From positions 1 to 64,000 of the forward strand of contig JAPKMW010000021.1 in assembly GCA_026645575.1 (NCBI GenBank): a DNA stretch of 64,000 nucleotides. The letters are read 5' to 3'. Origin of the DNA: Caldilineaceae bacterium. GTDB taxonomy: Bacteria; Chloroflexota; Anaerolineae; Caldilineales; Caldilineaceae. A program made the translations under genes and the position numbers. Positions within the stretch are counted from its first letter, which is position 1. Each line of letters starts with the position of its first letter. A model generated the notes under the pieces. The model had not been told where the DNA came from, did no database searches, and saw only the letters and a list, made by a program, of their open reading frames with translations. Positions 1-64,000 of the stretch are shown one piece after another.

Positions 1-82
1 TGGGTCATCTTGCCTCCTTTTCGCTTCGATGACCTAACTTAACCATTACCGATTTTGTTCGTCAAATTTCATTAGCGAAGAT

Positions 83-1165
83 GTGCTGCCGATGTGGGTG
101 GCCGATATGGATTTTCGTTCGCCGGCGCCGATTTTGCGCGCCATGCACGAGCGGGTGGATCATGGCGTCTTTGGCTATGGCGGCTTGACTACCCAACTGC
201 GGGAAGTGCTGGTGGAACGGATGGCCCGTCTTTACAACTGGACAGTGCAGCCGGAAGCCATTGTCTCGTTGCCGGGGTTGGTCTGTGGCTTGAATGTGGT
301 GAGTCGCGCCATTGGCGAACGGGGTGATGGCGTTTTGGTCAGTTCGCCGGTCTATCCGCCCTTTCTCAGTGCGCCGGTCAACCAGGAACGGGAGTTGCAG
401 AGCGCCCTCTTAGCCAAAGGGGAACGCAACGGTCGGCTCTATTATGATGTGGACTATGAGCGCTTTGAAGCGGCGGTGCGACCCAATACCCGTCTTTTTA
501 TCTTGTGCAATCCCCACAACCCCATTGGTCGCGCCTATAGCCCGGCGGAGTTGAGCCAGATGGCCGAAATTTGCCTGCGCCATGATCTGGTTGTCTGTTC
601 CGATGAGATCCACTGTGATCTGCTACTCGGCGGCGCCACCCATACCCCGCTGGCTTCTCTCTCGCCGGAACTGGCCGACCGCACCATTACCCTCATGGCC
701 CCCAGCAAAACCTTTAATGTACCGGGGTTGGGCTGTAGCATCGCCATCATCCCTAGCGCCGACCTGCGCAAGAAAGTGCAGAAGGCGGCTAGTGGTATTG
801 TCCCCCATGTCAACTTGCTGGGTTACGCGGCAGCAGTTGCAGCCTATCGCGAGTGCGAAGATTGGTTGACGGAGCTACGCGCCTACTTGACAGCCAATCG
901 CGATTTTGTGGTCAACTACATTGCCGAGCGGTTGCCGCAATTACGCACTACCGCACCGGAAGCGACCTATCTCGCCTGGATCGACTGCCGTGAGAGCGGC
1001 ATTGAAGGCAATCCCCAGAAATTCTTTCTGGAGCGAGCCAAAGTGGCGTTGAATGATGGCGCTGTCTTCGGTGAAGGAGGAGAAGGCTTTGTCCGCTTAA
1101 ACTTCGGCTGTCCCCGTCCGCTGCTGGAACAGGGGCTGGAGGCGATGCGCACTGCGTTGCCGTGA
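83..1165 (+). CDS. MalY/PatB-type PLP-dependent aminotransferase / C-S lyase (5' end disrupted or missing)
   Basis: Fold-type I PLP enzyme of the MalY/PatB cystathionine beta-lyase group, which cleaves C-S bonds of cysteine conjugates or cystathionine in the cytosol. Visible marks: LPMWVADMDF near the N terminus, NPHNPIG, SDEIHCD, the PLP lysine in PSKTFNVPG (about K209 of this reading) and a C-terminal VRLNFGCPR that binds the carboxylate. The reading frame opens at position 38 and the first usable start is the GTG at 83, but family members have about 20-30 more residues before LPMWV. Those residues seem to be present upstream in pieces: FDDLT in another frame (28-39), then NHYRF and SEDV in this frame. 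So the start is not the true one; there is an indel or poor sequence near 35-75. The rest of the gene is intact. Confident of the family, not of the exact substrate. Confidence 0.85.
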   Translation: MLPMWVADMDFRSPAPILRAMHERVDHGVFGYGGLTTQLREVLVERMARLYNWTVQPEAIVSLPGLVCGLNVVSRAIGERGDGVLVSSPVYPPFLSAPVNQERELQSALLAKGERNGRLYYDVDYERFEAAVRPNTRLFILCNPHNPIGRAYSPAELSQMAEICLRHDLVVCSDEIHCDLLLGGATHTPLASLSPELADRTITLMAPSKTFNVPGLGCSIAIIPSADLRKKVQKAASGIVPHVNLLGYAAAVAAYRECEDWLTELRAYLTANRDFVVNYIAERLPQLRTTAPEATYLAWIDCRESGIEGNPQKFFLERAKVALNDGAVFGEGGEGFVRLNFGCPRPLLEQGLEAMRTALP

Positions 1166-1170
1166 AGAAA

Positions 1171-1343
1171 CACTACAACGGATTTAGGTAGGAACGGATA
1201 AGCGTCACCAGTTCGGTAACGCTACAACATCCGTTGCTTCCCAAATCCGTTATAGTGTCTGCACACCGCGCCCTTTGTTTTCCTGAATCGGAAACGCCTG
1301 AACACCGCACCACCATCCGTTCCTTCCTTCATCCGCTGTAGTA
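1171..1343. repeat. Imperfect inverted repeat with a third half-copy
   Basis: Arms 1171-1199 and 1229-1257 are near-complementary (about 25 of 29 positions), separated by 29 nt. A third, diverged copy of the right arm lies at 1314-1343. The element starts six bases after the stop of the lyase gene, so it may end its transcript, but there is no T-run. It is one of the many palindromes that fill gaps in this window. Confidence 0.7.
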
Positions 1344-1347
1344 TCCC

Positions 1348-1503
1348 CTACATCAAACTGTTGGCGATGACGCTGACAAAGATGCCCGCAAATAATCCCA
1401 AGCAAAAGAGCAAGAGCGCCGCCAGCACGAGTAACACTTTGGTGGCGGCCCAGACACAGCCGGCGGCTGGCGCTGGTGTACGAATTTCTTCGGTTGAAAC
1501 CAT
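1348..1503 (-). CDS. Small single-pass membrane protein, 51 aa
   Basis: Unrecognised. The frame reads MVSTEEIRTPAPAAGCVW, then a hydrophobic stretch (roughly residues 21-46: VLLVLAALLLFCLGLFAGI...) and ends ...IANSLM, with stop TAG at 1348-1350. A ribosome site AAGGAA lies about 8 nt before the ATG at 1503, which supports expression. The N-terminal 18 residues are polar with Pro/Ala; the helix would leave almost no C-terminal tail. No neighbour on the same strand, so no operon context. It could also be a small membrane peptide of a toxin or regulator type; nothing in the sequence decides this. Confidence 0.55.
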   Translation of the reverse strand: MVSTEEIRTPAPAAGCVWAATKVLLVLAALLLFCLGLFAGIFVSVIANSLM

Positions 1504-1944
1504 GATCAAATTCCTTACTTGCGTACATTTTCAGACCATTGTCATACGAAGGTCAAACCCCGTACTCGCGTAGATTGACAGACCGTTGTCATACGAATGA
1601 TTGATGTTGATGATATTGCTCGTATAACGATTATCTTACGCTATTTAGTTTCCTGTCAGGCAACTGCTTGCTTCATTTGGATCCAACCAAGACTGTTGCG
1701 CTACGTCAATTTGATGACTGAACAGTGATTACAGCAGTTTAGGCAGGAAATCATTGTTACGCAAAGCAGTTTGGGCGCTTCTTTAAAATGAAAAACCACT
1801 CCCGCGGCTGCTTGACAATTTGCCAACTTCAGCCCAGAATGATTGGTATACCAACAGAAAGCTGGAGAGGCGTACTGTGTTATAACCTTCATCCTTTACA
1901 CTGACCCTATCATCGCCGCTTGCCCGCTGGCAAGGAGATTATCA
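1504..1944. other. Gene-free gap before the signalling island
   Basis: No convincing gene. It carries a short direct repeat (cagacc-ttgtcatacgaa at about 1533-1553 and 1580-1600), possibly the upstream region of the small minus-strand gene, and a candidate plus-strand promoter at 1812-1840. The in-frame extension of the next gene from 1843 is open but lacks a ribosome site. Confidence 0.5.
1812..1840 (+). promoter_or_regulatory. Candidate sigma-70 promoter of the signalling island
   Basis: TTGACA at 1812-1817, 17-nt spacer, CAGAAT at 1835-1840 (4 of 6 in the -10). Transcription would start near 1847, about 100 nt before the start codon at 1945. The -35 is perfect; the -10 is weak. Confidence 0.4.
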
Positions 1945-3726
1945 ATGGAAGAGACTCCCCCATTTGTTAACCGTTCCCCCGATTGCGCCGATTATCTCGC
2001 CTATTTGGGCCAACAGTTGCTGGGCACCTGGCGCCAGCGCGAGTCCGAACAAGCCCTCACCCCTGTCCTCGACGAAGTGATTCAACAGGCCCATCAGCTT
2101 TTTCGCGGCCACATCAGCCTGATCAGCCTCTATATCTACCGCGAGACCGGCTTGCTTCACCTGGAGCGCATGGATGGCGCCGTCACTGATGTGATCAAGA
2201 CGCCGACGGCCCATCCGCAAGGCGCGGCGGCGGCCATTGTAGCGCAACGCAAACCCTATTTTATTGAAGAGATGACGGAATGGCCGATCAACCTGCCGCC
2301 GATCCCTGCCCATGTGTTGGATACCAATCAGATTGGGGCGCTGGTTGCGCTGCCGCTGGTCATCGGCTGGCCGGGCGAGGAAGAGGTGGTGGGTGTTATC
2401 CTGATTTCGCTGCGCACGCCCCAGCGCTTTGATGAGGTGCGGCGCCGAAATCTTTGGTGCTGGGCGCAACAGGTGGCCTTGTTTGTGCAAAATGCGCGTG
2501 TCTTACGCCGGCGTCGGCGGGAAGAGGAGGCCTTTCAGGTCGTCTCCGCCGCAGTTGGCGCCGGCGACCCCGACGCCACCGCCGCCATCATTGCCCAACA
2601 GGTGCGACGGTTGACCAAGTGCCCCTTTGTCACCGTGCTGACCCACCTGCCGGCGGAACAACAGTTGACGGCGCAGGGCATTCGGCTTCATCTCACCACC
2701 CACAGCATCAACGCCCAGGCCGTTATAACCCGCCGCCCCTATTATGCGCCGGACTTGCGCCAGGATCCCTATCATGTCACCTACCTGGGCTGGGATGAGG
2801 GGATGGCGGCGGCTTATAGCGTGCCGCTACTGATGAACGACCAGGTCATTGGCGCCATTTATCTCACTAGCACCGAAGTCGATGGCATTGCGCTCGATGA
2901 TCGCAACTTTATGGAGAAACTGGCGCCTCACGCCGCTGTCGCGCTCCATCACGCCGGGTTGATGCAAGAAGAGCGCGCTCAACGGGAATTCCAGGCACAG
3001 GAATTAGAAGACGCTCGCGACTATGCCATTGCCAGTGAAGCGGTCGCCTGGTTTGGCATTACCGCCGCCGACCGGCAGCATACACTGGCGCAGAAGATTG
3101 GCAGCTTGCGCTATTGCACCGACACGCTCAAACTGTGGGCGCAACGGCACGGGTTGGCCGACGATGAATGGTTGCAGGAAGTGCTATCCGATTTGAACAG
3201 CATTGCCGATGATATTCAGCGCTTTCGGAGTGAACCGATGACAACCACCGGCAGCATCCCCGAAACGCCGACCCTGATTGACCGGGAATTGCGCAGCACC
3301 ATCCAACGCTGGTGTGACCAGTACAACCAAGAAGAGGGCGCCGCCATCACCTACCGCTTTGACTTGCAATGTCCGGGGTTGCGGGTGGGAGTGCCGGCCA
3401 ACATCTTGCGCATTGCCACCGAGAAGGTGGTCAATAACGCCTTGAAAGCCATGGCCCAACAGGGCGAGTTAACCGTGCGCAGCCGGCGCCTTGGGGAACA
3501 GATCGCCATTGACATTGAAGACAGCGGACCAGGCATCCCGGCCTTTGCCCGCCCCTACTTTCTCAAGCGACCGATCCAACGTCCCCCCGGCATCACCGGC
3601 CAGGGGACGGGCATGGGCGCCCATATTGCCCGCCTCATCGCCCGGCGTTATCGGGGGGATTTGATCTTGTTGGAAAGCAGTGATCAGGGGGCGAAGTTGC
3701 GGTTGACCTTTCCGATTGCAACGTGA
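1945..3726 (+). CDS. GAF-GAF sensor histidine kinase-like ATPase, 593 aa
   Basis: Cytosolic sensor kinase. The ATG at 1945 is preferred over the longer open frame from 1843 because AAGGAG sits 5-8 nt before it. Two GAF domains (about residues 35-195 and 205-355) would bind a small ligand or chromophore. A helical segment follows with a possible phospho-accepting His in RQHTLAQK (about H379); it is a poor match to the usual H-box (no E/D next to the His, no Pro). The C-terminal HATPase domain (about 475-590) is clear: N-box NNALKAM, G1 DSGPGIP, G2 GQGTGMGAH. No membrane segment. A hairpin and 80 nt separate it from the receiver-kinase gene downstream, its probable partner. The autophosphorylation site is inferred only. 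Confidence 0.85.
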   Translation: MEETPPFVNRSPDCADYLAYLGQQLLGTWRQRESEQALTPVLDEVIQQAHQLFRGHISLISLYIYRETGLLHLERMDGAVTDVIKTPTAHPQGAAAAIVAQRKPYFIEEMTEWPINLPPIPAHVLDTNQIGALVALPLVIGWPGEEEVVGVILISLRTPQRFDEVRRRNLWCWAQQVALFVQNARVLRRRRREEEAFQVVSAAVGAGDPDATAAIIAQQVRRLTKCPFVTVLTHLPAEQQLTAQGIRLHLTTHSINAQAVITRRPYYAPDLRQDPYHVTYLGWDEGMAAAYSVPLLMNDQVIGAIYLTSTEVDGIALDDRNFMEKLAPHAAVALHHAGLMQEERAQREFQAQELEDARDYAIASEAVAWFGITAADRQHTLAQKIGSLRYCTDTLKLWAQRHGLADDEWLQEVLSDLNSIADDIQRFRSEPMTTTGSIPETPTLIDRELRSTIQRWCDQYNQEEGAAITYRFDLQCPGLRVGVPANILRIATEKVVNNALKAMAQQGELTVRSRRLGEQIAIDIEDSGPGIPAFARPYFLKRPIQRPPGITGQGTGMGAHIARLIARRYRGDLILLESSDQGAKLRLTFPIAT

Positions 3727-3731
3727 TGCGT

Positions 3732-3780
3732 GTTGCGTGTTGCGTACCCTGAGCCTGTCGAAGGGTACGCAACACGCAAC
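3732..3780. repeat. Perfect 19-bp palindrome with 11-nt loop
   Basis: Arms 3732-3750 and 3762-3780 are exactly complementary; the arms themselves are built from repeated gttgcgt words, and the loop carries gagcctgtcga. It lies between the stop at 3726 and the ribosome site of the next gene, so it would form an RNA hairpin inside the operon message. Confidence 0.9.
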
Positions 3781-3806
3781 ATCTCTTGACTAAAGGAAGA
3801 CTCACG

Positions 3807-5390
3807 ATGACAACCAATGCCAAGCAGATTCTCTTCATCGACAACGACCCACATTTGGTGCGGTCGGTGCCGCGCTGGCTGCGGCTGGCCGGTTATGACG
3901 TGGTGGTGGCGCAAAGCAGCGCCGAAGCGGAATATGCCCTGACGCATGAGTTATTCCAACTGGCGATTATCGACATCCGCGTCGATGACGATCACAGCGA
4001 CACCGACACGAGCGGCTTCACCCTGGCGCGCCGCTTGCCCTCCGCGGTGCCCTGCATTTTTCATACCGCCCACGACACCAAAGAGAACATTCACGAAGCG
4101 CTGGGGCGCATCGGCGCCGAGGACATTATCGCCAAAGACGACCCCGAAGCGCCGCAGAAATTACTCACCCGCGTCGATGAACTCTTTCACACGACCGTCG
4201 GCGTCAACTTTGATCTGGTCATCGAGAACAGCCCTGATCTGCGCGCCATTGCCGGTCAGCTTCCAGTGGCGGATGATGACGTTCCGCCGCCAACGGAACA
4301 GGATCTGATGCTGATCCTCCGCCGCCTCTTTCGCGCAGCCGAGGTCGTCCAGTTGACGCCGCTACTAACACGCGAAATCACGCCCAAAACGGGGCGTTCC
4401 AGCGCGCTGCTCTTTATTGTGCAGGAACGGCGCCCGCAAGGCATCCCAGTGCCGGTGGTGTTAAAAGTGGGGAACGCCGCTGCCATTGCCGCCGAAGCCG
4501 AGTCCTACCACCAGATCAAAGCCTTTTTGGGCGGTCAGCGGCGCACCCAATTGGAGGGGGAGGCATACTCACGTGCCGTCGGTGGTCTTGTCTACTCGTT
4601 GATTGGCGCGGCGGGGACCGAACGGGTGCAGCCGCTGGCGGATCTCTTTATGAACCAGCCCGCCGCAACGGTCGCCCCCTTGTTGGAGCGCTTTTTCCAG
4701 ACCACCTTTGGGCAGATCCATGCCGATGCCAAGCCGGCAACGCTCGATCTGATGGAACATTACACGACGCAACTGCGCCTGACCGCCGCCAAGTTGCAGT
4801 GCGCCGCCCAGGCGCTCGACCCGGCCCTGCTTACCACGCCAACGCTCGCTTGGGAAGAGTTGCCGCGTCCCTTGCCGAATCCGCTCTTTCAGATCTTGCA
4901 AGGGGACAAGATTCGCTCGTTTGGCGCGCTTGCGACCCAAACCTGCCTCTGTCATGGCGATCTGCACAGCCATAATGTGCTGGTCGATGAGGAACAGCAA
5001 TTTTGGTTGATCGATTTTGCACGTTCGACCCTGAGCCATAGCCTGCGGGACTTTGCCGAACTAGAAACCGATATTAAGTTTCAGACATTGCCGCAACAAT
5101 TACTGGCCGACTTTATCGCCTTTGAAAGCGCTCTGGTTACGCCCACTGTTTGGGAAGAAGAACCGACCGCCATTCTGCTGCCGACGCCATTACAACAAGC
5201 CTTTGAACTGGTGACAACGCTCCGGCGCATTGCCCGCCAACAGTTGGCGCAGGATGGCGCAATCGTCGCTTATCAACAGGCGCTCTTCTGGCATACGCTC
5301 AATGTCATGCGCTTGAAAACGGTGGAGCCAGAGCGCAAACGCCAGGCGTTGGCCGCGGCGGCGTTGATACTCGAACGCCACCTGATCTAA
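3807..5390 (+). CDS. Receiver domain fused to APH-like phosphotransferase, 527 aa
   Basis: Response regulator whose output looks like a kinase. Start chosen at ATG 3807, preceded by AAGGAAG; the frame is open to a TTG at 3786. Receiver domain residues 1-125: acidic pair D12/D14, phospho-acceptor D56 in AIIDIRVD, T87, K110. After a linker, an aminoglycoside-phosphotransferase-like kinase fold at about 190-500: N-lobe Lys in VVLKVG, Glu in AEAESY, catalytic HGDLHSHN (H383, D385, N390) and metal-binding D403 in LIDFARS. All key residues are present, so it is probably an active phosphotransferase; the substrate is unknown. A second copy of this architecture lies at 12213-13811, sharing LRDFAELE after the metal site. 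Such REC-linked kinase domains occur in Chloroflexota and cyanobacterial NTP-dependent signalling or conflict systems (inference). The upstream GAF kinase is the likely phospho-donor. Confidence 0.85.
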   Translation: MTTNAKQILFIDNDPHLVRSVPRWLRLAGYDVVVAQSSAEAEYALTHELFQLAIIDIRVDDDHSDTDTSGFTLARRLPSAVPCIFHTAHDTKENIHEALGRIGAEDIIAKDDPEAPQKLLTRVDELFHTTVGVNFDLVIENSPDLRAIAGQLPVADDDVPPPTEQDLMLILRRLFRAAEVVQLTPLLTREITPKTGRSSALLFIVQERRPQGIPVPVVLKVGNAAAIAAEAESYHQIKAFLGGQRRTQLEGEAYSRAVGGLVYSLIGAAGTERVQPLADLFMNQPAATVAPLLERFFQTTFGQIHADAKPATLDLMEHYTTQLRLTAAKLQCAAQALDPALLTTPTLAWEELPRPLPNPLFQILQGDKIRSFGALATQTCLCHGDLHSHNVLVDEEQQFWLIDFARSTLSHSLRDFAELETDIKFQTLPQQLLADFIAFESALVTPTVWEEEPTAILLPTPLQQAFELVTTLRRIARQQLAQDGAIVAYQQALFWHTLNVMRLKTVEPERKRQALAAAALILERHLI

Positions 5391-5438
5391 AGCGATCCCC
5401 TCGCTTCTGAGGGGTAACAAGTAAACAATTTGTACAAA

Positions 5439-5497
5439 GTAGAGATTGAGAGATACAGAGATTCAGATACTAAATCTCTGTATCTCTCAATCTCTAC
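5439..5497. repeat. Perfect 24-bp palindrome
   Basis: Arms 5439-5462 and 5474-5497 are exactly complementary, loop 11 nt. Arm words are agagat/gagat repeats, similar in vocabulary to the palindrome at 33471-33539 but not the same sequence. Lies about 50 nt after the stop of the receiver-kinase gene; no T-run. Confidence 0.9.
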
Positions 5498-5571
5498 TAT
5501 CCAAGTAATTGACTCGTCCATCCCAATCTGACGCAGGAAAGGGGCGATGGCGGGTGAAGGCAGAAAGCTTC

Positions 5572-5600
5572 TTGACAAAACCAGATAACGCCGTTAGACT
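5572..5600 (+). promoter_or_regulatory. Promoter for the PocR kinase
   Basis: TTGACA (5572-5577), 17-nt spacer, TAGACT (5595-5600). A start near 5607 would give a leader of about 320 nt that includes the inverted repeat 5627-5695, so transcript folding could matter. Confidence 0.5.
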
Positions 5601-5626
5601 ACTGTTTATTAGAAAGCGTATGAATG

Positions 5627-5695
5627 AACCACAAAAACGCAAAGGGTGCAAAGATTTTACTCTGGTTTCTTTGCGCTCTTTGCGCCTCTGCGGTT
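5627..5695. repeat. Imperfect 28-bp inverted repeat (gcaaag/tctgcg words)
   Basis: Arms 5627-5654 and 5668-5695 match at 22 of 28 positions, all mismatches being transitions, many of which can still pair as G-U in RNA. Related words (ctctgcg, ctctgtg) appear in the palindromes at 14993-15112 and 63326-63405. Confidence 0.75.
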
Positions 5696-5928
5696 GCGAT
5701 TGCCACTTTCGCAACCAGAAGAAGACGAGGAGGCAGCCGCACTAACGCAACACAATCCCATAACACCGTCTTTCTGCTGAGTCCCGCCAGCAGTTCCTTC
5801 GCACCACCGATGAAACTACTGACCACCCTCAGCAAACCAGTTCGGAATAGTTGCGGCGTGTACGCACCAGATCTGTCAGGTTTGCCTAACCTGACGGCTC
5901 ACGCCTTTGTCCAGTCAGCGAGGAAGCA

Positions 5929-7827
5929 ATGCAACGTGATCGGTGGCCTTTTATCCCAACCTGCCTGAGCGAAATTATTGACAACGACCGTCTGGCCGTG
6001 ATCGAAGCCGGTTGCGCCGAGCGGTTGGGCCGCGCCATGACCATTATTGACAGCGGCGCCAACCAAGAACATCTGGGGCGCACCGACACGCTCAACCAGC
6101 GCCAGAATTTTGAAGCCTTCTGCCACCTGTTGCGCGACGAAACACGGGTGCAGGGGGGCAATGCTGCCTGTGAAGCATGCGACCAGCGCATGAGCAAAGC
6201 ACTGCTCGACCGGCAGGAGCCGACCGGCTATTTTGAGTTCCAGTGTCACCTGGGGCTGACCGATGCCGCACACCTGGTCGCCGTGGCGGAACAGCCGGTC
6301 GCCGTTGTCTTTGGCGGCCAGTTTCAGCCAAAACAAGGGCCGTCTTTTGTGCAAGAGCGGGTTCGCCAATTAGGCGCCGGTCGCTTTGCCCACATTCAAC
6401 TGCTTGATGACCAGGTGAAACCGGATCTGCTGCACCATAGCACCGCTTTGTCCCCCATGCCCGCTGACTTTAAGCAACGGCTGGCGCGTGAAGCGGCCCA
6501 TATCCAGCGCATTGCCGAGGCGGAGCATCAACGCATCAAGCACGAGTGGGAACATGAGTTTCTCGACACGCTGCGCAGCTATGAGGGCTTTGATGTGGTG
6601 AATGATCTGATCCAGATCCGCCAGCACACCGAGCGGCTCCTGGCCCAGGTGCAACGCTTCTGTCGCTGCCGGTATCTGGTCTTCTTTGCCAACATTCGCC
6701 AAGGGGACACGGTGCTGGCGCCGCTGGCCCAGGTAGGGCTGCCCACGACGATAGAAAAGCCTCTGCCCCACTTTAACTGGCGCAAAGCGGGGCTACCGTT
6801 GGACAAAGCGCAACTACAACAGTGGTCGCCGGAGCGGATCAATGCCGCCGCGTTAAAAGGCATTCGGGGTGATCAACGCAGCCAGGTCCAAGATCTCCGT
6901 TCGGTGCAACCGGTGATGCTGGGCCATATTTATCGTGGCGCCCTGCTCTTTGGTCCCTTTGCCGAGCCGGTCAACATTACGCGCGAACATCACTTTCTCA
7001 GCGAAATCAGCCGGCTCATCGGCCACCTAGTCCTGACTGAGTTGGAGATTCTGAATCTGCAACAACAGAAAAAGCAGTGGGAAAGTACGGCCAAGCTGTT
7101 GACCCATCAGGTGCGTACGGCGTTGACCCCGATCACGGCGCAGATCGGCACCGCCAAGCTGCTCTTGCAACGCCAGCCCAGCGAGCAGACCAACAAGCTG
7201 ATCAGCAGTTCGCTCAAAGGCGCTCATGAACTCTGTCTGCGGCTGGGCAAGAGCGTGGCCGAGACGGTGGAGGCGCATGTGCTGCTGCTGGAACCGGAGG
7301 ATATGAAGTTTGAGGATTACCCGCTCTCGGTTCTGGTTTCCAACTGCGCCGACGCCTTTGCCCAGGAAGCCGACCGTCGCCAGCGCACCTTGGTGGTCGA
7401 TGAAAGTGTGGAGGATCTGCCGCAAGCCGAAATCGACATTGCGCGGCTGGCGATTGCCTTGAGCAACCTCATCGACAATGCGGTCAAATACTCGTTTCCC
7501 AACACGAAGATTGTGATTCGCGCCGGGCAACAAGATAGCAGCGATCTGGATTTCGCCAATGCGACGATTGAAATTCAAGACGACGGCGATGAAATTGCAC
7601 CGGAGCAGACCGAACGGATCTTTGAAGAGGGCGCCCGCGGGCTGACTGGCGCCAAGTTGCGTCGTATCCCCGGCACCGGCTTGGGTCTCTGGGAAGCGCG
7701 CGCCGTGATCGAAGGACACCGCGGCACGATCAGCGTGCGCAGCGAACCGACGGCCACCTACTTCCGCCAGATGCGCGCCAATCGCGTCATCTTTCGGATC
7801 AAAATTCCGCTGCGGCAGCCGACATAA
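5929..7827 (+). CDS. PocR-domain sensor histidine kinase, 632 aa
   Basis: Cytosolic two-component sensor. Residues about 5-150 read as a PocR ligand-binding domain, with the Cys pattern CEAC...QCHLGL. This domain senses small hydrocarbon-type ligands in other bacteria. A region at about 180-370 is helical then GAF-like. The H-box is canonical: LLTHQVRTALTPI, phospho-acceptor about H393. The HATPase domain follows with N-box NLIDNAVKYS, G1 IQDDGDEI and G2 GTGLGLW. The ATG at 5929 follows AGGAAGCA, a ribosome site that sits unusually close to the start. A stand-alone receiver (7984-8445) lies 156 nt downstream past a tandem array and is the likely partner. Confidence 0.88.
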   Translation: MQRDRWPFIPTCLSEIIDNDRLAVIEAGCAERLGRAMTIIDSGANQEHLGRTDTLNQRQNFEAFCHLLRDETRVQGGNAACEACDQRMSKALLDRQEPTGYFEFQCHLGLTDAAHLVAVAEQPVAVVFGGQFQPKQGPSFVQERVRQLGAGRFAHIQLLDDQVKPDLLHHSTALSPMPADFKQRLAREAAHIQRIAEAEHQRIKHEWEHEFLDTLRSYEGFDVVNDLIQIRQHTERLLAQVQRFCRCRYLVFFANIRQGDTVLAPLAQVGLPTTIEKPLPHFNWRKAGLPLDKAQLQQWSPERINAAALKGIRGDQRSQVQDLRSVQPVMLGHIYRGALLFGPFAEPVNITREHHFLSEISRLIGHLVLTELEILNLQQQKKQWESTAKLLTHQVRTALTPITAQIGTAKLLLQRQPSEQTNKLISSSLKGAHELCLRLGKSVAETVEAHVLLLEPEDMKFEDYPLSVLVSNCADAFAQEADRRQRTLVVDESVEDLPQAEIDIARLAIALSNLIDNAVKYSFPNTKIVIRAGQQDSSDLDFANATIEIQDDGDEIAPEQTERIFEEGARGLTGAKLRRIPGTGLGLWEARAVIEGHRGTISVRSEPTATYFRQMRANRVIFRIKIPLRQPT

Positions 7828-7835
7828 TGCGCAGT

Positions 7836-7975
7836 CCGTAGTCCACACTCCTAAGTCCGTAGTCCCTGCACCGCACTGGACTCTGGACTCTGGACTTTGG
7901 ACTCTAGACTCTGGACTTTGGACTTTGGACTCTAGACTCTGGACTTTGGACTTTGGACTCTAGACTCTGGACTGG
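7836..7975. repeat. Tandem array of tggact words, period about 28
   Basis: From about 7878 the sequence repeats a unit of about 28 nt made of ctctggact, ttggact and ctctaga, roughly three times; the left part (7836-7870) carries the complementary word agtcc (agtccgtagtcc twice), so the two halves can pair. It fills the gap between the PocR kinase and its receiver. Not a CRISPR: there are no unique spacers. Confidence 0.85.
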
Positions 7976-7983
7976 AATACTCG

Positions 7984-8445
7984 ATGCAACCCAAACGAAT
8001 TCTTTTATTTGATGATGATTATGAGAGCATGGCGCCTTTGAAGCTCTTTTTGGAAGAGATCAATGGCTATACAGTGGAGTTAACGGCGCGGGCCGATGTG
8101 CCACAGCGGCTGGCGACGGAACACTTTGATCTGCTCTGTATCGACTTGATGATCCATCCCGTCAGCCTGGACGCCAACCTGGAAGAGGTGACCAACCTCC
8201 ACTTTGTCGGCGTCAACTGGCAAAAGACCGGGCTGGTGCTGCTGGAACGGCTGCGCCGGGGCGACTTCAGCCCAACCGAAGCCGGCACTCCGTCAACCGT
8301 GCCGGTGATCGTCCTCTCTGCCGTGGCCGATCGCACCACCGACGAACTTGCCGCCACCGCCGACCGCCAGACCATCTACTGGGAAAAACCCTTTGATGTC
8401 GAGGAGATCCAGGGGGCGATTGAGCGGTTGCTGGCGAAACGATAG
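7984..8445 (+). CDS. Stand-alone response regulator receiver, 153 aa
   Basis: Single receiver domain with no output domain. Seen: acidic pocket LLFDDDY near residue 10, phospho-acceptor Asp in LLCIDLMIHP (about D56), the Ser/Thr position in VIVLSAVA, and the switch Lys in WEKPFDV. An insert of about 25 residues after the acceptor Asp (VSLDANLEEV...VGVNWQKTG) is longer than usual. Starts at ATG 7984 right after the tandem array, with no strong ribosome site. Probably a phosphoryl shuttle or partner for the PocR kinase before it or the five-GAF kinase after it. Confidence 0.85.
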   Translation: MQPKRILLFDDDYESMAPLKLFLEEINGYTVELTARADVPQRLATEHFDLLCIDLMIHPVSLDANLEEVTNLHFVGVNWQKTGLVLLERLRRGDFSPTEAGTPSTVPVIVLSAVADRTTDELAATADRQTIYWEKPFDVEEIQGAIERLLAKR

Positions 8446-8448
8446 AGG

Positions 8449-8556
8449 AATTACGAGTTACGAATCACGAGATAAAAATCGTCGGCTTCTCTTGTGATTC
8501 CGTAACTCATAATTCGTAATTCATAATTCGTAATTCGTAACTCGTAACTCGAATCA
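8449..8556. repeat. Palindrome plus tandem taattcgtaa words
   Basis: Left arm 8449-8472 pairs imperfectly with 8488-8521; the right side continues as a run of aattcgtaa / aactcgtaa words to about 8552. It begins four bases after the receiver stop and ends just before the start of the five-GAF kinase at 8562. Confidence 0.85.
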
Positions 8557-8561
8557 CACCT

Positions 8562-11500
8562 ATGAGTAGAAGCTCTTTTTCAGATACCCAGCGCGATGCT
8601 GAGAAATATCGGTTGTTGGTGCGGGCGCTGCGTCATGCAACGACGGTGGTACGCGCCATGGAGGAGCAGGATCGGGTCGATATTCGCGAGGTGCTGACCA
8701 GGCTGTTGCCCGATGTGGCGGCAGCGTTGGGGGCGCAGAAGGCGTTTGTAATTCGCCAAATCAACCCAACGGTTGGCGGCCAACCGGAAGTGGAGATGGA
8801 GAGCGTCTATCCGCCGGAGGAGACGAAGGTTGAGCGCGGGATGGCGTCACCATTGCTCCAGTCGGTGCTGCATGATGGCCGGCCCCGTGTCCTCGACACC
8901 TTGGATGATGAAGAGCCAAAGCCGATTCTGGGGCTGGAGTTTTTCAACGCCACCTCGGCGATTCTGGTGCGGGTGCAGATTGTGGACCAGGTCTACATTG
9001 TTGGCGTCTGCAACAAGCGGGATCGCCAGGACGGTCCTTTCCTAGCGAGTGACCGGATCACGCTGGACAACATGCTGGAGTTGATCGCCATCGGCGCCCG
9101 CACTAGTGAACAACGGCGGCGCGAATTGGACAGCATCGAACATATCAGCCGGATTGCCGCACAGGGTTCACCGGAGGCGGTGGCCAAAGAAATCGTGCAG
9201 CAAGCCGTCCGCCTGACCCGTGCGCTCTATGCCGAGTTGTGGGCCATCGACAAGCACCACAACCACCTGGACTTTGTCACGGCCTTTCACAAACAAGAGC
9301 CAAAGTGGACGCCCCACCAGACGATTTTGTTACTCACCGATGAGACGATGGGGGGCTATGTGGCCCACCATCAACAACAACGATACGCGCCCGATGTGAG
9401 CAAGGAACGCCATTACGCTCAATGGGGGCCAGCAGTGCAGTCGGCCTTTTGCGTGCCACTGCGCTTGAGCGAACAGACGCTGGGGGTTCTCTTTGTCGCC
9501 AGCGAGGTGATCGACGGTATCAACCGGGAAGAGCGACGCTTTGTTGACCAACTGGCGCCCCATGCCGCCATTGCCCTGCACAATGCGCGGCTACAAGAAG
9601 TGCGCCAGCAAGTGATCACCTTTTTACAGGATGTCACGAATGTCTTGCCCTTGCAGGAGCAGTTCGCCCTGCTGCTGGAACATCTGCCCTACTATGTCGA
9701 TACCACCAACCTCTTCCTGGCGGTCTACGACAACGAGCGCAACGAGATTGCCTTTCCCCTGGCTTTTGAACGGGGCGAGCCGGTGACGGCTGAGTTGAAG
9801 CAGCGCGGGCAGATCTATGGGCCGCGGCAACCGGGGCAGCGCTATTTGAGCTTCCCCGAATGGGTGTTGCAACACCGCAAAACGTTGTTAGTGGAAAATT
9901 TTGCCACCTGGCCGGAGCGCTACGCCATCGAACCCCGATCGCGTGTCGATGTTAAAAGCTGTCTGGTAGTGCCGCTGCTGCGCCAGGAGCGGATTGTCGG
10001 CGTGTTGGGCTTGCGCAGCTTCTTTGCCGACAAGGGCAGCTTTGATGAATATGACAAACATTTTTTGGAAGGCATCGCCAATCATATTGCCATTGTGTTG
10101 GATAACTCGCGTCGTTATGATGCTGCGCTTGTAAACCTGCGGCGCGCCAACGATGAGTTACAGTTACGCATTCAGGAATTAAAGGCCGTCAGCACTTTCC
10201 AACAACGGATCAGCGATCTGAACGCCGAAGCGGACGAGATCGAGAGTATCTATACCGAAGCGCTCTATGCTATGGCCGGTGTGGGCATCAACATCAGCAA
10301 TATGTACATTGCCCTCTACGACCAACAGCAGCAGCAGATCACCTTCCCACTGGCCTACGAAGAAGGGCGCCGGCTGACGGAAGCAGAGAAGGCGCAAAGT
10401 GAGCTTTATCACACGGCGCCCTTTGGTCATCATGGTAGTGTAGCCGAATGGGTCATGAAGATGTGGCAGTTAGCGCGCCGGCGCGAGGCCATGCTCATTA
10501 ACTATGACTTTAAGCAGTGGGCTAGGCGCCAGGGCATCCGCATCTTTCCCACCAATACCAAAGCGTGGTTAGGGGCGCCGATGATCTTTAATGAACAGTT
10601 GGTTGGCATGATTGGTTTGCGCAGCAGCAGCGAAGAAGAAATTTTTAAGGAGAGCCATAAAGAACTCTTGGAAATCATCGCCAGCCAGGCTGCCATCGCC
10701 ATTACGAATGCCCGGCTTTATGCCGAATCACAGGGACAGATCAAAGAATTGCGGGCGCTTAATGCTGCGGCCGAGGCGATTACCAGAGCGGGCGTCGAAC
10801 GGGATGTTGTATTACAAACCATTTTGGAACAGGCCATTCACGCCACCGGCGCCTTCTTTGGCACCATGCAACTGGCCGAGGATGATCATCTCAAGTTTAT
10901 TACGGCCTGGCCCCTGGCAGAACGCGAAAAGTTATGGGCCAGCTATGGGCGAATGCCGCTTAATGGGCCAGGGCTGACAGTGCGCGCCTATAACCAGAAT
11001 GACGCCAAGCTTGTGTCGGATGTCAAGCAAGACCCTGACTTTCTCGATTATACTGGTCGCACCGGATCAGCGTTGGCGGTTGTTCTCCGGCGCAGCGGAG
11101 AGAATGGGCAACAGCCCATTGGCATTCTCAATGTCGAACATGCCGAGGTGGGGCGCTTGACCGAAACCCATCGCCGAACCTTGATTGCCCTGGCCAATCT
11201 GGCCGCAGTCGCTATTGAAAATGCCGATCAGGCGGCGCAACTGAGCCGTTCCAACGCCATCGCCATCATGGGGGCCTGGGGTGCGGACATTGTGCATGAC
11301 ATTCACCGCGAGGTCGCTGTGGTGCGGCTGGCGTTGGCGATCTTGCGCCTGGACGAGTCGTTGCCCCGGTCGCTGCTGTTGAATCATTTGCAGGAGATTG
11401 ACCAGGCGGTGAGCAATTTGGTTATGCCGGTCTTGCCCGAACAACTGCCGGAGCCGGGGCGGGCACGCGAACGGCAAGACATTGCCATTGCCGACGCCGT

Positions 11501-11975
11501 GATTCGCGCCGAAACCGAGCAATTGCAACGCAGCCATGCCGGTGTCCGCCTGGAACTGGCGCTGACTTGTCCGCAGGTCTGGATTCAGATGCACCAACTC
11601 TGGTTGCGCCGGCTGCTGCGCCATTTGGTCAAGAATGCCATTCGGGCCAATGCCAACGCGCCGACAGCGCTCATCGTGCGCATCGGCACCACCCGCCAGG
11701 CCGGCATGGTCGAGCTTTGGGTCAGTGACAATGGCCGCGGGGTGCGACCAGAGATTGCCGCGCTGCTCTTTAACCGCCCAATTCCGCAGAGTACCGGCCC
11801 CCACACTACCGAACAGAGTGACGAACGTTTTGGGCGCGGCTTGTTGCTGGTGCGCCATATTGTTGAGTTGCATGGCGGTCAAGTTTGGCTTAAAGAGAAT
11901 ATCCCTGGCGAGAATGTCTGTTTCGCCCTCTCCGTGCCGGAAGCCACCGCCACCGAGCTGGTCTTTAACCGGTAA
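8562..11975 (+). CDS. Five-GAF sensor histidine kinase, 1137 aa
   Basis: Very large cytosolic sensor kinase. I count five GAF-type modules at about 25-180, 190-350, 355-525, 545-730 and 740-895; modules 3 and 4 resemble each other strongly (FLAVYDNE/YIALYDQQ; AFPLAFERG/TFPLAYEEG), which suggests duplication. The dimerisation segment reads WGADIVHDIHREVAVV with the likely phospho-His at about H912, then the HATPase domain: N-box LVKNAIRANA, G1 VSDNGRGV, G2 FGRGLLLVRHIVELHGG. No membrane helices. Followed after 237 nt by a receiver-APH protein, mirroring the first kinase/receiver pair of the island. Confidence 0.9.
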   Translation: MSRSSFSDTQRDAEKYRLLVRALRHATTVVRAMEEQDRVDIREVLTRLLPDVAAALGAQKAFVIRQINPTVGGQPEVEMESVYPPEETKVERGMASPLLQSVLHDGRPRVLDTLDDEEPKPILGLEFFNATSAILVRVQIVDQVYIVGVCNKRDRQDGPFLASDRITLDNMLELIAIGARTSEQRRRELDSIEHISRIAAQGSPEAVAKEIVQQAVRLTRALYAELWAIDKHHNHLDFVTAFHKQEPKWTPHQTILLLTDETMGGYVAHHQQQRYAPDVSKERHYAQWGPAVQSAFCVPLRLSEQTLGVLFVASEVIDGINREERRFVDQLAPHAAIALHNARLQEVRQQVITFLQDVTNVLPLQEQFALLLEHLPYYVDTTNLFLAVYDNERNEIAFPLAFERGEPVTAELKQRGQIYGPRQPGQRYLSFPEWVLQHRKTLLVENFATWPERYAIEPRSRVDVKSCLVVPLLRQERIVGVLGLRSFFADKGSFDEYDKHFLEGIANHIAIVLDNSRRYDAALVNLRRANDELQLRIQELKAVSTFQQRISDLNAEADEIESIYTEALYAMAGVGINISNMYIALYDQQQQQITFPLAYEEGRRLTEAEKAQSELYHTAPFGHHGSVAEWVMKMWQLARRREAMLINYDFKQWARRQGIRIFPTNTKAWLGAPMIFNEQLVGMIGLRSSSEEEIFKESHKELLEIIASQAAIAITNARLYAESQGQIKELRALNAAAEAITRAGVERDVVLQTILEQAIHATGAFFGTMQLAEDDHLKFITAWPLAEREKLWASYGRMPLNGPGLTVRAYNQNDAKLVSDVKQDPDFLDYTGRTGSALAVVLRRSGENGQQPIGILNVEHAEVGRLTETHRRTLIALANLAAVAIENADQAAQLSRSNAIAIMGAWGADIVHDIHREVAVVRLALAILRLDESLPRSLLLNHLQEIDQAVSNLVMPVLPEQLPEPGRARERQDIAIADAVIRAETEQLQRSHAGVRLELALTCPQVWIQMHQLWLRRLLRHLVKNAIRANANAPTALIVRIGTTRQAGMVELWVSDNGRGVRPEIAALLFNRPIPQSTGPHTTEQSDERFGRGLLLVRHIVELHGGQVWLKENIPGENVCFALSVPEATATELVFNR

Positions 11976-12000
11976 CGCCCCCTGCATCGTTTATAGGGGC

Positions 12001-12135
12001 GTCCCTGTGTGTCAAGTCCCTGTGTGTCAAACCAATCGCCACGGGTTGAAACCTGTGGCTGGCACAAAAACCTGCTAAAGCCAGGTTACAGGGCGCCGTG
12101 ACGACAGGGGATTAGTGCGTTTTAACGCAGCTTTT
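12001..12135. repeat. 15-bp tandem repeat, ccacgggtt hairpin and weak terminator
   Basis: A 15-nt unit (gtccctgtgtgtcaa) occurs twice back to back (12001-12030). A hairpin at 12038-12059 has arms gccacgggtt / aacctgtggc. At about 12117-12135 a 6-bp stem tgcgtt/aacgca is followed by a short T-run, a possible weak terminator of the five-GAF kinase message. Confidence 0.75.
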
Positions 12136-12212
12136 TGTACCAGACGGTAAATTCATTCACCGGGACTGCGCGCAAGTAGCCGTTTCGCCGTTACACAAAG
12201 AGGAAACCAAGG

Positions 12213-13811
12213 ATGCCCACTGTTTTACCCCGGTTGCTGGTGATTGATAATGATGAGCGGATTGTCTACTATCTGCAAACGCTCTTCACCAAACGTGGCT
12301 ATGAGGTTCATACGGCCCAAGGCGTTGGTGGCGCGGCGCTACGTCAGGATGCTGTCGAGTTGGCGCAGAAGGTGCGGCCCCACGTCGCCATTGTCGATCT
12401 ACGGTTGGATGATGAATATACCGATGACCCGACCGGCCTCTTGCTCCTGCCGGCGCTAGCCTCGGCGCGCTGCATTCTCTACTCCGCCTATCTGGCGCCG
12501 ACGGTGTTGAGCCGGGTCAAACGGCAGTACAATGTCTTCGACTGGGTGGACAAGCAGGAGATTGAGCGGCTCTGTACCGTGGTCGACGAGGCGGCCTATC
12601 AGGCCAGCGCCAGCCGCCGTGGCCTGGAGATCCAATGGCCCACCAACTGGCGACGGCAGGAGATCGTTGCGGCGCTCTTCAAAGAAGCGCAAAGCCAGCC
12701 GGCGCTCGAAATTCTGGATGACATCATTGCCCAACTCTTTGGCGACAGTCGGCGCATTACGCCGGAAGCGGTCAATGGCAAGCCGGAGGAAGGGCTGCGT
12801 TCGGTGGTGCGGGGGCGGTCGGTGATTGCCAAGATCCATGCCGATCATTTACAGCCGATGGTGCTAAAGCTAGGGCTGGCCCGTCGCACCCATCGTGAGT
12901 ACGAGAATTATCAAGCGCATATTCATGGTTTCCTGCCGGGGCTTTTCCACACGCAGATCGAAAAGCATACCCTCTTCTGGGATCTGGGCGGCACGGTCTA
13001 TAGCTTTGTCGGCGCCGGCAAAGAGACGTTGCCGACCTTTGCTATTCACTATGCCCAGAACAGCGAAGTGGACAAGATTCTGGCGCCCTTGCGCCACCTC
13101 TTCCGTGTGGTCTGGCAACCGCACTATGCCGCCGCCGTCCCGATGCTCGACCGCACGCTCTATGCGGCCTATGACGAATTCTTTCACCTGGCGGAAAAGT
13201 TAGCCCAGATCGATCAGACGCTGCTGCCCAAACTGGCGCAGTTGGTTGCCTTGCCCCACGATCCCATCCAGTGGGTCGGCGCCTTTGGGGCGACGCACAG
13301 TCATATCCCAACCGCGCGACAAGCTGTTACCCACGGCGATCTGCAAGGGGATAATCTCTTCGTCGAAGAGGAACGCGCCTGGCTGATCGACTTTGAACGC
13401 ACCGGCCTTGGCCATGCTCTGCGCGACTTTGCCGAGTTGGAGGTCGATATTTTTGCCCGCCTGCTTCCCCACGATCAGGTCGATTGGACAACGCTGCAAC
13501 GGCTGGCTGAATGGCTGGTCAGCCCAACCGAACCGGGCGCTTTCCCTGTCCACACCGAACTTGCCAGCCAACCGGCGGTGCAAAAGGCATTACAAGTCAT
13601 CAGCGGCGTCCGCGCCTTAGCCCATGAGGTTGTCCGCCACCATGATCAGCGCGAACAGCTTTGGGCCATGCTCTTTGATGCGCTCTTTGTGGCGTCGATC
13701 AACGCCATGCCGGAGACGCAACGGTTGCGGGCGCTGCTTTATGCCGGGGTCATCTGTCACCGCCTCGCCACCTGGGATGAAGCGTGGCCGCCAAAGGGGA
13801 TGATTGGGTGA
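12213..13811 (+). CDS. Receiver domain fused to APH-like phosphotransferase, second copy, 532 aa
   Basis: Paralogue of the protein at 3807-5390 with the same order of domains. Receiver: LLVIDND (D12, D14), acceptor D62 in AIVDLRLDD. The kinase-like part keeps the N-lobe Lys in MVLKLG, Glu in REYENY, catalytic HGDLQGDN (H374, D376) and metal Asp D393 in LIDFERTG, followed by LRDFAELEVDI as in the first copy. Active site complete. The two copies otherwise differ widely, so the duplication is old. Start at ATG 12213 behind GAGGAAACCAAGG. Likely receives phosphate from the five-GAF kinase; what it phosphorylates is unknown, with the AAA and STAND ATPases downstream as possible targets (inference). 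Confidence 0.85.
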   Translation: MPTVLPRLLVIDNDERIVYYLQTLFTKRGYEVHTAQGVGGAALRQDAVELAQKVRPHVAIVDLRLDDEYTDDPTGLLLLPALASARCILYSAYLAPTVLSRVKRQYNVFDWVDKQEIERLCTVVDEAAYQASASRRGLEIQWPTNWRRQEIVAALFKEAQSQPALEILDDIIAQLFGDSRRITPEAVNGKPEEGLRSVVRGRSVIAKIHADHLQPMVLKLGLARRTHREYENYQAHIHGFLPGLFHTQIEKHTLFWDLGGTVYSFVGAGKETLPTFAIHYAQNSEVDKILAPLRHLFRVVWQPHYAAAVPMLDRTLYAAYDEFFHLAEKLAQIDQTLLPKLAQLVALPHDPIQWVGAFGATHSHIPTARQAVTHGDLQGDNLFVEEERAWLIDFERTGLGHALRDFAELEVDIFARLLPHDQVDWTTLQRLAEWLVSPTEPGAFPVHTELASQPAVQKALQVISGVRALAHEVVRHHDQREQLWAMLFDALFVASINAMPETQRLRALLYAGVICHRLATWDEAWPPKGMIG

Positions 13812-13846
13812 TTCAGCCTGTCGAAACCACCGAATCACCCAATCAT
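13800..13846. repeat. Perfect 15-bp palindrome over the stop codon
   Basis: Arms 13800-13814 and 13832-13846 are exactly complementary with a 17-nt loop that again contains cagcctgtcga, the same loop word as at 3751-3761. The left arm includes the stop codon of the receiver-kinase gene. Confidence 0.85.
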
Positions 13847-13862
13847 CCGTAGCCAAGCCATA

Positions 13863-13896
13863 GATCGATCAACCCCATCGCAACGGTTGATCGATC
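13863..13896. promoter_or_regulatory. 12-bp inverted repeat overlapping a -35 box (candidate operator)
   Basis: gatcgatcaacc (13863-13874) and its exact complement (13885-13896) flank a 10-nt loop. The right half overlaps the -35 element of the promoter at 13887-13915, the expected position of a repressor site for the AAA ATPase gene. It could also simply be a hairpin of the upstream message. Confidence 0.45.
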
Positions 13897-13915
13897 ACCG
13901 CAATCAAGCTATAAT
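13887..13915 (+). promoter_or_regulatory. Promoter of the AAA ATPase / SPFH / STAND segment
   Basis: TTGATC (13887-13892), 17-nt spacer, perfect TATAAT (13910-13915). Transcription would start near 13922, which is upstream of the ATG at 13962 but almost at the ATG at 13926; this is one reason to prefer 13962 as the start codon. Confidence 0.6.
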
Positions 13916-13961
13916 TCATCTTATCATGCTGGAATCACCAAACATTCGGAAAACATCTATG

Positions 13962-14990
13962 GAACCATCCGTTAGCCCACGTTACCAGCTCACCTACCGC
14001 CAAGCCGAGATCCGGCTGATTGCCGATTGCGCCAAACAGGGCCAGTCGCTCTGCTTGATGGGGGTGGCCGGCACCGGTAAATCGAATATCACCAATTTCC
14101 TGCAAAGTGATCCCTATGCCTACAAGGCGCACTACTTTGGCGAACAGGCCGATCACTTTCTCTTCCCCCTGGTCGATGGCAATACTTGGGATCAGACGCC
14201 GGTGGGGCTGTGGCGGCTGATGCAGACCGCACTGGCCGAGGTCACCCGCCATCTGGAGCAACCGACCACCGATGGCAAGTTGATCCAGTTCACTGAAGAG
14301 CAGCGCGTCTTTAGCGAACTCAAGAGCCACGTGGATTGGTTTTGCCAGAAAGCCGGCTATTGGGTTATCTTTGTGCTGGATGATGTGGATAAAATTCTCA
14401 GCGTTGGGCCGTTGAACATGCTGGAACAGTTGAACGCCTTGCGCAGTAGCGGCAACCGGGGCAAACTGAGTTATCTGCTCTTTACCAAAAAGTTACCCCA
14501 TGTGCTGGGCCGCAACCACCCACTGCAAGGCGTCTCGAAGTTCTATGATCTCTTTAGCAGCCATGTCTATGCGCTTGGTCTCTACAACCATGAGGATGCG
14601 CGCCAGATGTTGGTGCATCTCAACGAACTGGCCGGCAAGCCGCTCACGACGCGCGAGTTGACGCAGATCGAAACGCTGGCCGGTGGTCATGCGCGGCTCT
14701 TGCGACTGATCTTTGAACTGTGGCGCAGCAACCGTCCCGGTGACGATGACCTGGTTGCCACCCTGGCCCAACAGAGCGATATTCGTGATGAGTGTCGACG
14801 TATTTTCCAGGGGTTACATGAAGAGGAGCAAGCCGTCTGTCTGCGTGTAGCCCATGACCAACACGAAGCAGAGGATGGGGCGGTGATCGAACATCTGGTG
14901 CAGCGGGGATTGCTCAATAACGAGGAGGAACGGGGTTGGTTTAGCCCGCTCTTTGCCGAGTTTTTACGCACGCAGTCGATTGCATCGTAG
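13962..14990 (+). CDS. AAA/ORC-like P-loop ATPase, 342 aa
   Basis: Cytosolic ATPase of the AAA/STAND type. Walker A GVAGTGKSN near residue 37, Walker B VIFVLDDVDK near residue 140, a later SSG(N)RGKLSYLLFTKK strand with a sensor-like position, and GGHARLLRL near residue 240, matching the GGHPxLL motif of this superfamily. The C terminus (about 285-342) looks like a winged helix (LVQRGLLNNEEERGWFSPLF). The frame is open from 13887 but the promoter and codon context favour ATG 13962; ATG 13926 is the alternative. Follows the second receiver-kinase by 150 nt and shares layout with the large ATPase at 16247. Confidence 0.75.
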   Translation, partial: EPSVSPRYQLTYRQAEIRLIADCAKQGQSLCLMGVAGTGKSNITNFLQSDPYAYKAHYFGEQADHFLFPLVDGNTWDQTPVGLWRLMQTALAEVTRHLEQPTTDGKLIQFTEEQRVFSELKSHVDWFCQKAGYWVIFVLDDVDKILSVGPLNMLEQLNALRSSGNRGKLSYLLFTKKLPHVLGRNHPLQGVSKFYDLFSSHVYALGLYNHEDARQMLVHLNELAGKPLTTRELTQIETLAGGHARLLRLIFELWRSNRPGDDDLVATLAQQSDIRDECRRIFQGLHEEEQAVCLRVAHDQHEAEDGAVIEHLVQRGLLNNEEERGWFSPLFAEFLRTQSIAS

Positions 14991-14992
14991 AT

Positions 14993-15112
14993 GTAACGAT
15001 TCACAACACAGAGTGTCACAGAGATACAGAGAGATTCACAGAGAAAAAACTCAGAAACCTCTCTGCGCATCTCTGTGAAATCTTTGCGATCTCTGTGAAC
15101 CTGAATCGTTAC
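14993..15112. repeat. Long palindrome with cacagagat / ctctgtg words
   Basis: Outer arms 14993-15003 and 15102-15112 are exact complements, and the inside is filled with cacagag words on the left and ctctgtg/ctctgcg words on the right, giving an almost continuous hairpin. Same vocabulary as 63326-63405. Confidence 0.85.
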
Positions 15113-15152
15113 CCGTAGGTAAAGAAGTCATTGCAGCATCGAAGGAGGAACA

Positions 15153-16118
15153 ATGGATTTTTTAGTTCCGCTGTTTATCATTGCCTTGATTATTGTCGGC
15201 ATCTACTTCCTGACGCAATCGAAGATGCAGGTGGTGCAGGAAGAGGAGCGGCTGGTGGTCTACCGGCTGGGGCGTTTTCATCGGGTGGCCGGGCCGGGGG
15301 TTGTCGTCTTACAGCGTATGTTGGACGAGGTGAAGCGCACCTTCAATGTGCGCGACGAGCCACATAATGTGCGGATCAACGGCCTCTTTATGAATGGCGT
15401 TCCCTTTGGCTATACACTCAACTTCTGGTATCGCTTTGACCTTCAGGCAGCAGCCGACGGCAACCATGAACGGTTGGCCAAACTGGTGCAATTTAGCGAC
15501 GAAGAGCGAGAAAAACAGGTGGCGACCAAGGTGCGCGAGGCATTAGTCGCGGCCGGCCCGGTCATTGAACAGAAGTTCAAACCGACCGGCGCCGATTTTG
15601 TTAGTAAGTTGCTGCCCATCATCCCTGGCTTGCCCTCCTTTGACGCCTTTATGGTGGAGGTGCGGAAACATCTGCGCGAGAGTTTGCCGTTGGTCGGCGC
15701 CATTCTCAACGAAGAGCATCCGCTCACCGTGACCAACATTCACCTGGGCAGTGACATTATCGGCAGCTTTAGCCGTGGTCGCGTCGCCACCATGCTGCGC
15801 GAGACCTTCCCCAATCTGCCGCCGGAACTGCTCTTGCAGGCGGTCTCGTCGATTGAGGGGATTGACATGCCGCAACAGCGGGTGGTCTTTGAAGGAGTAG
15901 ACCAGAGCAACACGCGCCTTGACTTTCGCCCGGAAGAAGGAGAAGCCTCGGCCCGCGTCCGCGTCCAGCCGACAGGGCCGACAGCCAGCAACGCAGCGCA
16001 ACCGGCGATCAATCCAACCAGTGCAGCGCCCGTTGTTCAATCTAGCACTTCCGTCACGCCCAACAAAGAGCAATTAACAAAGGACGATCTCTCTATTCTC
16101 AAACGGGTTCCTGCCTGA
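15153..16118 (+). CDS. SPFH/Band-7 membrane protein, 321 aa
   Basis: N-terminal membrane anchor (about residues 3-22, VPLFIIALIIVGIYFL) followed directly by the SPFH domain opening QVVQEEERLVVYRLGRFHRVAGPG, typical of prohibitin/stomatin-like scaffold proteins that form rings on the inner face of the membrane. The C-terminal 60 residues are low complexity (Pro/Thr/Ser/Ala) instead of the usual long coiled coil. Strong ribosome site GAAGGAGGAA just before ATG 15153. No NfeD-type partner next to it; the neighbours are ATPases, so it may scaffold the membrane ATPase downstream (inference). Confidence 0.85.
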   Translation: MDFLVPLFIIALIIVGIYFLTQSKMQVVQEEERLVVYRLGRFHRVAGPGVVVLQRMLDEVKRTFNVRDEPHNVRINGLFMNGVPFGYTLNFWYRFDLQAAADGNHERLAKLVQFSDEEREKQVATKVREALVAAGPVIEQKFKPTGADFVSKLLPIIPGLPSFDAFMVEVRKHLRESLPLVGAILNEEHPLTVTNIHLGSDIIGSFSRGRVATMLRETFPNLPPELLLQAVSSIEGIDMPQQRVVFEGVDQSNTRLDFRPEEGEASARVRVQPTGPTASNAAQPAINPTSAAPVVQSSTSVTPNKEQLTKDDLSILKRVPA

Positions 16119-16154
16119 CCGGCACACAACCCCCAATCCAACCGACGGTATCGT

Positions 16155-16212
16155 AAAAATAGTGCTAATCTCGCATTGCCCACTGCATCACCTGGAGATT
16201 ACCACTATTTTT
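16155..16212. terminator. 18-bp hairpin ending in T-run
   Basis: Arms 16155-16172 and 16195-16212 pair at 17 of 18 positions; the right arm ends in five Ts. It may terminate the SPFH message. The hairpin is AT-rich and close to the next gene, so partial read-through is likely. Confidence 0.5.
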
Positions 16213-16246
16213 GCCTATCGTCATCCAAAACAAGGTGTGGTACAGC

Positions 16247-19198
16247 ATGAGTTTATATCGCCCGATCCCATCCTTAAACCTGACCGCCAACGTTGACCAA
16301 CCGCTTTCGCCGCTGAATTTGCTGCACTATGGCAAACTCTTGTATTGGATTTTTTTCTTTCCACAGGCCGTACAATATTATGTTCAATCAATCCGTAAAG
16401 AGACCGAGCAAAACAACGCCGAACAACTAAACACGGGTGGAGGCAACCGCGGTCGTAGACGGTTGCTCACCCTGACGCTCATGGCCTTGCTGCTCTTATT
16501 GGTTGGGCTGATACCCATCACGCTGGCGCTCTACTTCCTGCAAACCGCTTGGGTTGGTCTAAGCCAGGCAGCAGCCCAAAGTGGCGCCGTGGGTAGCGCG
16601 ATGATTGGCCTTGGCAGCGCATTCCTGGTTTACCTGCTGCAACGCTCACAAAAACAACCAGCACGCGCCATTGTGTTGGGCATGGCAGCCGGCGTTGCCT
16701 ACACTCTCATCAGCATGGTTTATCTGGCGGAAGCGCTGGATCGGGGGATACTCGACATGCTCTGGGCCATTGTCTACGGCTTCATTGCCGGCAGTAGTGT
16801 TGGCGTCATGATGAACCTGGCGCTGATCCTGACCGATGAACAACCGCCATCCATCCTCCGCGGCCTTGCGGCCTTTCTTTTTGGCGTGGGCATTTTCCTG
16901 GTCAATAGTATTGAACAGCACGTCGAATATTGGCGCTTTGCCCTCGGCGTGAATGAAGCGAATCTTTGGGCTAGTCTGTTGGGGGCGCTTACTTTTTACG
17001 GCGGCGCTGACTTGGGCTTGCGCCGGCCCTTGGATTGGTTGGTGGGCAAACTCTACCTCAATCTGCAATTACACAATCAGCCATCGCCGGCCCAGTTCCA
17101 ACAATTTACCGAAGGCACGAGCCTCGCTACCCATTTTGCCCCGCCGCTTGAAGCCATCTTCGCGCCGACCGCGCCCGTGCCGCTGAGCAAGCAGCCCTAT
17201 TTGCCTCATGTCACGCTCTATCCTATACAGCAACTCCGCTTTCTGATTGAAGCCTGGTTAGATCATGATTGGGAGCGGGGCATCGAAAACATCAAACAAA
17301 TTTGGCGCTACACGCAGCAACGTCCCATCACATCTTTGAGCCTGCACCAGATCCTTCATGAGGGGAAACCGGATGAGCAGTTGGGACAGGTGAGCAAGTT
17401 TATTGATAAACTTGATGGCGATGATTGGCCAATGCTCCTGTATACCAAGCAGGCCACATCAAAGACCGTCGAAACCATCCAAGCGGCGCAACTAGCCGCC
17501 GGCAAACATGACCCCCATACACGGGCTACGTTGGAAGGGCAAACGGTGCGTAAACAGCATCAGCGTCGCCTCTTGCGCCAGGCAATGAAAACTACGCAGC
17601 TCCCGCGCGATCTACCGCTCGATACCCTGACCCAAAGAACCGTGGCTGGCTTCTGGTATCTGACCCATAGCTTTGCCGAAGAAGGCGCCGTGGCCTTTCA
17701 AGATCTCCCCGATTCTGACTTGTCCAAAGAGCTAAAAGCCATTGCTGCCAGTTTTCAGAAGTTGCTCTTTACCAAGGAACTGTTAGCCGGATCGCCGCTC
17801 GAATTGCCCGAACGGCCCAAAGAGCCAAAGCGCAGAGCCACTTGGGACGCGATTGATAAACTGAACGCCGCTGTGCGCTATGGTCGCCTCTATCACCAAT
17901 GCCGCACACCGGAAAAACAGGATATCGCCTATGAAACGGCTCTCCGTCAATTGCAAGAGATCGAGGGGGACGCCGCTAGAGTGCCCGGCGCCGAGCGCCC
18001 CACGATCATGGCGCTCGTCAGTCTATGGCGGCAGGAATTGGCCGCATGGCAACAGGCGTCCCGTTCCTGGCAAAAGATGAAAGCGAATAATCCCTTTATT
18101 TTTCAAGAATCATTACGTGGGCGCAAACCCTTTACAGGGCGTGATCAACAGCTAAAAGCACTGAAAGCGGCAGGCGCCGATGGTTCACGCCAGTCGGTGC
18201 TGCTCTATGGGCTTGTCCATAGCGGCAAAAGTTCGCTTATTCAGAAAGCGACGCTGGATTACCACGAGAGTATCTGCTTTACCATCTTTACCATTGTGGA
18301 AACCGAAAAGGCCGGGCTTTCGGTAAAAACTGTGTTGTGGACGCTATGCCAGGCACTGAACCGGCGCACCCAACAGGCCCTGCCGGACGAGAAGAAATTT
18401 CATCTCGACCCTTTTGCGGTCACCGAAGAGATGATCCGCACGATCTGCCGTCGCTTTTCCAAAGTTACGCAGACGATTGTGATCGGCAATTTCGATCTGC
18501 TCTCTGCCGCTGCGCCGGGCGCGTTCCTCCATGGCATGACAATTACCAGCCGGACGCGCGTTGCCGATAGTCTGCTCAACTTCTGGTGGCGCCTGTCCAA
18601 TAGCATCGGCAATCTTACCTTTGTCTTTGTTTCACAAAGGGCAGAGCCGCCGGTCGGCCCCTTTACCCCCTTTCTCAAGAGGATCCAGCTCACTCCGCTG
18701 GCAGTAAATGAGGTTGAAGAGCTATTGAACAAACCCACCCCTGACTTTGCACCCTTGTTCAGCCGGCGGGCGGCAGCGCAAGTCTTCCATTTATCTGGGG
18801 GGCACCCCTATCTGGTGCAATTGCTGGCGCACTGTGTCCTTCACCAATTCAACCGTGATTTGGAAGCAGAGACCAAACCAGAGCCGGTCTTTTTGCCAGA
18901 GGATGTTGAGGCCGTACTTGAAATATCGCTTTTTCGCCAGTTTAGTCAACCCTACTTCCAGCACCTGTTTGCACAATTGGCTTCGCTTCAACCCGGCAGC
19001 GTGGCGGTTCTGCGCGCCATCGCCTTGGACGGAAACAGCATCAACGCCCCTGCCCTTGAACAAGCGCTGGCGGGTCAATATGAATGGCCGGCGGTGGAAT
19101 CGAGCCTGGCCTTCCTGGCCGATCACCACCTGATCCGGCAAGAGCAGGGGGAGTGGCTGGTGGTGGGGGAGTTGTTGCAACGGGCAGTGAACGCATAA
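16247..19198 (+). CDS. Multi-spanning membrane STAND-type ATPase, 983 aa
   Basis: Unusual membrane-anchored signalling ATPase. Start at ATG 16247 with AAGGTG before it (frame open from TTG 16211). Five or six hydrophobic helices between about residues 75 and 270 form the membrane part. A helical cytosolic middle (about 280-630) follows, then a P-loop ATPase: GRDQQLKALK, Walker A YGLVHSGKSS (K661), a Walker-B-like TIVIGNFDLL, and LSGGHPYLVQLLAHCV near residue 855, a hallmark of STAND/AAA ATPases. The last 90 residues look like a winged helix. The Walker B strand lacks the usual DD/DE pair, so hydrolysis may be weak. Probably a membrane sensor or scaffold at the end of the signalling island; no effector domain is recognisable. 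Confidence 0.75.
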   Translation: MSLYRPIPSLNLTANVDQPLSPLNLLHYGKLLYWIFFFPQAVQYYVQSIRKETEQNNAEQLNTGGGNRGRRRLLTLTLMALLLLLVGLIPITLALYFLQTAWVGLSQAAAQSGAVGSAMIGLGSAFLVYLLQRSQKQPARAIVLGMAAGVAYTLISMVYLAEALDRGILDMLWAIVYGFIAGSSVGVMMNLALILTDEQPPSILRGLAAFLFGVGIFLVNSIEQHVEYWRFALGVNEANLWASLLGALTFYGGADLGLRRPLDWLVGKLYLNLQLHNQPSPAQFQQFTEGTSLATHFAPPLEAIFAPTAPVPLSKQPYLPHVTLYPIQQLRFLIEAWLDHDWERGIENIKQIWRYTQQRPITSLSLHQILHEGKPDEQLGQVSKFIDKLDGDDWPMLLYTKQATSKTVETIQAAQLAAGKHDPHTRATLEGQTVRKQHQRRLLRQAMKTTQLPRDLPLDTLTQRTVAGFWYLTHSFAEEGAVAFQDLPDSDLSKELKAIAASFQKLLFTKELLAGSPLELPERPKEPKRRATWDAIDKLNAAVRYGRLYHQCRTPEKQDIAYETALRQLQEIEGDAARVPGAERPTIMALVSLWRQELAAWQQASRSWQKMKANNPFIFQESLRGRKPFTGRDQQLKALKAAGADGSRQSVLLYGLVHSGKSSLIQKATLDYHESICFTIFTIVETEKAGLSVKTVLWTLCQALNRRTQQALPDEKKFHLDPFAVTEEMIRTICRRFSKVTQTIVIGNFDLLSAAAPGAFLHGMTITSRTRVADSLLNFWWRLSNSIGNLTFVFVSQRAEPPVGPFTPFLKRIQLTPLAVNEVEELLNKPTPDFAPLFSRRAAAQVFHLSGGHPYLVQLLAHCVLHQFNRDLEAETKPEPVFLPEDVEAVLEISLFRQFSQPYFQHLFAQLASLQPGSVAVLRAIALDGNSINAPALEQALAGQYEWPAVESSLAFLADHHLIRQEQGEWLVVGELLQRAVNA

Positions 19199-19394
19199 GC
19201 ATCATCCAAAGACGATTTGTTGGTTTGTCCAGCATCCGCACTTCACGCCGTGGCAATTGCTTATATTTTTCATCCTCAAAGTAAGCAAACAATAGGTGCG
19301 GCACATGGCTATAATCGAAACGGCGTGGAATGGCTAATGCTTCCAAGTAGGTGCGAATGAGTGCGTGAACATCTAACTTGATCGGCGCTAACAT
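19041..19394 (-). CDS. Doubtful ORF, up to 117 aa, overlapping the ATPase 3' end
   Basis: The first 65 residues (19394 down to 19199) look protein-like, for example YLEALAIPRRFDYSHVPHLLF and LPRREVRMLDKP, and lie in the gap. The remaining 50 residues are antisense to the ATPase gene and are Pro/Gly-rich shadow sequence. No good ribosome site. May be the 5' remnant of a gene truncated by the sequence now at 19199, or noise. Family not recognised. Confidence 0.25.
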   Translation of the reverse strand: MLAPIKLDVHALIRTYLEALAIPRRFDYSHVPHLLFAYFEDEKYKQLPRREVRMLDKPTNRLWMMLMRSLPVATTPPPPATPPALAGSGGDRPGRPGSIPPPAIHIDPPALVQGQGR

Positions 19395-19504
19395 GATGAA
19401 TCAACCTGGCAAAATTCGCTAACAGGATTGCGGGTGATCAAGACCCATCGGGAAAGCCAGTATGTTCCCTATAGCCCAGCGGCTGTCACAGATACGAGAT
19501 GATG

Positions 19505-19533
19505 GTCGCTGCTACCGTAGATGTAGCAGCGAC
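19505..19533. repeat. Perfect 10-bp hairpin downstream of the secreted metalloprotein gene
   Basis: Arms 19505-19514 (gtcgctgcta) and 19524-19533 are exact complements with a 9-nt loop, flanked by gtcac/gtgac words that extend the pairing. About 50 nt past the minus-strand stop at 19585; no T-run, so a terminator role is uncertain. Confidence 0.6.
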
Positions 19534-19584
19534 TTATCCGTGACAAACATACCACCTAGCAAACGGCTGCACCAGCGCAACGGC

Positions 19585-22500
19585 TCACCGTTGGATCAGG
19601 GGCAGATAGAGTCTACGCTCCGTTTGGGCGAAAGTAACCGTTGCCGTTGCTTGCAGGGCGCCAAGACTGGCTGTCACCTGCGCTACCCCTTTCGCCGTCG
19701 ATGCAGCCAGCGACGCAAGGGCCACACCATTGGCATCGGTTTGGGCCGAACTGCTGATGGAACCTAGAGACGTAGTAAAGTTGACCACCTGACCGACGAT
19801 GGGATTGCCAAACGCATCCATGACCCTAGCGCGCACGGTGGCGACGCTTTGCCCATCGGCAGCTAACGTCGTCGGGGTGATGATCGTTGTGAGCAAGGCT
19901 GGCGGTCCTGCTACAAAGGTAACGGTTGTCGCCTGGTTAATGGCGCCGATGCGGGCGGTCACAGTCGCGTTTCCTACAGTTGTTGGCGCAAGCAAGTTCA
20001 CGCTCGCCTGCCCGTTCAGATCAGTTTTTCCGCTGCTTGCCGGCAGCACGCCTACGGTTGTGGTGAAATGAACCATCTGGTTTGGCGTTGGATTGCCATT
20101 GGCATCTTTCACAATGACTGTGAGCGCGCTCGTGCTGCTGCCATCGGCGATGAGTTGACCCGGCGTCGCTGTCACGGCGAGGGTGGCGGCGGCGCCAATG
20201 AAAATTGTAAGATCAGTATGGCGATAGCCGGCGGTGGCATAAGGCGGCAGATCTGTGAGGGCTTGATTCGGATCGCCAGTGTGATAAATTAGCAGATTTT
20301 TCAGCAGATAAGGGCCATCCACGCCATGTGATAGGATCTGTGTGGCGCTAAAGGGCAAGGTAATGGTCTGGACACCCCCGGCGGTCACTGCCACGCTGGT
20401 TTCCACCCACTGAATTTCCTGGTCATGCTTGTCAACCAATCGCCCTTGGGCAATCACAACACCGTTGTTGCCCGACTGAATCGGCGCCATAAGGTTGAGA
20501 TAATCCTTCTGTCCATCTTGATCCATATCAGTGGCGGCATCGTGGAAATCACCGACAAGTGTTACCAACGGGAAAGCAAAGGCGGTCGCCGTGTACGGCT
20601 GGGTTGTGGCGGCCAGGCTTTGCTGATCAATTACCTCACCCGCCGGTGTCGTCAGGCGCACTTGCACCACTTGATAGGGACCGTCTACGCCATGTTGACG
20701 GATCAGGCCGCCCGGAAAATCAAGTGTGACCGTCGGATTGACGCCGGCCAGGAGATCGACATCTTTGGCGACTGCCGTAATCAACTGCCCGGCTTGATCG
20801 CTGAGGGAAGCGGAAAGCTGGTAAAGACCCGGCGTCGTGGCGCTGACTGTGCTAGTGACGCGTAGAAGATCATACAGACCGTCATGATTCAAATCAATGC
20901 CTTGGTCGGTGTAACCCCCGGCTGCAAGTTCAGCGCCGCCTGACTCAAATTGCGTCGCCGCGTAGGCAGTGGTGGTATAGGCTTGAGGCAGAAAGGCGAC
21001 GCGTTCCTGGTTGCTATCACGCACTTCCAGGTAGCGCAACGTATATGGCCCGTTCTGGCGTTGCCAGCGGATGCTTTTGCCATCAAAGGACAATGTCTGG
21101 GGGCCGGAAGTGGTGAAAGCGGTTGTGGCTACAGCGCCAGGAATGGCATTGCCAACGGGCGTAGATAACCAACCGACGAGGGTGTAGTTGCCGGCGCCAT
21201 TCACTTGAACGCCGACATCGATGTTGAGTGTATCAAACAGACCATTGCTATTGCTATCGACACCAGTATCGGCATAAGCGCCGGTGTAGGTAACGGCCGG
21301 CGCCAGGAAGATCGTCACGGCGTAGGCGGCGGTGGTATAGGCGTTATCGGCAAAGTCGGCAATGTCACCCTCGTCGCCAGTACGCAGTTCAATATGCACC
21401 AGCTTATAGGGGCCATTTACCCCTTGTAACCGCAGCAACTTGCCATCGAAATCGAGTTGCATCTGGTGGGCGCCGGCGCTCAACGTGGCGCTGGCATAGG
21501 CCCAGACAAGGTTGGCGCCTGCGCCACTTTGGAGCCAGCCGACCAGTTGATAGGTTGCCGGTGCGGTGACATTGATGCCAACCGTGATCCGCAAGGCTTC
21601 GTTTTGACCATCATTATTCGTATCTACACCAGTATCGGTATAGACGCCGGTCAACTGCGCCAAGTCAGGCAGGACAACTGCTGGCGTTTGGTATTGACTA
21701 GCTGCTGTGACCAAGCCACTGGCCGTATCCGCCTGCCCCTCCTCAGCCGCCGCAGCAGCGACAAAAGTCGGGTTGGACTGTTTGCCGGGATTGGCCCAAT
21801 CGTTCGCCACCACCCCTTTCTGATTATGCCCGGCAACGATGGCATCAAACTCATTGTCGCCATAATATTTGTAGACCGCGCTCTTCTTGTGCTCCAAGTC
21901 TTTGCTGTCGGTCTTGGTCTTATCCGTGCCAAAAGTGTCTTCGTACTCATTGGGCAATTTATCATAATAGGCATTGGTCGGCACTTGAAAATCAGCATCG
22001 GCTTTACCAACCCAAATACCGCCCGCTGCCCAGTTTACTTTGATCGTCGTGCGATGGCGCAACTCGTGGGCAATCACCTCGGCAACAGAGTCAACGCCTC
22101 TCACATTGCCATAGGTCGTCCCGTCGATGGTTAGGCCACCCGGATAATGGATTTCGGCGGCGGCGGGGCCTAGTTCTACTCTGTCGCTCGTGGGACTCCA
22201 GGCGCCATAACTGCCTGCGCCTTTGGTCGCGTCATAGGTCACTTTGGGGTCGGTCAGGCCCAGCACAGCACCATTAGTCCCCCAATAGTCGAACCAGTTA
22301 GGCTTGCCGTCGCCATTCTCATCGCCCTTTTTCTCGAAAAAGAGCTTAAACTCATACGCTTGACTAATTTGCCCGATCAAGCCGCTGCTCTTATTTTTGT
22401 AGATGACAGTTGCCTTGATTTTCTTTTTGCCGTGTGTGCCTTTGTCCGGTTTGTAAGTGTACGGGTTGCCCTCGCCCGGCTTCAGATCGCCCGACCAACT

Positions 22501-23310
22501 GACCTTGATCACTTCAAAATCGCTGGGCGTTTCCACCATCGCTTCGAGCTTGACATCATAGGTGGTCATCGGGTTGTTCACATCTTTACTGCCCATGACC
22601 TTGATCGCTTTGATCTGCGGTGCTTTCAGGAATACAGGCTGATCAAGCACATTCCCCCACTGCCAGGAACCCTCACAGGCATCGTTGGGATCGTGTAAGT
22701 AACCGACATTAGTGCGCAACCAGGTCGTTGTGGTAAAGGTGGCCGGAATGGTGAATTGGCTGATCCCCGTCATCGTGCCGTTATAGTTGATCGCCAGATA
22801 GCCGGTCAGATCCTTATCCATCACCCGCTCGGTCTCATCCCACTGTTTGTCGCCATTCCAATCTATCCAAGCATTCACATGCTCCGGGCTGGGATCATAG
22901 GAAGAACATTCCTGGCCGGCCACACACTTCTCCGGATTGGCAATAAAGACATTCACCTGCAACTTCATGGTGCCATCACCGTTTGGCGTTAAAATGGCAT
23001 TGGTGATCTTCTCGAATTGAGTGGAGCCGCCCGCCGATGGGCAATAGCCGGGCGCAGCGCCGGCCTCATTTTGTTGGCTGGCATTGATCGGATTGGGCTG
23101 TCCACGTCCGCTACTGCCACCGTTGTTGCTAGTTGCAGTGGCGGTTGGCGTAGGGTCAACGGCCGTTGCCGTTGATCGATCCGCCACCAGGACAAAGGCC
23201 ATAATAAGAAGCGTGCAGAGAAAGGCTTTGTTGAAAAGGGGCTGGCTCAGCCTATTTTCTTGTTTTACGTTTGCGAATAATAGGGCAGGAAAAACAGTGA
23301 ACCTTTGCAT
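19585..23310 (-). CDS. Large secreted protein with HELRH motif, four EF-hand-like repeats and Ig-like domains, 1241 aa
   Basis: Exported surface protein. Hydrophobic signal segment at about 27-50 behind a long N-terminal region. Residues 95-330 contain GEVED-like DWNGDxxWDE sequence. At 411-420 an AEVIAHELRHR helix gives HELRH (H415, E416, H419), the zinc-metallopeptidase signature; a third ligand is not obvious. From about 550 come four repeats of about 115-120 residues, each opening with a calcium-type loop (DTNNDGQNE, DSNSNGLFD, DLNHDGLYD, DMDQDGQKD) and containing GPYxLxxLxxR. Two invasin-like Ig domains follow (about 1040-1230, DANGNPTPNQMVHFTT...DAFGNPIVGQVVNFTT). The end is RRLYLPLIQR, the tail seen on other secreted proteins here. 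A 58-aa gene lies 16 nt upstream, probably co-transcribed. Protease activity is inference. Confidence 0.8.
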   Translation of the reverse strand: MQRFTVFPALLFANVKQENRLSQPLFNKAFLCTLLIMAFVLVADRSTATAVDPTPTATATSNNGGSSGRGQPNPINASQQNEAGAAPGYCPSAGGSTQFEKITNAILTPNGDGTMKLQVNVFIANPEKCVAGQECSSYDPSPEHVNAWIDWNGDKQWDETERVMDKDLTGYLAINYNGTMTGISQFTIPATFTTTTWLRTNVGYLHDPNDACEGSWQWGNVLDQPVFLKAPQIKAIKVMGSKDVNNPMTTYDVKLEAMVETPSDFEVIKVSWSGDLKPGEGNPYTYKPDKGTHGKKKIKATVIYKNKSSGLIGQISQAYEFKLFFEKKGDENGDGKPNWFDYWGTNGAVLGLTDPKVTYDATKGAGSYGAWSPTSDRVELGPAAAEIHYPGGLTIDGTTYGNVRGVDSVAEVIAHELRHRTTIKVNWAAGGIWVGKADADFQVPTNAYYDKLPNEYEDTFGTDKTKTDSKDLEHKKSAVYKYYGDNEFDAIVAGHNQKGVVANDWANPGKQSNPTFVAAAAAEEGQADTASGLVTAASQYQTPAVVLPDLAQLTGVYTDTGVDTNNDGQNEALRITVGINVTAPATYQLVGWLQSGAGANLVWAYASATLSAGAHQMQLDFDGKLLRLQGVNGPYKLVHIELRTGDEGDIADFADNAYTTAAYAVTIFLAPAVTYTGAYADTGVDSNSNGLFDTLNIDVGVQVNGAGNYTLVGWLSTPVGNAIPGAVATTAFTTSGPQTLSFDGKSIRWQRQNGPYTLRYLEVRDSNQERVAFLPQAYTTTAYAATQFESGGAELAAGGYTDQGIDLNHDGLYDLLRVTSTVSATTPGLYQLSASLSDQAGQLITAVAKDVDLLAGVNPTVTLDFPGGLIRQHGVDGPYQVVQVRLTTPAGEVIDQQSLAATTQPYTATAFAFPLVTLVGDFHDAATDMDQDGQKDYLNLMAPIQSGNNGVVIAQGRLVDKHDQEIQWVETSVAVTAGGVQTITLPFSATQILSHGVDGPYLLKNLLIYHTGDPNQALTDLPPYATAGYRHTDLTIFIGAAATLAVTATPGQLIADGSSTSALTVIVKDANGNPTPNQMVHFTTTVGVLPASSGKTDLNGQASVNLLAPTTVGNATVTARIGAINQATTVTFVAGPPALLTTIITPTTLAADGQSVATVRARVMDAFGNPIVGQVVNFTTSLGSISSSAQTDANGVALASLAASTAKGVAQVTASLGALQATATVTFAQTERRLYLPLIQR

Positions 23311-23326
23311 AGAATTTGCTCACCAA

Positions 23327-23503
23327 CTAGTACAGGGATGGGGCGCTGGCGACAAAGAGAATGTCATCACTTACATCTCGAATCTGCGCCACCATCTCGT
23401 CAATTTGCCCATCGGTGGATGCCTTGAGACCGGCCAGGGTAACATCTGTCGCCAGATCAGCAATTTTATGCTGACCACTAAATACGCTGGTAAAGTCGAT
23501 CAT
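23327..23503 (-). CDS. Small protein, 58 aa, upstream of the secreted metalloprotein
   Basis: Unrecognised but well supported: ATG at 23503 is preceded by AGAAGGAAAA, the frame of 59 codons ends at TAG 23327-23329, and the next gene starts 16 nt later on the same strand. The product begins MIDFTSVFSGQHKI and ends VASAPSLY; it is acidic and soluble with no signal peptide and no cysteine. Two amphipathic helices are plausible (HKIADLATDVTLAGL and DGQIDEMVAQIRDV). It could be a leader peptide, a chaperone-like or immunity-like partner of the large exported protein, or an independent small regulator. Confidence 0.65.
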   Translation of the reverse strand: MIDFTSVFSGQHKIADLATDVTLAGLKASTDGQIDEMVAQIRDVSDDILFVASAPSLY

Positions 23504-23576
23504 AATTTTCCTTCTCTGCGCATGGAACGCTCATCGCTGTTGATCCTCAAAACTAAGCAGGACTGTTATTCTATAA

Positions 23577-23585
23577 AGTATAGCA
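23577..23585 (-). promoter_or_regulatory. Extended -10 promoter for the 58-aa/metalloprotein pair
   Basis: On the minus strand TGCTATACT (extended -10, TGn plus 5 of 6 of TATAAT), about 75 nt before the ATG at 23503. No convincing -35. Confidence 0.4.
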
Positions 23586-23872
23586 CATTGCCCCCTCGTA
23601 CACACAGATTGGTCAACAATTTACACTTTGTGGTTTCCAGCAGAGTAAGACCAAAGGCCAGTTGGCTTTAGGCTTCCCTCATGCTGTCGCCGATCCGCTC
23701 TGGTTACCGTTATTTGCCCCATGATTGCAATACCTTTGCCCTATCTTCCCCTTACCTTCGAAACTTACCCGGTCTACCTCACGTTTTTTAGGCAAAATGG
23801 CGAAAACAGCAAGGTAGCCAATTGCCTTTCCACGTAGTCCGATTTTTGCCTTGCCTATCCGCTGTAAGTACA
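23586..23872. other. Gap between divergent genes
   Basis: Divergent promoter region. Apart from the extended -10 on the minus strand I see no repeat or gene; apparent plus-strand frames through here are antisense to the secreted-protein region. Confidence 0.5.
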
Positions 23873-25384
23873 ATGAACCTTATGTCTAACGAACGGCCAA
23901 ACTCTTGGTTTTCCCTATTGTCTGCCAAGTCACGCAAGGTGGACGCGCGCGACCAGCAGCGGCGCGCGGTAGCAGGACGCTCGACGCTGGATTGGGACTT
24001 TGGCGCGGAAAACACGCCATTGGAACGACGGACGGGTAGCCCCCTTACGTCGCCCAACCGCCATCGGCATCCTGACCCGGAACTATACCGCCCGGCCCGT
24101 CCTGAGCCGGTAGCGCCGACGCCCGTACCAACGCGTCAGTCGCCGCCGGAACTGCCGAATGATGGGCGCGCCCGCCGAGCAATGGCAACTCGTATGACGC
24201 TGGATGAAGCCTTGGATCACTGGTGGACCGATGGCGCCTTACCTTCGTTAGGACTTTTACGCGATGGTTTGTTGCTGTTGGAGGCCGGCTACTCGCTGGA
24301 TGAAGCGCAATCATCCTTTTTGTTGCGGGTTGCCTTACGACGCCAACGGGGGATGATTACGGCGCTACGGTATCAGACCGATCCAGATCGGACTGCCTTT
24401 CTGATCAAAGAGGCGGTGTTAGACCAGAAGCAACCTTTGCCGCCTAAACTGTTGCGCGATCTCCAGCGCGAGGATGAAAAGAGCGCCATCTGGCTGGATT
24501 ATCTCATCCATGATCTTGCCTATGAGGTGGGAGTAGCGCAGGGCAAGCGCCGCGAATTGGCGACTCGCGCCCTGGCGCAAATTCGCCCAGATGCCCAGGC
24601 ATGGTCGGCAACCGCCTATGCGACAACGACAACCCAGCCAGCCACGCCGCTTTCATACCGCTGGGGTTTGCGCTGGTTGTTATGGGCGCTCTTACTGTTG
24701 ATTGCCGTAATCAATTATGGTGTCCGCTCCCGCAGCTATGACCAGAATGTGCGCATCCCTGCCGGTAGCTATACCATTAGTGATCCACTAAGTGAAGGGC
24801 GGACACGGCCGGCGGTGGTCGCAGCCTATCGGATTGATCTAACCGAAGTGACCAATGGCGCTTATGCGCGCTGTGTCACGAATGGCAGTTGCGTGGCGCC
24901 CAACTCACCCGCCAGCGCAACGCGGGCGGACTATTACACCAATCCAGCCTATGCCGAATTTCCGGTTGTCAATGTAACCTGGGATAATGCCAACGCTTAT
25001 TGCATTTGGTTGGGGAAAGAACTACCCACCATCGAAGAGTGGGAGGTTGCCGCTAGTATTGCGCCCCTGACCCAGCGCACCTTTCTTTACCCGTGGGGCG
25101 ACCGTTTCGATCCGCGCTTTGTCAATGGCGGGAGCGCTGAGGATCGTGATACGCTGGCCGTTGGCTCGTTTCACCCGGTGGGCAATAGCTCCTTTGGGTT
25201 GCGGGATATGGCCGGCAATGTAGCGGAGTGGACGGCGTCGCCGTCGGCGGAATTGTTTGATGGGTTTGTCGTGAAGGGTGGTTCGTATCGCGATAGTGCT
25301 GATGCCTTGCGTTTAGCTGTTCAACAAAATTTTGTGCGTACAACCGCCGAACCGTGGCTTGGCTTTCGGTGTGTGAGTAAGTAA
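23873..25384 (+). CDS. Membrane-anchored formylglycine-enzyme-like (FGE-sulfatase) protein lacking the catalytic cysteines, 503 aa
   Basis: Three parts. Residues about 1-110 are polar and Arg/Pro-rich; about 110-230 form an all-helical domain (LDEALDHWWTDG, AGYSLDEAQSSF, LIHDLAYEVGVAQGKR) that I cannot name but which looks like an adaptor domain. One membrane helix at about 265-285 (WLLWALLLLIAVINYGV). Then an FGE/SUMF1-type C-type-lectin fold (about 290-503): IDLTEVTNGAY, WDNANAYCIW, ELPTIEEWE, GNVAEWT, GGSYRD and GFRCVSK at the end. The active-site CxxxxC of formylglycine enzymes (RCAAR region) reads RLAVQQN here, so the enzyme activity is probably lost and the domain likely binds something outside the cell. 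Start: ATG 23873 or 23882; neither has a strong ribosome site. Confidence 0.75.
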   Translation: MNLMSNERPNSWFSLLSAKSRKVDARDQQRRAVAGRSTLDWDFGAENTPLERRTGSPLTSPNRHRHPDPELYRPARPEPVAPTPVPTRQSPPELPNDGRARRAMATRMTLDEALDHWWTDGALPSLGLLRDGLLLLEAGYSLDEAQSSFLLRVALRRQRGMITALRYQTDPDRTAFLIKEAVLDQKQPLPPKLLRDLQREDEKSAIWLDYLIHDLAYEVGVAQGKRRELATRALAQIRPDAQAWSATAYATTTTQPATPLSYRWGLRWLLWALLLLIAVINYGVRSRSYDQNVRIPAGSYTISDPLSEGRTRPAVVAAYRIDLTEVTNGAYARCVTNGSCVAPNSPASATRADYYTNPAYAEFPVVNVTWDNANAYCIWLGKELPTIEEWEVAASIAPLTQRTFLYPWGDRFDPRFVNGGSAEDRDTLAVGSFHPVGNSSFGLRDMAGNVAEWTASPSAELFDGFVVKGGSYRDSADALRLAVQQNFVRTTAEPWLGFRCVSK

Positions 25385-25398
25385 AAGATTTAATTATA

Positions 25399-25446
25399 TT
25401 TCTTGCAAAAAGAGGCGTGCGCACGCACTCCTCTTTTTGCAAGAAA
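25399..25446. terminator. Strong hairpin with T/A-runs (bidirectional terminator shape)
   Basis: Arms tcttgcaaaaagag (from 25401) and its exact complement ending about 25444, with a self-palindromic gcgtgcgcacgc core. Fifteen nt past the stop of the FGE-like gene. The T5 run is inside the stem, not after it, so a terminator role is likely but not certain. Confidence 0.55.
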
Positions 25447-25491
25447 CACTACTAGACCATAGTCGCTACTAGTAATGGGGTTTTGATTATA

Positions 25492-26358
25492 ATGACAACG
25501 CAAAAGTTAGATACACTCGATCTGACGGCGGAAATCGGATTAGCTTCGACCTTGGCGCGGGAAGCTGCGACCATTGTCAATACCTTTTATGTTGGTTCGT
25601 CCGAAGTGCGCTACAAATCGCACAATGAACCGGTGACGGAAGCCGATCGCTCGGCTAATCTACACATTGTTTCACGCATTCAGGCTGAATTTCCCGACGA
25701 CGGCATTCTTTCCGAAGAGTCCAAGGATAACCTGAACCGGCTTCACAAGGAGCGCGTCTGGATCATCGATCCGCTGGATGGCACCAAAGAGTTTATCGCC
25801 CGTAACGGTGAATTCTCGATCATGATTGGCCTGGCCGTTGGCGGCCGCGCTGTCATGGGGGTCGTCATGCAGCCGGATCCGGGGCTACTTTATGTCGGCG
25901 CCGTGAATTATGGCGCTTACCTTCACGAAGAGGGGGAGCGCATCCCGCTGGTCGTGAGCGACCAGACCGACATCAGCCGCATGGTCATGGTGAGCAGCCG
26001 CAGCCACCGCCAGCAGATTGTGGATAAGGTGCGCAAAGATCTGCGCATTACTCGTGAGCGGGTGAGCGGCAGCGTTGGGCTGAAAGTGGGGCTGATCAGC
26101 CGCCAATTGGCCGATCTCTATGTTCATCCCAGCCCTGGCTGCAAAGAGTGGGACATCTGCGCCCCTCATGCCCTGTTGGAAGCGGCTGGCGGCCAGATCA
26201 CCGACTGTTGGGGCAACCCCATTGTCTTTAACAAGCGCGATGTGCGCGCCCACAATGGCCTGCTCGCCTCGAATGGTCAAGCCCACGATCAAGTTGTCGA
26301 AGTCGTCGGCGGCATCTGTGAAGAGTTCGGCTATAACCAGGACGACGGCTTTTGGTGA
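25492..26358 (+). CDS. cysQ: Inositol monophosphatase-family phosphatase, CysQ-like (3'(2'),5'-bisphosphate nucleotidase), 288 aa
   Basis: Mg-dependent, Li-sensitive phosphatase family. Metal and catalytic motifs are present: EPVTEADRSAN, GILSEES, WIIDPLDGTKEF and GCKEWDICAPHALLEAAGG. The TKEF variant of the DPLDGT motif is typical of CysQ, which removes the 3'-phosphate from PAP formed during sulfate assimilation. Length fits. ATG 25492 is taken as the start (frame open from TTG 25483); ribosome site is weak. Transcribed alone after a hairpin. An inositol monophosphatase role is the alternative. Confidence 0.85.
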   Translation: MTTQKLDTLDLTAEIGLASTLAREAATIVNTFYVGSSEVRYKSHNEPVTEADRSANLHIVSRIQAEFPDDGILSEESKDNLNRLHKERVWIIDPLDGTKEFIARNGEFSIMIGLAVGGRAVMGVVMQPDPGLLYVGAVNYGAYLHEEGERIPLVVSDQTDISRMVMVSSRSHRQQIVDKVRKDLRITRERVSGSVGLKVGLISRQLADLYVHPSPGCKEWDICAPHALLEAAGGQITDCWGNPIVFNKRDVRAHNGLLASNGQAHDQVVEVVGGICEEFGYNQDDGFW

Positions 26359-26387
26359 GCGGGTAGCGTAGAGCAAAGGTTGTGATA

Positions 26388-26504
26388 AGGCGAAATTAAT
26401 AATTAACGGAGAATGAAGAATTATTACTTGTTAGTACGTTCTGCCAACAGTTCGTCATTCGCAATTAATAATTAATTGTTTTCCATTAATTTTTAATTTC
26501 GCCC
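26388..26504. repeat. AT-rich palindrome of aattaat words
   Basis: Left arm from 26388 (aggcgaaattaataatta) and right arm ending 26504 (taatttttaatttcgccct) pair with interruptions; the interior carries gaatgaagaatta and its partner words. It fills the gap to the TIM-barrel/M23 gene. Confidence 0.75.
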
Positions 26505-26542
26505 TCTCATTCGTTCCGTAGGCATAGAACAGGGCGCAATCA

Positions 26543-29503
26543 ATGGAATCCCAATTCATCTTTGGCATTCACGAACCGGGCGGCGAACGGTATATGGCCG
26601 AGGCCGGACGGAAGGGCTGGATTGTCTTTACCGAAGAGCTTGGCTCTGATCCCGCTATCCAAACGGGACAGAACTATCGCGCCTATAGCGACCAGGGCTT
26701 TGGGGTCATCGTCCGTCTAAACAATGGCTACTTTCCCAACGGCACCATTCCCAATAGCCAGCGCTATGCCGACTTTGCCCGCCGCTGCGCCAACTTTGTA
26801 GCAGCCAGCGACGGTTGCCAGATCTGGATCATCGGCAATGAGATGAATTACCGGATCGAACGTCCACCTATTGCAGCCCTACGCATTGCACCAGAAGTGC
26901 CGCGCCCGCAAAATGCCCCTGCCGCCGCACCGGAAACACAAAAGAGCGGTCTGATCGAGGGGTTGCGGCGCTTTTTTGCCCCGCTTGTCACACAAAAAGA
27001 GGGGCGTGCCGGCGACACGCCGACGGCCACCCCAACGCCGGCTATTCCACCCAAGCCTGGTGATCCTTACGGGCGTGGCTTGCGGGAGCGTTTCAATGCC
27101 ATCTATGAACCTCTGACGGCAAAGGATGCCGATAACCGTGTGGCGGCTGCTGCCGCGGCTGATGGTTTTGAAACCATTACACCAGCCCTTTACGCCCGCT
27201 GTTTCAAATTGTGCCGTGATGCCATTCGCAGCGTGGCCGGCCATGCCAACGACCAGGTGTTGATCGGCGCCGTCGCCCCGTGGAATAATCAGACCGCCTA
27301 TCCTGGCAATGAGCGGGGGGATTGGGTGCGTTATTTCCAGGACATTCTAACGGCGCTGGGACCGACTGGATTGGACGGCATTACTTTACACACCTACACC
27401 CATCAAGCCGACCCGAACTTGATTTCCAGCGAGCAGCGGATGAATCCGCCCTTTACCGATCGTTACTTTGAATTTCCGGCCTACCGTGATTTTATGAATG
27501 CCATCCCAGCAACCATGCGCTCCTTGCCTGTCTACATCACCGAAACCAACCAGGATGTGCCATGGCTGGATCAAAACATCGCCTGGATTCAACGGGCCTA
27601 TGCGGAAATTAACTGGTGGAATCAGCAGCCCAACAACCAGCAGATCCGGGCGTTGATCCTCTATCGTTGGCCAGTGATTGACCTCTGGTTTATTGAAGGC
27701 AAAGGAGGGGTTGTGGAAGACTTTAGGCAAGCCTTACAGCAGGACTACCGTTGGCGCGCCAGCGCACCGCCCCCCCCGCCATTTGCTCCCAATAACATTG
27801 TCGCCACCACAACGTCCGTCAACATTCGTCGAACACCGGGCTATGTCGGCAAAGCCCCCAGCGATATTCTCGTACAGGCGCCGACCGATGCGCGGCTGAC
27901 CATTCTCAGCGCCGCTCCTGAACAACGCGATGGGTTGGATTGGTGGCAGGTGCGCTACAGCCCCACGGGGCAAACGCCAATCGTCGGTTGGGTCGCCCAG
28001 CGCTCGCCGGCTGGCGCCGAACTGTTGCGCCTGGTCAGCACCGGCGACGGGGGGACGGGAACGTTCAAAGCGGGCGACAGCGTGCGCACCACTACCGTTG
28101 TGCGCTTGCGTCGCAGCCCTGGTTATATCGGCAAACCGGTTACCGATGTTATTGTTGATTTGCCGATCAACACGATAGCAACGGTGCTAGGCGGCCCCAC
28201 CAATCTCGATAGCTTGACCTGGTGGCAAGTGCGCGTGAATACCAGCGGGCAAGAGGGCTGGGCGGCGGAGCGTTCGGCAATGGGTGACACCCTACTAGTC
28301 TTGAACAGCACGCCAGTCGAGCCGCCTACCGGTAAATTTAAGGTTGGTGATCGCGTTGTCACCGTCAGCGCTGCCCGTTTGCGCCAAAGCCCCGGCTTTC
28401 TCAACAAACCGGCAACCGATATTGTGGCCGACATTGCCCAAGGGGTCGAAGGCCGAGTGCTGGCCGGCCCGCGCCAGGCCGATAATTTGACCTGGTGGCA
28501 ATTGGAAACAACCAACGCGCAGGGCGCCCTTGTCACTGGCTGGATGGCGGAGACCGGGCAGAACGGCAGTGAAATTCTTCGCTTGAGTACGGGAACAACT
28601 CCGGTCGCGCCCAGCGCGCTGGCGCCAGGCGATCTGGTTGTTGCCATCGCTGGCGTCAGAGTGCGCGCAACGCCGGGCTATCTAAACAAGCCCGATAGTG
28701 ATCTGCGCGGTGATTTTCTGACGCGGGCAACGATCAACCTCCTCAGCGGGCCGCAAAGCGTCGATGGTCTCGCCTGGTGGCGGGTAGGTGGCATCCTCTC
28801 GACCGGCAGCGAAGTTGTTGGTTGGGCGGCGGAGACGGCGCCCAATGGCTCTCGGCTGATCGGGCGCCCGGCCAAACTGGCAGGGACACAGATCCCGGAC
28901 AAAGCGACCGGCGCTTATCTGGCCCTACCCTTCCAGGGCGCTTTGGGCATCGCCCAATTGTGGGGCGAAAACCCGGACATTTATGCGCGCTTTAGCTACG
29001 ATGGTGTCTCCCTACGTGGTCACAATGGCATCGACTTCCTAACGCCGGTTGGTACACCGGTGGTGGCGGTGGACAATGGCACGGTGGCGGAAACGGTAGT
29101 GAATGATCAGAGCGGTTTCGGTCAATATATCAAAGTCAATCATAGTTGGGGCGAAGCCTTCTATGCCCATCTCAGTGCGATCAATGTGACGCCCGGCCAG
29201 CCGGTCGCCCGCGGCGCCGTCTTGGGCGCCAGTGGCAACACTGGTTTTTCTTTCGGCCCGCACCTGCACTTTGCCATCCGTATCAACCCCTATACGCGCG
29301 CCGATGGCTGGGGTGGCTTTTCCGACCCGTTGCCCTACTTTAACCCGGCAGCGGTCCAGTTACCGACCTATGTGACAGCAAGCCGTACAGTGGCGCGCCT
29401 CGAAGCGCCTTCCCTGCAAACCCCAGAAGGCAAAGTCACGCGCACCTTGCTGGCCCAAAAGCCCGGTTATGCTCCCGACAAACCAGGAGTAAAACGACCA
29501 TAG
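26543..29503 (+). CDS. Cell-wall protein: GH-like TIM barrel, four SH3-like domains, M23 endopeptidase, 986 aa
   Basis: Multi-domain peptidoglycan-active protein. Residues 1-400 read as a clan-A glycoside-hydrolase-like barrel, with a possible acid/base Glu in IIGNEMNY (E100) and nucleophile Glu in YITETNQ (E334). Then four bacterial SH3-like repeats (about 415-490, 508-580, 592-670, 685-765), each with R(x)TPGY/SPGY, K-P-x-(S/T)-D and WWQV. The C-terminal third is an M23 peptidase with complete zinc ligands: GHNGIDF (H827, D831) and HLHF (H907, H909). There is no N-terminal signal peptide, which is odd for a wall enzyme. The next gene has a homologous barrel. M23 activity likely; barrel substrate unknown. 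Confidence 0.85.
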   Translation: MESQFIFGIHEPGGERYMAEAGRKGWIVFTEELGSDPAIQTGQNYRAYSDQGFGVIVRLNNGYFPNGTIPNSQRYADFARRCANFVAASDGCQIWIIGNEMNYRIERPPIAALRIAPEVPRPQNAPAAAPETQKSGLIEGLRRFFAPLVTQKEGRAGDTPTATPTPAIPPKPGDPYGRGLRERFNAIYEPLTAKDADNRVAAAAAADGFETITPALYARCFKLCRDAIRSVAGHANDQVLIGAVAPWNNQTAYPGNERGDWVRYFQDILTALGPTGLDGITLHTYTHQADPNLISSEQRMNPPFTDRYFEFPAYRDFMNAIPATMRSLPVYITETNQDVPWLDQNIAWIQRAYAEINWWNQQPNNQQIRALILYRWPVIDLWFIEGKGGVVEDFRQALQQDYRWRASAPPPPPFAPNNIVATTTSVNIRRTPGYVGKAPSDILVQAPTDARLTILSAAPEQRDGLDWWQVRYSPTGQTPIVGWVAQRSPAGAELLRLVSTGDGGTGTFKAGDSVRTTTVVRLRRSPGYIGKPVTDVIVDLPINTIATVLGGPTNLDSLTWWQVRVNTSGQEGWAAERSAMGDTLLVLNSTPVEPPTGKFKVGDRVVTVSAARLRQSPGFLNKPATDIVADIAQGVEGRVLAGPRQADNLTWWQLETTNAQGALVTGWMAETGQNGSEILRLSTGTTPVAPSALAPGDLVVAIAGVRVRATPGYLNKPDSDLRGDFLTRATINLLSGPQSVDGLAWWRVGGILSTGSEVVGWAAETAPNGSRLIGRPAKLAGTQIPDKATGAYLALPFQGALGIAQLWGENPDIYARFSYDGVSLRGHNGIDFLTPVGTPVVAVDNGTVAETVVNDQSGFGQYIKVNHSWGEAFYAHLSAINVTPGQPVARGAVLGASGNTGFSFGPHLHFAIRINPYTRADGWGGFSDPLPYFNPAAVQLPTYVTASRTVARLEAPSLQTPEGKVTRTLLAQKPGYAPDKPGVKRP

Positions 29504-29505
29504 TG

Positions 29506-29566
29506 CGGCAAGTGGCAGGTAGCAGATATTTGCCACTTGCCACCTGCCACCTGTTACTTGCTACAG
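29506..29566. repeat. gcaagtggcaggt palindrome
   Basis: The left side (29506-29525, ggcaagtggcaggtagcag) pairs with ttgccacttgccacctgcc and again partly with ctgttacttgctac on the right. It sits in the 75-nt gap between the two barrel genes. Confidence 0.8.
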
Positions 29567-29578
29567 ATTGAGTTTTGC

Positions 29579-32500
29579 ATGCCGCGACCGTTGATTGATT
29601 CTGCATACATTTACGGCATCCACGAGCCGGGAGGGGAAGTCTATTTGACCGCTCCCGCCAGTGAGACAACCGAAGAGCCGGTGAGCCGGGGGTGGGTGCT
29701 TTTTACCGAAGCCATTGGCCATGACCCGGAGGAGCGCACCGGGATTGATTTTACCACCTTTAGCAATCAAGGACTGGGGGTGATCTGCCGGCTCAACCAC
29801 GGCTATGAACCGGAAGGCACCATTCCTCACAGCAGCCGCTACGAAAATTTTGCCCGTCGCGTCGCCAACTTTGTAGCGGTGAGTCGCGGCTGCAAGATTT
29901 GGGTCATCGGCAACGAGATGAATTACGCAGTCGAGCGGCCCGGCATCCAGATCGACTGGTCGCGCCACAAGAGCCGCCGCGATGGCCCCGCCGAAACGGC
30001 TGATCCCTTGCGTCATGGGCTGGCCGTGCGCTTTAATGTGCTGCCCGACAACTCCGCCGAGATCCGCACGACACGCGCCGCCATTGTTAACCAGGGGGAG
30101 ATCATTACCCCGGAACGCTATGCCCGCTGCTATCAACTCTGTCGCGAGGCCATTCACCGCCTGCCTGGTCACGAAGATGATCAGGTCTTGGTGGGGGCGG
30201 TGGCGCCGTGGAATACGCAGACCATCTACGAAGGCAATGCCAATGGCGACTGGGTGCAATATTTCCACGATATTTTGACCACGCTGGGGCCAAAGAATTG
30301 TGATGGCTTCACGCTCCACACCTACACCCACGGCCCCGATCCGGCGCTGATCACGGATGAGACGCTCCTGCCCCCCCCCTTTCAGAGCTACCACCGTGAG
30401 TTCCGCGCCTACCGGGATTTTATGGCGGCGGTACCGGCTACGATGCGCCAACTGCCGGTCTATATCACCGAAACTGACCAAACACTCCCCTGGCTCGATG
30501 ATGATTCGGGCTGGGTGCAGCGCGCGTATGCTGAGATCAACGCCTGGAATCAGCCGGGGCGCTTGGAAGGCGTTCCTGAACCGCTGCGCAACGGCCCGCG
30601 CCAACCCATCCGCGCCCTGGTTCTCTATCGCTGGCCGCGCATGGACAAGTGGTATATCGACGGCAAGAGTGGTGTCATCAATGATTTTCAGCAGGCGATT
30701 GCTCAGGGCTACCGTTGGCAAGCGGAAGCCGCCGCTGCCCCCCAACCTGCGGCCAAACCAACACCGGTGACGCCACCAGCACGGGCGCGTGCTGAACCGG
30801 CGGAAACCTATAATTATCGGGTCGACTGGGTGGATGATGAATTCCCGGAAGCGCTAATTGCCGGTGAAACGATTACGGCCACGCTGACGTTGCGCAATGC
30901 CGGTCTGTTGACCTGGCGCTGGGGTGGCGGCAACCCCTTCCGCATCGGCTACCACTACTACCGCAATCGCCGCCTGCTGCCTACGCCCGCCGAGCGGGAT
31001 TTGCGCACGGATATTCCGCAAGATATTGCGCCGGAAGAAAGCATTACGGTTGCGGTGCGCATTGCCTTGCCCTTGGAGCCAGGCAACTACACATTAGAAT
31101 TGGATCTTGTGCAAGAGGGCGTCACCTGGTTCAAAGAGCAGAAGTCACCGGTTCTGACCCGTTGGATCACCGTGGAAGCGCCGGAACGTCCTGCTGATGT
31201 GGCGGGGGAAGAAGAAGTGCTGCTGCCGGTGCCGCTCTTCACCGACATTGCCAACCGGTTGCCCCGGCGCGCTGCGTATGCCCGCCGCAGTATGAGCCAG
31301 GTGCGCCATATTGTCATCAGCCACACCGCGGCCAATCCCAAGTTGAGCCTGGAACGCATTGCGCAGACCCATCTGCAACATGGCTATCCCGGCATTGCCT
31401 ATCACTTTGTTGTCACCCGCGGCGGCGACATCTTCCGCGTCAGCCAGTTGGAGGAGGTAGCCCAGCCGGATCAACCCTGGTCGGAGCAGGGGGTGAATGT
31501 CTGCCTGACGGGCAACTTCCGCAATGAGGCGCCGCCGCTGCCCCAACTCGACGCGACGGGGCGGCTTTGCGCCTGGCTGGCGCACAATCTTGGGTTGGCG
31601 CCGGAGACGATTGTCGGCCTGGGTGAACTGTTGCCGACCGATAGTCCGGGGGATACCTTCTATGTTGGGCCGAGCTGGAAGGAAGTGGTGACGCGGCAGG
31701 TGCGGCTCCATCTGGCGGCGTTGCTGGCCTCACCAACGGTTGAGAGTGATGTGCAATACCATGCCATGCAGCAAAGCACGGCGACGCTCAATACGCAAAA
31801 CAGTGAGTTACAAGTGGCCCTCAAAGGAGCTGAGGAAGAGCAAGAGAAGCTACGCCAGTTTAACGCCCGCTTGCAAGCCGAAATCACGACGATCCGCCGT
31901 CAACTGGACACCCAATCAGCCCTGGCCGATAGCAGGCTCTATATCCAGAACTTGATCTATGAATTGCCGCGTGATCTGCAACGCTACATCCCCCGTCCAC
32001 CAGAGCGGGTGCAGCATCTTGTCATCAATCACACTGGTGTGCCATCAAGCGTACCTTGGGCCGAAATTGCCGAAGCCCATCGCGCCGACTGGCCGGGGAT
32101 CTTATACGATTTCGGCATCGACGAAAAGGGGCGCATCTACCAGTTTCAACCGCTGGACGAAGTGGTGGAGACCAACCAGCCCTATTTGGTCTACGCTATC
32201 AACATTGCCTTTGCCGGTGACTTTCACAAGGCTGTACCGAGTGATGAGCAACTCTACGCCGGGGGACAGTTAATCGCCTGGTTGCTCGAACGCTTTCCCC
32301 GCCTGGCGGTGGAGAGTATCAAAGGGTTGCGCGAATTTATCGACCATCCGTCGCCAGGGGATGAATGGCTGGAAGGGCGGGTCTGGAAAGAGCAGTTGCT
32401 GGCCGCCGTGCGTCGAGCGACAGGGGAAGTCAACCCACTGGCGATTGAAAGTTCCTTGCGGACGCGCATTATTGAACTGGAACAGGCATTGGAAACGCTC

Positions 32501-33469
32501 CAGCAACGTCATGCGGTGGTGGAGCGGCAGAAGGCGCGAGTAGAGAGTGAAAACCATCGTCTGCAAGGGGAGTTGCAAGAGAAACTGCAAACCAACAAGA
32601 GCTATGTGATCCCCAAGCCGTCGTTGCGTATCGTCGTCGATCAATTGCCCAAGCACCCCAGTTTGCGCTATGAACGGCGCTCCTTGAGCCAGATTTCCCA
32701 TGTCGCCATACATCATACGGCGGCGCCCGTTTCTCTGGACCCGGCGCGCATTGCCGAAACGCACATTGCCGCTGATTCGGGGCGCAACAAAGAGGCGTGG
32801 CCCGGCATTGGCTATCACTACTTTATTCACGCCGACGGCACGATTGAACAGACCAACCACCTGGAAACCATCTGCTATCATGTCTACCGCCACAACAACT
32901 ACACAGTGGGCGTGGTTTTTGCCGGCAGCTTTATGAATGGCCGTATTCCCACCTCGGCCCAACTGCGCGCCGGCGCCCATCTGGTCGCCTGGTTGATGCA
33001 GGAGTTGCACTTGCCGCTGGCGCGCATCTGGGGCCATCGCGAGTTCCCGGAGAACACCACCGTCTGCCCCGGCAGCGAGTGGACGATGGGCAACCGCTGG
33101 CGCGACCTGCTCTTTGAACGGATCGAACAGGTGCAGAGCGGCATTGGCGTGAAGAACATTCGCCACTATTTCCTGGTTGGTCCGCAAGATTGGCAGGAGT
33201 GGGGTGGCTACACCTTTGCCGATCTGCTGCCCTACATTGAGCGCTTTCAGCCCACCGTCGGCTTTAGCCTGGAAGATGCCAAGTACGCCGAGTATGTTAC
33301 CTTGATCGGTGGTGAAGCGAGCATCAGCGCCGCCAGCGAAGCCATTCTCGCCAAACATGGCTGTAAGACGGATCGCATAGCCGGTCGCGATCCGCAGGAG
33401 ACGGTGCGGCTGGTCAAAGAGTTGGTGCGGATGAATCGGCGCTTTCAACGATTCGAAGTAGACTTTTAA
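29579..33469 (+). CDS. Cell-wall protein: GH-like barrel, Ig-like domain and three PGRP/amidase domains, 1296 aa
   Basis: Paralogue of the previous protein in its first 390 residues (GIHEPGGE, GWVLFTE, IGNEMNYAVERP with E113, YITETDQTLPW with E298). Start at ATG 29579; the open frame from 29537 runs through a palindrome. Then an Ig-like domain (about 415-535). Three PGRP / amidase_2 domains follow, separated by coiled coils rich in Gln/Glu. Copy 3 (about 1015-1180) has all zinc ligands: AIHHT (H1045), GHREFPENTTVC (H1153, C1163), so it should be an N-acetylmuramoyl-L-alanine amidase. Copies 1 and 2 keep the first His (ISHTA, INHTG) but read GLGELLPTDSPG and GLREFIDHPSPG, losing the second His and the Cys; they probably only bind peptidoglycan. 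A C-terminal 100-residue domain is not recognised. No signal peptide. Confidence 0.85.
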   Translation: MPRPLIDSAYIYGIHEPGGEVYLTAPASETTEEPVSRGWVLFTEAIGHDPEERTGIDFTTFSNQGLGVICRLNHGYEPEGTIPHSSRYENFARRVANFVAVSRGCKIWVIGNEMNYAVERPGIQIDWSRHKSRRDGPAETADPLRHGLAVRFNVLPDNSAEIRTTRAAIVNQGEIITPERYARCYQLCREAIHRLPGHEDDQVLVGAVAPWNTQTIYEGNANGDWVQYFHDILTTLGPKNCDGFTLHTYTHGPDPALITDETLLPPPFQSYHREFRAYRDFMAAVPATMRQLPVYITETDQTLPWLDDDSGWVQRAYAEINAWNQPGRLEGVPEPLRNGPRQPIRALVLYRWPRMDKWYIDGKSGVINDFQQAIAQGYRWQAEAAAAPQPAAKPTPVTPPARARAEPAETYNYRVDWVDDEFPEALIAGETITATLTLRNAGLLTWRWGGGNPFRIGYHYYRNRRLLPTPAERDLRTDIPQDIAPEESITVAVRIALPLEPGNYTLELDLVQEGVTWFKEQKSPVLTRWITVEAPERPADVAGEEEVLLPVPLFTDIANRLPRRAAYARRSMSQVRHIVISHTAANPKLSLERIAQTHLQHGYPGIAYHFVVTRGGDIFRVSQLEEVAQPDQPWSEQGVNVCLTGNFRNEAPPLPQLDATGRLCAWLAHNLGLAPETIVGLGELLPTDSPGDTFYVGPSWKEVVTRQVRLHLAALLASPTVESDVQYHAMQQSTATLNTQNSELQVALKGAEEEQEKLRQFNARLQAEITTIRRQLDTQSALADSRLYIQNLIYELPRDLQRYIPRPPERVQHLVINHTGVPSSVPWAEIAEAHRADWPGILYDFGIDEKGRIYQFQPLDEVVETNQPYLVYAINIAFAGDFHKAVPSDEQLYAGGQLIAWLLERFPRLAVESIKGLREFIDHPSPGDEWLEGRVWKEQLLAAVRRATGEVNPLAIESSLRTRIIELEQALETLQQRHAVVERQKARVESENHRLQGELQEKLQTNKSYVIPKPSLRIVVDQLPKHPSLRYERRSLSQISHVAIHHTAAPVSLDPARIAETHIAADSGRNKEAWPGIGYHYFIHADGTIEQTNHLETICYHVYRHNNYTVGVVFAGSFMNGRIPTSAQLRAGAHLVAWLMQELHLPLARIWGHREFPENTTVCPGSEWTMGNRWRDLLFERIEQVQSGIGVKNIRHYFLVGPQDWQEWGGYTFADLLPYIERFQPTVGFSLEDAKYAEYVTLIGGEASISAASEAILAKHGCKTDRIAGRDPQETVRLVKELVRMNRRFQRFEVDF

Positions 33470-33470
33470 G

Positions 33471-33539
33471 GAGATTAAGAGATAGAGAGATTAAGAGATT
33501 ACTGCACAGAATCTCTTAATCTCTCTATCTCTTAATCTC
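33471..33539. repeat. Perfect 30-bp palindrome
   Basis: Arms 33471-33500 and 33510-33539 are exactly complementary with a 9-nt loop; each arm is itself a near-tandem of agattaagag words. The longest perfect hairpin in the window. Two nt after the amidase stop and 32 nt before scpA. Confidence 0.95.
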
Positions 33540-33570
33540 TATTTTGCACATACAGAAGTTGTGATTCTCA

Positions 33571-34386
33571 ATGACAGAAGCACTGATCGGCGGTTTTGAT
33601 CGCACCCTGGGCGCGGCCTATGCCGTGTCGTTGCCGAGTTTTCAAGGCCCGTTAGACCTGCTCTTACAACTGATCGAAAAAGAAGAATTGGACATCAACG
33701 CCATTAGCCTGGTGGCGGTGACCGATCAATACCTGCGCACCATTGCCACACTGGAAGAGGTTGAGCCGGGGGCATTGGCCGATTTTCTGGTGATTGCGTC
33801 GCGGCTGCTCTACCTGAAATCGCTCAGCCTGTTGCCCAAACCAAGTACGGTGGAGGAAGCGGAAGAAGAGAGCGCCGACGCGTTGATCAAACAGTTGCTT
33901 GAATACCGGCGCTTCAAACAGGCCGCAGCCCTCTTGCAAGAACGGGAGGCGCAAGGGTTACGCGTCTATGTGCGCACGGCCCCCAAGCCGGAATTGGAGC
34001 GGCGGCTGGATCTGAGCAACCTCGATCTCAACAAATTGCACGCCGCCCTCCGTCGTGTCCTCCAGCGTATCCCCAGCGACCCACCCATGCCACGGGTCAA
34101 GACCTACCCCATCACCGTAGCCGAGCAGATTGAGAATGTACGGTCCTATGTGCAACAGCGCCAACAGCACGCCGGCAATGGACAGGCGCAATCCATCACC
34201 TTTACCGAACTGCTCACGCGTGGCACCACCCGGTTGGAAGTGGTGGTCACCTTTCTGGCAATTCTGGAACTGATCAAGCAGCGCGAACTGAGCGCCGAAC
34301 AGGAAAGCACCTTTGGCGAAATTATTCTGGTCCCGCAAACAGATACACACGATCCCGACCTGATGGATGCTGCGAGCGAGGCATAG
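33571..34386 (+). CDS. scpA: Segregation and condensation protein A (ScpA), 271 aa
   Basis: Kleisin subunit of the Smc-ScpAB condensin complex, which compacts and segregates the nucleoid. N-terminal signature FQGPLDLLLQLIEKEELDIN, then LADFLVIASRLLYLKSLSLLP; the C-terminal winged helix includes VVTFLAILELIKQREL and FGEIILV. Size is normal. The usual scpB is not next to it; the following gene is on the other strand. ATG 33571, weak ribosome site. Confidence 0.92.
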   Translation: MTEALIGGFDRTLGAAYAVSLPSFQGPLDLLLQLIEKEELDINAISLVAVTDQYLRTIATLEEVEPGALADFLVIASRLLYLKSLSLLPKPSTVEEAEEESADALIKQLLEYRRFKQAAALLQEREAQGLRVYVRTAPKPELERRLDLSNLDLNKLHAALRRVLQRIPSDPPMPRVKTYPITVAEQIENVRSYVQQRQQHAGNGQAQSITFTELLTRGTTRLEVVVTFLAILELIKQRELSAEQESTFGEIILVPQTDTHDPDLMDAASEA

Positions 34387-34392
34387 AACGTC

Positions 34393-37017
34393 TCACCGGT
34401 TCACCAGTGGGAGGAATAGCCAACTATCCCCGCTACCGGTTGGTATACAATCAACCAGGTAGGTGGCCTCTGTCGTCACAATGGTTCCGTCAGGTTGCTG
34501 GACTTGTGCGCTGTTGCGAAGCCGGGATTGCCCATCGGCATCTGGCGGTGGACAAGCGTTTACTTCCAGCTCATAGTAAAGCCAAATGGCTACTTCTCGA
34601 CGCAAGCGACCCTGCCACTCGATCCGCCCGCTTGGCCCTTCCTTGGGCAGAAAAGTGATGGCTAAGGGGGTGATCCCATCATAATCCCCCCCCAAGTCGT
34701 TACTAGATACCACGAATTGAGGTGGTCCGGCCAGCGTAACGCCAGGCGGCAGATTATTCTGAAACAGGGTGGTTGCCGGCCTTGTTCCGGTAGTTGGCTC
34801 TATGAAAAAACTAAATTCGGCTTTGCTGCCGATCTGCACAGTTGGTGTAATTTCATTATTTGTGGATTGTTGCAATGATACCTGAATCGGCTCTCCTTGC
34901 GGCAAGCCGTCAACGAGATAATCCTCGGTTTCGCCAATTTGGAAGAAGGCTGGGTGCCGTGGGCCGCGCCCATCGGCCAGTGCGATAGGGGTAGGTCGCA
35001 GCGCCCGTTGTTCACTCAAGGTAAAGCGCACCCAGGCGCGTGGCGCTGCGTTCGGATTGTAGACAAGTTTGGTTGGAATTCGCAGATCCAGAAAATCGCC
35101 TGCGGCAATCTGACTGGTGTCGATGGCCCAATCCTGCACGATCCACTCAAAGGATTTGCCACCGAGTGGGTTCGCACTGGCAGGGCAGTCACCGCTGTCC
35201 TGCCAATCGCCGTCACGATTCCCGTCAAACCAAACATTGAGCCAGATCTCTTCAAGGCTAGTCGGCAAAGCACTACGGCTCACGCGCACCAGAAGCGTTG
35301 ATGTTTCACAATTGAGCATTGGAACAAACGGATTTTTCCAACCATCATCATTAAAATCAAAATCTGCAACATCTTCTATACCGTTGTCACCATTGTTAAG
35401 AATATTTGTATCGGTACGCCATGGTTCACTTTCATCATTCAGCATTAGATCCGCATCAACCTCAGCGTCAATGTCACTGCCTAGCCAAAAATGGTCGATA
35501 CGATGGGTTGGCCCGCTGCCTTCACCAGGCGGTGTACCCTCCCATACGGTAGGAAAGCGCCCCAAAACGCCGGTTTCTTGATAAGCGGTATTGTTTAGCC
35601 CATGATGATTACTCTCACTATCGGGGGCGTCGCCAAAGTCAGTCCAGGGTTGAGTTTCCATACAATTAACTGCAACTGCGCTTTGGACAGTTGGATTGAT
35701 TGGGGTGATCAAGCCTGTGTTAAAAACGGTGGCCTGGCTGGTGATCACGGCGCCACAGCGAACACGGTCTTGTATCCGCAATTGAAAACGCAGTTGCATT
35801 GTACTACGTTCAGGCACAACCCCACTCCAAGTCTGTTCCTTCGTAGTCGGATTATAGATAAGTGGGCCGTTAGTCGCCGTGGCGCTCCCTGGCACATAAA
35901 TTGCGCCTATAGGAATGGCGCTAAAAACTTGGAAGATGTCGGTCGGTAAGTCGCTTGGATTGGTAATGGTCAGTTGATAATCAATAATGCCACCGGGGCT
36001 TGTTTCAGTCAGATTGCTTTGGCTGCTAAATTGTAGTACCTCGATCCTTGGGCAGCGATACTCAACCTTGGCGACCGCAGAATGTACTTCCCATAGGGTG
36101 GGCGCAATGAGATACGCGTGACTGTTGAGCGTTTTACAGGTTCCAAAGCGGGTAATCTGGAGAGTATAGGTAAGCAACACGTTGCCCTGGGGGGCAATTG
36201 CGCCTTGCCAATAAACTGCATGTTGTTCATAACGATATGTTGCCTTACCATGCGAAGCCCTCAAGGTGTCGGTTAAATAAGTTGTTTCGTGAGGCAAGGG
36301 CAGCGTCGTTGTGAGGATTAGATTGTTGACGGTTACTGGGCTACTGTTGTGAATCGCAACTTGATATTCGATTACACCAAAAAAGGCTGTTGTCGTCACG
36401 TTACTAGTGTGCGTCAGTTGTAAAGCGGGAATACAGTTCAATTCAACAAATCGTGTGTTTGTAATGTCTGGAGCAAATTGCGGTAGATGGATCTCGCCTG
36501 TCATGGTAATGTTATCTGGGCAATTACTTTCCTCTTTCACCTTCACTGCAAATCGGATATGGACTATTGTCTTTGGCGCAAGTTTACCTGCCCATTTAAT
36601 ATTATTAAATGGATCATAGTAGGCGCTAGATTGTGTAGTTTGCGTAATGAGCGTTGAGATGAACTGAGTTGTCACCGTGTCGGATACATAGGTGGTGTTC
36701 TTGGGGATTCGAACCACAGCCGTAAAATTGGTTGTTGTTATTGTTGCATTGTTGGTAACTGTCATCGTGTAACGAAGCGTACTACCAGGAAAGGTCGAGG
36801 TGACATCAGATTGCATTCGAACGGTAAGTCCATCGTTATTAGTCAAATCATAAACCGGCAGCCATTGCTCCGCGTCCATGGTGGCGGCGGTAACGTGATC
36901 TGTTTGCACAAGGGAGAGCAGCAGAAAGCCTGCTACCAGCATAATTACGGTGATAGTTGCCGAAAGAAAGAGCAATACTTTGCTTCGCCCTATTCCATTC
37001 TGTTTAGATAACATCAT
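34393..37017 (-). CDS. Secreted surface protein with DUF11-like and GEVED domains, 874 aa
   Basis: Exported protein. Start chosen at ATG 37017 because GGGGA lies 8 nt before it; the frame is open to 37038. Signal/membrane helix at about 12-36 (VLLFLSATITVIMLVAGFLLL). Three or four DUF11-type beta-sandwich repeats (LRYTMTVTNNA, IEYQVAIHNSS, IDYQLTITNPS), then a GEVED domain (about 460-720) with DFGDAPDS, NGIEDVADFDFNDDGW and WFDGNRDGDWQDSGDC, likely calcium-loaded, and another sandwich. Ends SWLFLPLVNR, the shared C-terminal tail. Convergent with scpA, only 6 nt apart. Probably part of the sheath or outer surface; no enzyme motif seen. Confidence 0.8.
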   Translation of the reverse strand: MMLSKQNGIGRSKVLLFLSATITVIMLVAGFLLLSLVQTDHVTAATMDAEQWLPVYDLTNNDGLTVRMQSDVTSTFPGSTLRYTMTVTNNATITTTNFTAVVRIPKNTTYVSDTVTTQFISTLITQTTQSSAYYDPFNNIKWAGKLAPKTIVHIRFAVKVKEESNCPDNITMTGEIHLPQFAPDITNTRFVELNCIPALQLTHTSNVTTTAFFGVIEYQVAIHNSSPVTVNNLILTTTLPLPHETTYLTDTLRASHGKATYRYEQHAVYWQGAIAPQGNVLLTYTLQITRFGTCKTLNSHAYLIAPTLWEVHSAVAKVEYRCPRIEVLQFSSQSNLTETSPGGIIDYQLTITNPSDLPTDIFQVFSAIPIGAIYVPGSATATNGPLIYNPTTKEQTWSGVVPERSTMQLRFQLRIQDRVRCGAVITSQATVFNTGLITPINPTVQSAVAVNCMETQPWTDFGDAPDSESNHHGLNNTAYQETGVLGRFPTVWEGTPPGEGSGPTHRIDHFWLGSDIDAEVDADLMLNDESEPWRTDTNILNNGDNGIEDVADFDFNDDGWKNPFVPMLNCETSTLLVRVSRSALPTSLEEIWLNVWFDGNRDGDWQDSGDCPASANPLGGKSFEWIVQDWAIDTSQIAAGDFLDLRIPTKLVYNPNAAPRAWVRFTLSEQRALRPTPIALADGRGPRHPAFFQIGETEDYLVDGLPQGEPIQVSLQQSTNNEITPTVQIGSKAEFSFFIEPTTGTRPATTLFQNNLPPGVTLAGPPQFVVSSNDLGGDYDGITPLAITFLPKEGPSGRIEWQGRLRREVAIWLYYELEVNACPPPDADGQSRLRNSAQVQQPDGTIVTTEATYLVDCIPTGSGDSWLFLPLVNR

Positions 37018-37329
37018 TGAAATTGATCCCCATTTCACGAATAGAATATGTTCTATCCGTACTGCCTGTAGGCGCCAGGTGTTACAACCAAGTATAACGA
37101 ATTTTACTTTTGTTGAAATGGGTAAAAGGGTAGGTTACTGTTCATAAAAAAGATGGATGACAATTTTCATGCGCCTGTCAATGCGCACACTGTTTTGGGC
37201 GATGTTGTAAAGTCAATAGTTCGCTGTCGTGTAGTCCAGCGTCGAGTGATGGCAATGCCAGACATATTGCAGTCAACTGAAAGTTAGAGCGTAGATAGGC
37301 TAACACTAGGCTGACGAAGAAAAAAAGTT

Positions 37330-37365
37330 GAGTCCACCAACGTTGTGCCAGGCGTCGGTGGACTC
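37330..37365. repeat. 13-bp hairpin gagtccaccaacg
   Basis: Arms 37330-37342 and 37353-37365 pair at 12 of 13 positions with a 10-nt loop. Could be a terminal inverted element of a lost mobile sequence or a stand-alone hairpin. Confidence 0.6.
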
Positions 37366-37674
37366 GAGGAGGAAGGGAGGAACCAAAGGAGAGTAACCAT
37401 CGTGCGGAAGGACAAGCAAAGTTGGCTCCCCAGACAACTCTGCTCTGTTGAATCAAAGTGCTTACGCTCCAAGAGGAAAGCCCGACAAGGTGTGTGGACA
37501 TTACTCCTGTTCTTCAACTCAACTAGCTCTACTATAGCGAAAAGTATTTCTATCTTCAATCGACACTTTGCACAAGAAGCACAGAGAACTATTGTATAAA
37601 ACCGTGGAAAAGTAAGGAGCAGAAGGCGTTTTCTGTGCAGATTTTATAATGAGGACGTTTGGCCTCTTTGCCCC

Positions 37675-37703
37675 TTGACAACTGTGCCCGAAAATGATAA
37701 GTT
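37675..37703 (+). promoter_or_regulatory. Possible promoter for the baeRF gene
   Basis: Perfect TTGACA at 37675-37680 but no good -10 at the right spacing (TAAGTT at 17 nt, GATAAG at 15 nt). A separate perfect TATAAT lies at 37645-37650 without a -35. Confidence 0.3.
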
Positions 37704-37770
37704 GCCACTACGCACTCTACACCCCATATACCCACTATGTACCTAATAACGCAAGGCCAAGGAGGTTGTT

Positions 37771-38856
37771 ATGCTAAGTCCATTCGATATCCAACCGCTT
37801 GTTGAATTTGAGAATCCAGACCATCCAGTCCTCAGCGTCTATCTTCATGTGGACCCACAAGAACGCTCCGTCGAGAATTATCGGCTGGCGTTGCGCAATC
37901 TGCTGGGTAAAGCGGAAAAAGCCGACAAGGCGGACATTGTGCGTGTGCAAAATTATATTGAAATGGGCTACAACCGCCAAGGGCGCAGCGTGGCCATGGT
38001 GAGTTGCGCCGCTGCTGATTTCTGGTGGGCGCAGAGCTTTCAGGCCCCCATGCCCGACAAAGTTTTTGTCTCCTACCGCCCCTACATCCGTCCCCTTGCT
38101 ACTCTGCTAGATACCTACGAGCGCTATGGCATAATTCATGTTGATCAAGAAGGCGCCCGTCTCTACATCTTCCATGCCGGCGATTTGGAGAGCGCCGATG
38201 GTTATCTCGGCGAAGAGATCAAAGTCCATCGCGCCGGCGGCTGGTCGGCGCAACGCTATCAGCGCCAGGAGATGCAACAGGCGCGCCAAAATTTGCAGGA
38301 CGCCGCCGAAATGGCCGAAACCTTCTACCGGAAAGCGGATACGCGCCGCTTACTTCTGGCCGGCACCGACAAGAATGTCGCCCATTTTAAGGAATTACTC
38401 AGTCATCGTCTGCGCGCGATGGTGGTGGGGCAATTGAACGCCAATGCCACGGCCACGCCCGCTGCTCTACGTGACCAGGCGGCGGCGCTCGTGCAAAAAG
38501 CTGCCGACACTGAAGCCAACGCCCTTGCTGATCAAGTGATCGCCACCGTGCAGCAAGGCGGCAATGCGATCCTCGGTCTGGCCGAAACGTTGACCGCAGT
38601 GCAGACCGGTCGCGCCCATCATGTGGTCGTCCTGGCTGACTATGAGCAATCGGCCTATCGCTTTGTCGATTCGGGCTATATTCTGCTCGAACTCAATGAA
38701 AAGAGTGAACTCGCCAGTGGTCGCATCCAAAGCCTGCCCGATGCCGTCGATAGTGTCCTCCGGCGCGCCCTGGCTCAGGGTATCGGCGTCACTATTCTTG
38801 ATCAACACGCTGGCCTCGCTACTGCCGGCAAAATCGGCGCCTTGACCCGCTATTGA
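37771..38856 (+). CDS. Bacterial eRF1/Pelota-like protein (baeRF family 10-type), 361 aa
   Basis: Resembles bacterial archaeo-eukaryotic release-factor-like proteins: an N-terminal domain ([12 protein letters not shown] near residue 20), a middle domain with [17 protein letters not shown] (about residue 150) at the place of the GGQ loop, and an L7Ae-like C-terminal domain ([38 protein letters not shown]...). These proteins are thought to act at stalled or hibernating ribosomes. The GGQ is replaced by GGWS, so peptidyl-tRNA hydrolysis cannot be assumed. Good ribosome site AAGGAGG before ATG 37771. It sits upstream of clpC, consistent with a stress setting, but has its own downstream palindrome. 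Confidence 0.75.
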
Positions 38857-38941
38857 TGGTAGATTTTGGATTGTATGGGTAGGTAACTTGCCGGGGTAAT
38901 CCAAAATCGACAATCCAAAATCGACAATCCAAAATCTACCA
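38857..38941. repeat. Perfect 18-bp palindrome with direct repeats
   Basis: Arms 38857-38874 and 38924-38941 are exact complements (tggtagattttggattgt). The right side also repeats aatccaaaatcgac twice before the arm. It begins right after the baeRF stop. Confidence 0.9.
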
Positions 38942-39047
38942 TCTAAAATCCAAAATTCCTTGTGTTAACTTTTTGTTTTCGCGCTATTTGTCTTGCATTA
39001 GAGAAGAAGATATTTGGAATCTGACCTACCCATTTTAACGTCTTCCA

Positions 39048-39056
39048 TGATATAAC
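39048..39056 (+). promoter_or_regulatory. Possible extended -10 for clpC
   Basis: TGATATAAC fits an extended -10 (TGn plus TATAAC). It lies upstream of the large palindrome at 39072-39204, which would then be in the 5' leader of clpC. No -35 and no clear CtsR or CIRCE operator seen. Confidence 0.3.
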
Positions 39057-39071
39057 TAGAACATACATTTC

Positions 39072-39204
39072 TCGTGTAGTCAGGAGTCGCAAAGTCGCGT
39101 AGTCGCGAGGTCATTAAATCGTTTGCGTGGACATTTGTTCACCGATTCTTGGACAGACCAATGGACTAAACGACTACGCGACCAAGCGACTCTGGACTAC
39201 ACGG
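39072..39204. repeat. 33-bp imperfect inverted repeat (gtcgcgtagtcg words)
   Basis: Left arm about 39073-39105 and right arm about 39171-39204 pair over some 33 positions with few mismatches; the loop is 65 nt. It ends 30 nt before the clpC start, so it may fold in the clpC leader. Confidence 0.85.
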
Positions 39205-39235
39205 TGTAGGCACAGCAACCAAGGATTTAACAATC

Positions 39236-41731
39236 ATGATGCGATTTGATCGATTTACCGAAAAAGCGCAAGAAGCCGCTATGCGGGCCTATGAAATCTT
39301 GCAGCATTATAAACATACACAGGTTGACACCGAGCACATGTTCCTGGCGCTGGCGCAACAGGAAGACGGGACAATCCCGCAGATTTTGCAAGCCGCCGAA
39401 GCCAATGTGGATGTGATTGTCCGCAAGCTGGAGACGGTGTTGGAGAGTGCCCCCAAGGCCAGCAACAATCCGTATGGCAATGCGCAGACGGCGCAAGTCT
39501 TTATCACGCCGCGGCTCAAGCGGGTCATGGATGTGGCCCAGGAAGAGGCCGGCAAGATGAAGGATGAGTATGTTGGTACGGAACATATCTTCCTAGCGAT
39601 TGCCAGTGAACGCAACACCCCCAGCGCCAACATTCTGCGCGAGGCGGGTGTCAACAAAGAACGCATTCTCGACGCCATTCGCGACTTGCGCAAAGGGCAA
39701 CGCATCACCGAACCCAATGCCGAGAGCAAATATCGCGTTTTAGAAAAATATGGCCGTGACCTGACCAATGCGGCCCGTGAAGGCAAGCTCGACCCGGTCA
39801 TCGGTCGCGACACCGAAGTCCTGCGCATGATGCAGGTTCTCTGTCGCCGCACGAAGAACAACCCGGTTTTGATTGGTGAGGCTGGCGTGGGTAAGACCGC
39901 TATTGTCGAAGGGCTGGCCCAGCAGATTGTCAACAACGATGTGCCGGAACCCTTGATGGGCAAGCGGGTCATCTCGTTGGATATGGGCGCCATGTTGGCC
40001 GGCACCCGCTTCCGTGGCGAATTTGAAGAGCGCTTAAAGGCGTGTATCGAAGAAGTGCAGCGCAGTGAAGGGGAAATCATTCTCTTCATTGATGAGTTGC
40101 ACACCGTTGTCGGCGCCGGTAATGCCGCCGGTGCACTGGATGCCAGCAATATGCTCAAACCGGCGTTGGCCCGTGGCGAATTGCAATGTATGGGCGCCAC
40201 GACGCTGGACGAATACCGTCAGCACATTGAAAAGGATTCGGCCCTGGAACGCCGCTTTGCGCCGGTCTATGTCGATGAGCCAAATGTGGATGACAGCATT
40301 GACATCCTGCGTGGGTTGCGCCATCGCTACGAAGAGCATCACCATGTCACCTTTGAAGATGAGGCGCTGGTGCAGGCCGTCAAGCTGACCCACCGTTATG
40401 TCAACGACCGTCGATTGCCCGACAAAGCCATTGATGTGATGGACGAAGCCGCTGCCAAGTTGCGGGTCGCCATCTATTCCATGCCGCAGGGCTTGAAGAC
40501 GATGAAAGAAGAGTTGGACAAACTCGTCGCCGCCGAGGAAGCCGCCTGGGCTGCTCGCGATTACGAGAATGCTGCCCGTTATAAGACCGACCGTGTGCGC
40601 CTGGAAGAAGAATATACGACTGCCGTTGGCCAGTGGCGAGGCGAATCCGGCCTAGATGATGTGGTCGAAGCGCGGGATATTGCCCAAGTGGTCAGCACCT
40701 GGACCGGCATTCCGGTCAGCAGTGTACTCCAGACCGAGAGCGAAAAGTTACTCGATATGGAAACCCACCTGCGCCAGCGCATTATCGGCCAGGAACTGGC
40801 AGTGATCGCCGTCAGCGATGCCATCCGCCGGGCGCGCAGTGGTCTGAAGGACCCCCGCCGTCCGATTGGCACCTTCCTCTTCTTGGGGCCGACCGGTGTC
40901 GGTAAGACCGAGTTGGCGAAGGCGTTGGCTGGCTTTATGTTTGACGATGACGAAGCGCTGCTGCGCATTGACATGAGTGAATACCGAGAGCCGCATACGG
41001 TGAGCCGTCTCTTTGGCGCTCCTCCCGGCTATGTCGGCTATGATCAGGGTGGGCAATTGACCGAGCAGGTGCGCCGCCGCCCCTATCAGGTCATCCTCTT
41101 TGACGAGGTGGAGAAGGCGCACCCCGAAGTCTGGAACTCGCTGCTCCAGATCATGGATGATGGTCGCCTGACTGATGGGCAGGGTCGCACGGTGGACTTC
41201 CGCAACACGGTGGTCATTATGACTAGCAACGTGGGCGCCGACGTGGTCAAGCGTGGCCCGATGGGCTTTTCGACGCCGATCTTTGACGAGAGCAAGTACA
41301 GCCAGGGTGAGTACGCCAACCAGTTGAAGCGGCTCTTCCGTCCTGAGTTCTTGAACCGCATTGATGAGATCATCGTCTTTGATACGCTGACCAAGCCGGA
41401 AGTCCAGCGGATTGTCATGCTGCTGATGAATGACATCACCAGCCGCCTGGTCGAACTAGGCTTTACCGCCGAACTGAGCGAAGCCGCGGCTGCCCACTTG
41501 GCTGACATCGGCTACGACGCCAACTATGGCGCTCGCCCGTTACGCCGCCTCTTGCAGCGCCGGGTCGAGAACGAGTTGAGTAAGCGCCTGCTCAAGGGCG
41601 AATACCAGACCGGCGATCATGTCCTGATCGACTATGATCCCAACCAGGAAGGGGAGAGCAAACTCACCTTCACCAAGCTGGAACAGGCGCCGATTCCGGT
41701 CGAACTGCCGGTGACAGCGGAACAACGCTAA
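39236..41731 (+). CDS. clpC: ATP-dependent Clp protease ATPase ClpC, 831 aa
   Basis: HSP100 unfoldase that feeds ClpP. Order of parts: two Clp-N repeats (about 1-150), AAA-1 with GEAGVGKT and [13 protein letters not shown], a UVR-type coiled middle (about 425-460, [21 protein letters not shown]), AAA-2 with [14 protein letters not shown] and [15 protein letters not shown], and a C-terminal D2-small domain ([19 protein letters not shown]). The UVR segment and VGFGxP-free loop support ClpC rather than ClpB. Start ATG 39236 (or the next codon) behind AAGGA. Followed by a clear terminator, so monocistronic. Confidence 0.96.
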
Positions 41732-41744
41732 CAAGATTAAGGCT

Positions 41745-41777
41745 AAAAACGCCCACCAATACGGTGGGCGTTTTTTT
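41745..41777 (+). terminator. Rho-independent terminator of clpC
   Basis: GC-rich 9-bp stem cgcccacc/ggtgggcg with 4-nt loop, preceded by A-run and followed by T7. Fourteen nt past the clpC stop. Confidence 0.92.
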
Positions 41778-41812
41778 AGTGATTGTCGGTAGCATTTATC
41801 TTTTGCACACTA

Positions 41813-41821
41813 TGATATAAT
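41813..41821 (+). promoter_or_regulatory. Extended -10 promoter of the DUF1703-type gene
   Basis: TGATATAAT is a perfect extended -10. Start near 41828, about 50 nt before the ATG at 41880. No -35 needed for this class and none seen. Confidence 0.5.
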
Positions 41822-41879
41822 AATAGCGACTGTGTTGCCGTGTGTGAAGCGTGGGACGACAACGAACCGGAGGCAGGCG

Positions 41880-43604
41880 ATGCTCAAGTTACCGTATGGC
41901 ACTAGCAATTTTACCCAAATTGCTTATGAGAACTATTATTTTGTTGACCGTACTTCCTATATCGCCCAGTTGGAACAACTACCTGAACGGTATCTCTTCT
42001 TTTTGCGCCCGCGCCGCTTTGGCAAAAGTGTTTTTGTCTCCATGTTGCAATGTTATTATGGCCTAGAATTTGCCGACCAATTTATCCATCTCTTTGGTCG
42101 CTTTGCCATTGGTCAACAACCGACGCCAATGGCGAATCGCTATTTGGTGTTAAAGCTCGATTTTAGTCATATCAATACGCAGAGCCGCGAAAGCACCTTT
42201 ACCGGTTTTTTAGAAAATGTGAAAGATGGTATTAGCAATTTTTGGGCTGCCTATCAGGAGTATTATGCGGAAGAAGATCGGGAATATATCTTTACCGCGA
42301 CCGAGCCAACCATTGTGATCAGCCGCCTTTTTGAACGCACCAAAAATCATCAGATTACGGGGAAACTGCCTTATAAAATCTACTTGCTGATCGATGAGTA
42401 TGATCATTTTGCCAACGAATTGGTCGCTTTTCGCATTGAAGAATTTAAGAACAGTGTGAGCCGCAATGGCTATGTGCGCAAGTTCTACGAGCGGATCAAA
42501 ACGGCGACTGGTGATGGGGTGGTGGATCGCATCTTTATCACAGGCGTGTCGCCGTTGACATTGGATAGCTTAACCAGTGGCTTTAACATCGGCACCCATT
42601 TGAGTTTAGAACTGCAATTTCACAACATGCTGGGCTTTACCGAGCCAGAAGTAGAAGAAATATTACGCGGTGTTGGCGTGACAGAAGATGCATTACCCGC
42701 CGTAATTGACGATATACGCCAGTGGTATAACGGCTACCTGTTCAATGGCAAAGCACAAACAAGGCTCTATAACCCAGATATGGTGCTTTACTTTGCCGTG
42801 CGTTATGGGCGTCAAGGGGCCTATCCTGAAGAGTTGTTGGACACCAATATTGCCAGTGACTATGGTAAGCTGCGCGACCTCTTCCGTGTCGAGGGGCAGG
42901 AGGTGCAGAATCTGGCGGTTCTCAATGAATTAATCACCGAAGGGCAGGTAGCCGCCCAGTTGACGCGCCAATTTAGCTTTGAGAAAGATTTTGTTCGCGA
43001 TGATTTAATCAGCCTGCTCTTTTACCTGGGTATTGTCACGATCAAAGCAGCCCAATTGTCACGTTTTATCTTTGAGCCGCCTAATTTCGTCATCACCCAG
43101 CTTTACTTTACCTACTTTCAACGTATCATTTTGCAGCAAGCCGCCCTGCGTGGCGACGATCTGCGCATCTATGACCGCGTCCTCGATCTTGCCCAGGAAA
43201 ATAAGATCACCCCGTTGATCGAAGCGGTCGAGGCGATCTTATTGCAACTCTCGAACCGCGATGCCGTCGGCTTTGATGAAAAGTATGTCAAGGCGATCTT
43301 TGCTTCCTTGCTCTACTCCACCCAAATCTACACCGTTCATAGCGAATTTGAAACCAATCGCCGCTACGTCGATCTGTTGCTGACCCGGCGCCCGCCGATT
43401 GACCCCAACTATCAATTTGCCTTTGAGTTGAAATACCTGAAACTGGCCGACGCTGATCAACTCGAAACGGTGAAAGCGGAGGCGTTAGGGCAGATGCAAG
43501 ATTACTTGCAACATGACAAATTACGCACCCTCACCGATTTGCGCGCTTGGGTGATCGTCTTTGTCGGCCCCAAAGCGCAGGTGGTATTGCCGGTGAAAAG
43601 TTGA
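41880..43604 (+). CDS. AAA-ATPase-like / PD-(D/E)XK nuclease family protein (DUF1703 type), 574 aa
   Basis: Typical opening LPYGTSNFTQIAYENYYFVDRT, Walker-like RPRRFGKSVFVSML (about residue 50), and YLLIDEYDHFANEL as the Walker B region. The C terminus (about 480-560) has the nuclease-type core: FETNRRYVDLLL, FAFELKYLK, then VKAEALGQMQDY. The family is common in accessory DNA, often in many copies, and its role is unknown. ATG 41880 has GGAGG 6 nt before it; the open frame from 41832 is ignored. AT content is higher than in the genes before it, in line with acquired DNA, as for the restriction genes nearby. Confidence 0.88.
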   Translation: MLKLPYGTSNFTQIAYENYYFVDRTSYIAQLEQLPERYLFFLRPRRFGKSVFVSMLQCYYGLEFADQFIHLFGRFAIGQQPTPMANRYLVLKLDFSHINTQSRESTFTGFLENVKDGISNFWAAYQEYYAEEDREYIFTATEPTIVISRLFERTKNHQITGKLPYKIYLLIDEYDHFANELVAFRIEEFKNSVSRNGYVRKFYERIKTATGDGVVDRIFITGVSPLTLDSLTSGFNIGTHLSLELQFHNMLGFTEPEVEEILRGVGVTEDALPAVIDDIRQWYNGYLFNGKAQTRLYNPDMVLYFAVRYGRQGAYPEELLDTNIASDYGKLRDLFRVEGQEVQNLAVLNELITEGQVAAQLTRQFSFEKDFVRDDLISLLFYLGIVTIKAAQLSRFIFEPPNFVITQLYFTYFQRIILQQAALRGDDLRIYDRVLDLAQENKITPLIEAVEAILLQLSNRDAVGFDEKYVKAIFASLLYSTQIYTVHSEFETNRRYVDLLLTRRPPIDPNYQFAFELKYLKLADADQLETVKAEALGQMQDYLQHDKLRTLTDLRAWVIVFVGPKAQVVLPVKS

Positions 43605-43615
43605 AAGCTCCTCGC

Positions 43616-44548
43616 TCACTGCCCTGTTACCGCACTCGCATGACGGAAAATATGACGTAACTTCTGCACCACGCCATCTGGCAACGGGGGGCGACAGAGC
43701 GAAGCAATGTTGGCTTGCAGATGGGCCAAGTCGCCCGTCCCTGACAAGACCACATGGACGCCCGGCTCATAGCGGCAGAAGCGGTAGGCGGCATCGACCA
43801 AACTGGTGGCGTCTGACTCCGCCAACACAAAGCCGAGCGGATTGGCTAGATCAACTTCGCTAGGATCAAGTTGACCTGCCGCCACCAGGGTTTGCACCGC
43901 TTCCCGCAGCTTATCGGGTTGACTCAGCGCCTTGCGCACAGCAAACATAATTTGCACAGCCACATTCTGGGCAATGGTTGCCGGGAAGACCTTTTCCCGC
44001 GCCGTCTGATTGAGGATATTAAAGCCAACCATGGCCACATCCCACACATCATCGGGCAGGGAATCGATCAGCATCTGGTGGGTTTTGTCCTCGTTGAACA
44101 TCTCGGAGACGCCGATAAAGCGGATCTTGCCCTCGGCCCGTAGATCGAAAAAGGTGGGTAAAATTTCATCGCGCAGCATCGGGTAATGTTCCGGGTTGAC
44201 ACCGTGGAGGTTGTAGATGTCAATATAGTCGGTTTGCAGCCGCTTCAGACTTTCTTCCAAGCCCTGGCGCACCAACGCTGGACTGATCGCCTCGCGATAG
44301 CTCTTTTTCGTCGAAATGACGACGCTGCTCCGGTCAACCCCTTTAATCGCTGCCCCAACCAATGCTTCTGTGTGATAAGCTTCCGCCGTATCAATGAAAT
44401 TGACGCCGGCAGCCAGCGCCGCCCGCACAATCGCAATGGAATCAGCGTCGCTCTTCTTGGCGCTTTGTCCAATCCGGCTCGACCCGCCACACCCTAAGCC
44501 CATGACGCTAACTTGTAAGCCGGTGCGACCAAATGTTATGTAATCCAC
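43616..44548 (-). CDS. Aldo/keto reductase, 310 aa
   Basis: NAD(P)H-dependent carbonyl reductase of the AKR family. Signature FGRTGLQVSVMGLGCGG, catalytic tetrad visible as Asp/Tyr in FIDTAEAYHTE, Lys in VISTKKSY and His in YNLHGVNPE. The C-terminal cofactor part reads VVLSGTGDLAHLQAN. Length normal. Converges with the preceding gene (11 nt apart). Substrate unknown. Confidence 0.93.
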   Translation of the reverse strand: MDYITFGRTGLQVSVMGLGCGGSSRIGQSAKKSDADSIAIVRAALAAGVNFIDTAEAYHTEALVGAAIKGVDRSSVVISTKKSYREAISPALVRQGLEESLKRLQTDYIDIYNLHGVNPEHYPMLRDEILPTFFDLRAEGKIRFIGVSEMFNEDKTHQMLIDSLPDDVWDVAMVGFNILNQTAREKVFPATIAQNVAVQIMFAVRKALSQPDKLREAVQTLVAAGQLDPSEVDLANPLGFVLAESDATSLVDAAYRFCRYEPGVHVVLSGTGDLAHLQANIASLCRPPLPDGVVQKLRHIFRHASAVTGQ

Positions 44549-44614
44549 GGTGTGATTCCTTTTGTCTCTTTCTATTTTGTGTTAATCGAGTCAACTGTGT
44601 AAGTCCTGCTGCGG

Positions 44615-45574
44615 TTACAACGTCACTAACCATTGGCAAAGTGACGCTAACTGTTGCTCACTGGTCAAATTTGCGGCATTGCTCATTTGTCCACTTTGGA
44701 GTTGTAGAAAGATCTCTTCGGCCATTGCTGGCGCAATCGTGGCAGCAACAAAGAAGGTGTGTGGCGCATGACCATCAGCCGCAAAAGCATTTCTTGTCCG
44801 CAGTAGTGCAGTATTGGCTGTTTTCCAGTGTTCATCGGCGCCGGCTGGGTCAATACCACCTTTGAGTTCGCCAAGAGCAAGGTAGGCATTCGATTTGTAA
44901 TGAATCGAATTTTGATTTCCTACCATAAGTTCAGTTGGCGTTGCTTCCAACAGGCAGAGGTCGACGTTCTTCTTCACGGCGGGAACATTCAAGTTATAAA
45001 CAAGCGTTCGCTGTTGTTGTTTCGATTCCCAGTGCAACCCACGGATATACCGTTCAAGATCGGGGATACTCATGTCGCCTGCTTGCCAAGTGCGGGTTGC
45101 ACCATTTAACCAGAGGAATGGTTTTGCTTGCAATGAGAGGGTCGAAATAATGGTTCTTGTTAGCTTGTGTTCTGCCAAGATACCGGCAAGATTGCGCATT
45201 CTGCCACCCAGTGTATCACCTTTGGTTAGAAGGAAGCGAAAAACTAGCTCGTCGACAAAGTTTGTACCAGCCGGCGCAAGAAAGTTGTCGATTAATCCTT
45301 TGATGGCTTCGCGTTGATCATCATTGGTCAAATAGTTGCGGGCTTTGTCGGAGACCCCAGCGGCTGTTAGGATTGCTGGCTTCAATGTCTCTATGTGAAG
45401 TAGGTCCGCCGGTTTTGCAATCTGTAAAGCAAGCGCTTTTAATGTTTTGGCCTCTTCAATAAATGGAGTGGCCTGCCGATTCTTTTCCAGTGCCAACCGA
45501 ATGAATCCAGCTCTCACTTCTGCGTATGGCGTTACCAAATCTTTGGCTGAAAGGAGATGATTTTGAAAGCTCAT
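44615..45574 (-). CDS. Type II restriction endonuclease, AvaI/BsoBI family, 319 aa
   Basis: Opening FQNHLLSAKDLVTPYAEVRAG and VDELVFRFLLTKGDTLGGRMRNLAG match what I recall of AvaI and BsoBI, which cut C^YCGRG. The PD-(D/E)XK core is intact: D205 in NVDLCLLEA, E236 and K238 in GELKGG, H249 in GADEHW; the E-x-K and the 11-residue step to His equal those of BsoBI (E240, K242, H253). Length close to BsoBI. Second gene of a two-gene unit behind the methyltransferase, 39 nt apart. Specificity C^YCGRG is by family, not proven. Confidence 0.88.
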   Translation of the reverse strand: MSFQNHLLSAKDLVTPYAEVRAGFIRLALEKNRQATPFIEEAKTLKALALQIAKPADLLHIETLKPAILTAAGVSDKARNYLTNDDQREAIKGLIDNFLAPAGTNFVDELVFRFLLTKGDTLGGRMRNLAGILAEHKLTRTIISTLSLQAKPFLWLNGATRTWQAGDMSIPDLERYIRGLHWESKQQQRTLVYNLNVPAVKKNVDLCLLEATPTELMVGNQNSIHYKSNAYLALGELKGGIDPAGADEHWKTANTALLRTRNAFAADGHAPHTFFVAATIAPAMAEEIFLQLQSGQMSNAANLTSEQQLASLCQWLVTL

Positions 45575-45613
45575 CGTTCTTTTGATTCCATTGTTTGTTT
45601 GGTGGAGATGGCG

Positions 45614-47128
45614 TTAGGGCTTCTGCCAAATCGTAATGCTCTTGCGTAGCTCTTGCCGACCAAATTTGCCCATCTGCTGGCTACTGTTGCCTTTGCGCTG
45701 GGGGAGTACATAAATTTTAACAGGGATGAAGCCAGCTTGTTCGGCAAGATTTGTACTAATCAAATCAACTGGAATCGCTTCGCCTGCGTAGCGCACATTG
45801 TCATTAACAAAGGCGACGTGGGCGCCACGACGACAAACGCGATGTAATTCACGGTAGATGAAGGTAAGTTCTGCGAAGTACTGCTCGATCATTTTTAGCA
45901 CGCCACGATTGTTAATTTCTCCGCGTTCGTTCCGCATGGCAAGTGCTAAATTAACTTCATTGAGTGCATCATTCTTTTTAATAATACTGATTGTCTTTTC
46001 ATAGTCATCAATGCGGCCTATCATCCGGTAATACGTTTCTAATTCAGTAAACTTGGGCCGATTTTCAACCGTACAAGAAAGCAAACCTTGGCGCAAGCCA
46101 AAAATGTTATTGTCTACATTCAAATATGCTAATTCCAGCGCATAAGTGCGGGTATAATCATAGCGGTTGGCATAGGGTGGCGATGTAATGACGGCATCGA
46201 ATTGATTTGGCGCCATCTCCGGTAACACATATAGGCTATTGCCCTTGATTAGTTGTTGATTACTGGCTGTTGGTTGCTGTTGTTGTAACTCGTGAACATC
46301 ACGGATGATACTGTCGAACCGACGCAGTAAGGATTGCTTCACTGACGGTAGAATTCCTTTATCAATACCCTCAACTGGTTCTTGACCGGCAGCTATCCGT
46401 GTTTTGTTTCTTGCTAAAATTTTCCCTGCTCGGCTGTCCCAACGCAAATACTGACCGTCTTTGCGCGTATAGCTCACATCTTCCAAAATGCTCATCAAGA
46501 TCGCTTGGCATAGCGTTTTCGCAGCGTCACTAATGGCTAGCGTTTCAAACCAAAGTTTGTAATCAACGATTGCCCTTTCTGTTTCGATAGGGAAAGCGCC
46601 CTCGGTAATGGTCAAATGGGGAAAAGGCATGTTTGTTACAGGCGGGTCGGACTGCCTAATCAGCTCTCGAACAGCGCAAAGTTCTTCCAATTGGTAATCA
46701 AAAATGTGGGCTTTGACTGTCCAGGCAAGGTGGCAATGGGGTAACAATTCGATGCCAACAGCATTGAAACCATGTAGTTTTGCTTCTAAGAGTGTCGTAC
46801 ATGAGCCAGAGAATGGATCGAGAATTTGTTGTGTGTTATCGATGTTGAATTCGCCTAGGAGAATTTCAACTAACTGTGCTGAGAAACCTTCTCGATACTT
46901 GAACCAATTATGCAAAGTTTCTATCTTGTTCGCCTGAAAACTTACGATACGACGACTAAATTTAGCGGTTTCTTCTAGTAAACTTCCGTAGGCGTCTTCT
47001 AGGGCGCACCTTGCCCTTTCTTCACAAGTGCGATTGTGAGAGAAGGAATAGTTCAGGAGCGGTTTCCTGTCTGTCTCAACAACTTGGTCGTCAATAGGCA
47101 GGGATAATTGTAACATTGCGTTTCCCAT
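45614..47128 (-). CDS. DNA methyltransferase (TSPPY type), cognate of the AvaI/BsoBI-like enzyme, 504 aa
   Basis: SAM-dependent DNA methylase protecting the host from the restriction enzyme next door. Motif I-like ILDPFSGSCTTLLEA at about 100 (SAM binding), catalytic TSPPYANRYDYTR at about 312; SPPY with Ser is typical of N4-cytosine methylases. The order motif I before motif IV and large insert between them leave room for target recognition. First gene of the unit, as expected so that protection precedes cutting. Starts possible at 47128 or four codons later; ribosome sites are weak in both. GC is lower than in surrounding genes, a sign of transfer. Confidence 0.88.
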   Translation of the reverse strand: MGNAMLQLSLPIDDQVVETDRKPLLNYSFSHNRTCEERARCALEDAYGSLLEETAKFSRRIVSFQANKIETLHNWFKYREGFSAQLVEILLGEFNIDNTQQILDPFSGSCTTLLEAKLHGFNAVGIELLPHCHLAWTVKAHIFDYQLEELCAVRELIRQSDPPVTNMPFPHLTITEGAFPIETERAIVDYKLWFETLAISDAAKTLCQAILMSILEDVSYTRKDGQYLRWDSRAGKILARNKTRIAAGQEPVEGIDKGILPSVKQSLLRRFDSIIRDVHELQQQQPTASNQQLIKGNSLYVLPEMAPNQFDAVITSPPYANRYDYTRTYALELAYLNVDNNIFGLRQGLLSCTVENRPKFTELETYYRMIGRIDDYEKTISIIKKNDALNEVNLALAMRNERGEINNRGVLKMIEQYFAELTFIYRELHRVCRRGAHVAFVNDNVRYAGEAIPVDLISTNLAEQAGFIPVKIYVLPQRKGNSSQQMGKFGRQELRKSITIWQKP

Positions 47129-47242
47129 CGTTCATCTGAATTTGCTGACATAGTTCCCCATCTATCATAACACATCTGTTCTGGACGCCCTAGTTGCAAA
47201 TTGATTGCATTTCCTGCGTTTGTGCCGCTGTATCGAAAGGGC

Positions 47243-47298
47243 AGCGAGTAAAAACAAGAGCTACATTGCGATCAATGTGGCCCTTGTTTTTACTCGCT
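47243..47298. terminator. 26-bp hairpin downstream of the Thr/Pro-rich gene
   Basis: Left arm from 47243 (agcgagtaaaaacaag...) and right arm to 47298 pair at 24 of 26 positions with a 4-nt loop. The 16-bp outer part is perfect and contains T5/A5 runs. Twenty nt past the minus-strand stop at 47318; fits a terminator working in either direction. Confidence 0.65.
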
Positions 47299-47317
47299 AT
47301 GCCTTCACGCTATCATC

Positions 47318-48076
47318 TCAAAACTGACAATTTACCGTCGTTCCGATATATCTCGTTACCTCTGTTTCTGTCAATGTGTAGACCGCCGTACATTGGCCAG
47401 TGCTGTCACATTTTGCCAATCTACCGGGTGAGCGGGCAGTAGTTTCATTGCTAAAGATGTTGGTTAAGGCGCTAAGCGGTTTTACTATCTCATTCACTGG
47501 CCCCCGGAATTCGGTTGGCTCAAAGAAGAAGGAGGCGGCTGATGGTGCCGGTTCGGTGATGGTGACGGTTAGGTAAAGCCAGACACTATTATTAAGCGCC
47601 GGCTCTTGCGGGCAGGAAAAGGTGACATCGGGAAAGTTGATCGATGTTGGCTGCGCAGTTGGGGTTCTAGTGGCGGTCGCGCTGGCTGGTGGTGTGCTGG
47701 TTGCTGTGTTCGTGGCAGTTGGCGTCTGGATTGGTGTTGCGGTCGTGCTGGGTGTTGGTGTGGCGACAGGCGTCGTTGTACTCGTGGCTGTCGCGACGGC
47801 AGTTGGTGTTGCAAGGGGAGCCGTTGCTGTCGGTGTAGGCGGCAGGGTTGCTGCTGCGGTGGGCGCTGTGCTAATGAGGGTCGGCGTCAACGTCGGGACA
47901 GTGGTTGGGGATGAGGCGCCACCCTGGGTAATGACCGGCAAAAAGAGCGTGAATGCACGGTTGGCTGCACCATCCGCATCGCCTGGTCTTGTTTCTGCCG
48001 AGTGCGCCGGTACAAACGACCACCTGATCGCAATGGCAACGAGGCCAACAAGCACAGAAATTGCTATGCGCTTCAT
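47318..48076 (-). CDS. Secreted protein with Thr/Pro-rich mucin-like linker, 252 aa
   Basis: Signal peptide (ISVLVGLVAIAI... to about residue 27), then LFLPVITQGG (about 44-53), a variant of the tail motif of the other secreted proteins but placed before the linker. Residues about 55-145 are a Thr/Pro/Ala low-complexity stretch, likely O-glycosylated or extended. The C-terminal 105 residues form a small domain with four Cys (FSCPQEP, AKCDSTGQC, NCQF). Ribosome site AAAGG before ATG 48076. Family not recognised. Confidence 0.7.
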   Translation of the reverse strand: MKRIAISVLVGLVAIAIRWSFVPAHSAETRPGDADGAANRAFTLFLPVITQGGASSPTTVPTLTPTLISTAPTAAATLPPTPTATAPLATPTAVATATSTTTPVATPTPSTTATPIQTPTATNTATSTPPASATATRTPTAQPTSINFPDVTFSCPQEPALNNSVWLYLTVTITEPAPSAASFFFEPTEFRGPVNEIVKPLSALTNIFSNETTARSPGRLAKCDSTGQCTAVYTLTETEVTRYIGTTVNCQF

Positions 48077-48230
48077 AAAGAACCTTTCTTTTGCTGAGAT
48101 AACGTTTGCTTCACAGACACACCCTTTTGAACACAGAAAATATCAAAAGGATGTGCTGTGTAAGACTATATCATCAGCGTTCTTTGCTGAATAGCGCGCA
48201 ATATTGCCGATTGTTTCCTGACCAACGTTT

Positions 48231-50930
48231 TTATCGGTTACTGACTGGCAGATAGAATTCAAGAATCGGTCGCCCAATGCCGGCTGGCAGGTCAAAGGTA
48301 CGCCCGCCTCCTTCGGCTGGGCGCATGGCCGCGCGTTCTTGTAACAGGAAGAACGCCGTGGCGACGGGGGGATTGCCCACTTGTACTTCATAGGCGCCCG
48401 GATTCGCTGCCTGCGTAGTCAGGTAGACGATAAACTCGCCCGCCGGGTTGACTTGCAAGGTATCAGTAACCGTGACGCCATTGACCAACAAAGGCAACGT
48501 TCCACTATAGGGCAAGCCGCTGCCGATGAGCGTCAGCGTACTGCCGCTCTGCGCCGTCACATAACTAAGTGTTACCTTGGGTGGGCGGCTTTCTGTCAAC
48601 GGCGCCAGGGTTGGACTTTGGGTCAGGGCGCCGGCGCCTAGTTGCCCATCGCTATCCCGTCCCCAACAGAGGGGGCGATTGCCTGTCACCAGGACACAAG
48701 TGTGATAACCGCCCACGTGAAGGCTGAGAACATTGGATACCAATCCGCTAACGGGAGTTGGCGCCGTGCGTAGCGTCGCCGTGCCGTCGCCCAGTTGGTT
48801 GTACTCATTATTACCCCAACAAACGACACTGCCGCCGCTCACTAGGGCGCACGTGTGGACAATCCCCGCTTCTACCGCCGTGGCTGCACCGGACAAGCCA
48901 TTCACCGCCACCGGTTGCAATTGCCCGATGCGCGTGCCGTCCCCCACCTGCCCGCTATTGTTAGCCCCCCAACAGCGAAGCGACCCATCGGTCAAAGTGG
49001 CGCAAGTGTGAGCGCCACCGGCATCGATCCTGCTGACGCCGGCAAGAGTGCTAACATCCACGGGCGTTGGCCGGTTAAAAGTCGTGCCGTCGCCAAGCTG
49101 ACCGGCGACGTTCGCTCCCCAACATTTGACCCCACCACTTTGCAGCAGCGCACAGGTATGCTCAGCGCCGGCGGTGATTGCCACAACGCCACTGCTCAAC
49201 CCCGCAACGCTGACTGGAACGCTAGCAGCCGTCGTTGTCCCGTCGCCCAGTTGACCGGCAGTGTTGATACCCCAACACTTAACGCCCCCCGGCTGCACCA
49301 GGGCGCAGGTATAGTTGTCACCGGCGGCCAACGCCACGGCGGCTCCGCCCAAACCAATCACATCGGCGGGAACCAACTGCTCGGTGGTCGAACCGTCGCC
49401 CAACTGACCGGATGCGTTACTGCCCCAACATTTGACGCCGCCATTTTGCGACAACGCACATGTGTGTTCCGCACCCAATACAACCGCGGTAACGCTAGTT
49501 AACCCTGTCACATGGATCGGCTGGGTGCGGGGGAGTTGGGTGCCGTCGCCCAATTGTCCATCGCTATTCCGGCCCCAACATTGCAAGGTGCGCAATGGGG
49601 TGATCAGACAGGTGTGATAGCGCCCGCCGACAATGGCTGGAATGCCAGTAACCGGCGCTGAACCATCGCTCAAGAAGGCGAGTTGGAGGAACTTCGGCAC
49701 GCTGGCAAGACCGGGCGCATCGCGACCAAGTTGCCGTGAACGATTGCTGCCCCAACAGTAGGCAAGATTGTTCTTGAAAAGGGCGCAAGCGTGATCCAGA
49801 CCGGCGGTTAAGGCAATGGCATCGCCGGGGACGCCGACAACGCGCAGCGGCGCCCGGCTACTGTCCACCGCGCCGGTTCCCAATTGTCCACGATTGTTGC
49901 TGCCCCAGCAGTAGAGATCGCCGTCAATCGCCAGCGCGCAGGTGTGGTAGCGTCCAGCGGCGACGGTGGCGATCACGTCGCGCAGGTTGTTCACCAACAC
50001 GGGACTGTTTTTGTCTTCACGCGTGCCGTCGCCGAGTTGACCACGGGCATTATCGCCCCAACATTGGACACGCCCATCGTTCAGGATGGCACAGGTATGA
50101 TCGAGGCCGGCGGCAATACTTTTGGCCGGTCCAGCCAGTCCGCTGACGACGGTGGGGAGATTACGACTGATCGTCGTCTGGTCGCCCACCTGTCCATTGG
50201 TGTTGTCCCCCCAACACTGCACGGCGCCACTTTGCAGCAAGGCGCACGTATGGTTGGCCCCTGCCGTCAACGCCGTGACAGCACCGGCCAAGCCCGTGAC
50301 TACGACCGGTGTTGACTGATTGACATTGGCGCCATTGCCCAACTGCCCACTGCCATTGCGTCCCCAACATTGCACGCTGCCTGATTGTAACAGCGCACAG
50401 CTATGACCGCCGCCGGTCGTGATGGCCTTCACAACTTCGGCCAAACCGGTCACGGCGACGGGGACGCGCCGTTCACTGACGCCACCATCGCCCAATTGCC
50501 CCGTGCTGTTATTGCCCCAACAGACCACGCCACCGGTATTTTGTAACGCACAGCTATGGCTCCCATTGGCGGCCAGCATGAGGACACCACTCGGCAACCC
50601 CACCACGGCGACCGGGGGACGATAGGCAAAGGGGGAGCCATCACCGGCCTGACCATCGCCATTGGCGCCCCAGCAGAGAACGCCGCCGCCCGTGGTTAAG
50701 CCACAACTGTGTTCATCACCGGCAACGAGCGCCGCGAAAGGGGTGGCAGCGCTGACCAAACCGGCCGCTGCTGTTAAATCCTCTGTATCGCTGGTTGGCG
50801 CCTGGGCAAGCACAGCGGTCTGTAGCACAAAAAGCACACTGATCGTAAGCCCGATGCTACTCAGGATGAGACCACCGTTGCGCAAACGCTGCCAGTAGGG
50901 TAAATGTTGAAGCGTATATTGTAATCGCAT
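48231..50930 (-). CDS. Secreted RCC1-repeat protein, 899 aa
   Basis: Signal/anchor helix at about 18-42 (GGLILSSIGLTISVLFVLQTAVLA), then a run of 14 RCC1-type repeats of about 48-51 residues, each with the pattern H-(T/S)-C-A-L...G-x-(V/L)-x-C-W-G-x-N...G-Q-(L/V)-G-D-G. Each repeat carries two Cys, so the propellers should be disulfide-stitched. Fourteen repeats fit two seven-bladed propellers. A small beta-sandwich follows (about 765-850, VTAQSGSTLTLIGSGLP), then EFYLPVSNR at the end, the shared tail. Likely surface-bound binding protein; ligand unknown. Confidence 0.88.
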   Translation of the reverse strand: MRLQYTLQHLPYWQRLRNGGLILSSIGLTISVLFVLQTAVLAQAPTSDTEDLTAAAGLVSAATPFAALVAGDEHSCGLTTGGGVLCWGANGDGQAGDGSPFAYRPPVAVVGLPSGVLMLAANGSHSCALQNTGGVVCWGNNSTGQLGDGGVSERRVPVAVTGLAEVVKAITTGGGHSCALLQSGSVQCWGRNGSGQLGNGANVNQSTPVVVTGLAGAVTALTAGANHTCALLQSGAVQCWGDNTNGQVGDQTTISRNLPTVVSGLAGPAKSIAAGLDHTCAILNDGRVQCWGDNARGQLGDGTREDKNSPVLVNNLRDVIATVAAGRYHTCALAIDGDLYCWGSNNRGQLGTGAVDSSRAPLRVVGVPGDAIALTAGLDHACALFKNNLAYCWGSNRSRQLGRDAPGLASVPKFLQLAFLSDGSAPVTGIPAIVGGRYHTCLITPLRTLQCWGRNSDGQLGDGTQLPRTQPIHVTGLTSVTAVVLGAEHTCALSQNGGVKCWGSNASGQLGDGSTTEQLVPADVIGLGGAAVALAAGDNYTCALVQPGGVKCWGINTAGQLGDGTTTAASVPVSVAGLSSGVVAITAGAEHTCALLQSGGVKCWGANVAGQLGDGTTFNRPTPVDVSTLAGVSRIDAGGAHTCATLTDGSLRCWGANNSGQVGDGTRIGQLQPVAVNGLSGAATAVEAGIVHTCALVSGGSVVCWGNNEYNQLGDGTATLRTAPTPVSGLVSNVLSLHVGGYHTCVLVTGNRPLCWGRDSDGQLGAGALTQSPTLAPLTESRPPKVTLSYVTAQSGSTLTLIGSGLPYSGTLPLLVNGVTVTDTLQVNPAGEFIVYLTTQAANPGAYEVQVGNPPVATAFFLLQERAAMRPAEGGGRTFDLPAGIGRPILEFYLPVSNR

Positions 50931-50974
50931 AGTTATAGAACCTGTTGTGATGAAAGAACTGTAACGAGGACTGG

Positions 50975-51047
50975 GCGCCCCTTCTGCGAAGAGGCAGCTA
51001 CCGCCTACTCATGCCGCTCTGTTTTCGTCTCTTCCCGGAAGGGGCGC
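50975..51047. repeat. 19-bp inverted repeat gcgccccttc...aagag
   Basis: Arms 50975-50993 and 51029-51047 pair at 17 of 19. The inner word cgggaagag recurs in the palindrome at 52306-52382. It lies in the 338-nt gap between the RCC1 gene and the PAP2 gene, which otherwise holds only the features listed here. Confidence 0.75.
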
Positions 51048-51128
51048 ACTTACTTCGGGCGAAACGCTTTACAAAAGCTGCCTACGTCAATCGTATCATA
51101 GTTTCTAAAACTTGAGGATTGCACGATC

Positions 51129-51157
51129 TTGACAACGCTATGATAAGCTACGATAGA
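51129..51157 (+). promoter_or_regulatory. Possible promoter of the PAP2 gene
   Basis: Perfect TTGACA at 51129-51134; at 17 nt the -10 is GATAGA (3 of 6). The hairpin 51198-51228 would be in the leader. Confidence 0.3.
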
Positions 51158-51197
51158 TAACCAACAGCGGTGTAAGGGAGCATTGCCAATTAAACCT

Positions 51198-51228
51198 GTT
51201 CTTCGCCGATCCGTGACCGGCGAAGAAC
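51198..51228. repeat. Perfect 11-bp hairpin in the PAP2 leader
   Basis: gttcttcgccg (51198-51208) and its exact complement (51218-51228), 9-nt loop, 40 nt before the PAP2 start codon. Could act as leader structure; no T-run. Confidence 0.65.
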
Positions 51229-51268
51229 GAGCATGGGTTTTCGCATATACAGAAAAAAGGATAGAAGC

Positions 51269-52297
51269 ATGAGTGCGAGTTTACTGGATTGGGGCATTCA
51301 AGTTGTTCTCTGGCTACAAAGCGGGGGTGACGGGTGGGCCGGTCTGATGAATGGCTTTACCTTTACCGGTAACATTGAATTTTACTTGCTCATTTTACCC
51401 TTGATCTACTGGATGATGGATCGCCGCCTGGGCGTGCGGGTGGCGCTCTTTCTATTGCTGTGTATCGTCCTTAACAACCTCGCCAAAATGCTCCTGCATA
51501 GCCCGCGCCCCTATTGGTACGACGCCCAGGTGCAACTGTGGACTGACCCGGAATTTTCCTTTGGCTTGCCCTCCGGCCATGCGCAGAACGCCGTGGTCAT
51601 GTGGGGGCTGTTGGCGCTCTACGGCCAGCGCGCTTGGGGCTGGTTGGCCGCCATTGGCTTGATCTTCCTGACCGGCTTGTCGCGTATCTACCTGGGCGTC
51701 CATTTTCCCACCGATGTTCTGGCCGGCTGGTTGCTGGGCGGCCTAGTGCTTTGGCTCGGCGTGCGTTGGGAAGATCGACTGGAAACGTGGTTACAGCGCT
51801 ATCCACTGCGTCAGCAGATACCGTTGCTCTTTGCTGCCTCTGCCCTGCTCACCGCTATCGGCGTTGGTGTGAGTACACTCGTCCCAATGACCTGGTCGCT
51901 GCCGCCGCAATGGGTGACAACCGCAATGGTGGTTGCTGCAAGCCCACCAGCGCCCTTTTCCCTGCACGATATTGTCACTGCTACTGGCGCTTTGTGGGGC
52001 TTGAGCGCCGGCGCCCTGCTCTGTACCGCCTGGGGCGGCTTTACGCCAAAGGCCGAGCAACGTCGCGCCTACTTCTTGCGCTTTCTCATTGGCGTCATCG
52101 GTGTGCTACTGCTCTGGCGCGGCTTGGATACACTCTTTGTCCTAATCGCCGCCGATGAAAGCGCGCTGGGCTACCTGCTCCGCTATCTGCGCTATGCCGC
52201 CATTGGCTTCTGGGTTGCCGCCCTCGCCCCTATGCTCTTTCGCCGCTTTGGTCTCGCCAAACCGTCCCTCATCCCCGTTGGTGAAATCTCCCGATAA
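51269..52297 (+). CDS. PAP2-family membrane phosphatase, 342 aa
   Basis: Integral membrane lipid-phosphate phosphatase family. All three PAP2 motifs are present: KMLLHSPRPYW (KxxxxxxRP), PSGHAQ, and SRIYLGVHFPTDVLAGW (SRxxxxxHxxxD). Six or more hydrophobic helices; the C-terminal half (about 190-335) adds several helices beyond the core. Typical substrates are undecaprenyl pyrophosphate or phosphatidic acid; which one cannot be read here. Start at ATG 51269, with AAAGGA 7 nt before it, preferred over ATG 51233. Confidence 0.9.
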   Translation: MSASLLDWGIQVVLWLQSGGDGWAGLMNGFTFTGNIEFYLLILPLIYWMMDRRLGVRVALFLLLCIVLNNLAKMLLHSPRPYWYDAQVQLWTDPEFSFGLPSGHAQNAVVMWGLLALYGQRAWGWLAAIGLIFLTGLSRIYLGVHFPTDVLAGWLLGGLVLWLGVRWEDRLETWLQRYPLRQQIPLLFAASALLTAIGVGVSTLVPMTWSLPPQWVTTAMVVAASPPAPFSLHDIVTATGALWGLSAGALLCTAWGGFTPKAEQRRAYFLRFLIGVIGVLLLWRGLDTLFVLIAADESALGYLLRYLRYAAIGFWVAALAPMLFRRFGLAKPSLIPVGEISR

Positions 52298-52305
52298 ATA
52301 CAACA

Positions 52306-52382
52306 GGGCAGACCGCCGGGAAGAGACCGAAAACGCTTGCGGTCTACATGCTAACGACTGGCCTCTTCCCGGCGGTCTGCCC
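52306..52382. repeat. Perfect 20-bp palindrome with inner hairpin
   Basis: Arms 52306-52325 (gggcagaccgccgggaagag) and 52363-52382 are exact complements; the loop holds a smaller accg/cggt stem. Eight nt after the PAP2 stop; probable transcript end hairpin without T-run. Confidence 0.9.
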
Positions 52383-52412
52383 GCTCGTATGCAAGTCCAT
52401 CACCTACTAGTT

Positions 52413-52441
52413 TTGACACAGACCACGCTCAACCGTACAAT
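52413..52441 (+). promoter_or_regulatory. Promoter of miaB
   Basis: TTGACA (52413-52418), 17-nt spacer, TACAAT (52436-52441, 5 of 6). Start near 52448, leader about 100 nt. One of the best promoters in the window. Confidence 0.7.
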
Positions 52442-52546
52442 GAGAGTTCACTTGGAATCGATGCAGAATCCGTTCCATTCGTTCAAGTTGTTCCCTACAT
52501 TCGTTGACAGCCCTGCCCGGCCTACACCGGACAACAGGAGAGAAAA

Positions 52547-54124
52547 ATGAGAGATCACACCCAACAGGCCGCTGAAGCCGGCGCGCCGGAAACCGTTGTC
52601 ACCCATGAAGTGACCACCGACCAAAGCTCAACTGCCGCCCGCAAATATCATATCTGGACGATTGGCTGCCAGATGAACATCGCCGACAGCAATCATGTCG
52701 CCGCCGAACTGGAAAAGATCGGCTTTGGCCCCACCGATAAATTGGACGATGCTGATGTCGTCGTCCTTAACACCTGTGTCGTGCGCCAGAGCGCCGAAGA
52801 AAAGGCGATGGGCAAGCTGGGCAGCTTGAAACCCTGGAAACGCCAGAAGGCCGAGCGCACCATTGCACTCATGGGCTGTATGGTGGGGGTGAAGCCCAGC
52901 CCGCAACTGCTTGAATCCTATCCCTATGTCGATGTCTTTATGCCCCCCAGCGAGGCGACGCCGCTGGTCAACCACCTGCGTCAGAGCGAGATTGACGCAG
53001 AAATGGCCACCATTGAGCGGGAACAATTGGTGCGCCGCTACCAGTTGCAGGACGAAGCGCAGCCCATCGGCACGGTGCAGTCAATCAAACATCTGGCCTT
53101 GAGCGGCGCCGCGCCGGTTGCCGCCCATGTGCCGATTGTCTACGGCTGTAGCCACGCCTGCACCTTTTGCATTATTCCCTTCCGTCGTGGTGTTGAACGG
53201 AGCCGCCCAGTTGACGAAATTGTCAACGAAATTCGTGGTCTAGTCGCGCAAGGCGTGCGCGAAGTCACTTTGCTGGGCCAAATTGTTGACCGCTACGGTT
53301 ATGACTGGCGCGAAGATGGCCTGGGCAATAGCAACACCGTCAGCGCCTTCAACGGGTTGGCCGACGGCAACATCCCCGACCTGGCCGACCTTTTGCAGGA
53401 AGTTCACAAAATTGAAGGGCTATGGCGCATCCGCTTCCTGACCAGCCACCCTAACTACATGACCGACCGCCTGCTCCAGACGGTGCGTGACCTGCCTAAA
53501 GTCTGTGAAGTCATTGAAGTGCCAATCCAAGCCGGTGATGACGAGGTATTGGCGCGCATGAAACGGGGCTATACCAACGCCGATTATCGCGCTCTGGTCG
53601 AACGTATCCGCACCATTCTCCCGGACGCAGCCATTCATACCGACATTATTGTCGGCTTCTGTGGTGAAACCGCCCCTCAGTTTGAAGAGACCGTGACCGT
53701 CCTGCGCGATCTCAAGCTCGACAAAGTCCATCTGGCCCGCTATAGCCCGCGTCCCGGCACGGTCAGTGACCGGCGCATGATCGATGATGTGCCGGAAGCG
53801 GAGAAGGTGCGCCGCCACCAAGTGATCGAGGCGTTGCAGGAAGCCGTCAGCACCGAGATTAACAGCCGCTTTTTGGGTGAGCTTGTGGAAGTCTTGGTCG
53901 AAGATCAGCACAAGGGCAAATGGCGGGGCCGCACCCGCCAAAACAAACTGGTCTTTATCGAAAGCGACCTGCCGTTGCGCGGTCGTCTGGTCGAGGCGCA
54001 AGTGACCTGGACCGGGCCGTGGAGTATGCAAGGGCGCTTTGTGCGCGATGTCTCGCCGCTGGCTGACAAAGTCGAAGCGCCCAAGACAACCTTCCCGCTC
54101 AACCTGGCGCTTGCTGCCGATTAA
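52547..54124 (+). CDS. miaB: tRNA-2-methylthio-N6-dimethylallyladenosine synthase MiaB, 525 aa
   Basis: Radical-SAM methylthiotransferase that adds the ms2 group to i6A37 of tRNAs. N-terminal UPF0004 domain with three cluster Cys in IGCQMN, NTCVVR and MGCMVG; radical-SAM CSHACTFC at about residue 198; C-terminal TRAM domain (about 430-500). About 25 extra polar residues at the N terminus and a 20-residue insert after the SAM domain start (DWREDGLGNSNTVSAFNGLA). MiaB rather than MtaB/RimO is favoured by QMN and the domain order. AGGAG before ATG 52547. Gap of 15 nt to the next gene. Confidence 0.9.
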   Translation: MRDHTQQAAEAGAPETVVTHEVTTDQSSTAARKYHIWTIGCQMNIADSNHVAAELEKIGFGPTDKLDDADVVVLNTCVVRQSAEEKAMGKLGSLKPWKRQKAERTIALMGCMVGVKPSPQLLESYPYVDVFMPPSEATPLVNHLRQSEIDAEMATIEREQLVRRYQLQDEAQPIGTVQSIKHLALSGAAPVAAHVPIVYGCSHACTFCIIPFRRGVERSRPVDEIVNEIRGLVAQGVREVTLLGQIVDRYGYDWREDGLGNSNTVSAFNGLADGNIPDLADLLQEVHKIEGLWRIRFLTSHPNYMTDRLLQTVRDLPKVCEVIEVPIQAGDDEVLARMKRGYTNADYRALVERIRTILPDAAIHTDIIVGFCGETAPQFEETVTVLRDLKLDKVHLARYSPRPGTVSDRRMIDDVPEAEKVRRHQVIEALQEAVSTEINSRFLGELVEVLVEDQHKGKWRGRTRQNKLVFIESDLPLRGRLVEAQVTWTGPWSMQGRFVRDVSPLADKVEAPKTTFPLNLALAAD

Positions 54125-54139
54125 CGAAGGGCATGGGTT

Positions 54140-55192
54140 ATGACCTCGCCGGGTGATCACACAACCTGGGCTGTGCAATTTGCCGAGGAGCAGGCGCGTC
54201 TTTTGGCCGCCCTGCGCCATGTCACCGATGGCGGGGTCATCGAGCAGATTATCCACGTCGGTGCAACGGCGATTCCCGGCTTATGGCCGGTTGAACCGAC
54301 AATTACACTAGCCGCTGCTGTCTGGCCTTTGCCGTTGGCTGAGGCTGTTATGCACCAGTTGGCGGCGCTAGGATACAAACATGTGGCGACGGAAGCGAAC
54401 TCCACACTGTCCTACTTCCAACACGAAAGCGGCGCCTACCAATTGTACTGTTGGGAGGTTGCGGCTGATGAGTGGTTTGATTTACTCTATGTCTGCGATT
54501 ATTTGCGGCATGACGAAGCAGCGCGCCGACGTTACGCTGTGGCGCCGTTATCGCCGATACCCGCACCGGAAGCCGTGGCTGCTGCGCGTGCCTGGTATTG
54601 CACGCACCATGGTTTTGCGCCTCTCTATGCTGTGGTTGATACCCTGCGTGCCTTTCCTGCGCCCTGGTATATCGCCAGTGGTTGGGCCATTGACCTCTTT
54701 TTAGGCCGTGTGACGCGTTGCCACTATGATATGGATATGGTAGTCGCCAGAGATGACCAACTGTTATTGCAACAATACTTGGCTGAGCGTGACTGGCAGT
54801 TTGCCACCTATTGGGAAGGCAAAGCCGGTCCTTGGCCGCTCCACATGCGGCTCGAATTGCCGCGCCATCAGGTTCACGCCCATAAGCAAGAAGTGATGAT
54901 CGATATTCTCTTTACCGACATGGCGCATGGCGTCTGGCGCTACCGGCGTGACCCTTCGATCATTCAAACCGTTGAGCGGATTACCTTGACGACCGCCACC
55001 GGCATTCGCTTTCTGGCGCCCGAATTGGTGTTACTCTTTAAGAGCAGAAATACCGGGCCGCGTTCGCGCCCGCAGGATCAAACCGATTTCACCAATGCTT
55101 ATCCTCTGCTTACCGCCACTCAACGCGCCTGGCTCTACTGGGCGCTACTCGCTACTGCCCCTGAACATCCTTGGTTAGCGCTCCTTTCTTAA
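54140..55192 (+). CDS. GrpB-like domain fused to aminoglycoside-nucleotidyltransferase-like domain, 350 aa
   Basis: Two nucleotidyltransferase-fold units in one chain. Residues about 5-160 look like the GrpB/UPF0157 family (IIHVGATAIPGL... in place of the usual HVGSTAVPGL), although the catalytic Asp motif reads VEPTITLAA, without the usual acidic pair, so this half is probably inactive. Residues about 165-340 resemble aminoglycoside 2''-adenylyltransferase-like proteins: YIASGWAIDLFLGRVTRCHYDMDMVV, with G-W-A-x-D and H-x-D-x-D, then FLAPELVLLFKSR. Follows miaB by 15 nt and may be co-transcribed. Resistance cannot be claimed; the substrate is unknown. Confidence 0.75.
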   Translation: MTSPGDHTTWAVQFAEEQARLLAALRHVTDGGVIEQIIHVGATAIPGLWPVEPTITLAAAVWPLPLAEAVMHQLAALGYKHVATEANSTLSYFQHESGAYQLYCWEVAADEWFDLLYVCDYLRHDEAARRRYAVAPLSPIPAPEAVAAARAWYCTHHGFAPLYAVVDTLRAFPAPWYIASGWAIDLFLGRVTRCHYDMDMVVARDDQLLLQQYLAERDWQFATYWEGKAGPWPLHMRLELPRHQVHAHKQEVMIDILFTDMAHGVWRYRRDPSIIQTVERITLTTATGIRFLAPELVLLFKSRNTGPRSRPQDQTDFTNAYPLLTATQRAWLYWALLATAPEHPWLALLS

Positions 55193-55652
55193 CCTGCATC
55201 GTTACTGCTGATCATTTCTTTGTATGGCTGTGTCCTCCTTTGCTCAACCGATCAGCAATTAAGCTTACGCTACGACAAAATGCTGGCCTCTTTATGACTT
55301 TACGCACCGTTGTTGGGATATGGCGTAAGGTCAAAGGCGTTATTTCTCTGCATTAACCAACCAGCGATCACTCAACGCGACGACGTAGTAGAAAGTGGTC
55401 ATCCACTTTTTCATAATTTAACAGGGATCTACTCTGGCATTTGTTTGATGTAGTTTTGATGCCAATAATGATACACTTTCATTTTGCTTTGTAATGTAAT
55501 TGTCAAAATAGTACAGGAAAAACTGTGTTAACTTTAAGCAATAAGTGTTTTCGTTTACGTACATGTAATGCTTGCGTTTATTACTACATTTGTTGTACCT
55601 ACGCTGTTTGAATAATTGGCGTTTTTATTGGATGTAAGAGGAGAAGCATCGC
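55193..55652. other. 460-nt AT-rich gap
   Basis: No gene, palindrome or strong promoter seen. The last 200 nt are clearly AT-rich, as in a promoter region for the HD-GYP gene; the ribosome site AGGAG ends 9 nt before ATG 55653. Confidence 0.5.
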
Positions 55653-57146
55653 ATGTCCGTTGCCGCGATGATTGATGGTGTGTTAAAACGTGAACGCAAT
55701 ACAGTGCAGTGGGTGCCGCTTTATATGTTGGCCATCTCGGTCATGGGCGCTTATGTATTAGCCATTGCCTTAATGGCCTTTGATGGCAATTGGACCGTTC
55801 TTCTGCTTTTTACCGCGCTGACGCTTGTTACCGAGGCGGCTACGGTCCAAATGTTTGCAAAAAGTCGGAGTTTTATCTCTTTGGGCTATGTGATTGCACT
55901 GGCTGCCATGGTGACCTTGGGGCCTTGGGCCGGGGTTTTACCACATTTGGTGAGTAGCGCCGCCTCAACGATTACGGATAATCTGTCATGTAGCTTGAAG
56001 CCAGGGAAAAAAGAGCCGCTAAATCGCTTACTGCTGCGGGTAGCCTTCAACATGAGTATGGGTGTTTTATCAATGGCTGCTTGTGGTCAGGTCTACCTTT
56101 GGTTGGGCGGCGTACCTGGCGCGGTTGCACAGTGGGGCGCCGTGTTGCCGCTAGCGCTGGCGGTAGGGACTGACACATTCATCAATCTGGTGTTGCTCAT
56201 CTTTCTCACCACGCTGCGGACTGGGCGAAAGCCAATCAACATATGGCAGGAGGATTGGCAATGGGCCATGCCGATCACCATCGCAAGCGGCATTGTCGGT
56301 GGCGGCGGTCTAGCCATTGCCTATGAAGTGGCGGGGGTAATGGGATTAGTCCTTTTTGTTTTACCTATCTTTGCCACAAGCTATGCCTTTCGTCTTTATC
56401 TCGATAATCTGCGCTCCTATGCTGATCAACTGGAAATTGCGAATCACCAACTGGATGAAGCCAACATTAGTCTGTTACATACACTTGGCGCGGTAATCGA
56501 CGCCTATGATCTTTATACTTTTGGTCATTCGGCGCAGGTGGCGCGCTATGCCGACGCGATTGCCGAGGCGATGAATCTGCCGTTAGAAGAGCGCAAAATG
56601 ATTGTGCGGGGCGCCCTGATCCACGATATCGGTAAGGTTGGCGTCGCTGATGCAATTGTCGGCAAACAGGGACGGCTTACGGATGAAGAGTATGCGGCCA
56701 TGAAATTGCATACAGTCATCGGGGCTGAAATTGTGAGCCAAATGCCACTGTTGCAAGCTTTGGTGCCGCTGGTGCGCAACCACCATGAACGGTGGGATGG
56801 GCGTGGTTATCCTGATGGGTTGCAGGGAGAGGAAAGTCCACTGGCGGCGCGGATTTTGGCGGTTGCTGATAGTGTCGAAGCGATGCTTTCCGACCGTCCT
56901 TATCAAGCCACGCGCTCCCTAGAAGAGGTGGTAAACGAAGTTACGCGCTGTGCCGGACAACAGTATGACCCGGCTGTCGTGGCGGCTTTTCTGGTCGTTG
57001 CCCAAAGTCGCGGTCGTGACTTCTTTGTGAATTCAGCAGCACAGATCGCCCATGAATTGCACAGTGACAAGCTAATGGATGTAACCCGCCGAATTGGGTA
57101 TGCCAAAAAAAGTATGGCGCGCGCTTCTATACTGACGAAAGAGTAG
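55653..57146 (+). CDS. HD-GYP cyclic-di-GMP phosphodiesterase with membrane sensor, 497 aa
   Basis: About six or seven membrane helices in residues 18-250 make an MASE-like sensor; a short coiled linker (LEIANHQLDEANI) leads to an HD-GYP domain (about 275-440): TFGHSAQVARYA, LIHDIGKVG, KLHTVIGAEI, NHHERWDGRGYPDGL. All metal and GYP residues are present, so c-di-GMP hydrolysis is likely, linking a membrane signal to motility or attachment. ATG 55653 with AGGAGAAG before it. Converges with the S41 protease gene (6 nt apart). Confidence 0.93.
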   Translation: MSVAAMIDGVLKRERNTVQWVPLYMLAISVMGAYVLAIALMAFDGNWTVLLLFTALTLVTEAATVQMFAKSRSFISLGYVIALAAMVTLGPWAGVLPHLVSSAASTITDNLSCSLKPGKKEPLNRLLLRVAFNMSMGVLSMAACGQVYLWLGGVPGAVAQWGAVLPLALAVGTDTFINLVLLIFLTTLRTGRKPINIWQEDWQWAMPITIASGIVGGGGLAIAYEVAGVMGLVLFVLPIFATSYAFRLYLDNLRSYADQLEIANHQLDEANISLLHTLGAVIDAYDLYTFGHSAQVARYADAIAEAMNLPLEERKMIVRGALIHDIGKVGVADAIVGKQGRLTDEEYAAMKLHTVIGAEIVSQMPLLQALVPLVRNHHERWDGRGYPDGLQGEESPLAARILAVADSVEAMLSDRPYQATRSLEEVVNEVTRCAGQQYDPAVVAAFLVVAQSRGRDFFVNSAAQIAHELHSDKLMDVTRRIGYAKKSMARASILTKE

Positions 57147-57152
57147 CGTTTA

Positions 57153-58310
57153 CTATTGGGCGGAATGACCTAAGAGATATTGCACCGCAAAATCGAGGAC
57201 TTCATCAGCCGTAGTTGTCGGGTCATCCTTAATGGCAATGGTCGGCGTCACCCCTTTTCCTTCAAGCCACTCGCCTGAAGATGAAAGCCACTTGGCAATT
57301 GAAATCCGCAACAGAAGTTGCTCATCGAGCGGGATCATATCCTGGATCAGTCCTTTGCCTTTCGTTGGCGTGCCGATGAGGATGGCGCGCTGATTGACCG
57401 CCAGTGCATTTGCCGCGATTTCCCCGGCGGAATAGGTGCCTTCGTTGATCAATACAACCAGGGGTAAATCAACGAGTGTTGCACTACCGTCGGCAGAAAA
57501 TTGTTGACGTTCGCCATTTTTGAATTCAGCAATAAAAAATACACCTTCGGCCAGGAAATTGTTTAGAATGGCTGACACGGCTTGTACAGTTCCGCCGTCA
57601 TTGTCGCGCAGATCCCAAATCAGCGCTTTCACTTGCTGATCGACCAATGATTGGAGATGCTGTTGCATCTTGGGCGCGGCGTTAAGCGGAAACAAGGTCT
57701 GTTGAAGATACCCGATCTGACCACTAATTATGTGTGATGCGATGATTTGCCACTCATCACGGGTGACTTGGTATTCTAAAATGGTTTGACCACGCTGCAC
57801 CGCAACCTTAGCCGTCGTACCTACTGGCCCACGCAGGAGAATCGTCGCTTCATCTACTGCCGTGGTTTCGTTAAATTGGATGCCATCGACGCCCAACAAA
57901 ATGTCGCCTACTTTAAGCCCAGCGCGCTCGGCTCCTCCATCTGGTTCGAGTCGGTAAATCACAATTTTCTTATCATGATACGTTTTCCAAATCCCTGGCG
58001 CTCCTGTTTCACCTGCAATGTCCGCTGTATAGGCCGCGCTGGCCGGCGGTGTAAACAGCACCGCATAAGGATCTTGGGATGCCATGACCATACCGCGAAT
58101 GGCGGCGTACGATAACTGTTCCGCTGTGACTTCATGGGTGACATATTGCCTGCTTTGGAGGAGGGTAAGCGCCTTATCAATCCGGGCAGTTGCTGGACTT
58201 TGGGCCATACTAGGTTGGTCGCCCAATAGGCTGTGGAGTGTCCATCCGATGAGTAGCCAGATCAGACTGGTCAACAGGAGCAGCAGCGTATTCTTAACCT
58301 CTTTTCTCAC
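57153..58310 (-). CDS. S41-family C-terminal processing peptidase, 385 aa
   Basis: Membrane-anchored periplasmic/extracellular serine protease. N-terminal helix (TLLLLLTSLIWLLIGWTL), a helical pre-domain, PDZ domain (about 105-185, IYRLEPDGGAERAGLKVGDILLGVDG) and the S41 core with IWDLRDNDGG, catalytic Ser in NEGTYSAGEIAANAL and Lys in GTPTKGKGLIQ. Complete. Lies downstream of the 53-aa peptide gene on the same strand but behind a terminator. CtpA-type proteases trim or activate exported proteins. Confidence 0.93.
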   Translation of the reverse strand: MRKEVKNTLLLLLTSLIWLLIGWTLHSLLGDQPSMAQSPATARIDKALTLLQSRQYVTHEVTAEQLSYAAIRGMVMASQDPYAVLFTPPASAAYTADIAGETGAPGIWKTYHDKKIVIYRLEPDGGAERAGLKVGDILLGVDGIQFNETTAVDEATILLRGPVGTTAKVAVQRGQTILEYQVTRDEWQIIASHIISGQIGYLQQTLFPLNAAPKMQQHLQSLVDQQVKALIWDLRDNDGGTVQAVSAILNNFLAEGVFFIAEFKNGERQQFSADGSATLVDLPLVVLINEGTYSAGEIAANALAVNQRAILIGTPTKGKGLIQDMIPLDEQLLLRISIAKWLSSSGEWLEGKGVTPTIAIKDDPTTTADEVLDFAVQYLLGHSAQ

Positions 58311-58338
58311 ACAGACTATCCTTTGGCAAATATAAAAA

Positions 58339-58366
58339 GACAGCGATAGTTTTTCCTATCGCTGTC
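58339..58366 (-). terminator. Rho-independent terminator of the small peptide gene
   Basis: Perfect 11-bp stem gacagcgatag/ctatcgctgtc with 6-nt loop; on the minus strand it is followed by a T5 run. Lies between the 53-aa gene and the S41 gene. Confidence 0.85.
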
Positions 58367-58489
58367 ACTTACTTTGAGACACTACCTGTCGTATATCAAG
58401 CCATTGTTTGGTTTTTGCTACTTTCTCCGCGGTATCTGGATTAATAGCGAAACGACGGCTTGACGGATAATAACTGCCTTTTGATTGGC

Positions 58490-58651
58490 TTACTTTCCTG
58501 CACCACCGGGGCCTGCCACCCAACCAAACGACGGCGTCGTATTCCACGACACCGCAACATCGGCTGTGCTGCTGGCCAGCGAAACTAATGGGCCGAACAT
58601 CAACAATGCAAACAAAATCGCGGCACTAATGAGCGCATACACTTTCATCAT
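58490..58651 (-). CDS. Small secreted or membrane peptide, 53 aa
   Basis: Unrecognised. ATG at 58651 has a textbook ribosome site AAAGGAG 7 nt before it; the longer frame from 58714 is not used. Product: short basic start MMKVY, hydrophobic helix (about 6-27, ALISAAILFALLMFGPLVSLA) with a signal-peptidase-like ASS/A site, then a mature part of about 25 residues with SWNTTPSFGW and GPGGAGK. It has its own strong promoter (58753-58781) and terminator (58339-58366), so it is a deliberate one-gene unit. Could be an exported signal peptide or a membrane micro-protein; the neighbouring S41 protease is a possible processor (inference). Confidence 0.75.
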   Translation of the reverse strand: MMKVYALISAAILFALLMFGPLVSLASSTADVAVSWNTTPSFGWVAGPGGAGK

Positions 58652-58752
58652 CGTTTGTCTCCTTTTGGGTAGAACGTTGGTAGAGAACGAGTGTGAGGTC
58701 AAAATTATACGCATTGGTGCATGTCGTACAATTCGAGTAATTCCTCTGCTTC

Positions 58753-58781
58753 ACTATACTGCATAAAATGGCTTTTGTCAA
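58753..58781 (-). promoter_or_regulatory. Promoter of the 53-aa peptide
   Basis: Minus strand: TTGACA (58781-58776), 17-nt spacer, TATAGT (58758-58753, 5 of 6). Start near 58746, leader about 95 nt. Confidence 0.7.
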
Positions 58782-58879
58782 CTGGGAATAAAAAAAACAG
58801 GGAAATAAATTTCGTTTTGTTTATGTAAATTGCGAAATTGTAATATTTCTAGACGAATTCGACTGAAATGTCAAGCTTA

Positions 58880-59860
58880 CTACCATTGTGTACTACTTCG
58901 TTGCTTGACGATCCAGTCGCGTTCGAGGCGTTGAAGAAATTGTTTGTTCTCTTTTGTGAGTTCTTCCGTTCTATCACTCAAAGGGTAATGCAAACGATGT
59001 TCGGCAAAACGGCGCACAAGACCATCTTTGGTGGTGCGAAGCAAAGGTTTAAGCAAGGCATTCGCCATGGCCCGATTGCCGGCGACATCGTGGGCCGTGG
59101 CGATCCAAATTGTGCGTGTATCGGGGCCAATACTTTCTAAAAGCGTCGTATGCAAAAGTTTGTTGGCTTCTTCTGGGCATCCGCCAAAGGTGAAGGCATA
59201 GAGAAAGCAATATTCCAGTAGGCTGGGCGCTTCGCTAAAGGTTGTGTAGCGCTCACGGATGATGGTCAGCAATTGATTCCGTTGGCCGAGTTCGCCCAAC
59301 GCATGTAAATAGTAGCGAACCAGATCCAGACGTCCGGCTAACGCTTCTTGCGCTGTTCCACTTTCCCACCAGGCAACCAAACCGGCCCAATCTTGGCGAA
59401 AGAAAAAGAGGGTGCAGATCTGGGTGAGGGTTGGCGGTTGGTGTTGCGCCTGCTCAATGATCCGGATCGCCTCTGAATGGTTGCCCTGTTGGGCTTGGTC
59501 ATAGGCGCGGTAGAGGGCCTCTTGCCACGCCCAATCAGCCAGGGGATGCAACCAGCGCAAACTGTTTTTCACCCGGCGCGCTCCTTCATAATTGCCTTGG
59601 TAGAACAAACGATCCGAAAAACGAAAGCCAAGGGAGGGAATAACGGCAAGGAGAAGCCAAACCGCGACACTAATATAGCCGGCATAGCTACGCCAGAAAA
59701 GTAAGCTGAGGGCTGTGCAAGTTACGATGCCAACTGAAATTGCAATCCATCGGCGACTATTACGCACGGGGTCTGTAAAGGTCTGCAAAATGCTAATCAC
59801 TGATGCAATGAGGACAATAATCACTAAGATCAGGTTTAATCCCATGATGGCTGCGTACAA
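58880..59860 (-). CDS. Membrane protein with helical-repeat (TPR-like) cytosolic part, 326 aa
   Basis: Two or three N-terminal membrane helices (about 4-25, 38-55, 60-80), then some 240 residues of helices with TPR-like spacing (ALYRAYDQAQQGNHSEAIRIIEQAQ, YYLHALGELGQRNQLLTII, CPEEANKLLHTTLLES). No catalytic motif. I suspect similarity to the N-terminal portion of Chloroflexota rhomboid proteases, which would make this a version that stops before the protease domain, but I cannot confirm it. The C terminus is charged (LTKENKQFLQRLERD). Has its own promoter at 59951-59979. Confidence 0.6.
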   Translation of the reverse strand: MYAAIMGLNLILVIIVLIASVISILQTFTDPVRNSRRWIAISVGIVTCTALSLLFWRSYAGYISVAVWLLLAVIPSLGFRFSDRLFYQGNYEGARRVKNSLRWLHPLADWAWQEALYRAYDQAQQGNHSEAIRIIEQAQHQPPTLTQICTLFFFRQDWAGLVAWWESGTAQEALAGRLDLVRYYLHALGELGQRNQLLTIIRERYTTFSEAPSLLEYCFLYAFTFGGCPEEANKLLHTTLLESIGPDTRTIWIATAHDVAGNRAMANALLKPLLRTTKDGLVRRFAEHRLHYPLSDRTEELTKENKQFLQRLERDWIVKQRSSTQW

Positions 59861-59950
59861 ATAAGAGTTTGCATAACGCTACACTATGCTGATTCAAGTG
59901 GGTGTTATCCACCATGATCCTTTTTTGATTACATTTTTGTAATTAAAAAA

Positions 59951-59979
59951 AGTATAGCTTATATTTTCAGGGAAGTCAA
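59951..59979 (-). promoter_or_regulatory. Promoter of the membrane/TPR-like gene
   Basis: Minus strand: TTGACT (59979-59974), 17-nt spacer, TATACT (59956-59951, 5 of 6). Start near 59944, about 85 nt before the ATG at 59860. Confidence 0.65.
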
Positions 59980-60009
59980 TCTCCAATTATCCCTATCTGG
60001 GCTTACTCA

Positions 60010-61059
60010 TCATGGATGCACAACCGAATTGACTTTGTACAGTAATGGCTCTTTGGTCAGCCAGCGTAGGATATTGGTATAGTCGTCACTACGCCAAGCG
60101 GCCTGCGCTTTGGTGCGTACACCAAAGGCGATGTGAGGTGTTAACAGGAGATTGGCTCTGGTTTCACGCGCCAATGACACGAGTGGGTTGTTCGCCGGCA
60201 AAGGCTCCCACTCATAGGTGTCCAGCGCTGCGCCACCCAATTGACCTGCTTGTAACGCTGCGGCTAAATCGGCTTCTTGAATGGTGGCGCCGCTACCGCA
60301 ACTGACAAGAAAGGCGCCCCGTTTCATCTGCTGAAAAACAGCCCGATTTAGATGTAACTCGGTTTCCGCCGAGAAGGGAAGCAGGTTGCAAAGGAAATCA
60401 CTTTGGGCAAAGAGCATTTCTTCGCTGGCGTAGGTAATGCCCAATTCTGCTTCTACAAGATTGGGTAAGCGCCGCCGTTTATGATAAAGCACCTGCGCCG
60501 GTCGGAAGCCGCGCAGGCAGCGCGCCAACTCGGCGCCAATTTCACCAAAGCCCAGAATACCCACCGTCTTTTGGTAGATCCCCCCAACGTCGGCGCGCTT
60601 GGTCCAGTTATAAGCGAAGGTGTTTTCATCGGTGCGGCGGGCTGGTCGCCCCCAGTCGAGCGCTGCCTCGGTCACAGCCTTTGCTGCGGGCAACCGTTTC
60701 ACCAGCGCCAGCATCTGCATCATCAAATGTTCCGCCACTAGAATGCACCCTTCAATCGGCCAGGTGCAGACCGGAATGCCGCGTGCTTGTGCCGCAGCTA
60801 CATCAATGTCATAGGTGAGTGATCCCAGCCGCTGAATTAATTGCAACCGCTGGCCTGTTGCAATCATCTCGGCATCAATCACGCCGGCGCGCTCGCTGAT
60901 CAAAAAGTCCATTTGCGGTAGCAGCGCCAGAATAGTCGCCCGATCTGGCGCCCGTAGCATCGTAACCGCCACCTCGGCGGGCGCCGCTTCTAGCGCTGCC
61001 TGTTGGTGATGGGGGCTACGTTCAGTTAAGAAAAGGAGTTGGTATGGTTTGGTTGACAT
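60010..61059 (-). CDS. D-2-hydroxyacid dehydrogenase family protein with altered catalytic Arg, 349 aa
   Basis: NAD-dependent dehydrogenase fold: QRLGSLTYDIDVAAAQARGIPVC, Rossmann GILGFGEIGAEL, DTYEWEPLP (catalytic Glu region) and LTPHIAFG (catalytic His). The segment that normally reads NxARG reads SCGSG here, so the substrate-binding Arg is lost or moved; the enzyme may act on another substrate or be inactive. Start: the frame is open from TTG 61083; ATG 61059 or 61068 is more likely. No cofactor-domain damage. Transcribed away from the decay zone at 61.1-62.4 kb. Confidence 0.8.
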   Translation of the reverse strand: MSTKPYQLLFLTERSPHHQQAALEAAPAEVAVTMLRAPDRATILALLPQMDFLISERAGVIDAEMIATGQRLQLIQRLGSLTYDIDVAAAQARGIPVCTWPIEGCILVAEHLMMQMLALVKRLPAAKAVTEAALDWGRPARRTDENTFAYNWTKRADVGGIYQKTVGILGFGEIGAELARCLRGFRPAQVLYHKRRRLPNLVEAELGITYASEEMLFAQSDFLCNLLPFSAETELHLNRAVFQQMKRGAFLVSCGSGATIQEADLAAALQAGQLGGAALDTYEWEPLPANNPLVSLARETRANLLLTPHIAFGVRTKAQAAWRSDDYTNILRWLTKEPLLYKVNSVVHP

Positions 61060-61083
61060 GAGATCCATTTCTAGCGGGCTCAA

Positions 61084-61196
61084 TTGACCTTATGACTGCT
61101 TCGTGCGTTTCTTTCGGTAGGTAAGCCATCTTCCACAATACTTTGACGGCTTTGGCTATCCCGTGTATTATACAAGGTAGCTCCCATCACGTGTAA
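61084..61196. other. Non-homologous sequence at the broken end of the ABC permease
   Basis: About 110 nt between the dehydrogenase start and the point where the permease reading begins. A minus-strand frame through it reads LYNTRDSQSRQSIVEDGLP, which looks protein-like but matches nothing I know. It marks the break point of an ancestral transporter gene. Confidence 0.4.
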
Positions 61197-61604
61197 TTTC
61201 CCCAAACCATAACGGTAGGATCGCCCTTTTTCATCTTCCTGCTGCGCCAGTTCTTCTTGACCATTCCCATGGATCTCACTGACGCCGCCCGTATCGATGG
61301 CGCCAGTGATTGGGGCATCTTCTGGCGGGTGATTCTCCCCCTGACCCAACCAGCGCTGGCAACGGTGGCGCTCTTCACCTTTCTGGGCTGTTGGAATGAC
61401 TTTTTAGGGCCTTTGATCTTCCTCAATGACGACAACAAATATACGTTGGCGGTGGGGCTGGCGGCCTTTCGGGGGCAATATCGCACCCAGTGGGATCTCA
61501 TGATGGCGGCGGCGACGGTGATCACGTTGCCGATTGTGGTGATCTTTTTCTTTGCGCAAAAGCGCTTTATTCAAGGGATCACGTTGACGGGGATGAAAGG
61601 GTAA
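61197..61604 (+). pseudogene. Truncated ABC sugar-transporter permease (C-terminal part only)
   Basis: The frame from 61197 reads [42 protein letters not shown] (the EAA loop that contacts the ATPase) and ends [19 protein letters not shown], the normal C terminus of MalG-type permeases. The first 150 or so residues with the first membrane helices are missing, an in-frame stop lies at 61194, and there is no start or ribosome site. Neighbouring transporter genes are absent. A clear decapitated remnant. Confidence 0.88.
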
Positions 61605-61629
61605 AGGTCAACTCGCACAATAAGGTGGA

Positions 61630-62013
61630 TTAGGCTGCAACTGCAATCGGCGGTCTTTCTACAAAAGCAACCGGGATCGAGCTTGTAAGCGAAGGTGTGA
61701 AACTCGACACCTTGAGAATTTGATTTACGGGGGGAGAAGTGATCAGATCGATCACTAGCTCTTGCCAATCCGGTTCAAGATCGTCCAACCCAGACAAAGG
61801 GAAGCTTCGCGGTCCTACTTTGGTTAATTGAATCAGTACCGAGAAATCCATAAGGGTTAAGCCAATTGCCCGTTTTTCGGCACGATTAAACCGCAGTAAG
61901 ATATTATCGTTCAATTCCACTGCCGTTGTCGCTTTTTCACCGGGCGCAAAGGAAATGTAGAGTACATCGGCATCTTGATCGTAGTTGTAAGTATACAGAG
62001 AAGTTTCATTCAT
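61630..62013 (-). CDS. DUF2283-domain protein, 127 aa
   Basis: Opening YDQDADVLYISFAPGEKATTAVELNDNILLRFN and GLTLMDFS are typical of DUF2283, a small beta domain often coded next to RelE/BECR-like genes and likely an antitoxin or partner. The C-terminal 55 residues are an extra tail. Starts 5 nt after the stop of the frameshifted gene upstream, so the two formed one operon. Confidence 0.8.
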   Translation of the reverse strand: MNETSLYTYNYDQDADVLYISFAPGEKATTAVELNDNILLRFNRAEKRAIGLTLMDFSVLIQLTKVGPRSFPLSGLDDLEPDWQELVIDLITSPPVNQILKVSSFTPSLTSSIPVAFVERPPIAVAA

Positions 62014-62018
62014 AAGCT

Positions 62019-62361
62019 TTAGCGTTTGATTCTAATATGCTTGAAAAAGGCAGTAGTGACGTAATTGTTTGCTGTTACCTGGCCTTTTAGGTTGATGTCA
62101 AAACCAAATAATACAATTGCGACGACATGGTTGCTGCCATCAGGCAAACCGTTAAACGGATAGATATAACGATACTTACGCGGGTTCAGTGGTTCTTGAC
62201 GCTGCTGACCACTTTGGAGGGTGATTTTGAGGAATTCTTCAAAATCTTCCATTTCAGGATGATTATCCTGCGCGACAATATGTTGCCATCGCTCTTCAGT
62301 CAGTCAGATAGATAGGATGTCCCTCTCTATCAAAAACAAGCCAACGCTTACCGTCATTCAT
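62019..62361 (-). pseudogene. Frameshifted small RelE/BECR-nuclease-like gene
   Basis: From ATG 62361 (GAGG about 10 nt before it) the frame reads MNDGKRWLVFDREGHPIYLT and hits a stop at once. Reading on in the next phase gives EERWQHIVAQDNHPEMEDFEEFLK and a C-terminal part with KYRYIYPF, NHVVAIVLFGF and NNYVTTAF. The two phases join at 62297-62304, where the 4-nt word cagt is present twice; removing one copy restores one protein of about 112 residues. The full product resembles the HPEM...KYRY...VVTAF small nucleases of the phage-barnase/RelE-like group. Toxin role is inference. Confidence 0.7.
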
Positions 62362-62439
62362 CTTTTGAAACCTCAAGTGTTGATGAATCATGAATGATGG
62401 CAGAATTATACAATAGATAGCAATTTAGGAGAAGTAAAG

Positions 62440-63318
62440 ATGCAAACAAACGGTCAAACTAATGGCTACCACAGGCCCTTTCCAGCGCTCACCCCGGCGC
62501 AACGGCTACATTTAGATATTTACGGTTATGTGATTGTCGAAAATACACTCACTGCCGATGAAGTGGGCGCGACGCGCGAGGCGTTGCAAAAACTCAAGCG
62601 CGATCTGATTGCCACCGGCGACCCGGCCAATGCTGTGGTACGCGGCGCCCGCTTTTCGACCTATAAACCCCATCATGTCCATTTTGCCCACATTGTGGAG
62701 GCAGACCCAGCCATCTTTGACTACTTGACCCATCCCCGCCTGGTGGCAATGGCCGAAGAATTTGTCGGCGGCGCCGTGCGGCTGGAAGAATCGGAAGCGA
62801 TCATCAACTCCCGCGCCCCCGATTATGACCCCAGTGCGCCGGTGCGCTACGGTTTTCACACCGGCACGCGACCTGATCTCGGCACCTATACCGAGAACGG
62901 TCTCTTCCACTGCAACTTTGTCAAGACGCTAACCAACCTGACCGACCTCGGCCCCGATGACGGCGGCACGGTGGTGATTGCCGGCAGCCACAAGATCAAG
63001 GCGCCGCAAGCCCAGCTCATCGCCTGCGCCTATGAAGACCCGTCGCTGATCCACCAAGTGATTGCCCCCGCTGGTTCAACCCTGCTCTTTGCTGAGTCGC
63101 TGATCCACGCCACCGGTCAACTACGCAGCGACAAAGAACGGGTGATCATCATCGGCGGTTACACCCCACCCATGTTCCGCGCCTGGCCCGGCCAGGAACC
63201 GAGTCAAGCATTTATCGACAATCTACCCGAAATCTATAAACCCTTGATCGGCGCCACAGCGAGTTGGCACTGGGAACAACGCTATCGATCCCTGGACATG
63301 CCGGTGACCACGAATTAG
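62440..63318 (+). CDS. Phytanoyl-CoA dioxygenase (PhyH) family protein, 292 aa
   Basis: Fe(II)/2-oxoglutarate-dependent oxygenase fold. Reads HLDIYGYVIVENTLTADEV at the start, GFHTGTR, NGLFHCNFVKTLTNLTDL and DDGGTVVIAGSHK in the core, and SLIHATGQLRSDKERVII (second His and 2-oxoglutarate Arg). The HxD metal motif appears as HCN, so the Asp ligand may be replaced or provided elsewhere; activity is not certain. TTAGGAGAA before ATG 62440. Substrate unknown; such genes often serve secondary metabolism. Confidence 0.85.
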   Translation: MQTNGQTNGYHRPFPALTPAQRLHLDIYGYVIVENTLTADEVGATREALQKLKRDLIATGDPANAVVRGARFSTYKPHHVHFAHIVEADPAIFDYLTHPRLVAMAEEFVGGAVRLEESEAIINSRAPDYDPSAPVRYGFHTGTRPDLGTYTENGLFHCNFVKTLTNLTDLGPDDGGTVVIAGSHKIKAPQAQLIACAYEDPSLIHQVIAPAGSTLLFAESLIHATGQLRSDKERVIIIGGYTPPMFRAWPGQEPSQAFIDNLPEIYKPLIGATASWHWEQRYRSLDMPVTTN

Positions 63319-63325
63319 CTTGGGG

Positions 63326-63405
63326 CACAGAGATCACAGCGATTGCACAGAGACAAACAGAGATTTCCTCTGCGTATCTCTGCGCTGCCTCTGTGCTCTC
63401 TGTGA
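63326..63405. repeat. Palindrome with cacagagat / ctctgcg words
   Basis: The left half (cacagag words) pairs with the right half (ctctgcg and ctctgtg words) with interruptions. Shares vocabulary with 14993-15112 and 5627-5695, so these three form a loose family. Confidence 0.85.
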
Positions 63406-63429
63406 ACTGAAGTAGAAAAGGATGACCCT

Positions 63430-64000
63430 ATGACTCGTAGAGCGCGCCTTCTGCAGGCGCTGGCGGAACAAGGCTATGATGCCTTTGTGGCGACCCAACG
63501 GCCCAATCAGCTTTACTTTACCCCGCATGACGAACCGGTTTCCGGCTTGCCGCCAATACCTTTTCTGGTGTTGACCGACGAAGCCCCGATTGCCATTCCC
63601 GGCCCAATGTTCTACTACGCCTGTCGCGACCAATTAACCCAATGTACGGTGGTCAAAACGGAAGTTGGCGACCCGTCGGCGCAGGAACAGTTGGCAGCGA
63701 CGATCAAAGCGCGGGGTTGGCGACGGGTGGCGTTTGATGCCCTGTCACCAACGCTGGCCGATGCACTCCAAAGAGCAGCTCCCACCACGGTTTGTGTCGC
63801 TGAACCAAAGCTTGGCCCAACGCTGCGGCGTACCAAAGAACCAGCGGAATTGGCACTGCTACGGGAAGCCGCGCTCATCTCGGATCTGGGGATGATGACC
63901 GCCTTTCAGGTTGCGCGACCAGGAGCGACCAATCGCGACGTGGCCGCCGAAGCCGCGGCGGTGATGCTCAAAGCTGGCTGTGAGGAAGCCGGAATGCAGG
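63430..64000 (+). CDS. M24-family Xaa-Pro peptidase / creatinase-like, N-terminal part (runs off the window)
   Basis: Open from ATG 63430 (AAAAGGA before it) to the window end, 190 codons. The product starts MTRRARLLQALAEQGYDAF and has the N-terminal creatinase domain (LYFTPHDEPVSG) followed by LRRTKEPAELALLREAALISDLGMM, the entry to the pita-bread peptidase domain. The metal-binding residues lie beyond the window. Aminopeptidase P / prolidase-type hydrolysis is expected. Confidence 0.85.
   Translation, partial: MTRRARLLQALAEQGYDAFVATQRPNQLYFTPHDEPVSGLPPIPFLVLTDEAPIAIPGPMFYYACRDQLTQCTVVKTEVGDPSAQEQLAATIKARGWRRVAFDALSPTLADALQRAAPTTVCVAEPKLGPTLRRTKEPAELALLREAALISDLGMMTAFQVARPGATNRDVAAEAAAVMLKAGCEEAGMQ

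Follow-up and report, generated by a model that had tools for sequence, protein, structure and literature searches.

An eight-residue peptide used at either end of exported Chloroflexota proteins looks like a label for placement in the cell envelope

A short peptide, found directly before the stop codon of unrelated exported proteins in the form [VIL][FY]LP[LVI][VI]x[RK] and in some others near the N-terminus, is a real feature of many, but far from all, Chloroflexota genomes. It has the appearance of a label, not described before, that assigns proteins to the cell envelope. A description of the motif was not found in the literature searched, most subscription journals and all of bioRxiv lying outside the scope of that search. 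Our leading hypothesis, preferred to the analogy with C-terminal sorting signals, is put forward tentatively: the tag could well be an end-independent linear docking motif that is bound by a common envelope partner. The open question addressed is how proteins are held on the surface of Chloroflexota, which have no outer membrane and in which SLH domains were hit in one of 38 genomes (the tag-poor G077). A tag readable from sequence would name envelope proteins and give a bait for the receptor, would allow surface proteins to be predicted across a phylum known mostly from metagenomes, and would add a type of address tag usable at either end of a protein.

The motif was noticed in a stretch of 64,000 nucleotides of a Caldilineaceae contig (JAPKMW010000021.1), which was analysed as a whole and is called the window here. 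Four exported proteins on its minus strand carry it, and all four sequences are as the first-pass annotation had described them. P0001 (19585..23310), of 1241 aa with GEVED, DUF4785_3rd and two Big_1/invasin-D3 domains, ends in RRLYLPLIQR, with the tag LYLPLIQR (19588..19611) directly before the stop codon. In the same way P0002 (34393..37038), a DUF11-repeat protein of 881 aa, ends in SWLFLPLVNR, with the tag LFLPLVNR at 34396..34419, and P0003 (48231..50930), an RCC1-repeat protein of 899 aa, ends in EFYLPVSNR, with the tag FYLPVSNR at 48234..48257. No other ORF of 60 aa or longer in any of the window's six frames showed the C-terminal pattern. The fourth protein, P0004 (47318..48076, 252 aa), has an N-terminal copy, LFLPVITQ (47924..47947); LFLPVITQGG starts at residue 44, about 15–20 residues past the apparent signal peptide (its cleavage site judged without a prediction tool) and ahead of a Thr/Pro linker. 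The C-terminal part of P0004 had no Pfam match, and the Pfam scan found no domain common to the four proteins. Within P0001 there is also an HExxH metalloprotease-like motif, IAHELRH, with no Pfam peptidase match, and a BsobI-type restriction endonuclease and a DNA methyltransferase (44615-47128) adjoin the gene of P0004.

The C-terminal consensus was tabulated from 78 tagged proteins, whose selection constrained positions −7 to −3 and −1 and left −8 and −2 unconstrained. Position −8, free of selection, is L, I or V in 60 of the 78; −7 is Y in 43 and F in 35; L and P occupy −6 and −5 in all 78; −4 is L (40), V (12), I (11), M (10) or F (5); −3 is mostly V (36), I (31) or L (8); −2 is free; and −1, selected on R/K, is R in 76 and K in 2. 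The earlier wording, by which these are the very last residues, fits the majority of copies and is too strict for the rest: a few end at least one residue later (LISKN, ILRN, LVLKGY), some relatives of P0003 among the variants ending in YLPLVLKGY, YLPLVLKAY or FLPLVLMNFK, and N-terminal and double copies exist as well (see below).

Whole genomes were scanned in DNA for [FY][LF]P-h-h-x-R-stop (h-h being the two hydrophobic positions), with the same pattern reversed as the control. In a scan of 12 genomes, matches against reversed matches in four genomes related to the window were 39 and 3 in G004, 22 and 2 in G005, 17 and 1 in G006, and 16 and 1 in G008, the remaining eight giving 0–8 against 0–5; the Caldilineaceae chromosomes G001, G002 and G003 gave 0, 0 and 1 against 2, 1 and 3. 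Across 301 Chloroflexota genomes, 119 have at least one match, most have few or none, and 17 have at least eight, a number that the reversed control never reached, its highest value being 7 (a hand count from the table). Strict matches number 39 in G004, 34 in G272, 33 in G279, 31 in G234, 29 in G073, 23 in G082, 21 in G036, 19 each in G178 and G258, 15 in G024, 12 each in G180 and G307, 10 in G116, and 8 each in G146, G210, G226 and G250. A K-ending form adds 14 matches in G180, 8 each in G004 and G082, 6 each in G005 and G116, and 5 in G122, with controls of 0–3 in these six; G180 thus holds 12 R-form and 14 K-form matches against controls of 1 and 3. In most of the 50 genomes searched, the K-form was absent or near its control (1 against 6 in G034). 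Chance as the origin of the motif is excluded by the reversed-pattern control.

Longer stretches were also sampled without regard to single genes. In 380 kb of one G234 contig, picked for its size and holding one listed match, 105 of 285 complete ORFs had a signal by the detector; two ORFs end in the motif by regular expression (YLPFIRR, YLPLIRH; 3798 and 621 aa) and two more by eye (LLPLVRR, VFVPLLLR; 2966 and 1178 aa). In G001, 20 spaced stretches totalling 400 kb held 101 signal-bearing ORFs, none of which ends in the motif, and a broader form of it was found in none of 291 ORFs. The MAG of Litorilinea aerophila (G010) has 8 strict matches against 3 in the control. Twenty of its loci were taken, 17 with DUF11 hits, five with a strict match and two with both; in these, 14 of 38 ORFs of at least 450 aa end in a broad form, and 19 of the 38 have the motif within their last 60 residues, compared with 8 of 911 other sixty-residue windows of large ORFs and one of 41 shorter ORFs. 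In this genome A, S or T frequently stands at position −4 (IFLPTVGR, LFLPAVVR, LFLPSVVR). Strict counts are therefore minimum values, the term "tag-poor" is to be read loosely, and profile tests that compare tag-rich with tag-poor genomes draw mainly on the tag-positive genomes.

The kinds of protein that carry the tag were followed in stretches taken around matches from G004, G005, G006, G008, G180, G234, G146 and G250, in which one listing gave 47 tagged ORFs (window included) and a second gave 60. Combined with the window, first-scan loci and further stretches, these yielded 906 complete deduplicated ORFs, 91 of them tagged. A signal peptide was called by a crude detector in 78 of the 91, against 310 of 815 untagged ORFs; put the other way, 78 of 388 ORFs with a signal are tagged and 13 of 518 without one. 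The 13 exceptions are partly accounted for: L105 and L120 have a signal by eye, L237 and L243 are preceded in another frame by a start that resembles a signal, and L111 and L203 begin less than 80 bases from a contig end. No such account was found for L121, L125, L137, L140, L208, L233 and L235, five of which (L121, L125, L140, L208, L235) have Pfam hits often seen on exported proteins and two of which (L137, L233) have no Pfam hit. Of 292 exported proteins, 75 have the core motif within their final 15 residues (0.56 in shuffles), a proportion that is not a genome-wide rate because most loci were chosen for matching the pattern; across the middle of these proteins its frequency is close to that of the shuffles (12 against 10.5). 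The motif is concentrated on proteins of exported type.

Tagged exported proteins are long, with a median of 815 aa against 327 aa for untagged ones, and a crude lipobox matched two of the 78, compared with 32 of the 190 untagged exported proteins that have no further helices, which sets them apart from bacterial lipoproteins. Such long proteins, rarely with a lipobox, would suit an alternative that we hold to be unlikely, i.e., that the tag is a signal for a late export step, read by an extracytoplasmic chaperone, a channel or a layer-crossing machine that moves large proteins through inner and outer layers, the tag having no role afterwards. It would also suit a member of the Caldilineae with several layers beyond the membrane, as described in PMC13319060. 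No candidate machine was found for such a step, however, and small exported proteins are tagged too (L138 of 142 aa, L217 of 132 aa and L210 of 152 aa).

That the tagged proteins are unrelated, as had been claimed from three examples, holds on the larger sample. Sixty of the 78, chosen by length (152 to about 1,290 aa), contain 86 Pfam families, none of them in more than five proteins, which rules out a tag confined to one protein family. SdrD_B, subtilases, fn3, SpaA, beta-helices, propellers, clostripains, cadherin-like and Big domains, and CAP are among them; SLH and Por_Secre_tail-type T9SS domains (the tag itself being of eight residues) are not among the 25 of these 86 families that were listed. 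NCBIfam matches (E <= 0.001) include families named for LPXTG, PEP-CTERM, GlyGly and MYXO-CTERM anchored proteins; they indicate shared domains, not membership, and 25 of 60 families were listed, without cut-offs. Taken together, the profile places the tag on proteins whose counterparts elsewhere bear an anchor.

The diversity of families also bears on the possibility, very unlikely in our estimate, that the motif is an ordinary structural element, i.e., a terminal strand or an N-terminal clamp of each protein's own domain. Its strand-like composition would agree with this, as would its place shortly ahead of the catalytic domain in nearly all listed members of a hydrolase family (see below). 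On the other hand, the tag is often preceded by acidic or Thr/Pro linkers, and distant relatives of that hydrolase family carry it at different ends. In AlphaFold2 models the motif seems to lie outside the predicted fold, low confidence not being proof of disorder: residues 891-899 of P0003 are without a strand and have a pLDDT of 52 against a mean of 90.1, and in P0159, a member of the hydrolase family, the motif-bearing residues 41-50 are coil with a pLDDT of 63 (mean 93.8), the blocks from residue 61 on reaching 90 or more. On the predicted coil and the 86 families, a last strand of one single domain was rejected, a possibility that the first-pass annotation had named as fatal to its idea of a tag. 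The P0159/P0125 hydrolase family itself is closest in fold to Pseudomonas aeruginosa PslG (5bx9).

The motif is conserved in relatives of the proteins that carry it. Among the best 120 of 7964 RCC1 relatives of P0003, the strict ending occurs in 43, a looser ending in 30 (about 20 of them genuine by eye) and none in 44; three others (P0019, P0040 and P0060, of unstated taxon) have a membrane-helix tail in place of the tag. An alignment of 44 (P0003 included), picked from the best 120 for full-length likeness after their ends had been seen, gave identities of 0.91 at Y893, 0.98 at P895 and 0.82 at R899, with 0.77 for the L, whereas the five residues ahead of the tag are only 0.20-0.55 identical. 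Just upstream, EGxG (873-876) and P882 are conserved as strongly, so that conservation in this family is not confined to the tag. A conserved peptide that seems not to be needed by the fold is what would be expected of something recognised by another molecule.

A copy near the N-terminus had been taken as the same motif, and this was borne out: it is kept in all seven other listed homologues of P0004 despite differing flanks, as LFLPVISQ, L[FY]LPLIDL or IFLPLIDY. More generally, the core lies in the 47 residues past the signal in five of 333 exported proteins without further helices, against 0.89 in shuffles, a count of five being reached in none of 500 shuffles; two of the five carriers are paralogues and one is P0004. 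A further case is the glycoside hydrolase P0125 (PF00150), with 710 relatives. Of the 120 best listed, unpicked, 116 have a readable leader, and the motif stands ahead of the catalytic domain in 104 of these, most of the other 12 having a variant of it (MLP, VLP or WLP, for example). In 68 aligned members, picked after the sequences had been seen, Pro is present in 68, Y/F in 62, L in 54 and [VIL] in 50, followed by [LIV], [VI], x and [NKSR], most flanking leader columns being 0.1-0.5 identical; these column preferences match those of the C-terminal form.

The motif can also change ends. L207 of G008 and L230 of G234, which are only distantly related to the hydrolase (31-32% identity across 209 and 258 residues), have no N-terminal copy and end in IYLPLVAR and HYLPLVGR, respectively; two further distant relatives, L224 and L233, have the motif at neither end. 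In the fusions P0178, P0180 and P0243 it lies between a propeller-type part and the hydrolase, so that "terminal" is a tendency. L095, L133, L298, L299 and L306 each have a pair of copies close to the C-terminus, spaced by about 20-30 residues; the scan behind this had no control, and of the seven proteins it listed, L169 (copies far apart) and L218 (copies nearly overlapping) were dropped. L298 (G010:C42) and L299 (G010:C134) are giant ORFs that each end in two copies, the former with a frame of 5433 aa (5072 aa examined) and 20 DUF11 hits, the latter of 5603 aa, reaching the contig end, with one DUF11 hit.

These arrangements weigh on the original proposal of a processed C-terminal signal comparable to LPXTG or PEP-CTERM. 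In its full form, this alternative states that a sortase or other transpeptidase recognises LP as the core, cleaves the tag and links it covalently to the envelope, the basic residue at the end serving as a minimal retention signal; we regard it as improbable. LPXTG substrates likewise have a C-terminal tag with an LP core on unrelated exported proteins, the aromatic-LP core resembling the start of LPXTG. The tag differs in having no TG, with LP[LVI][VI]x[RK] in place of the LPxTG pentapeptide, and in having neither a cytosolic basic cluster nor a membrane helix, the absence of the latter having been noted correctly at the outset: the stop codon follows four residues after LP. With PEP-CTERM proteins, found together with EpsH by profiling (PMC1569441), it shares a short stretch of C-terminal homology, present on many large exported proteins within a lineage and absent in some relatives, P0019, P0040 and P0060 having their membrane-helix tails instead; it differs in having neither PEP nor a helix. 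A signal that is cut at the C-terminus should not turn up at the N-terminus, in two copies or between domains, whereas a docking peptide can occur in all of these ways; the conserved N-terminal copies, the double copies and the inter-domain copies therefore speak against processing of this kind, and the docking motif is preferred to it.

The genomes were also searched for a reader of the tag. Sortase (PF04203) was hit in 20 of 21 genomes with at least eight strict matches, which in itself would favour a covalent attachment, and was as common in the others (27 of 29), the tag-poor genomes being hand-picked from the genome scans and impure as a class. No sortase hit was found in G001, G002 or the tag-rich G180, the completeness of G180 being unstated, and sortase is unlikely as an obligatory partner. 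Exosortase (PF09721) was hit in 3 of 21 tag-rich genomes and 4 of 17 others from the same hand-picked class; as a partner it was rejected, with no hit in 18 of the 21. The suggestion of a co-occurring transpeptidase, followed for these two families, thus failed for exosortase and for sortase gave presence without tracking. The chromosomes G001 and G002 have no hits for the strict tag, sortase or exosortase. A protein in G234 (L234 5913, minus strand) with LPHAG, a C-terminal helix and a basic tail is the sole one with an LPXTG-type C-terminal helix in the examined tag-rich loci by our own filter; as only one was found, sortases are without obvious substrates there, which again would favour sorting of the tag itself, as would the choice-of-anchor Q matches (NCBIfam) in 3 of the 60 tagged proteins. 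That domain is named for its varied C-terminal anchors. Overall, the idea of a tag was supported and the analogy with C-terminal sorting was not.

Among the genes beside tagged ones, grouped by blastp into clusters (45 listed) and named by eye, no partner was found, the clusters being mostly ABC transporters, response regulators, dehydrogenases, other general families or tagged proteins themselves. A single set stood out as recurring: a cassette of a sigma-70-like factor, a small protein, a TPR-CHAT protein of about 1005 aa and then a tagged gene, found at L126 (1320-5652), L132 (3652-8091) and L190 (2795-7161), with Pfam run on two of the three; being present at three loci in two genomes, it cannot be general machinery.

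The docking motif would work as follows. With [VIL][FY]LP[LVI][VI]x[RK/N] on a flexible end of a large Sec-exported protein, an unfolded, hydrophobic, strand-prone peptide would be presented after export and bound by a common envelope partner, which might be a layer protein or a wall-bound receptor. Unrelated enzymes and adhesins would then share one location, none of them needing a lipid, a membrane helix or covalent attachment to stay there. SLH domains and dockerins are docking modules that place unrelated exported proteins on a common scaffold from either end; they are folded domains, whereas the tag is eight residues in predicted coil. The cargo-loading peptides of encapsulins are short, unfolded terminal peptides on unrelated cargo that dock in a groove of the shell, and the tag resembles them in being a short, unfolded terminal peptide on unrelated proteins, the difference being that encapsulin cargo and shell are cytosolic and the tagged proteins are exported. 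Several observations count against docking: the exact terminal preference and the basic last residue are strong in the C-terminal form, L224 and L233 are without the motif, some copies lie between fused domains, and EGxG and P882 are conserved equally. The terminal basic preference is easier to explain by recognition of a free C-terminus, for which it is the best argument.

The envelope in which such a label may act has been described for Litorilinea aerophila (PMC13319060, 2026), in which peptidoglycan is accompanied by inner and shared outer layers and by a lattice-like protein layer; that study left open what the inner, outer and protein layers are made of, cites similar layers in C. aggregans and attributes the polar hooks of L. 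aerophila to a DUF11 giant, the hook protein of the species being GhlA (WP_141610714.1). A layered envelope offers layers for addressing, and the tag may be what addresses proteins to them. In a bolder extension, possible though on balance doubtful, the peptide would be a phylum-wide, non-covalent addressing code for a multilayered envelope free of LPS, with a repeated layer receptor that binds the octapeptide on either end of its cargo, giant DUF11 proteins included, and a linear motif replacing sortases, SLH domains and lipid anchors.

Elsewhere in the window, TCAD9 (ternary complex associated domain 9) genes lie at 3786-5390 and 12213-13811, near GAF/histidine-kinase genes, and the two regions look like copies of one signalling cassette. 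The best relatives found mostly bear the name Caldilineaceae; at 80% identity, the window's MiaB-like gene has a counterpart in G004 (L001), a Caldilineaceae MAG.
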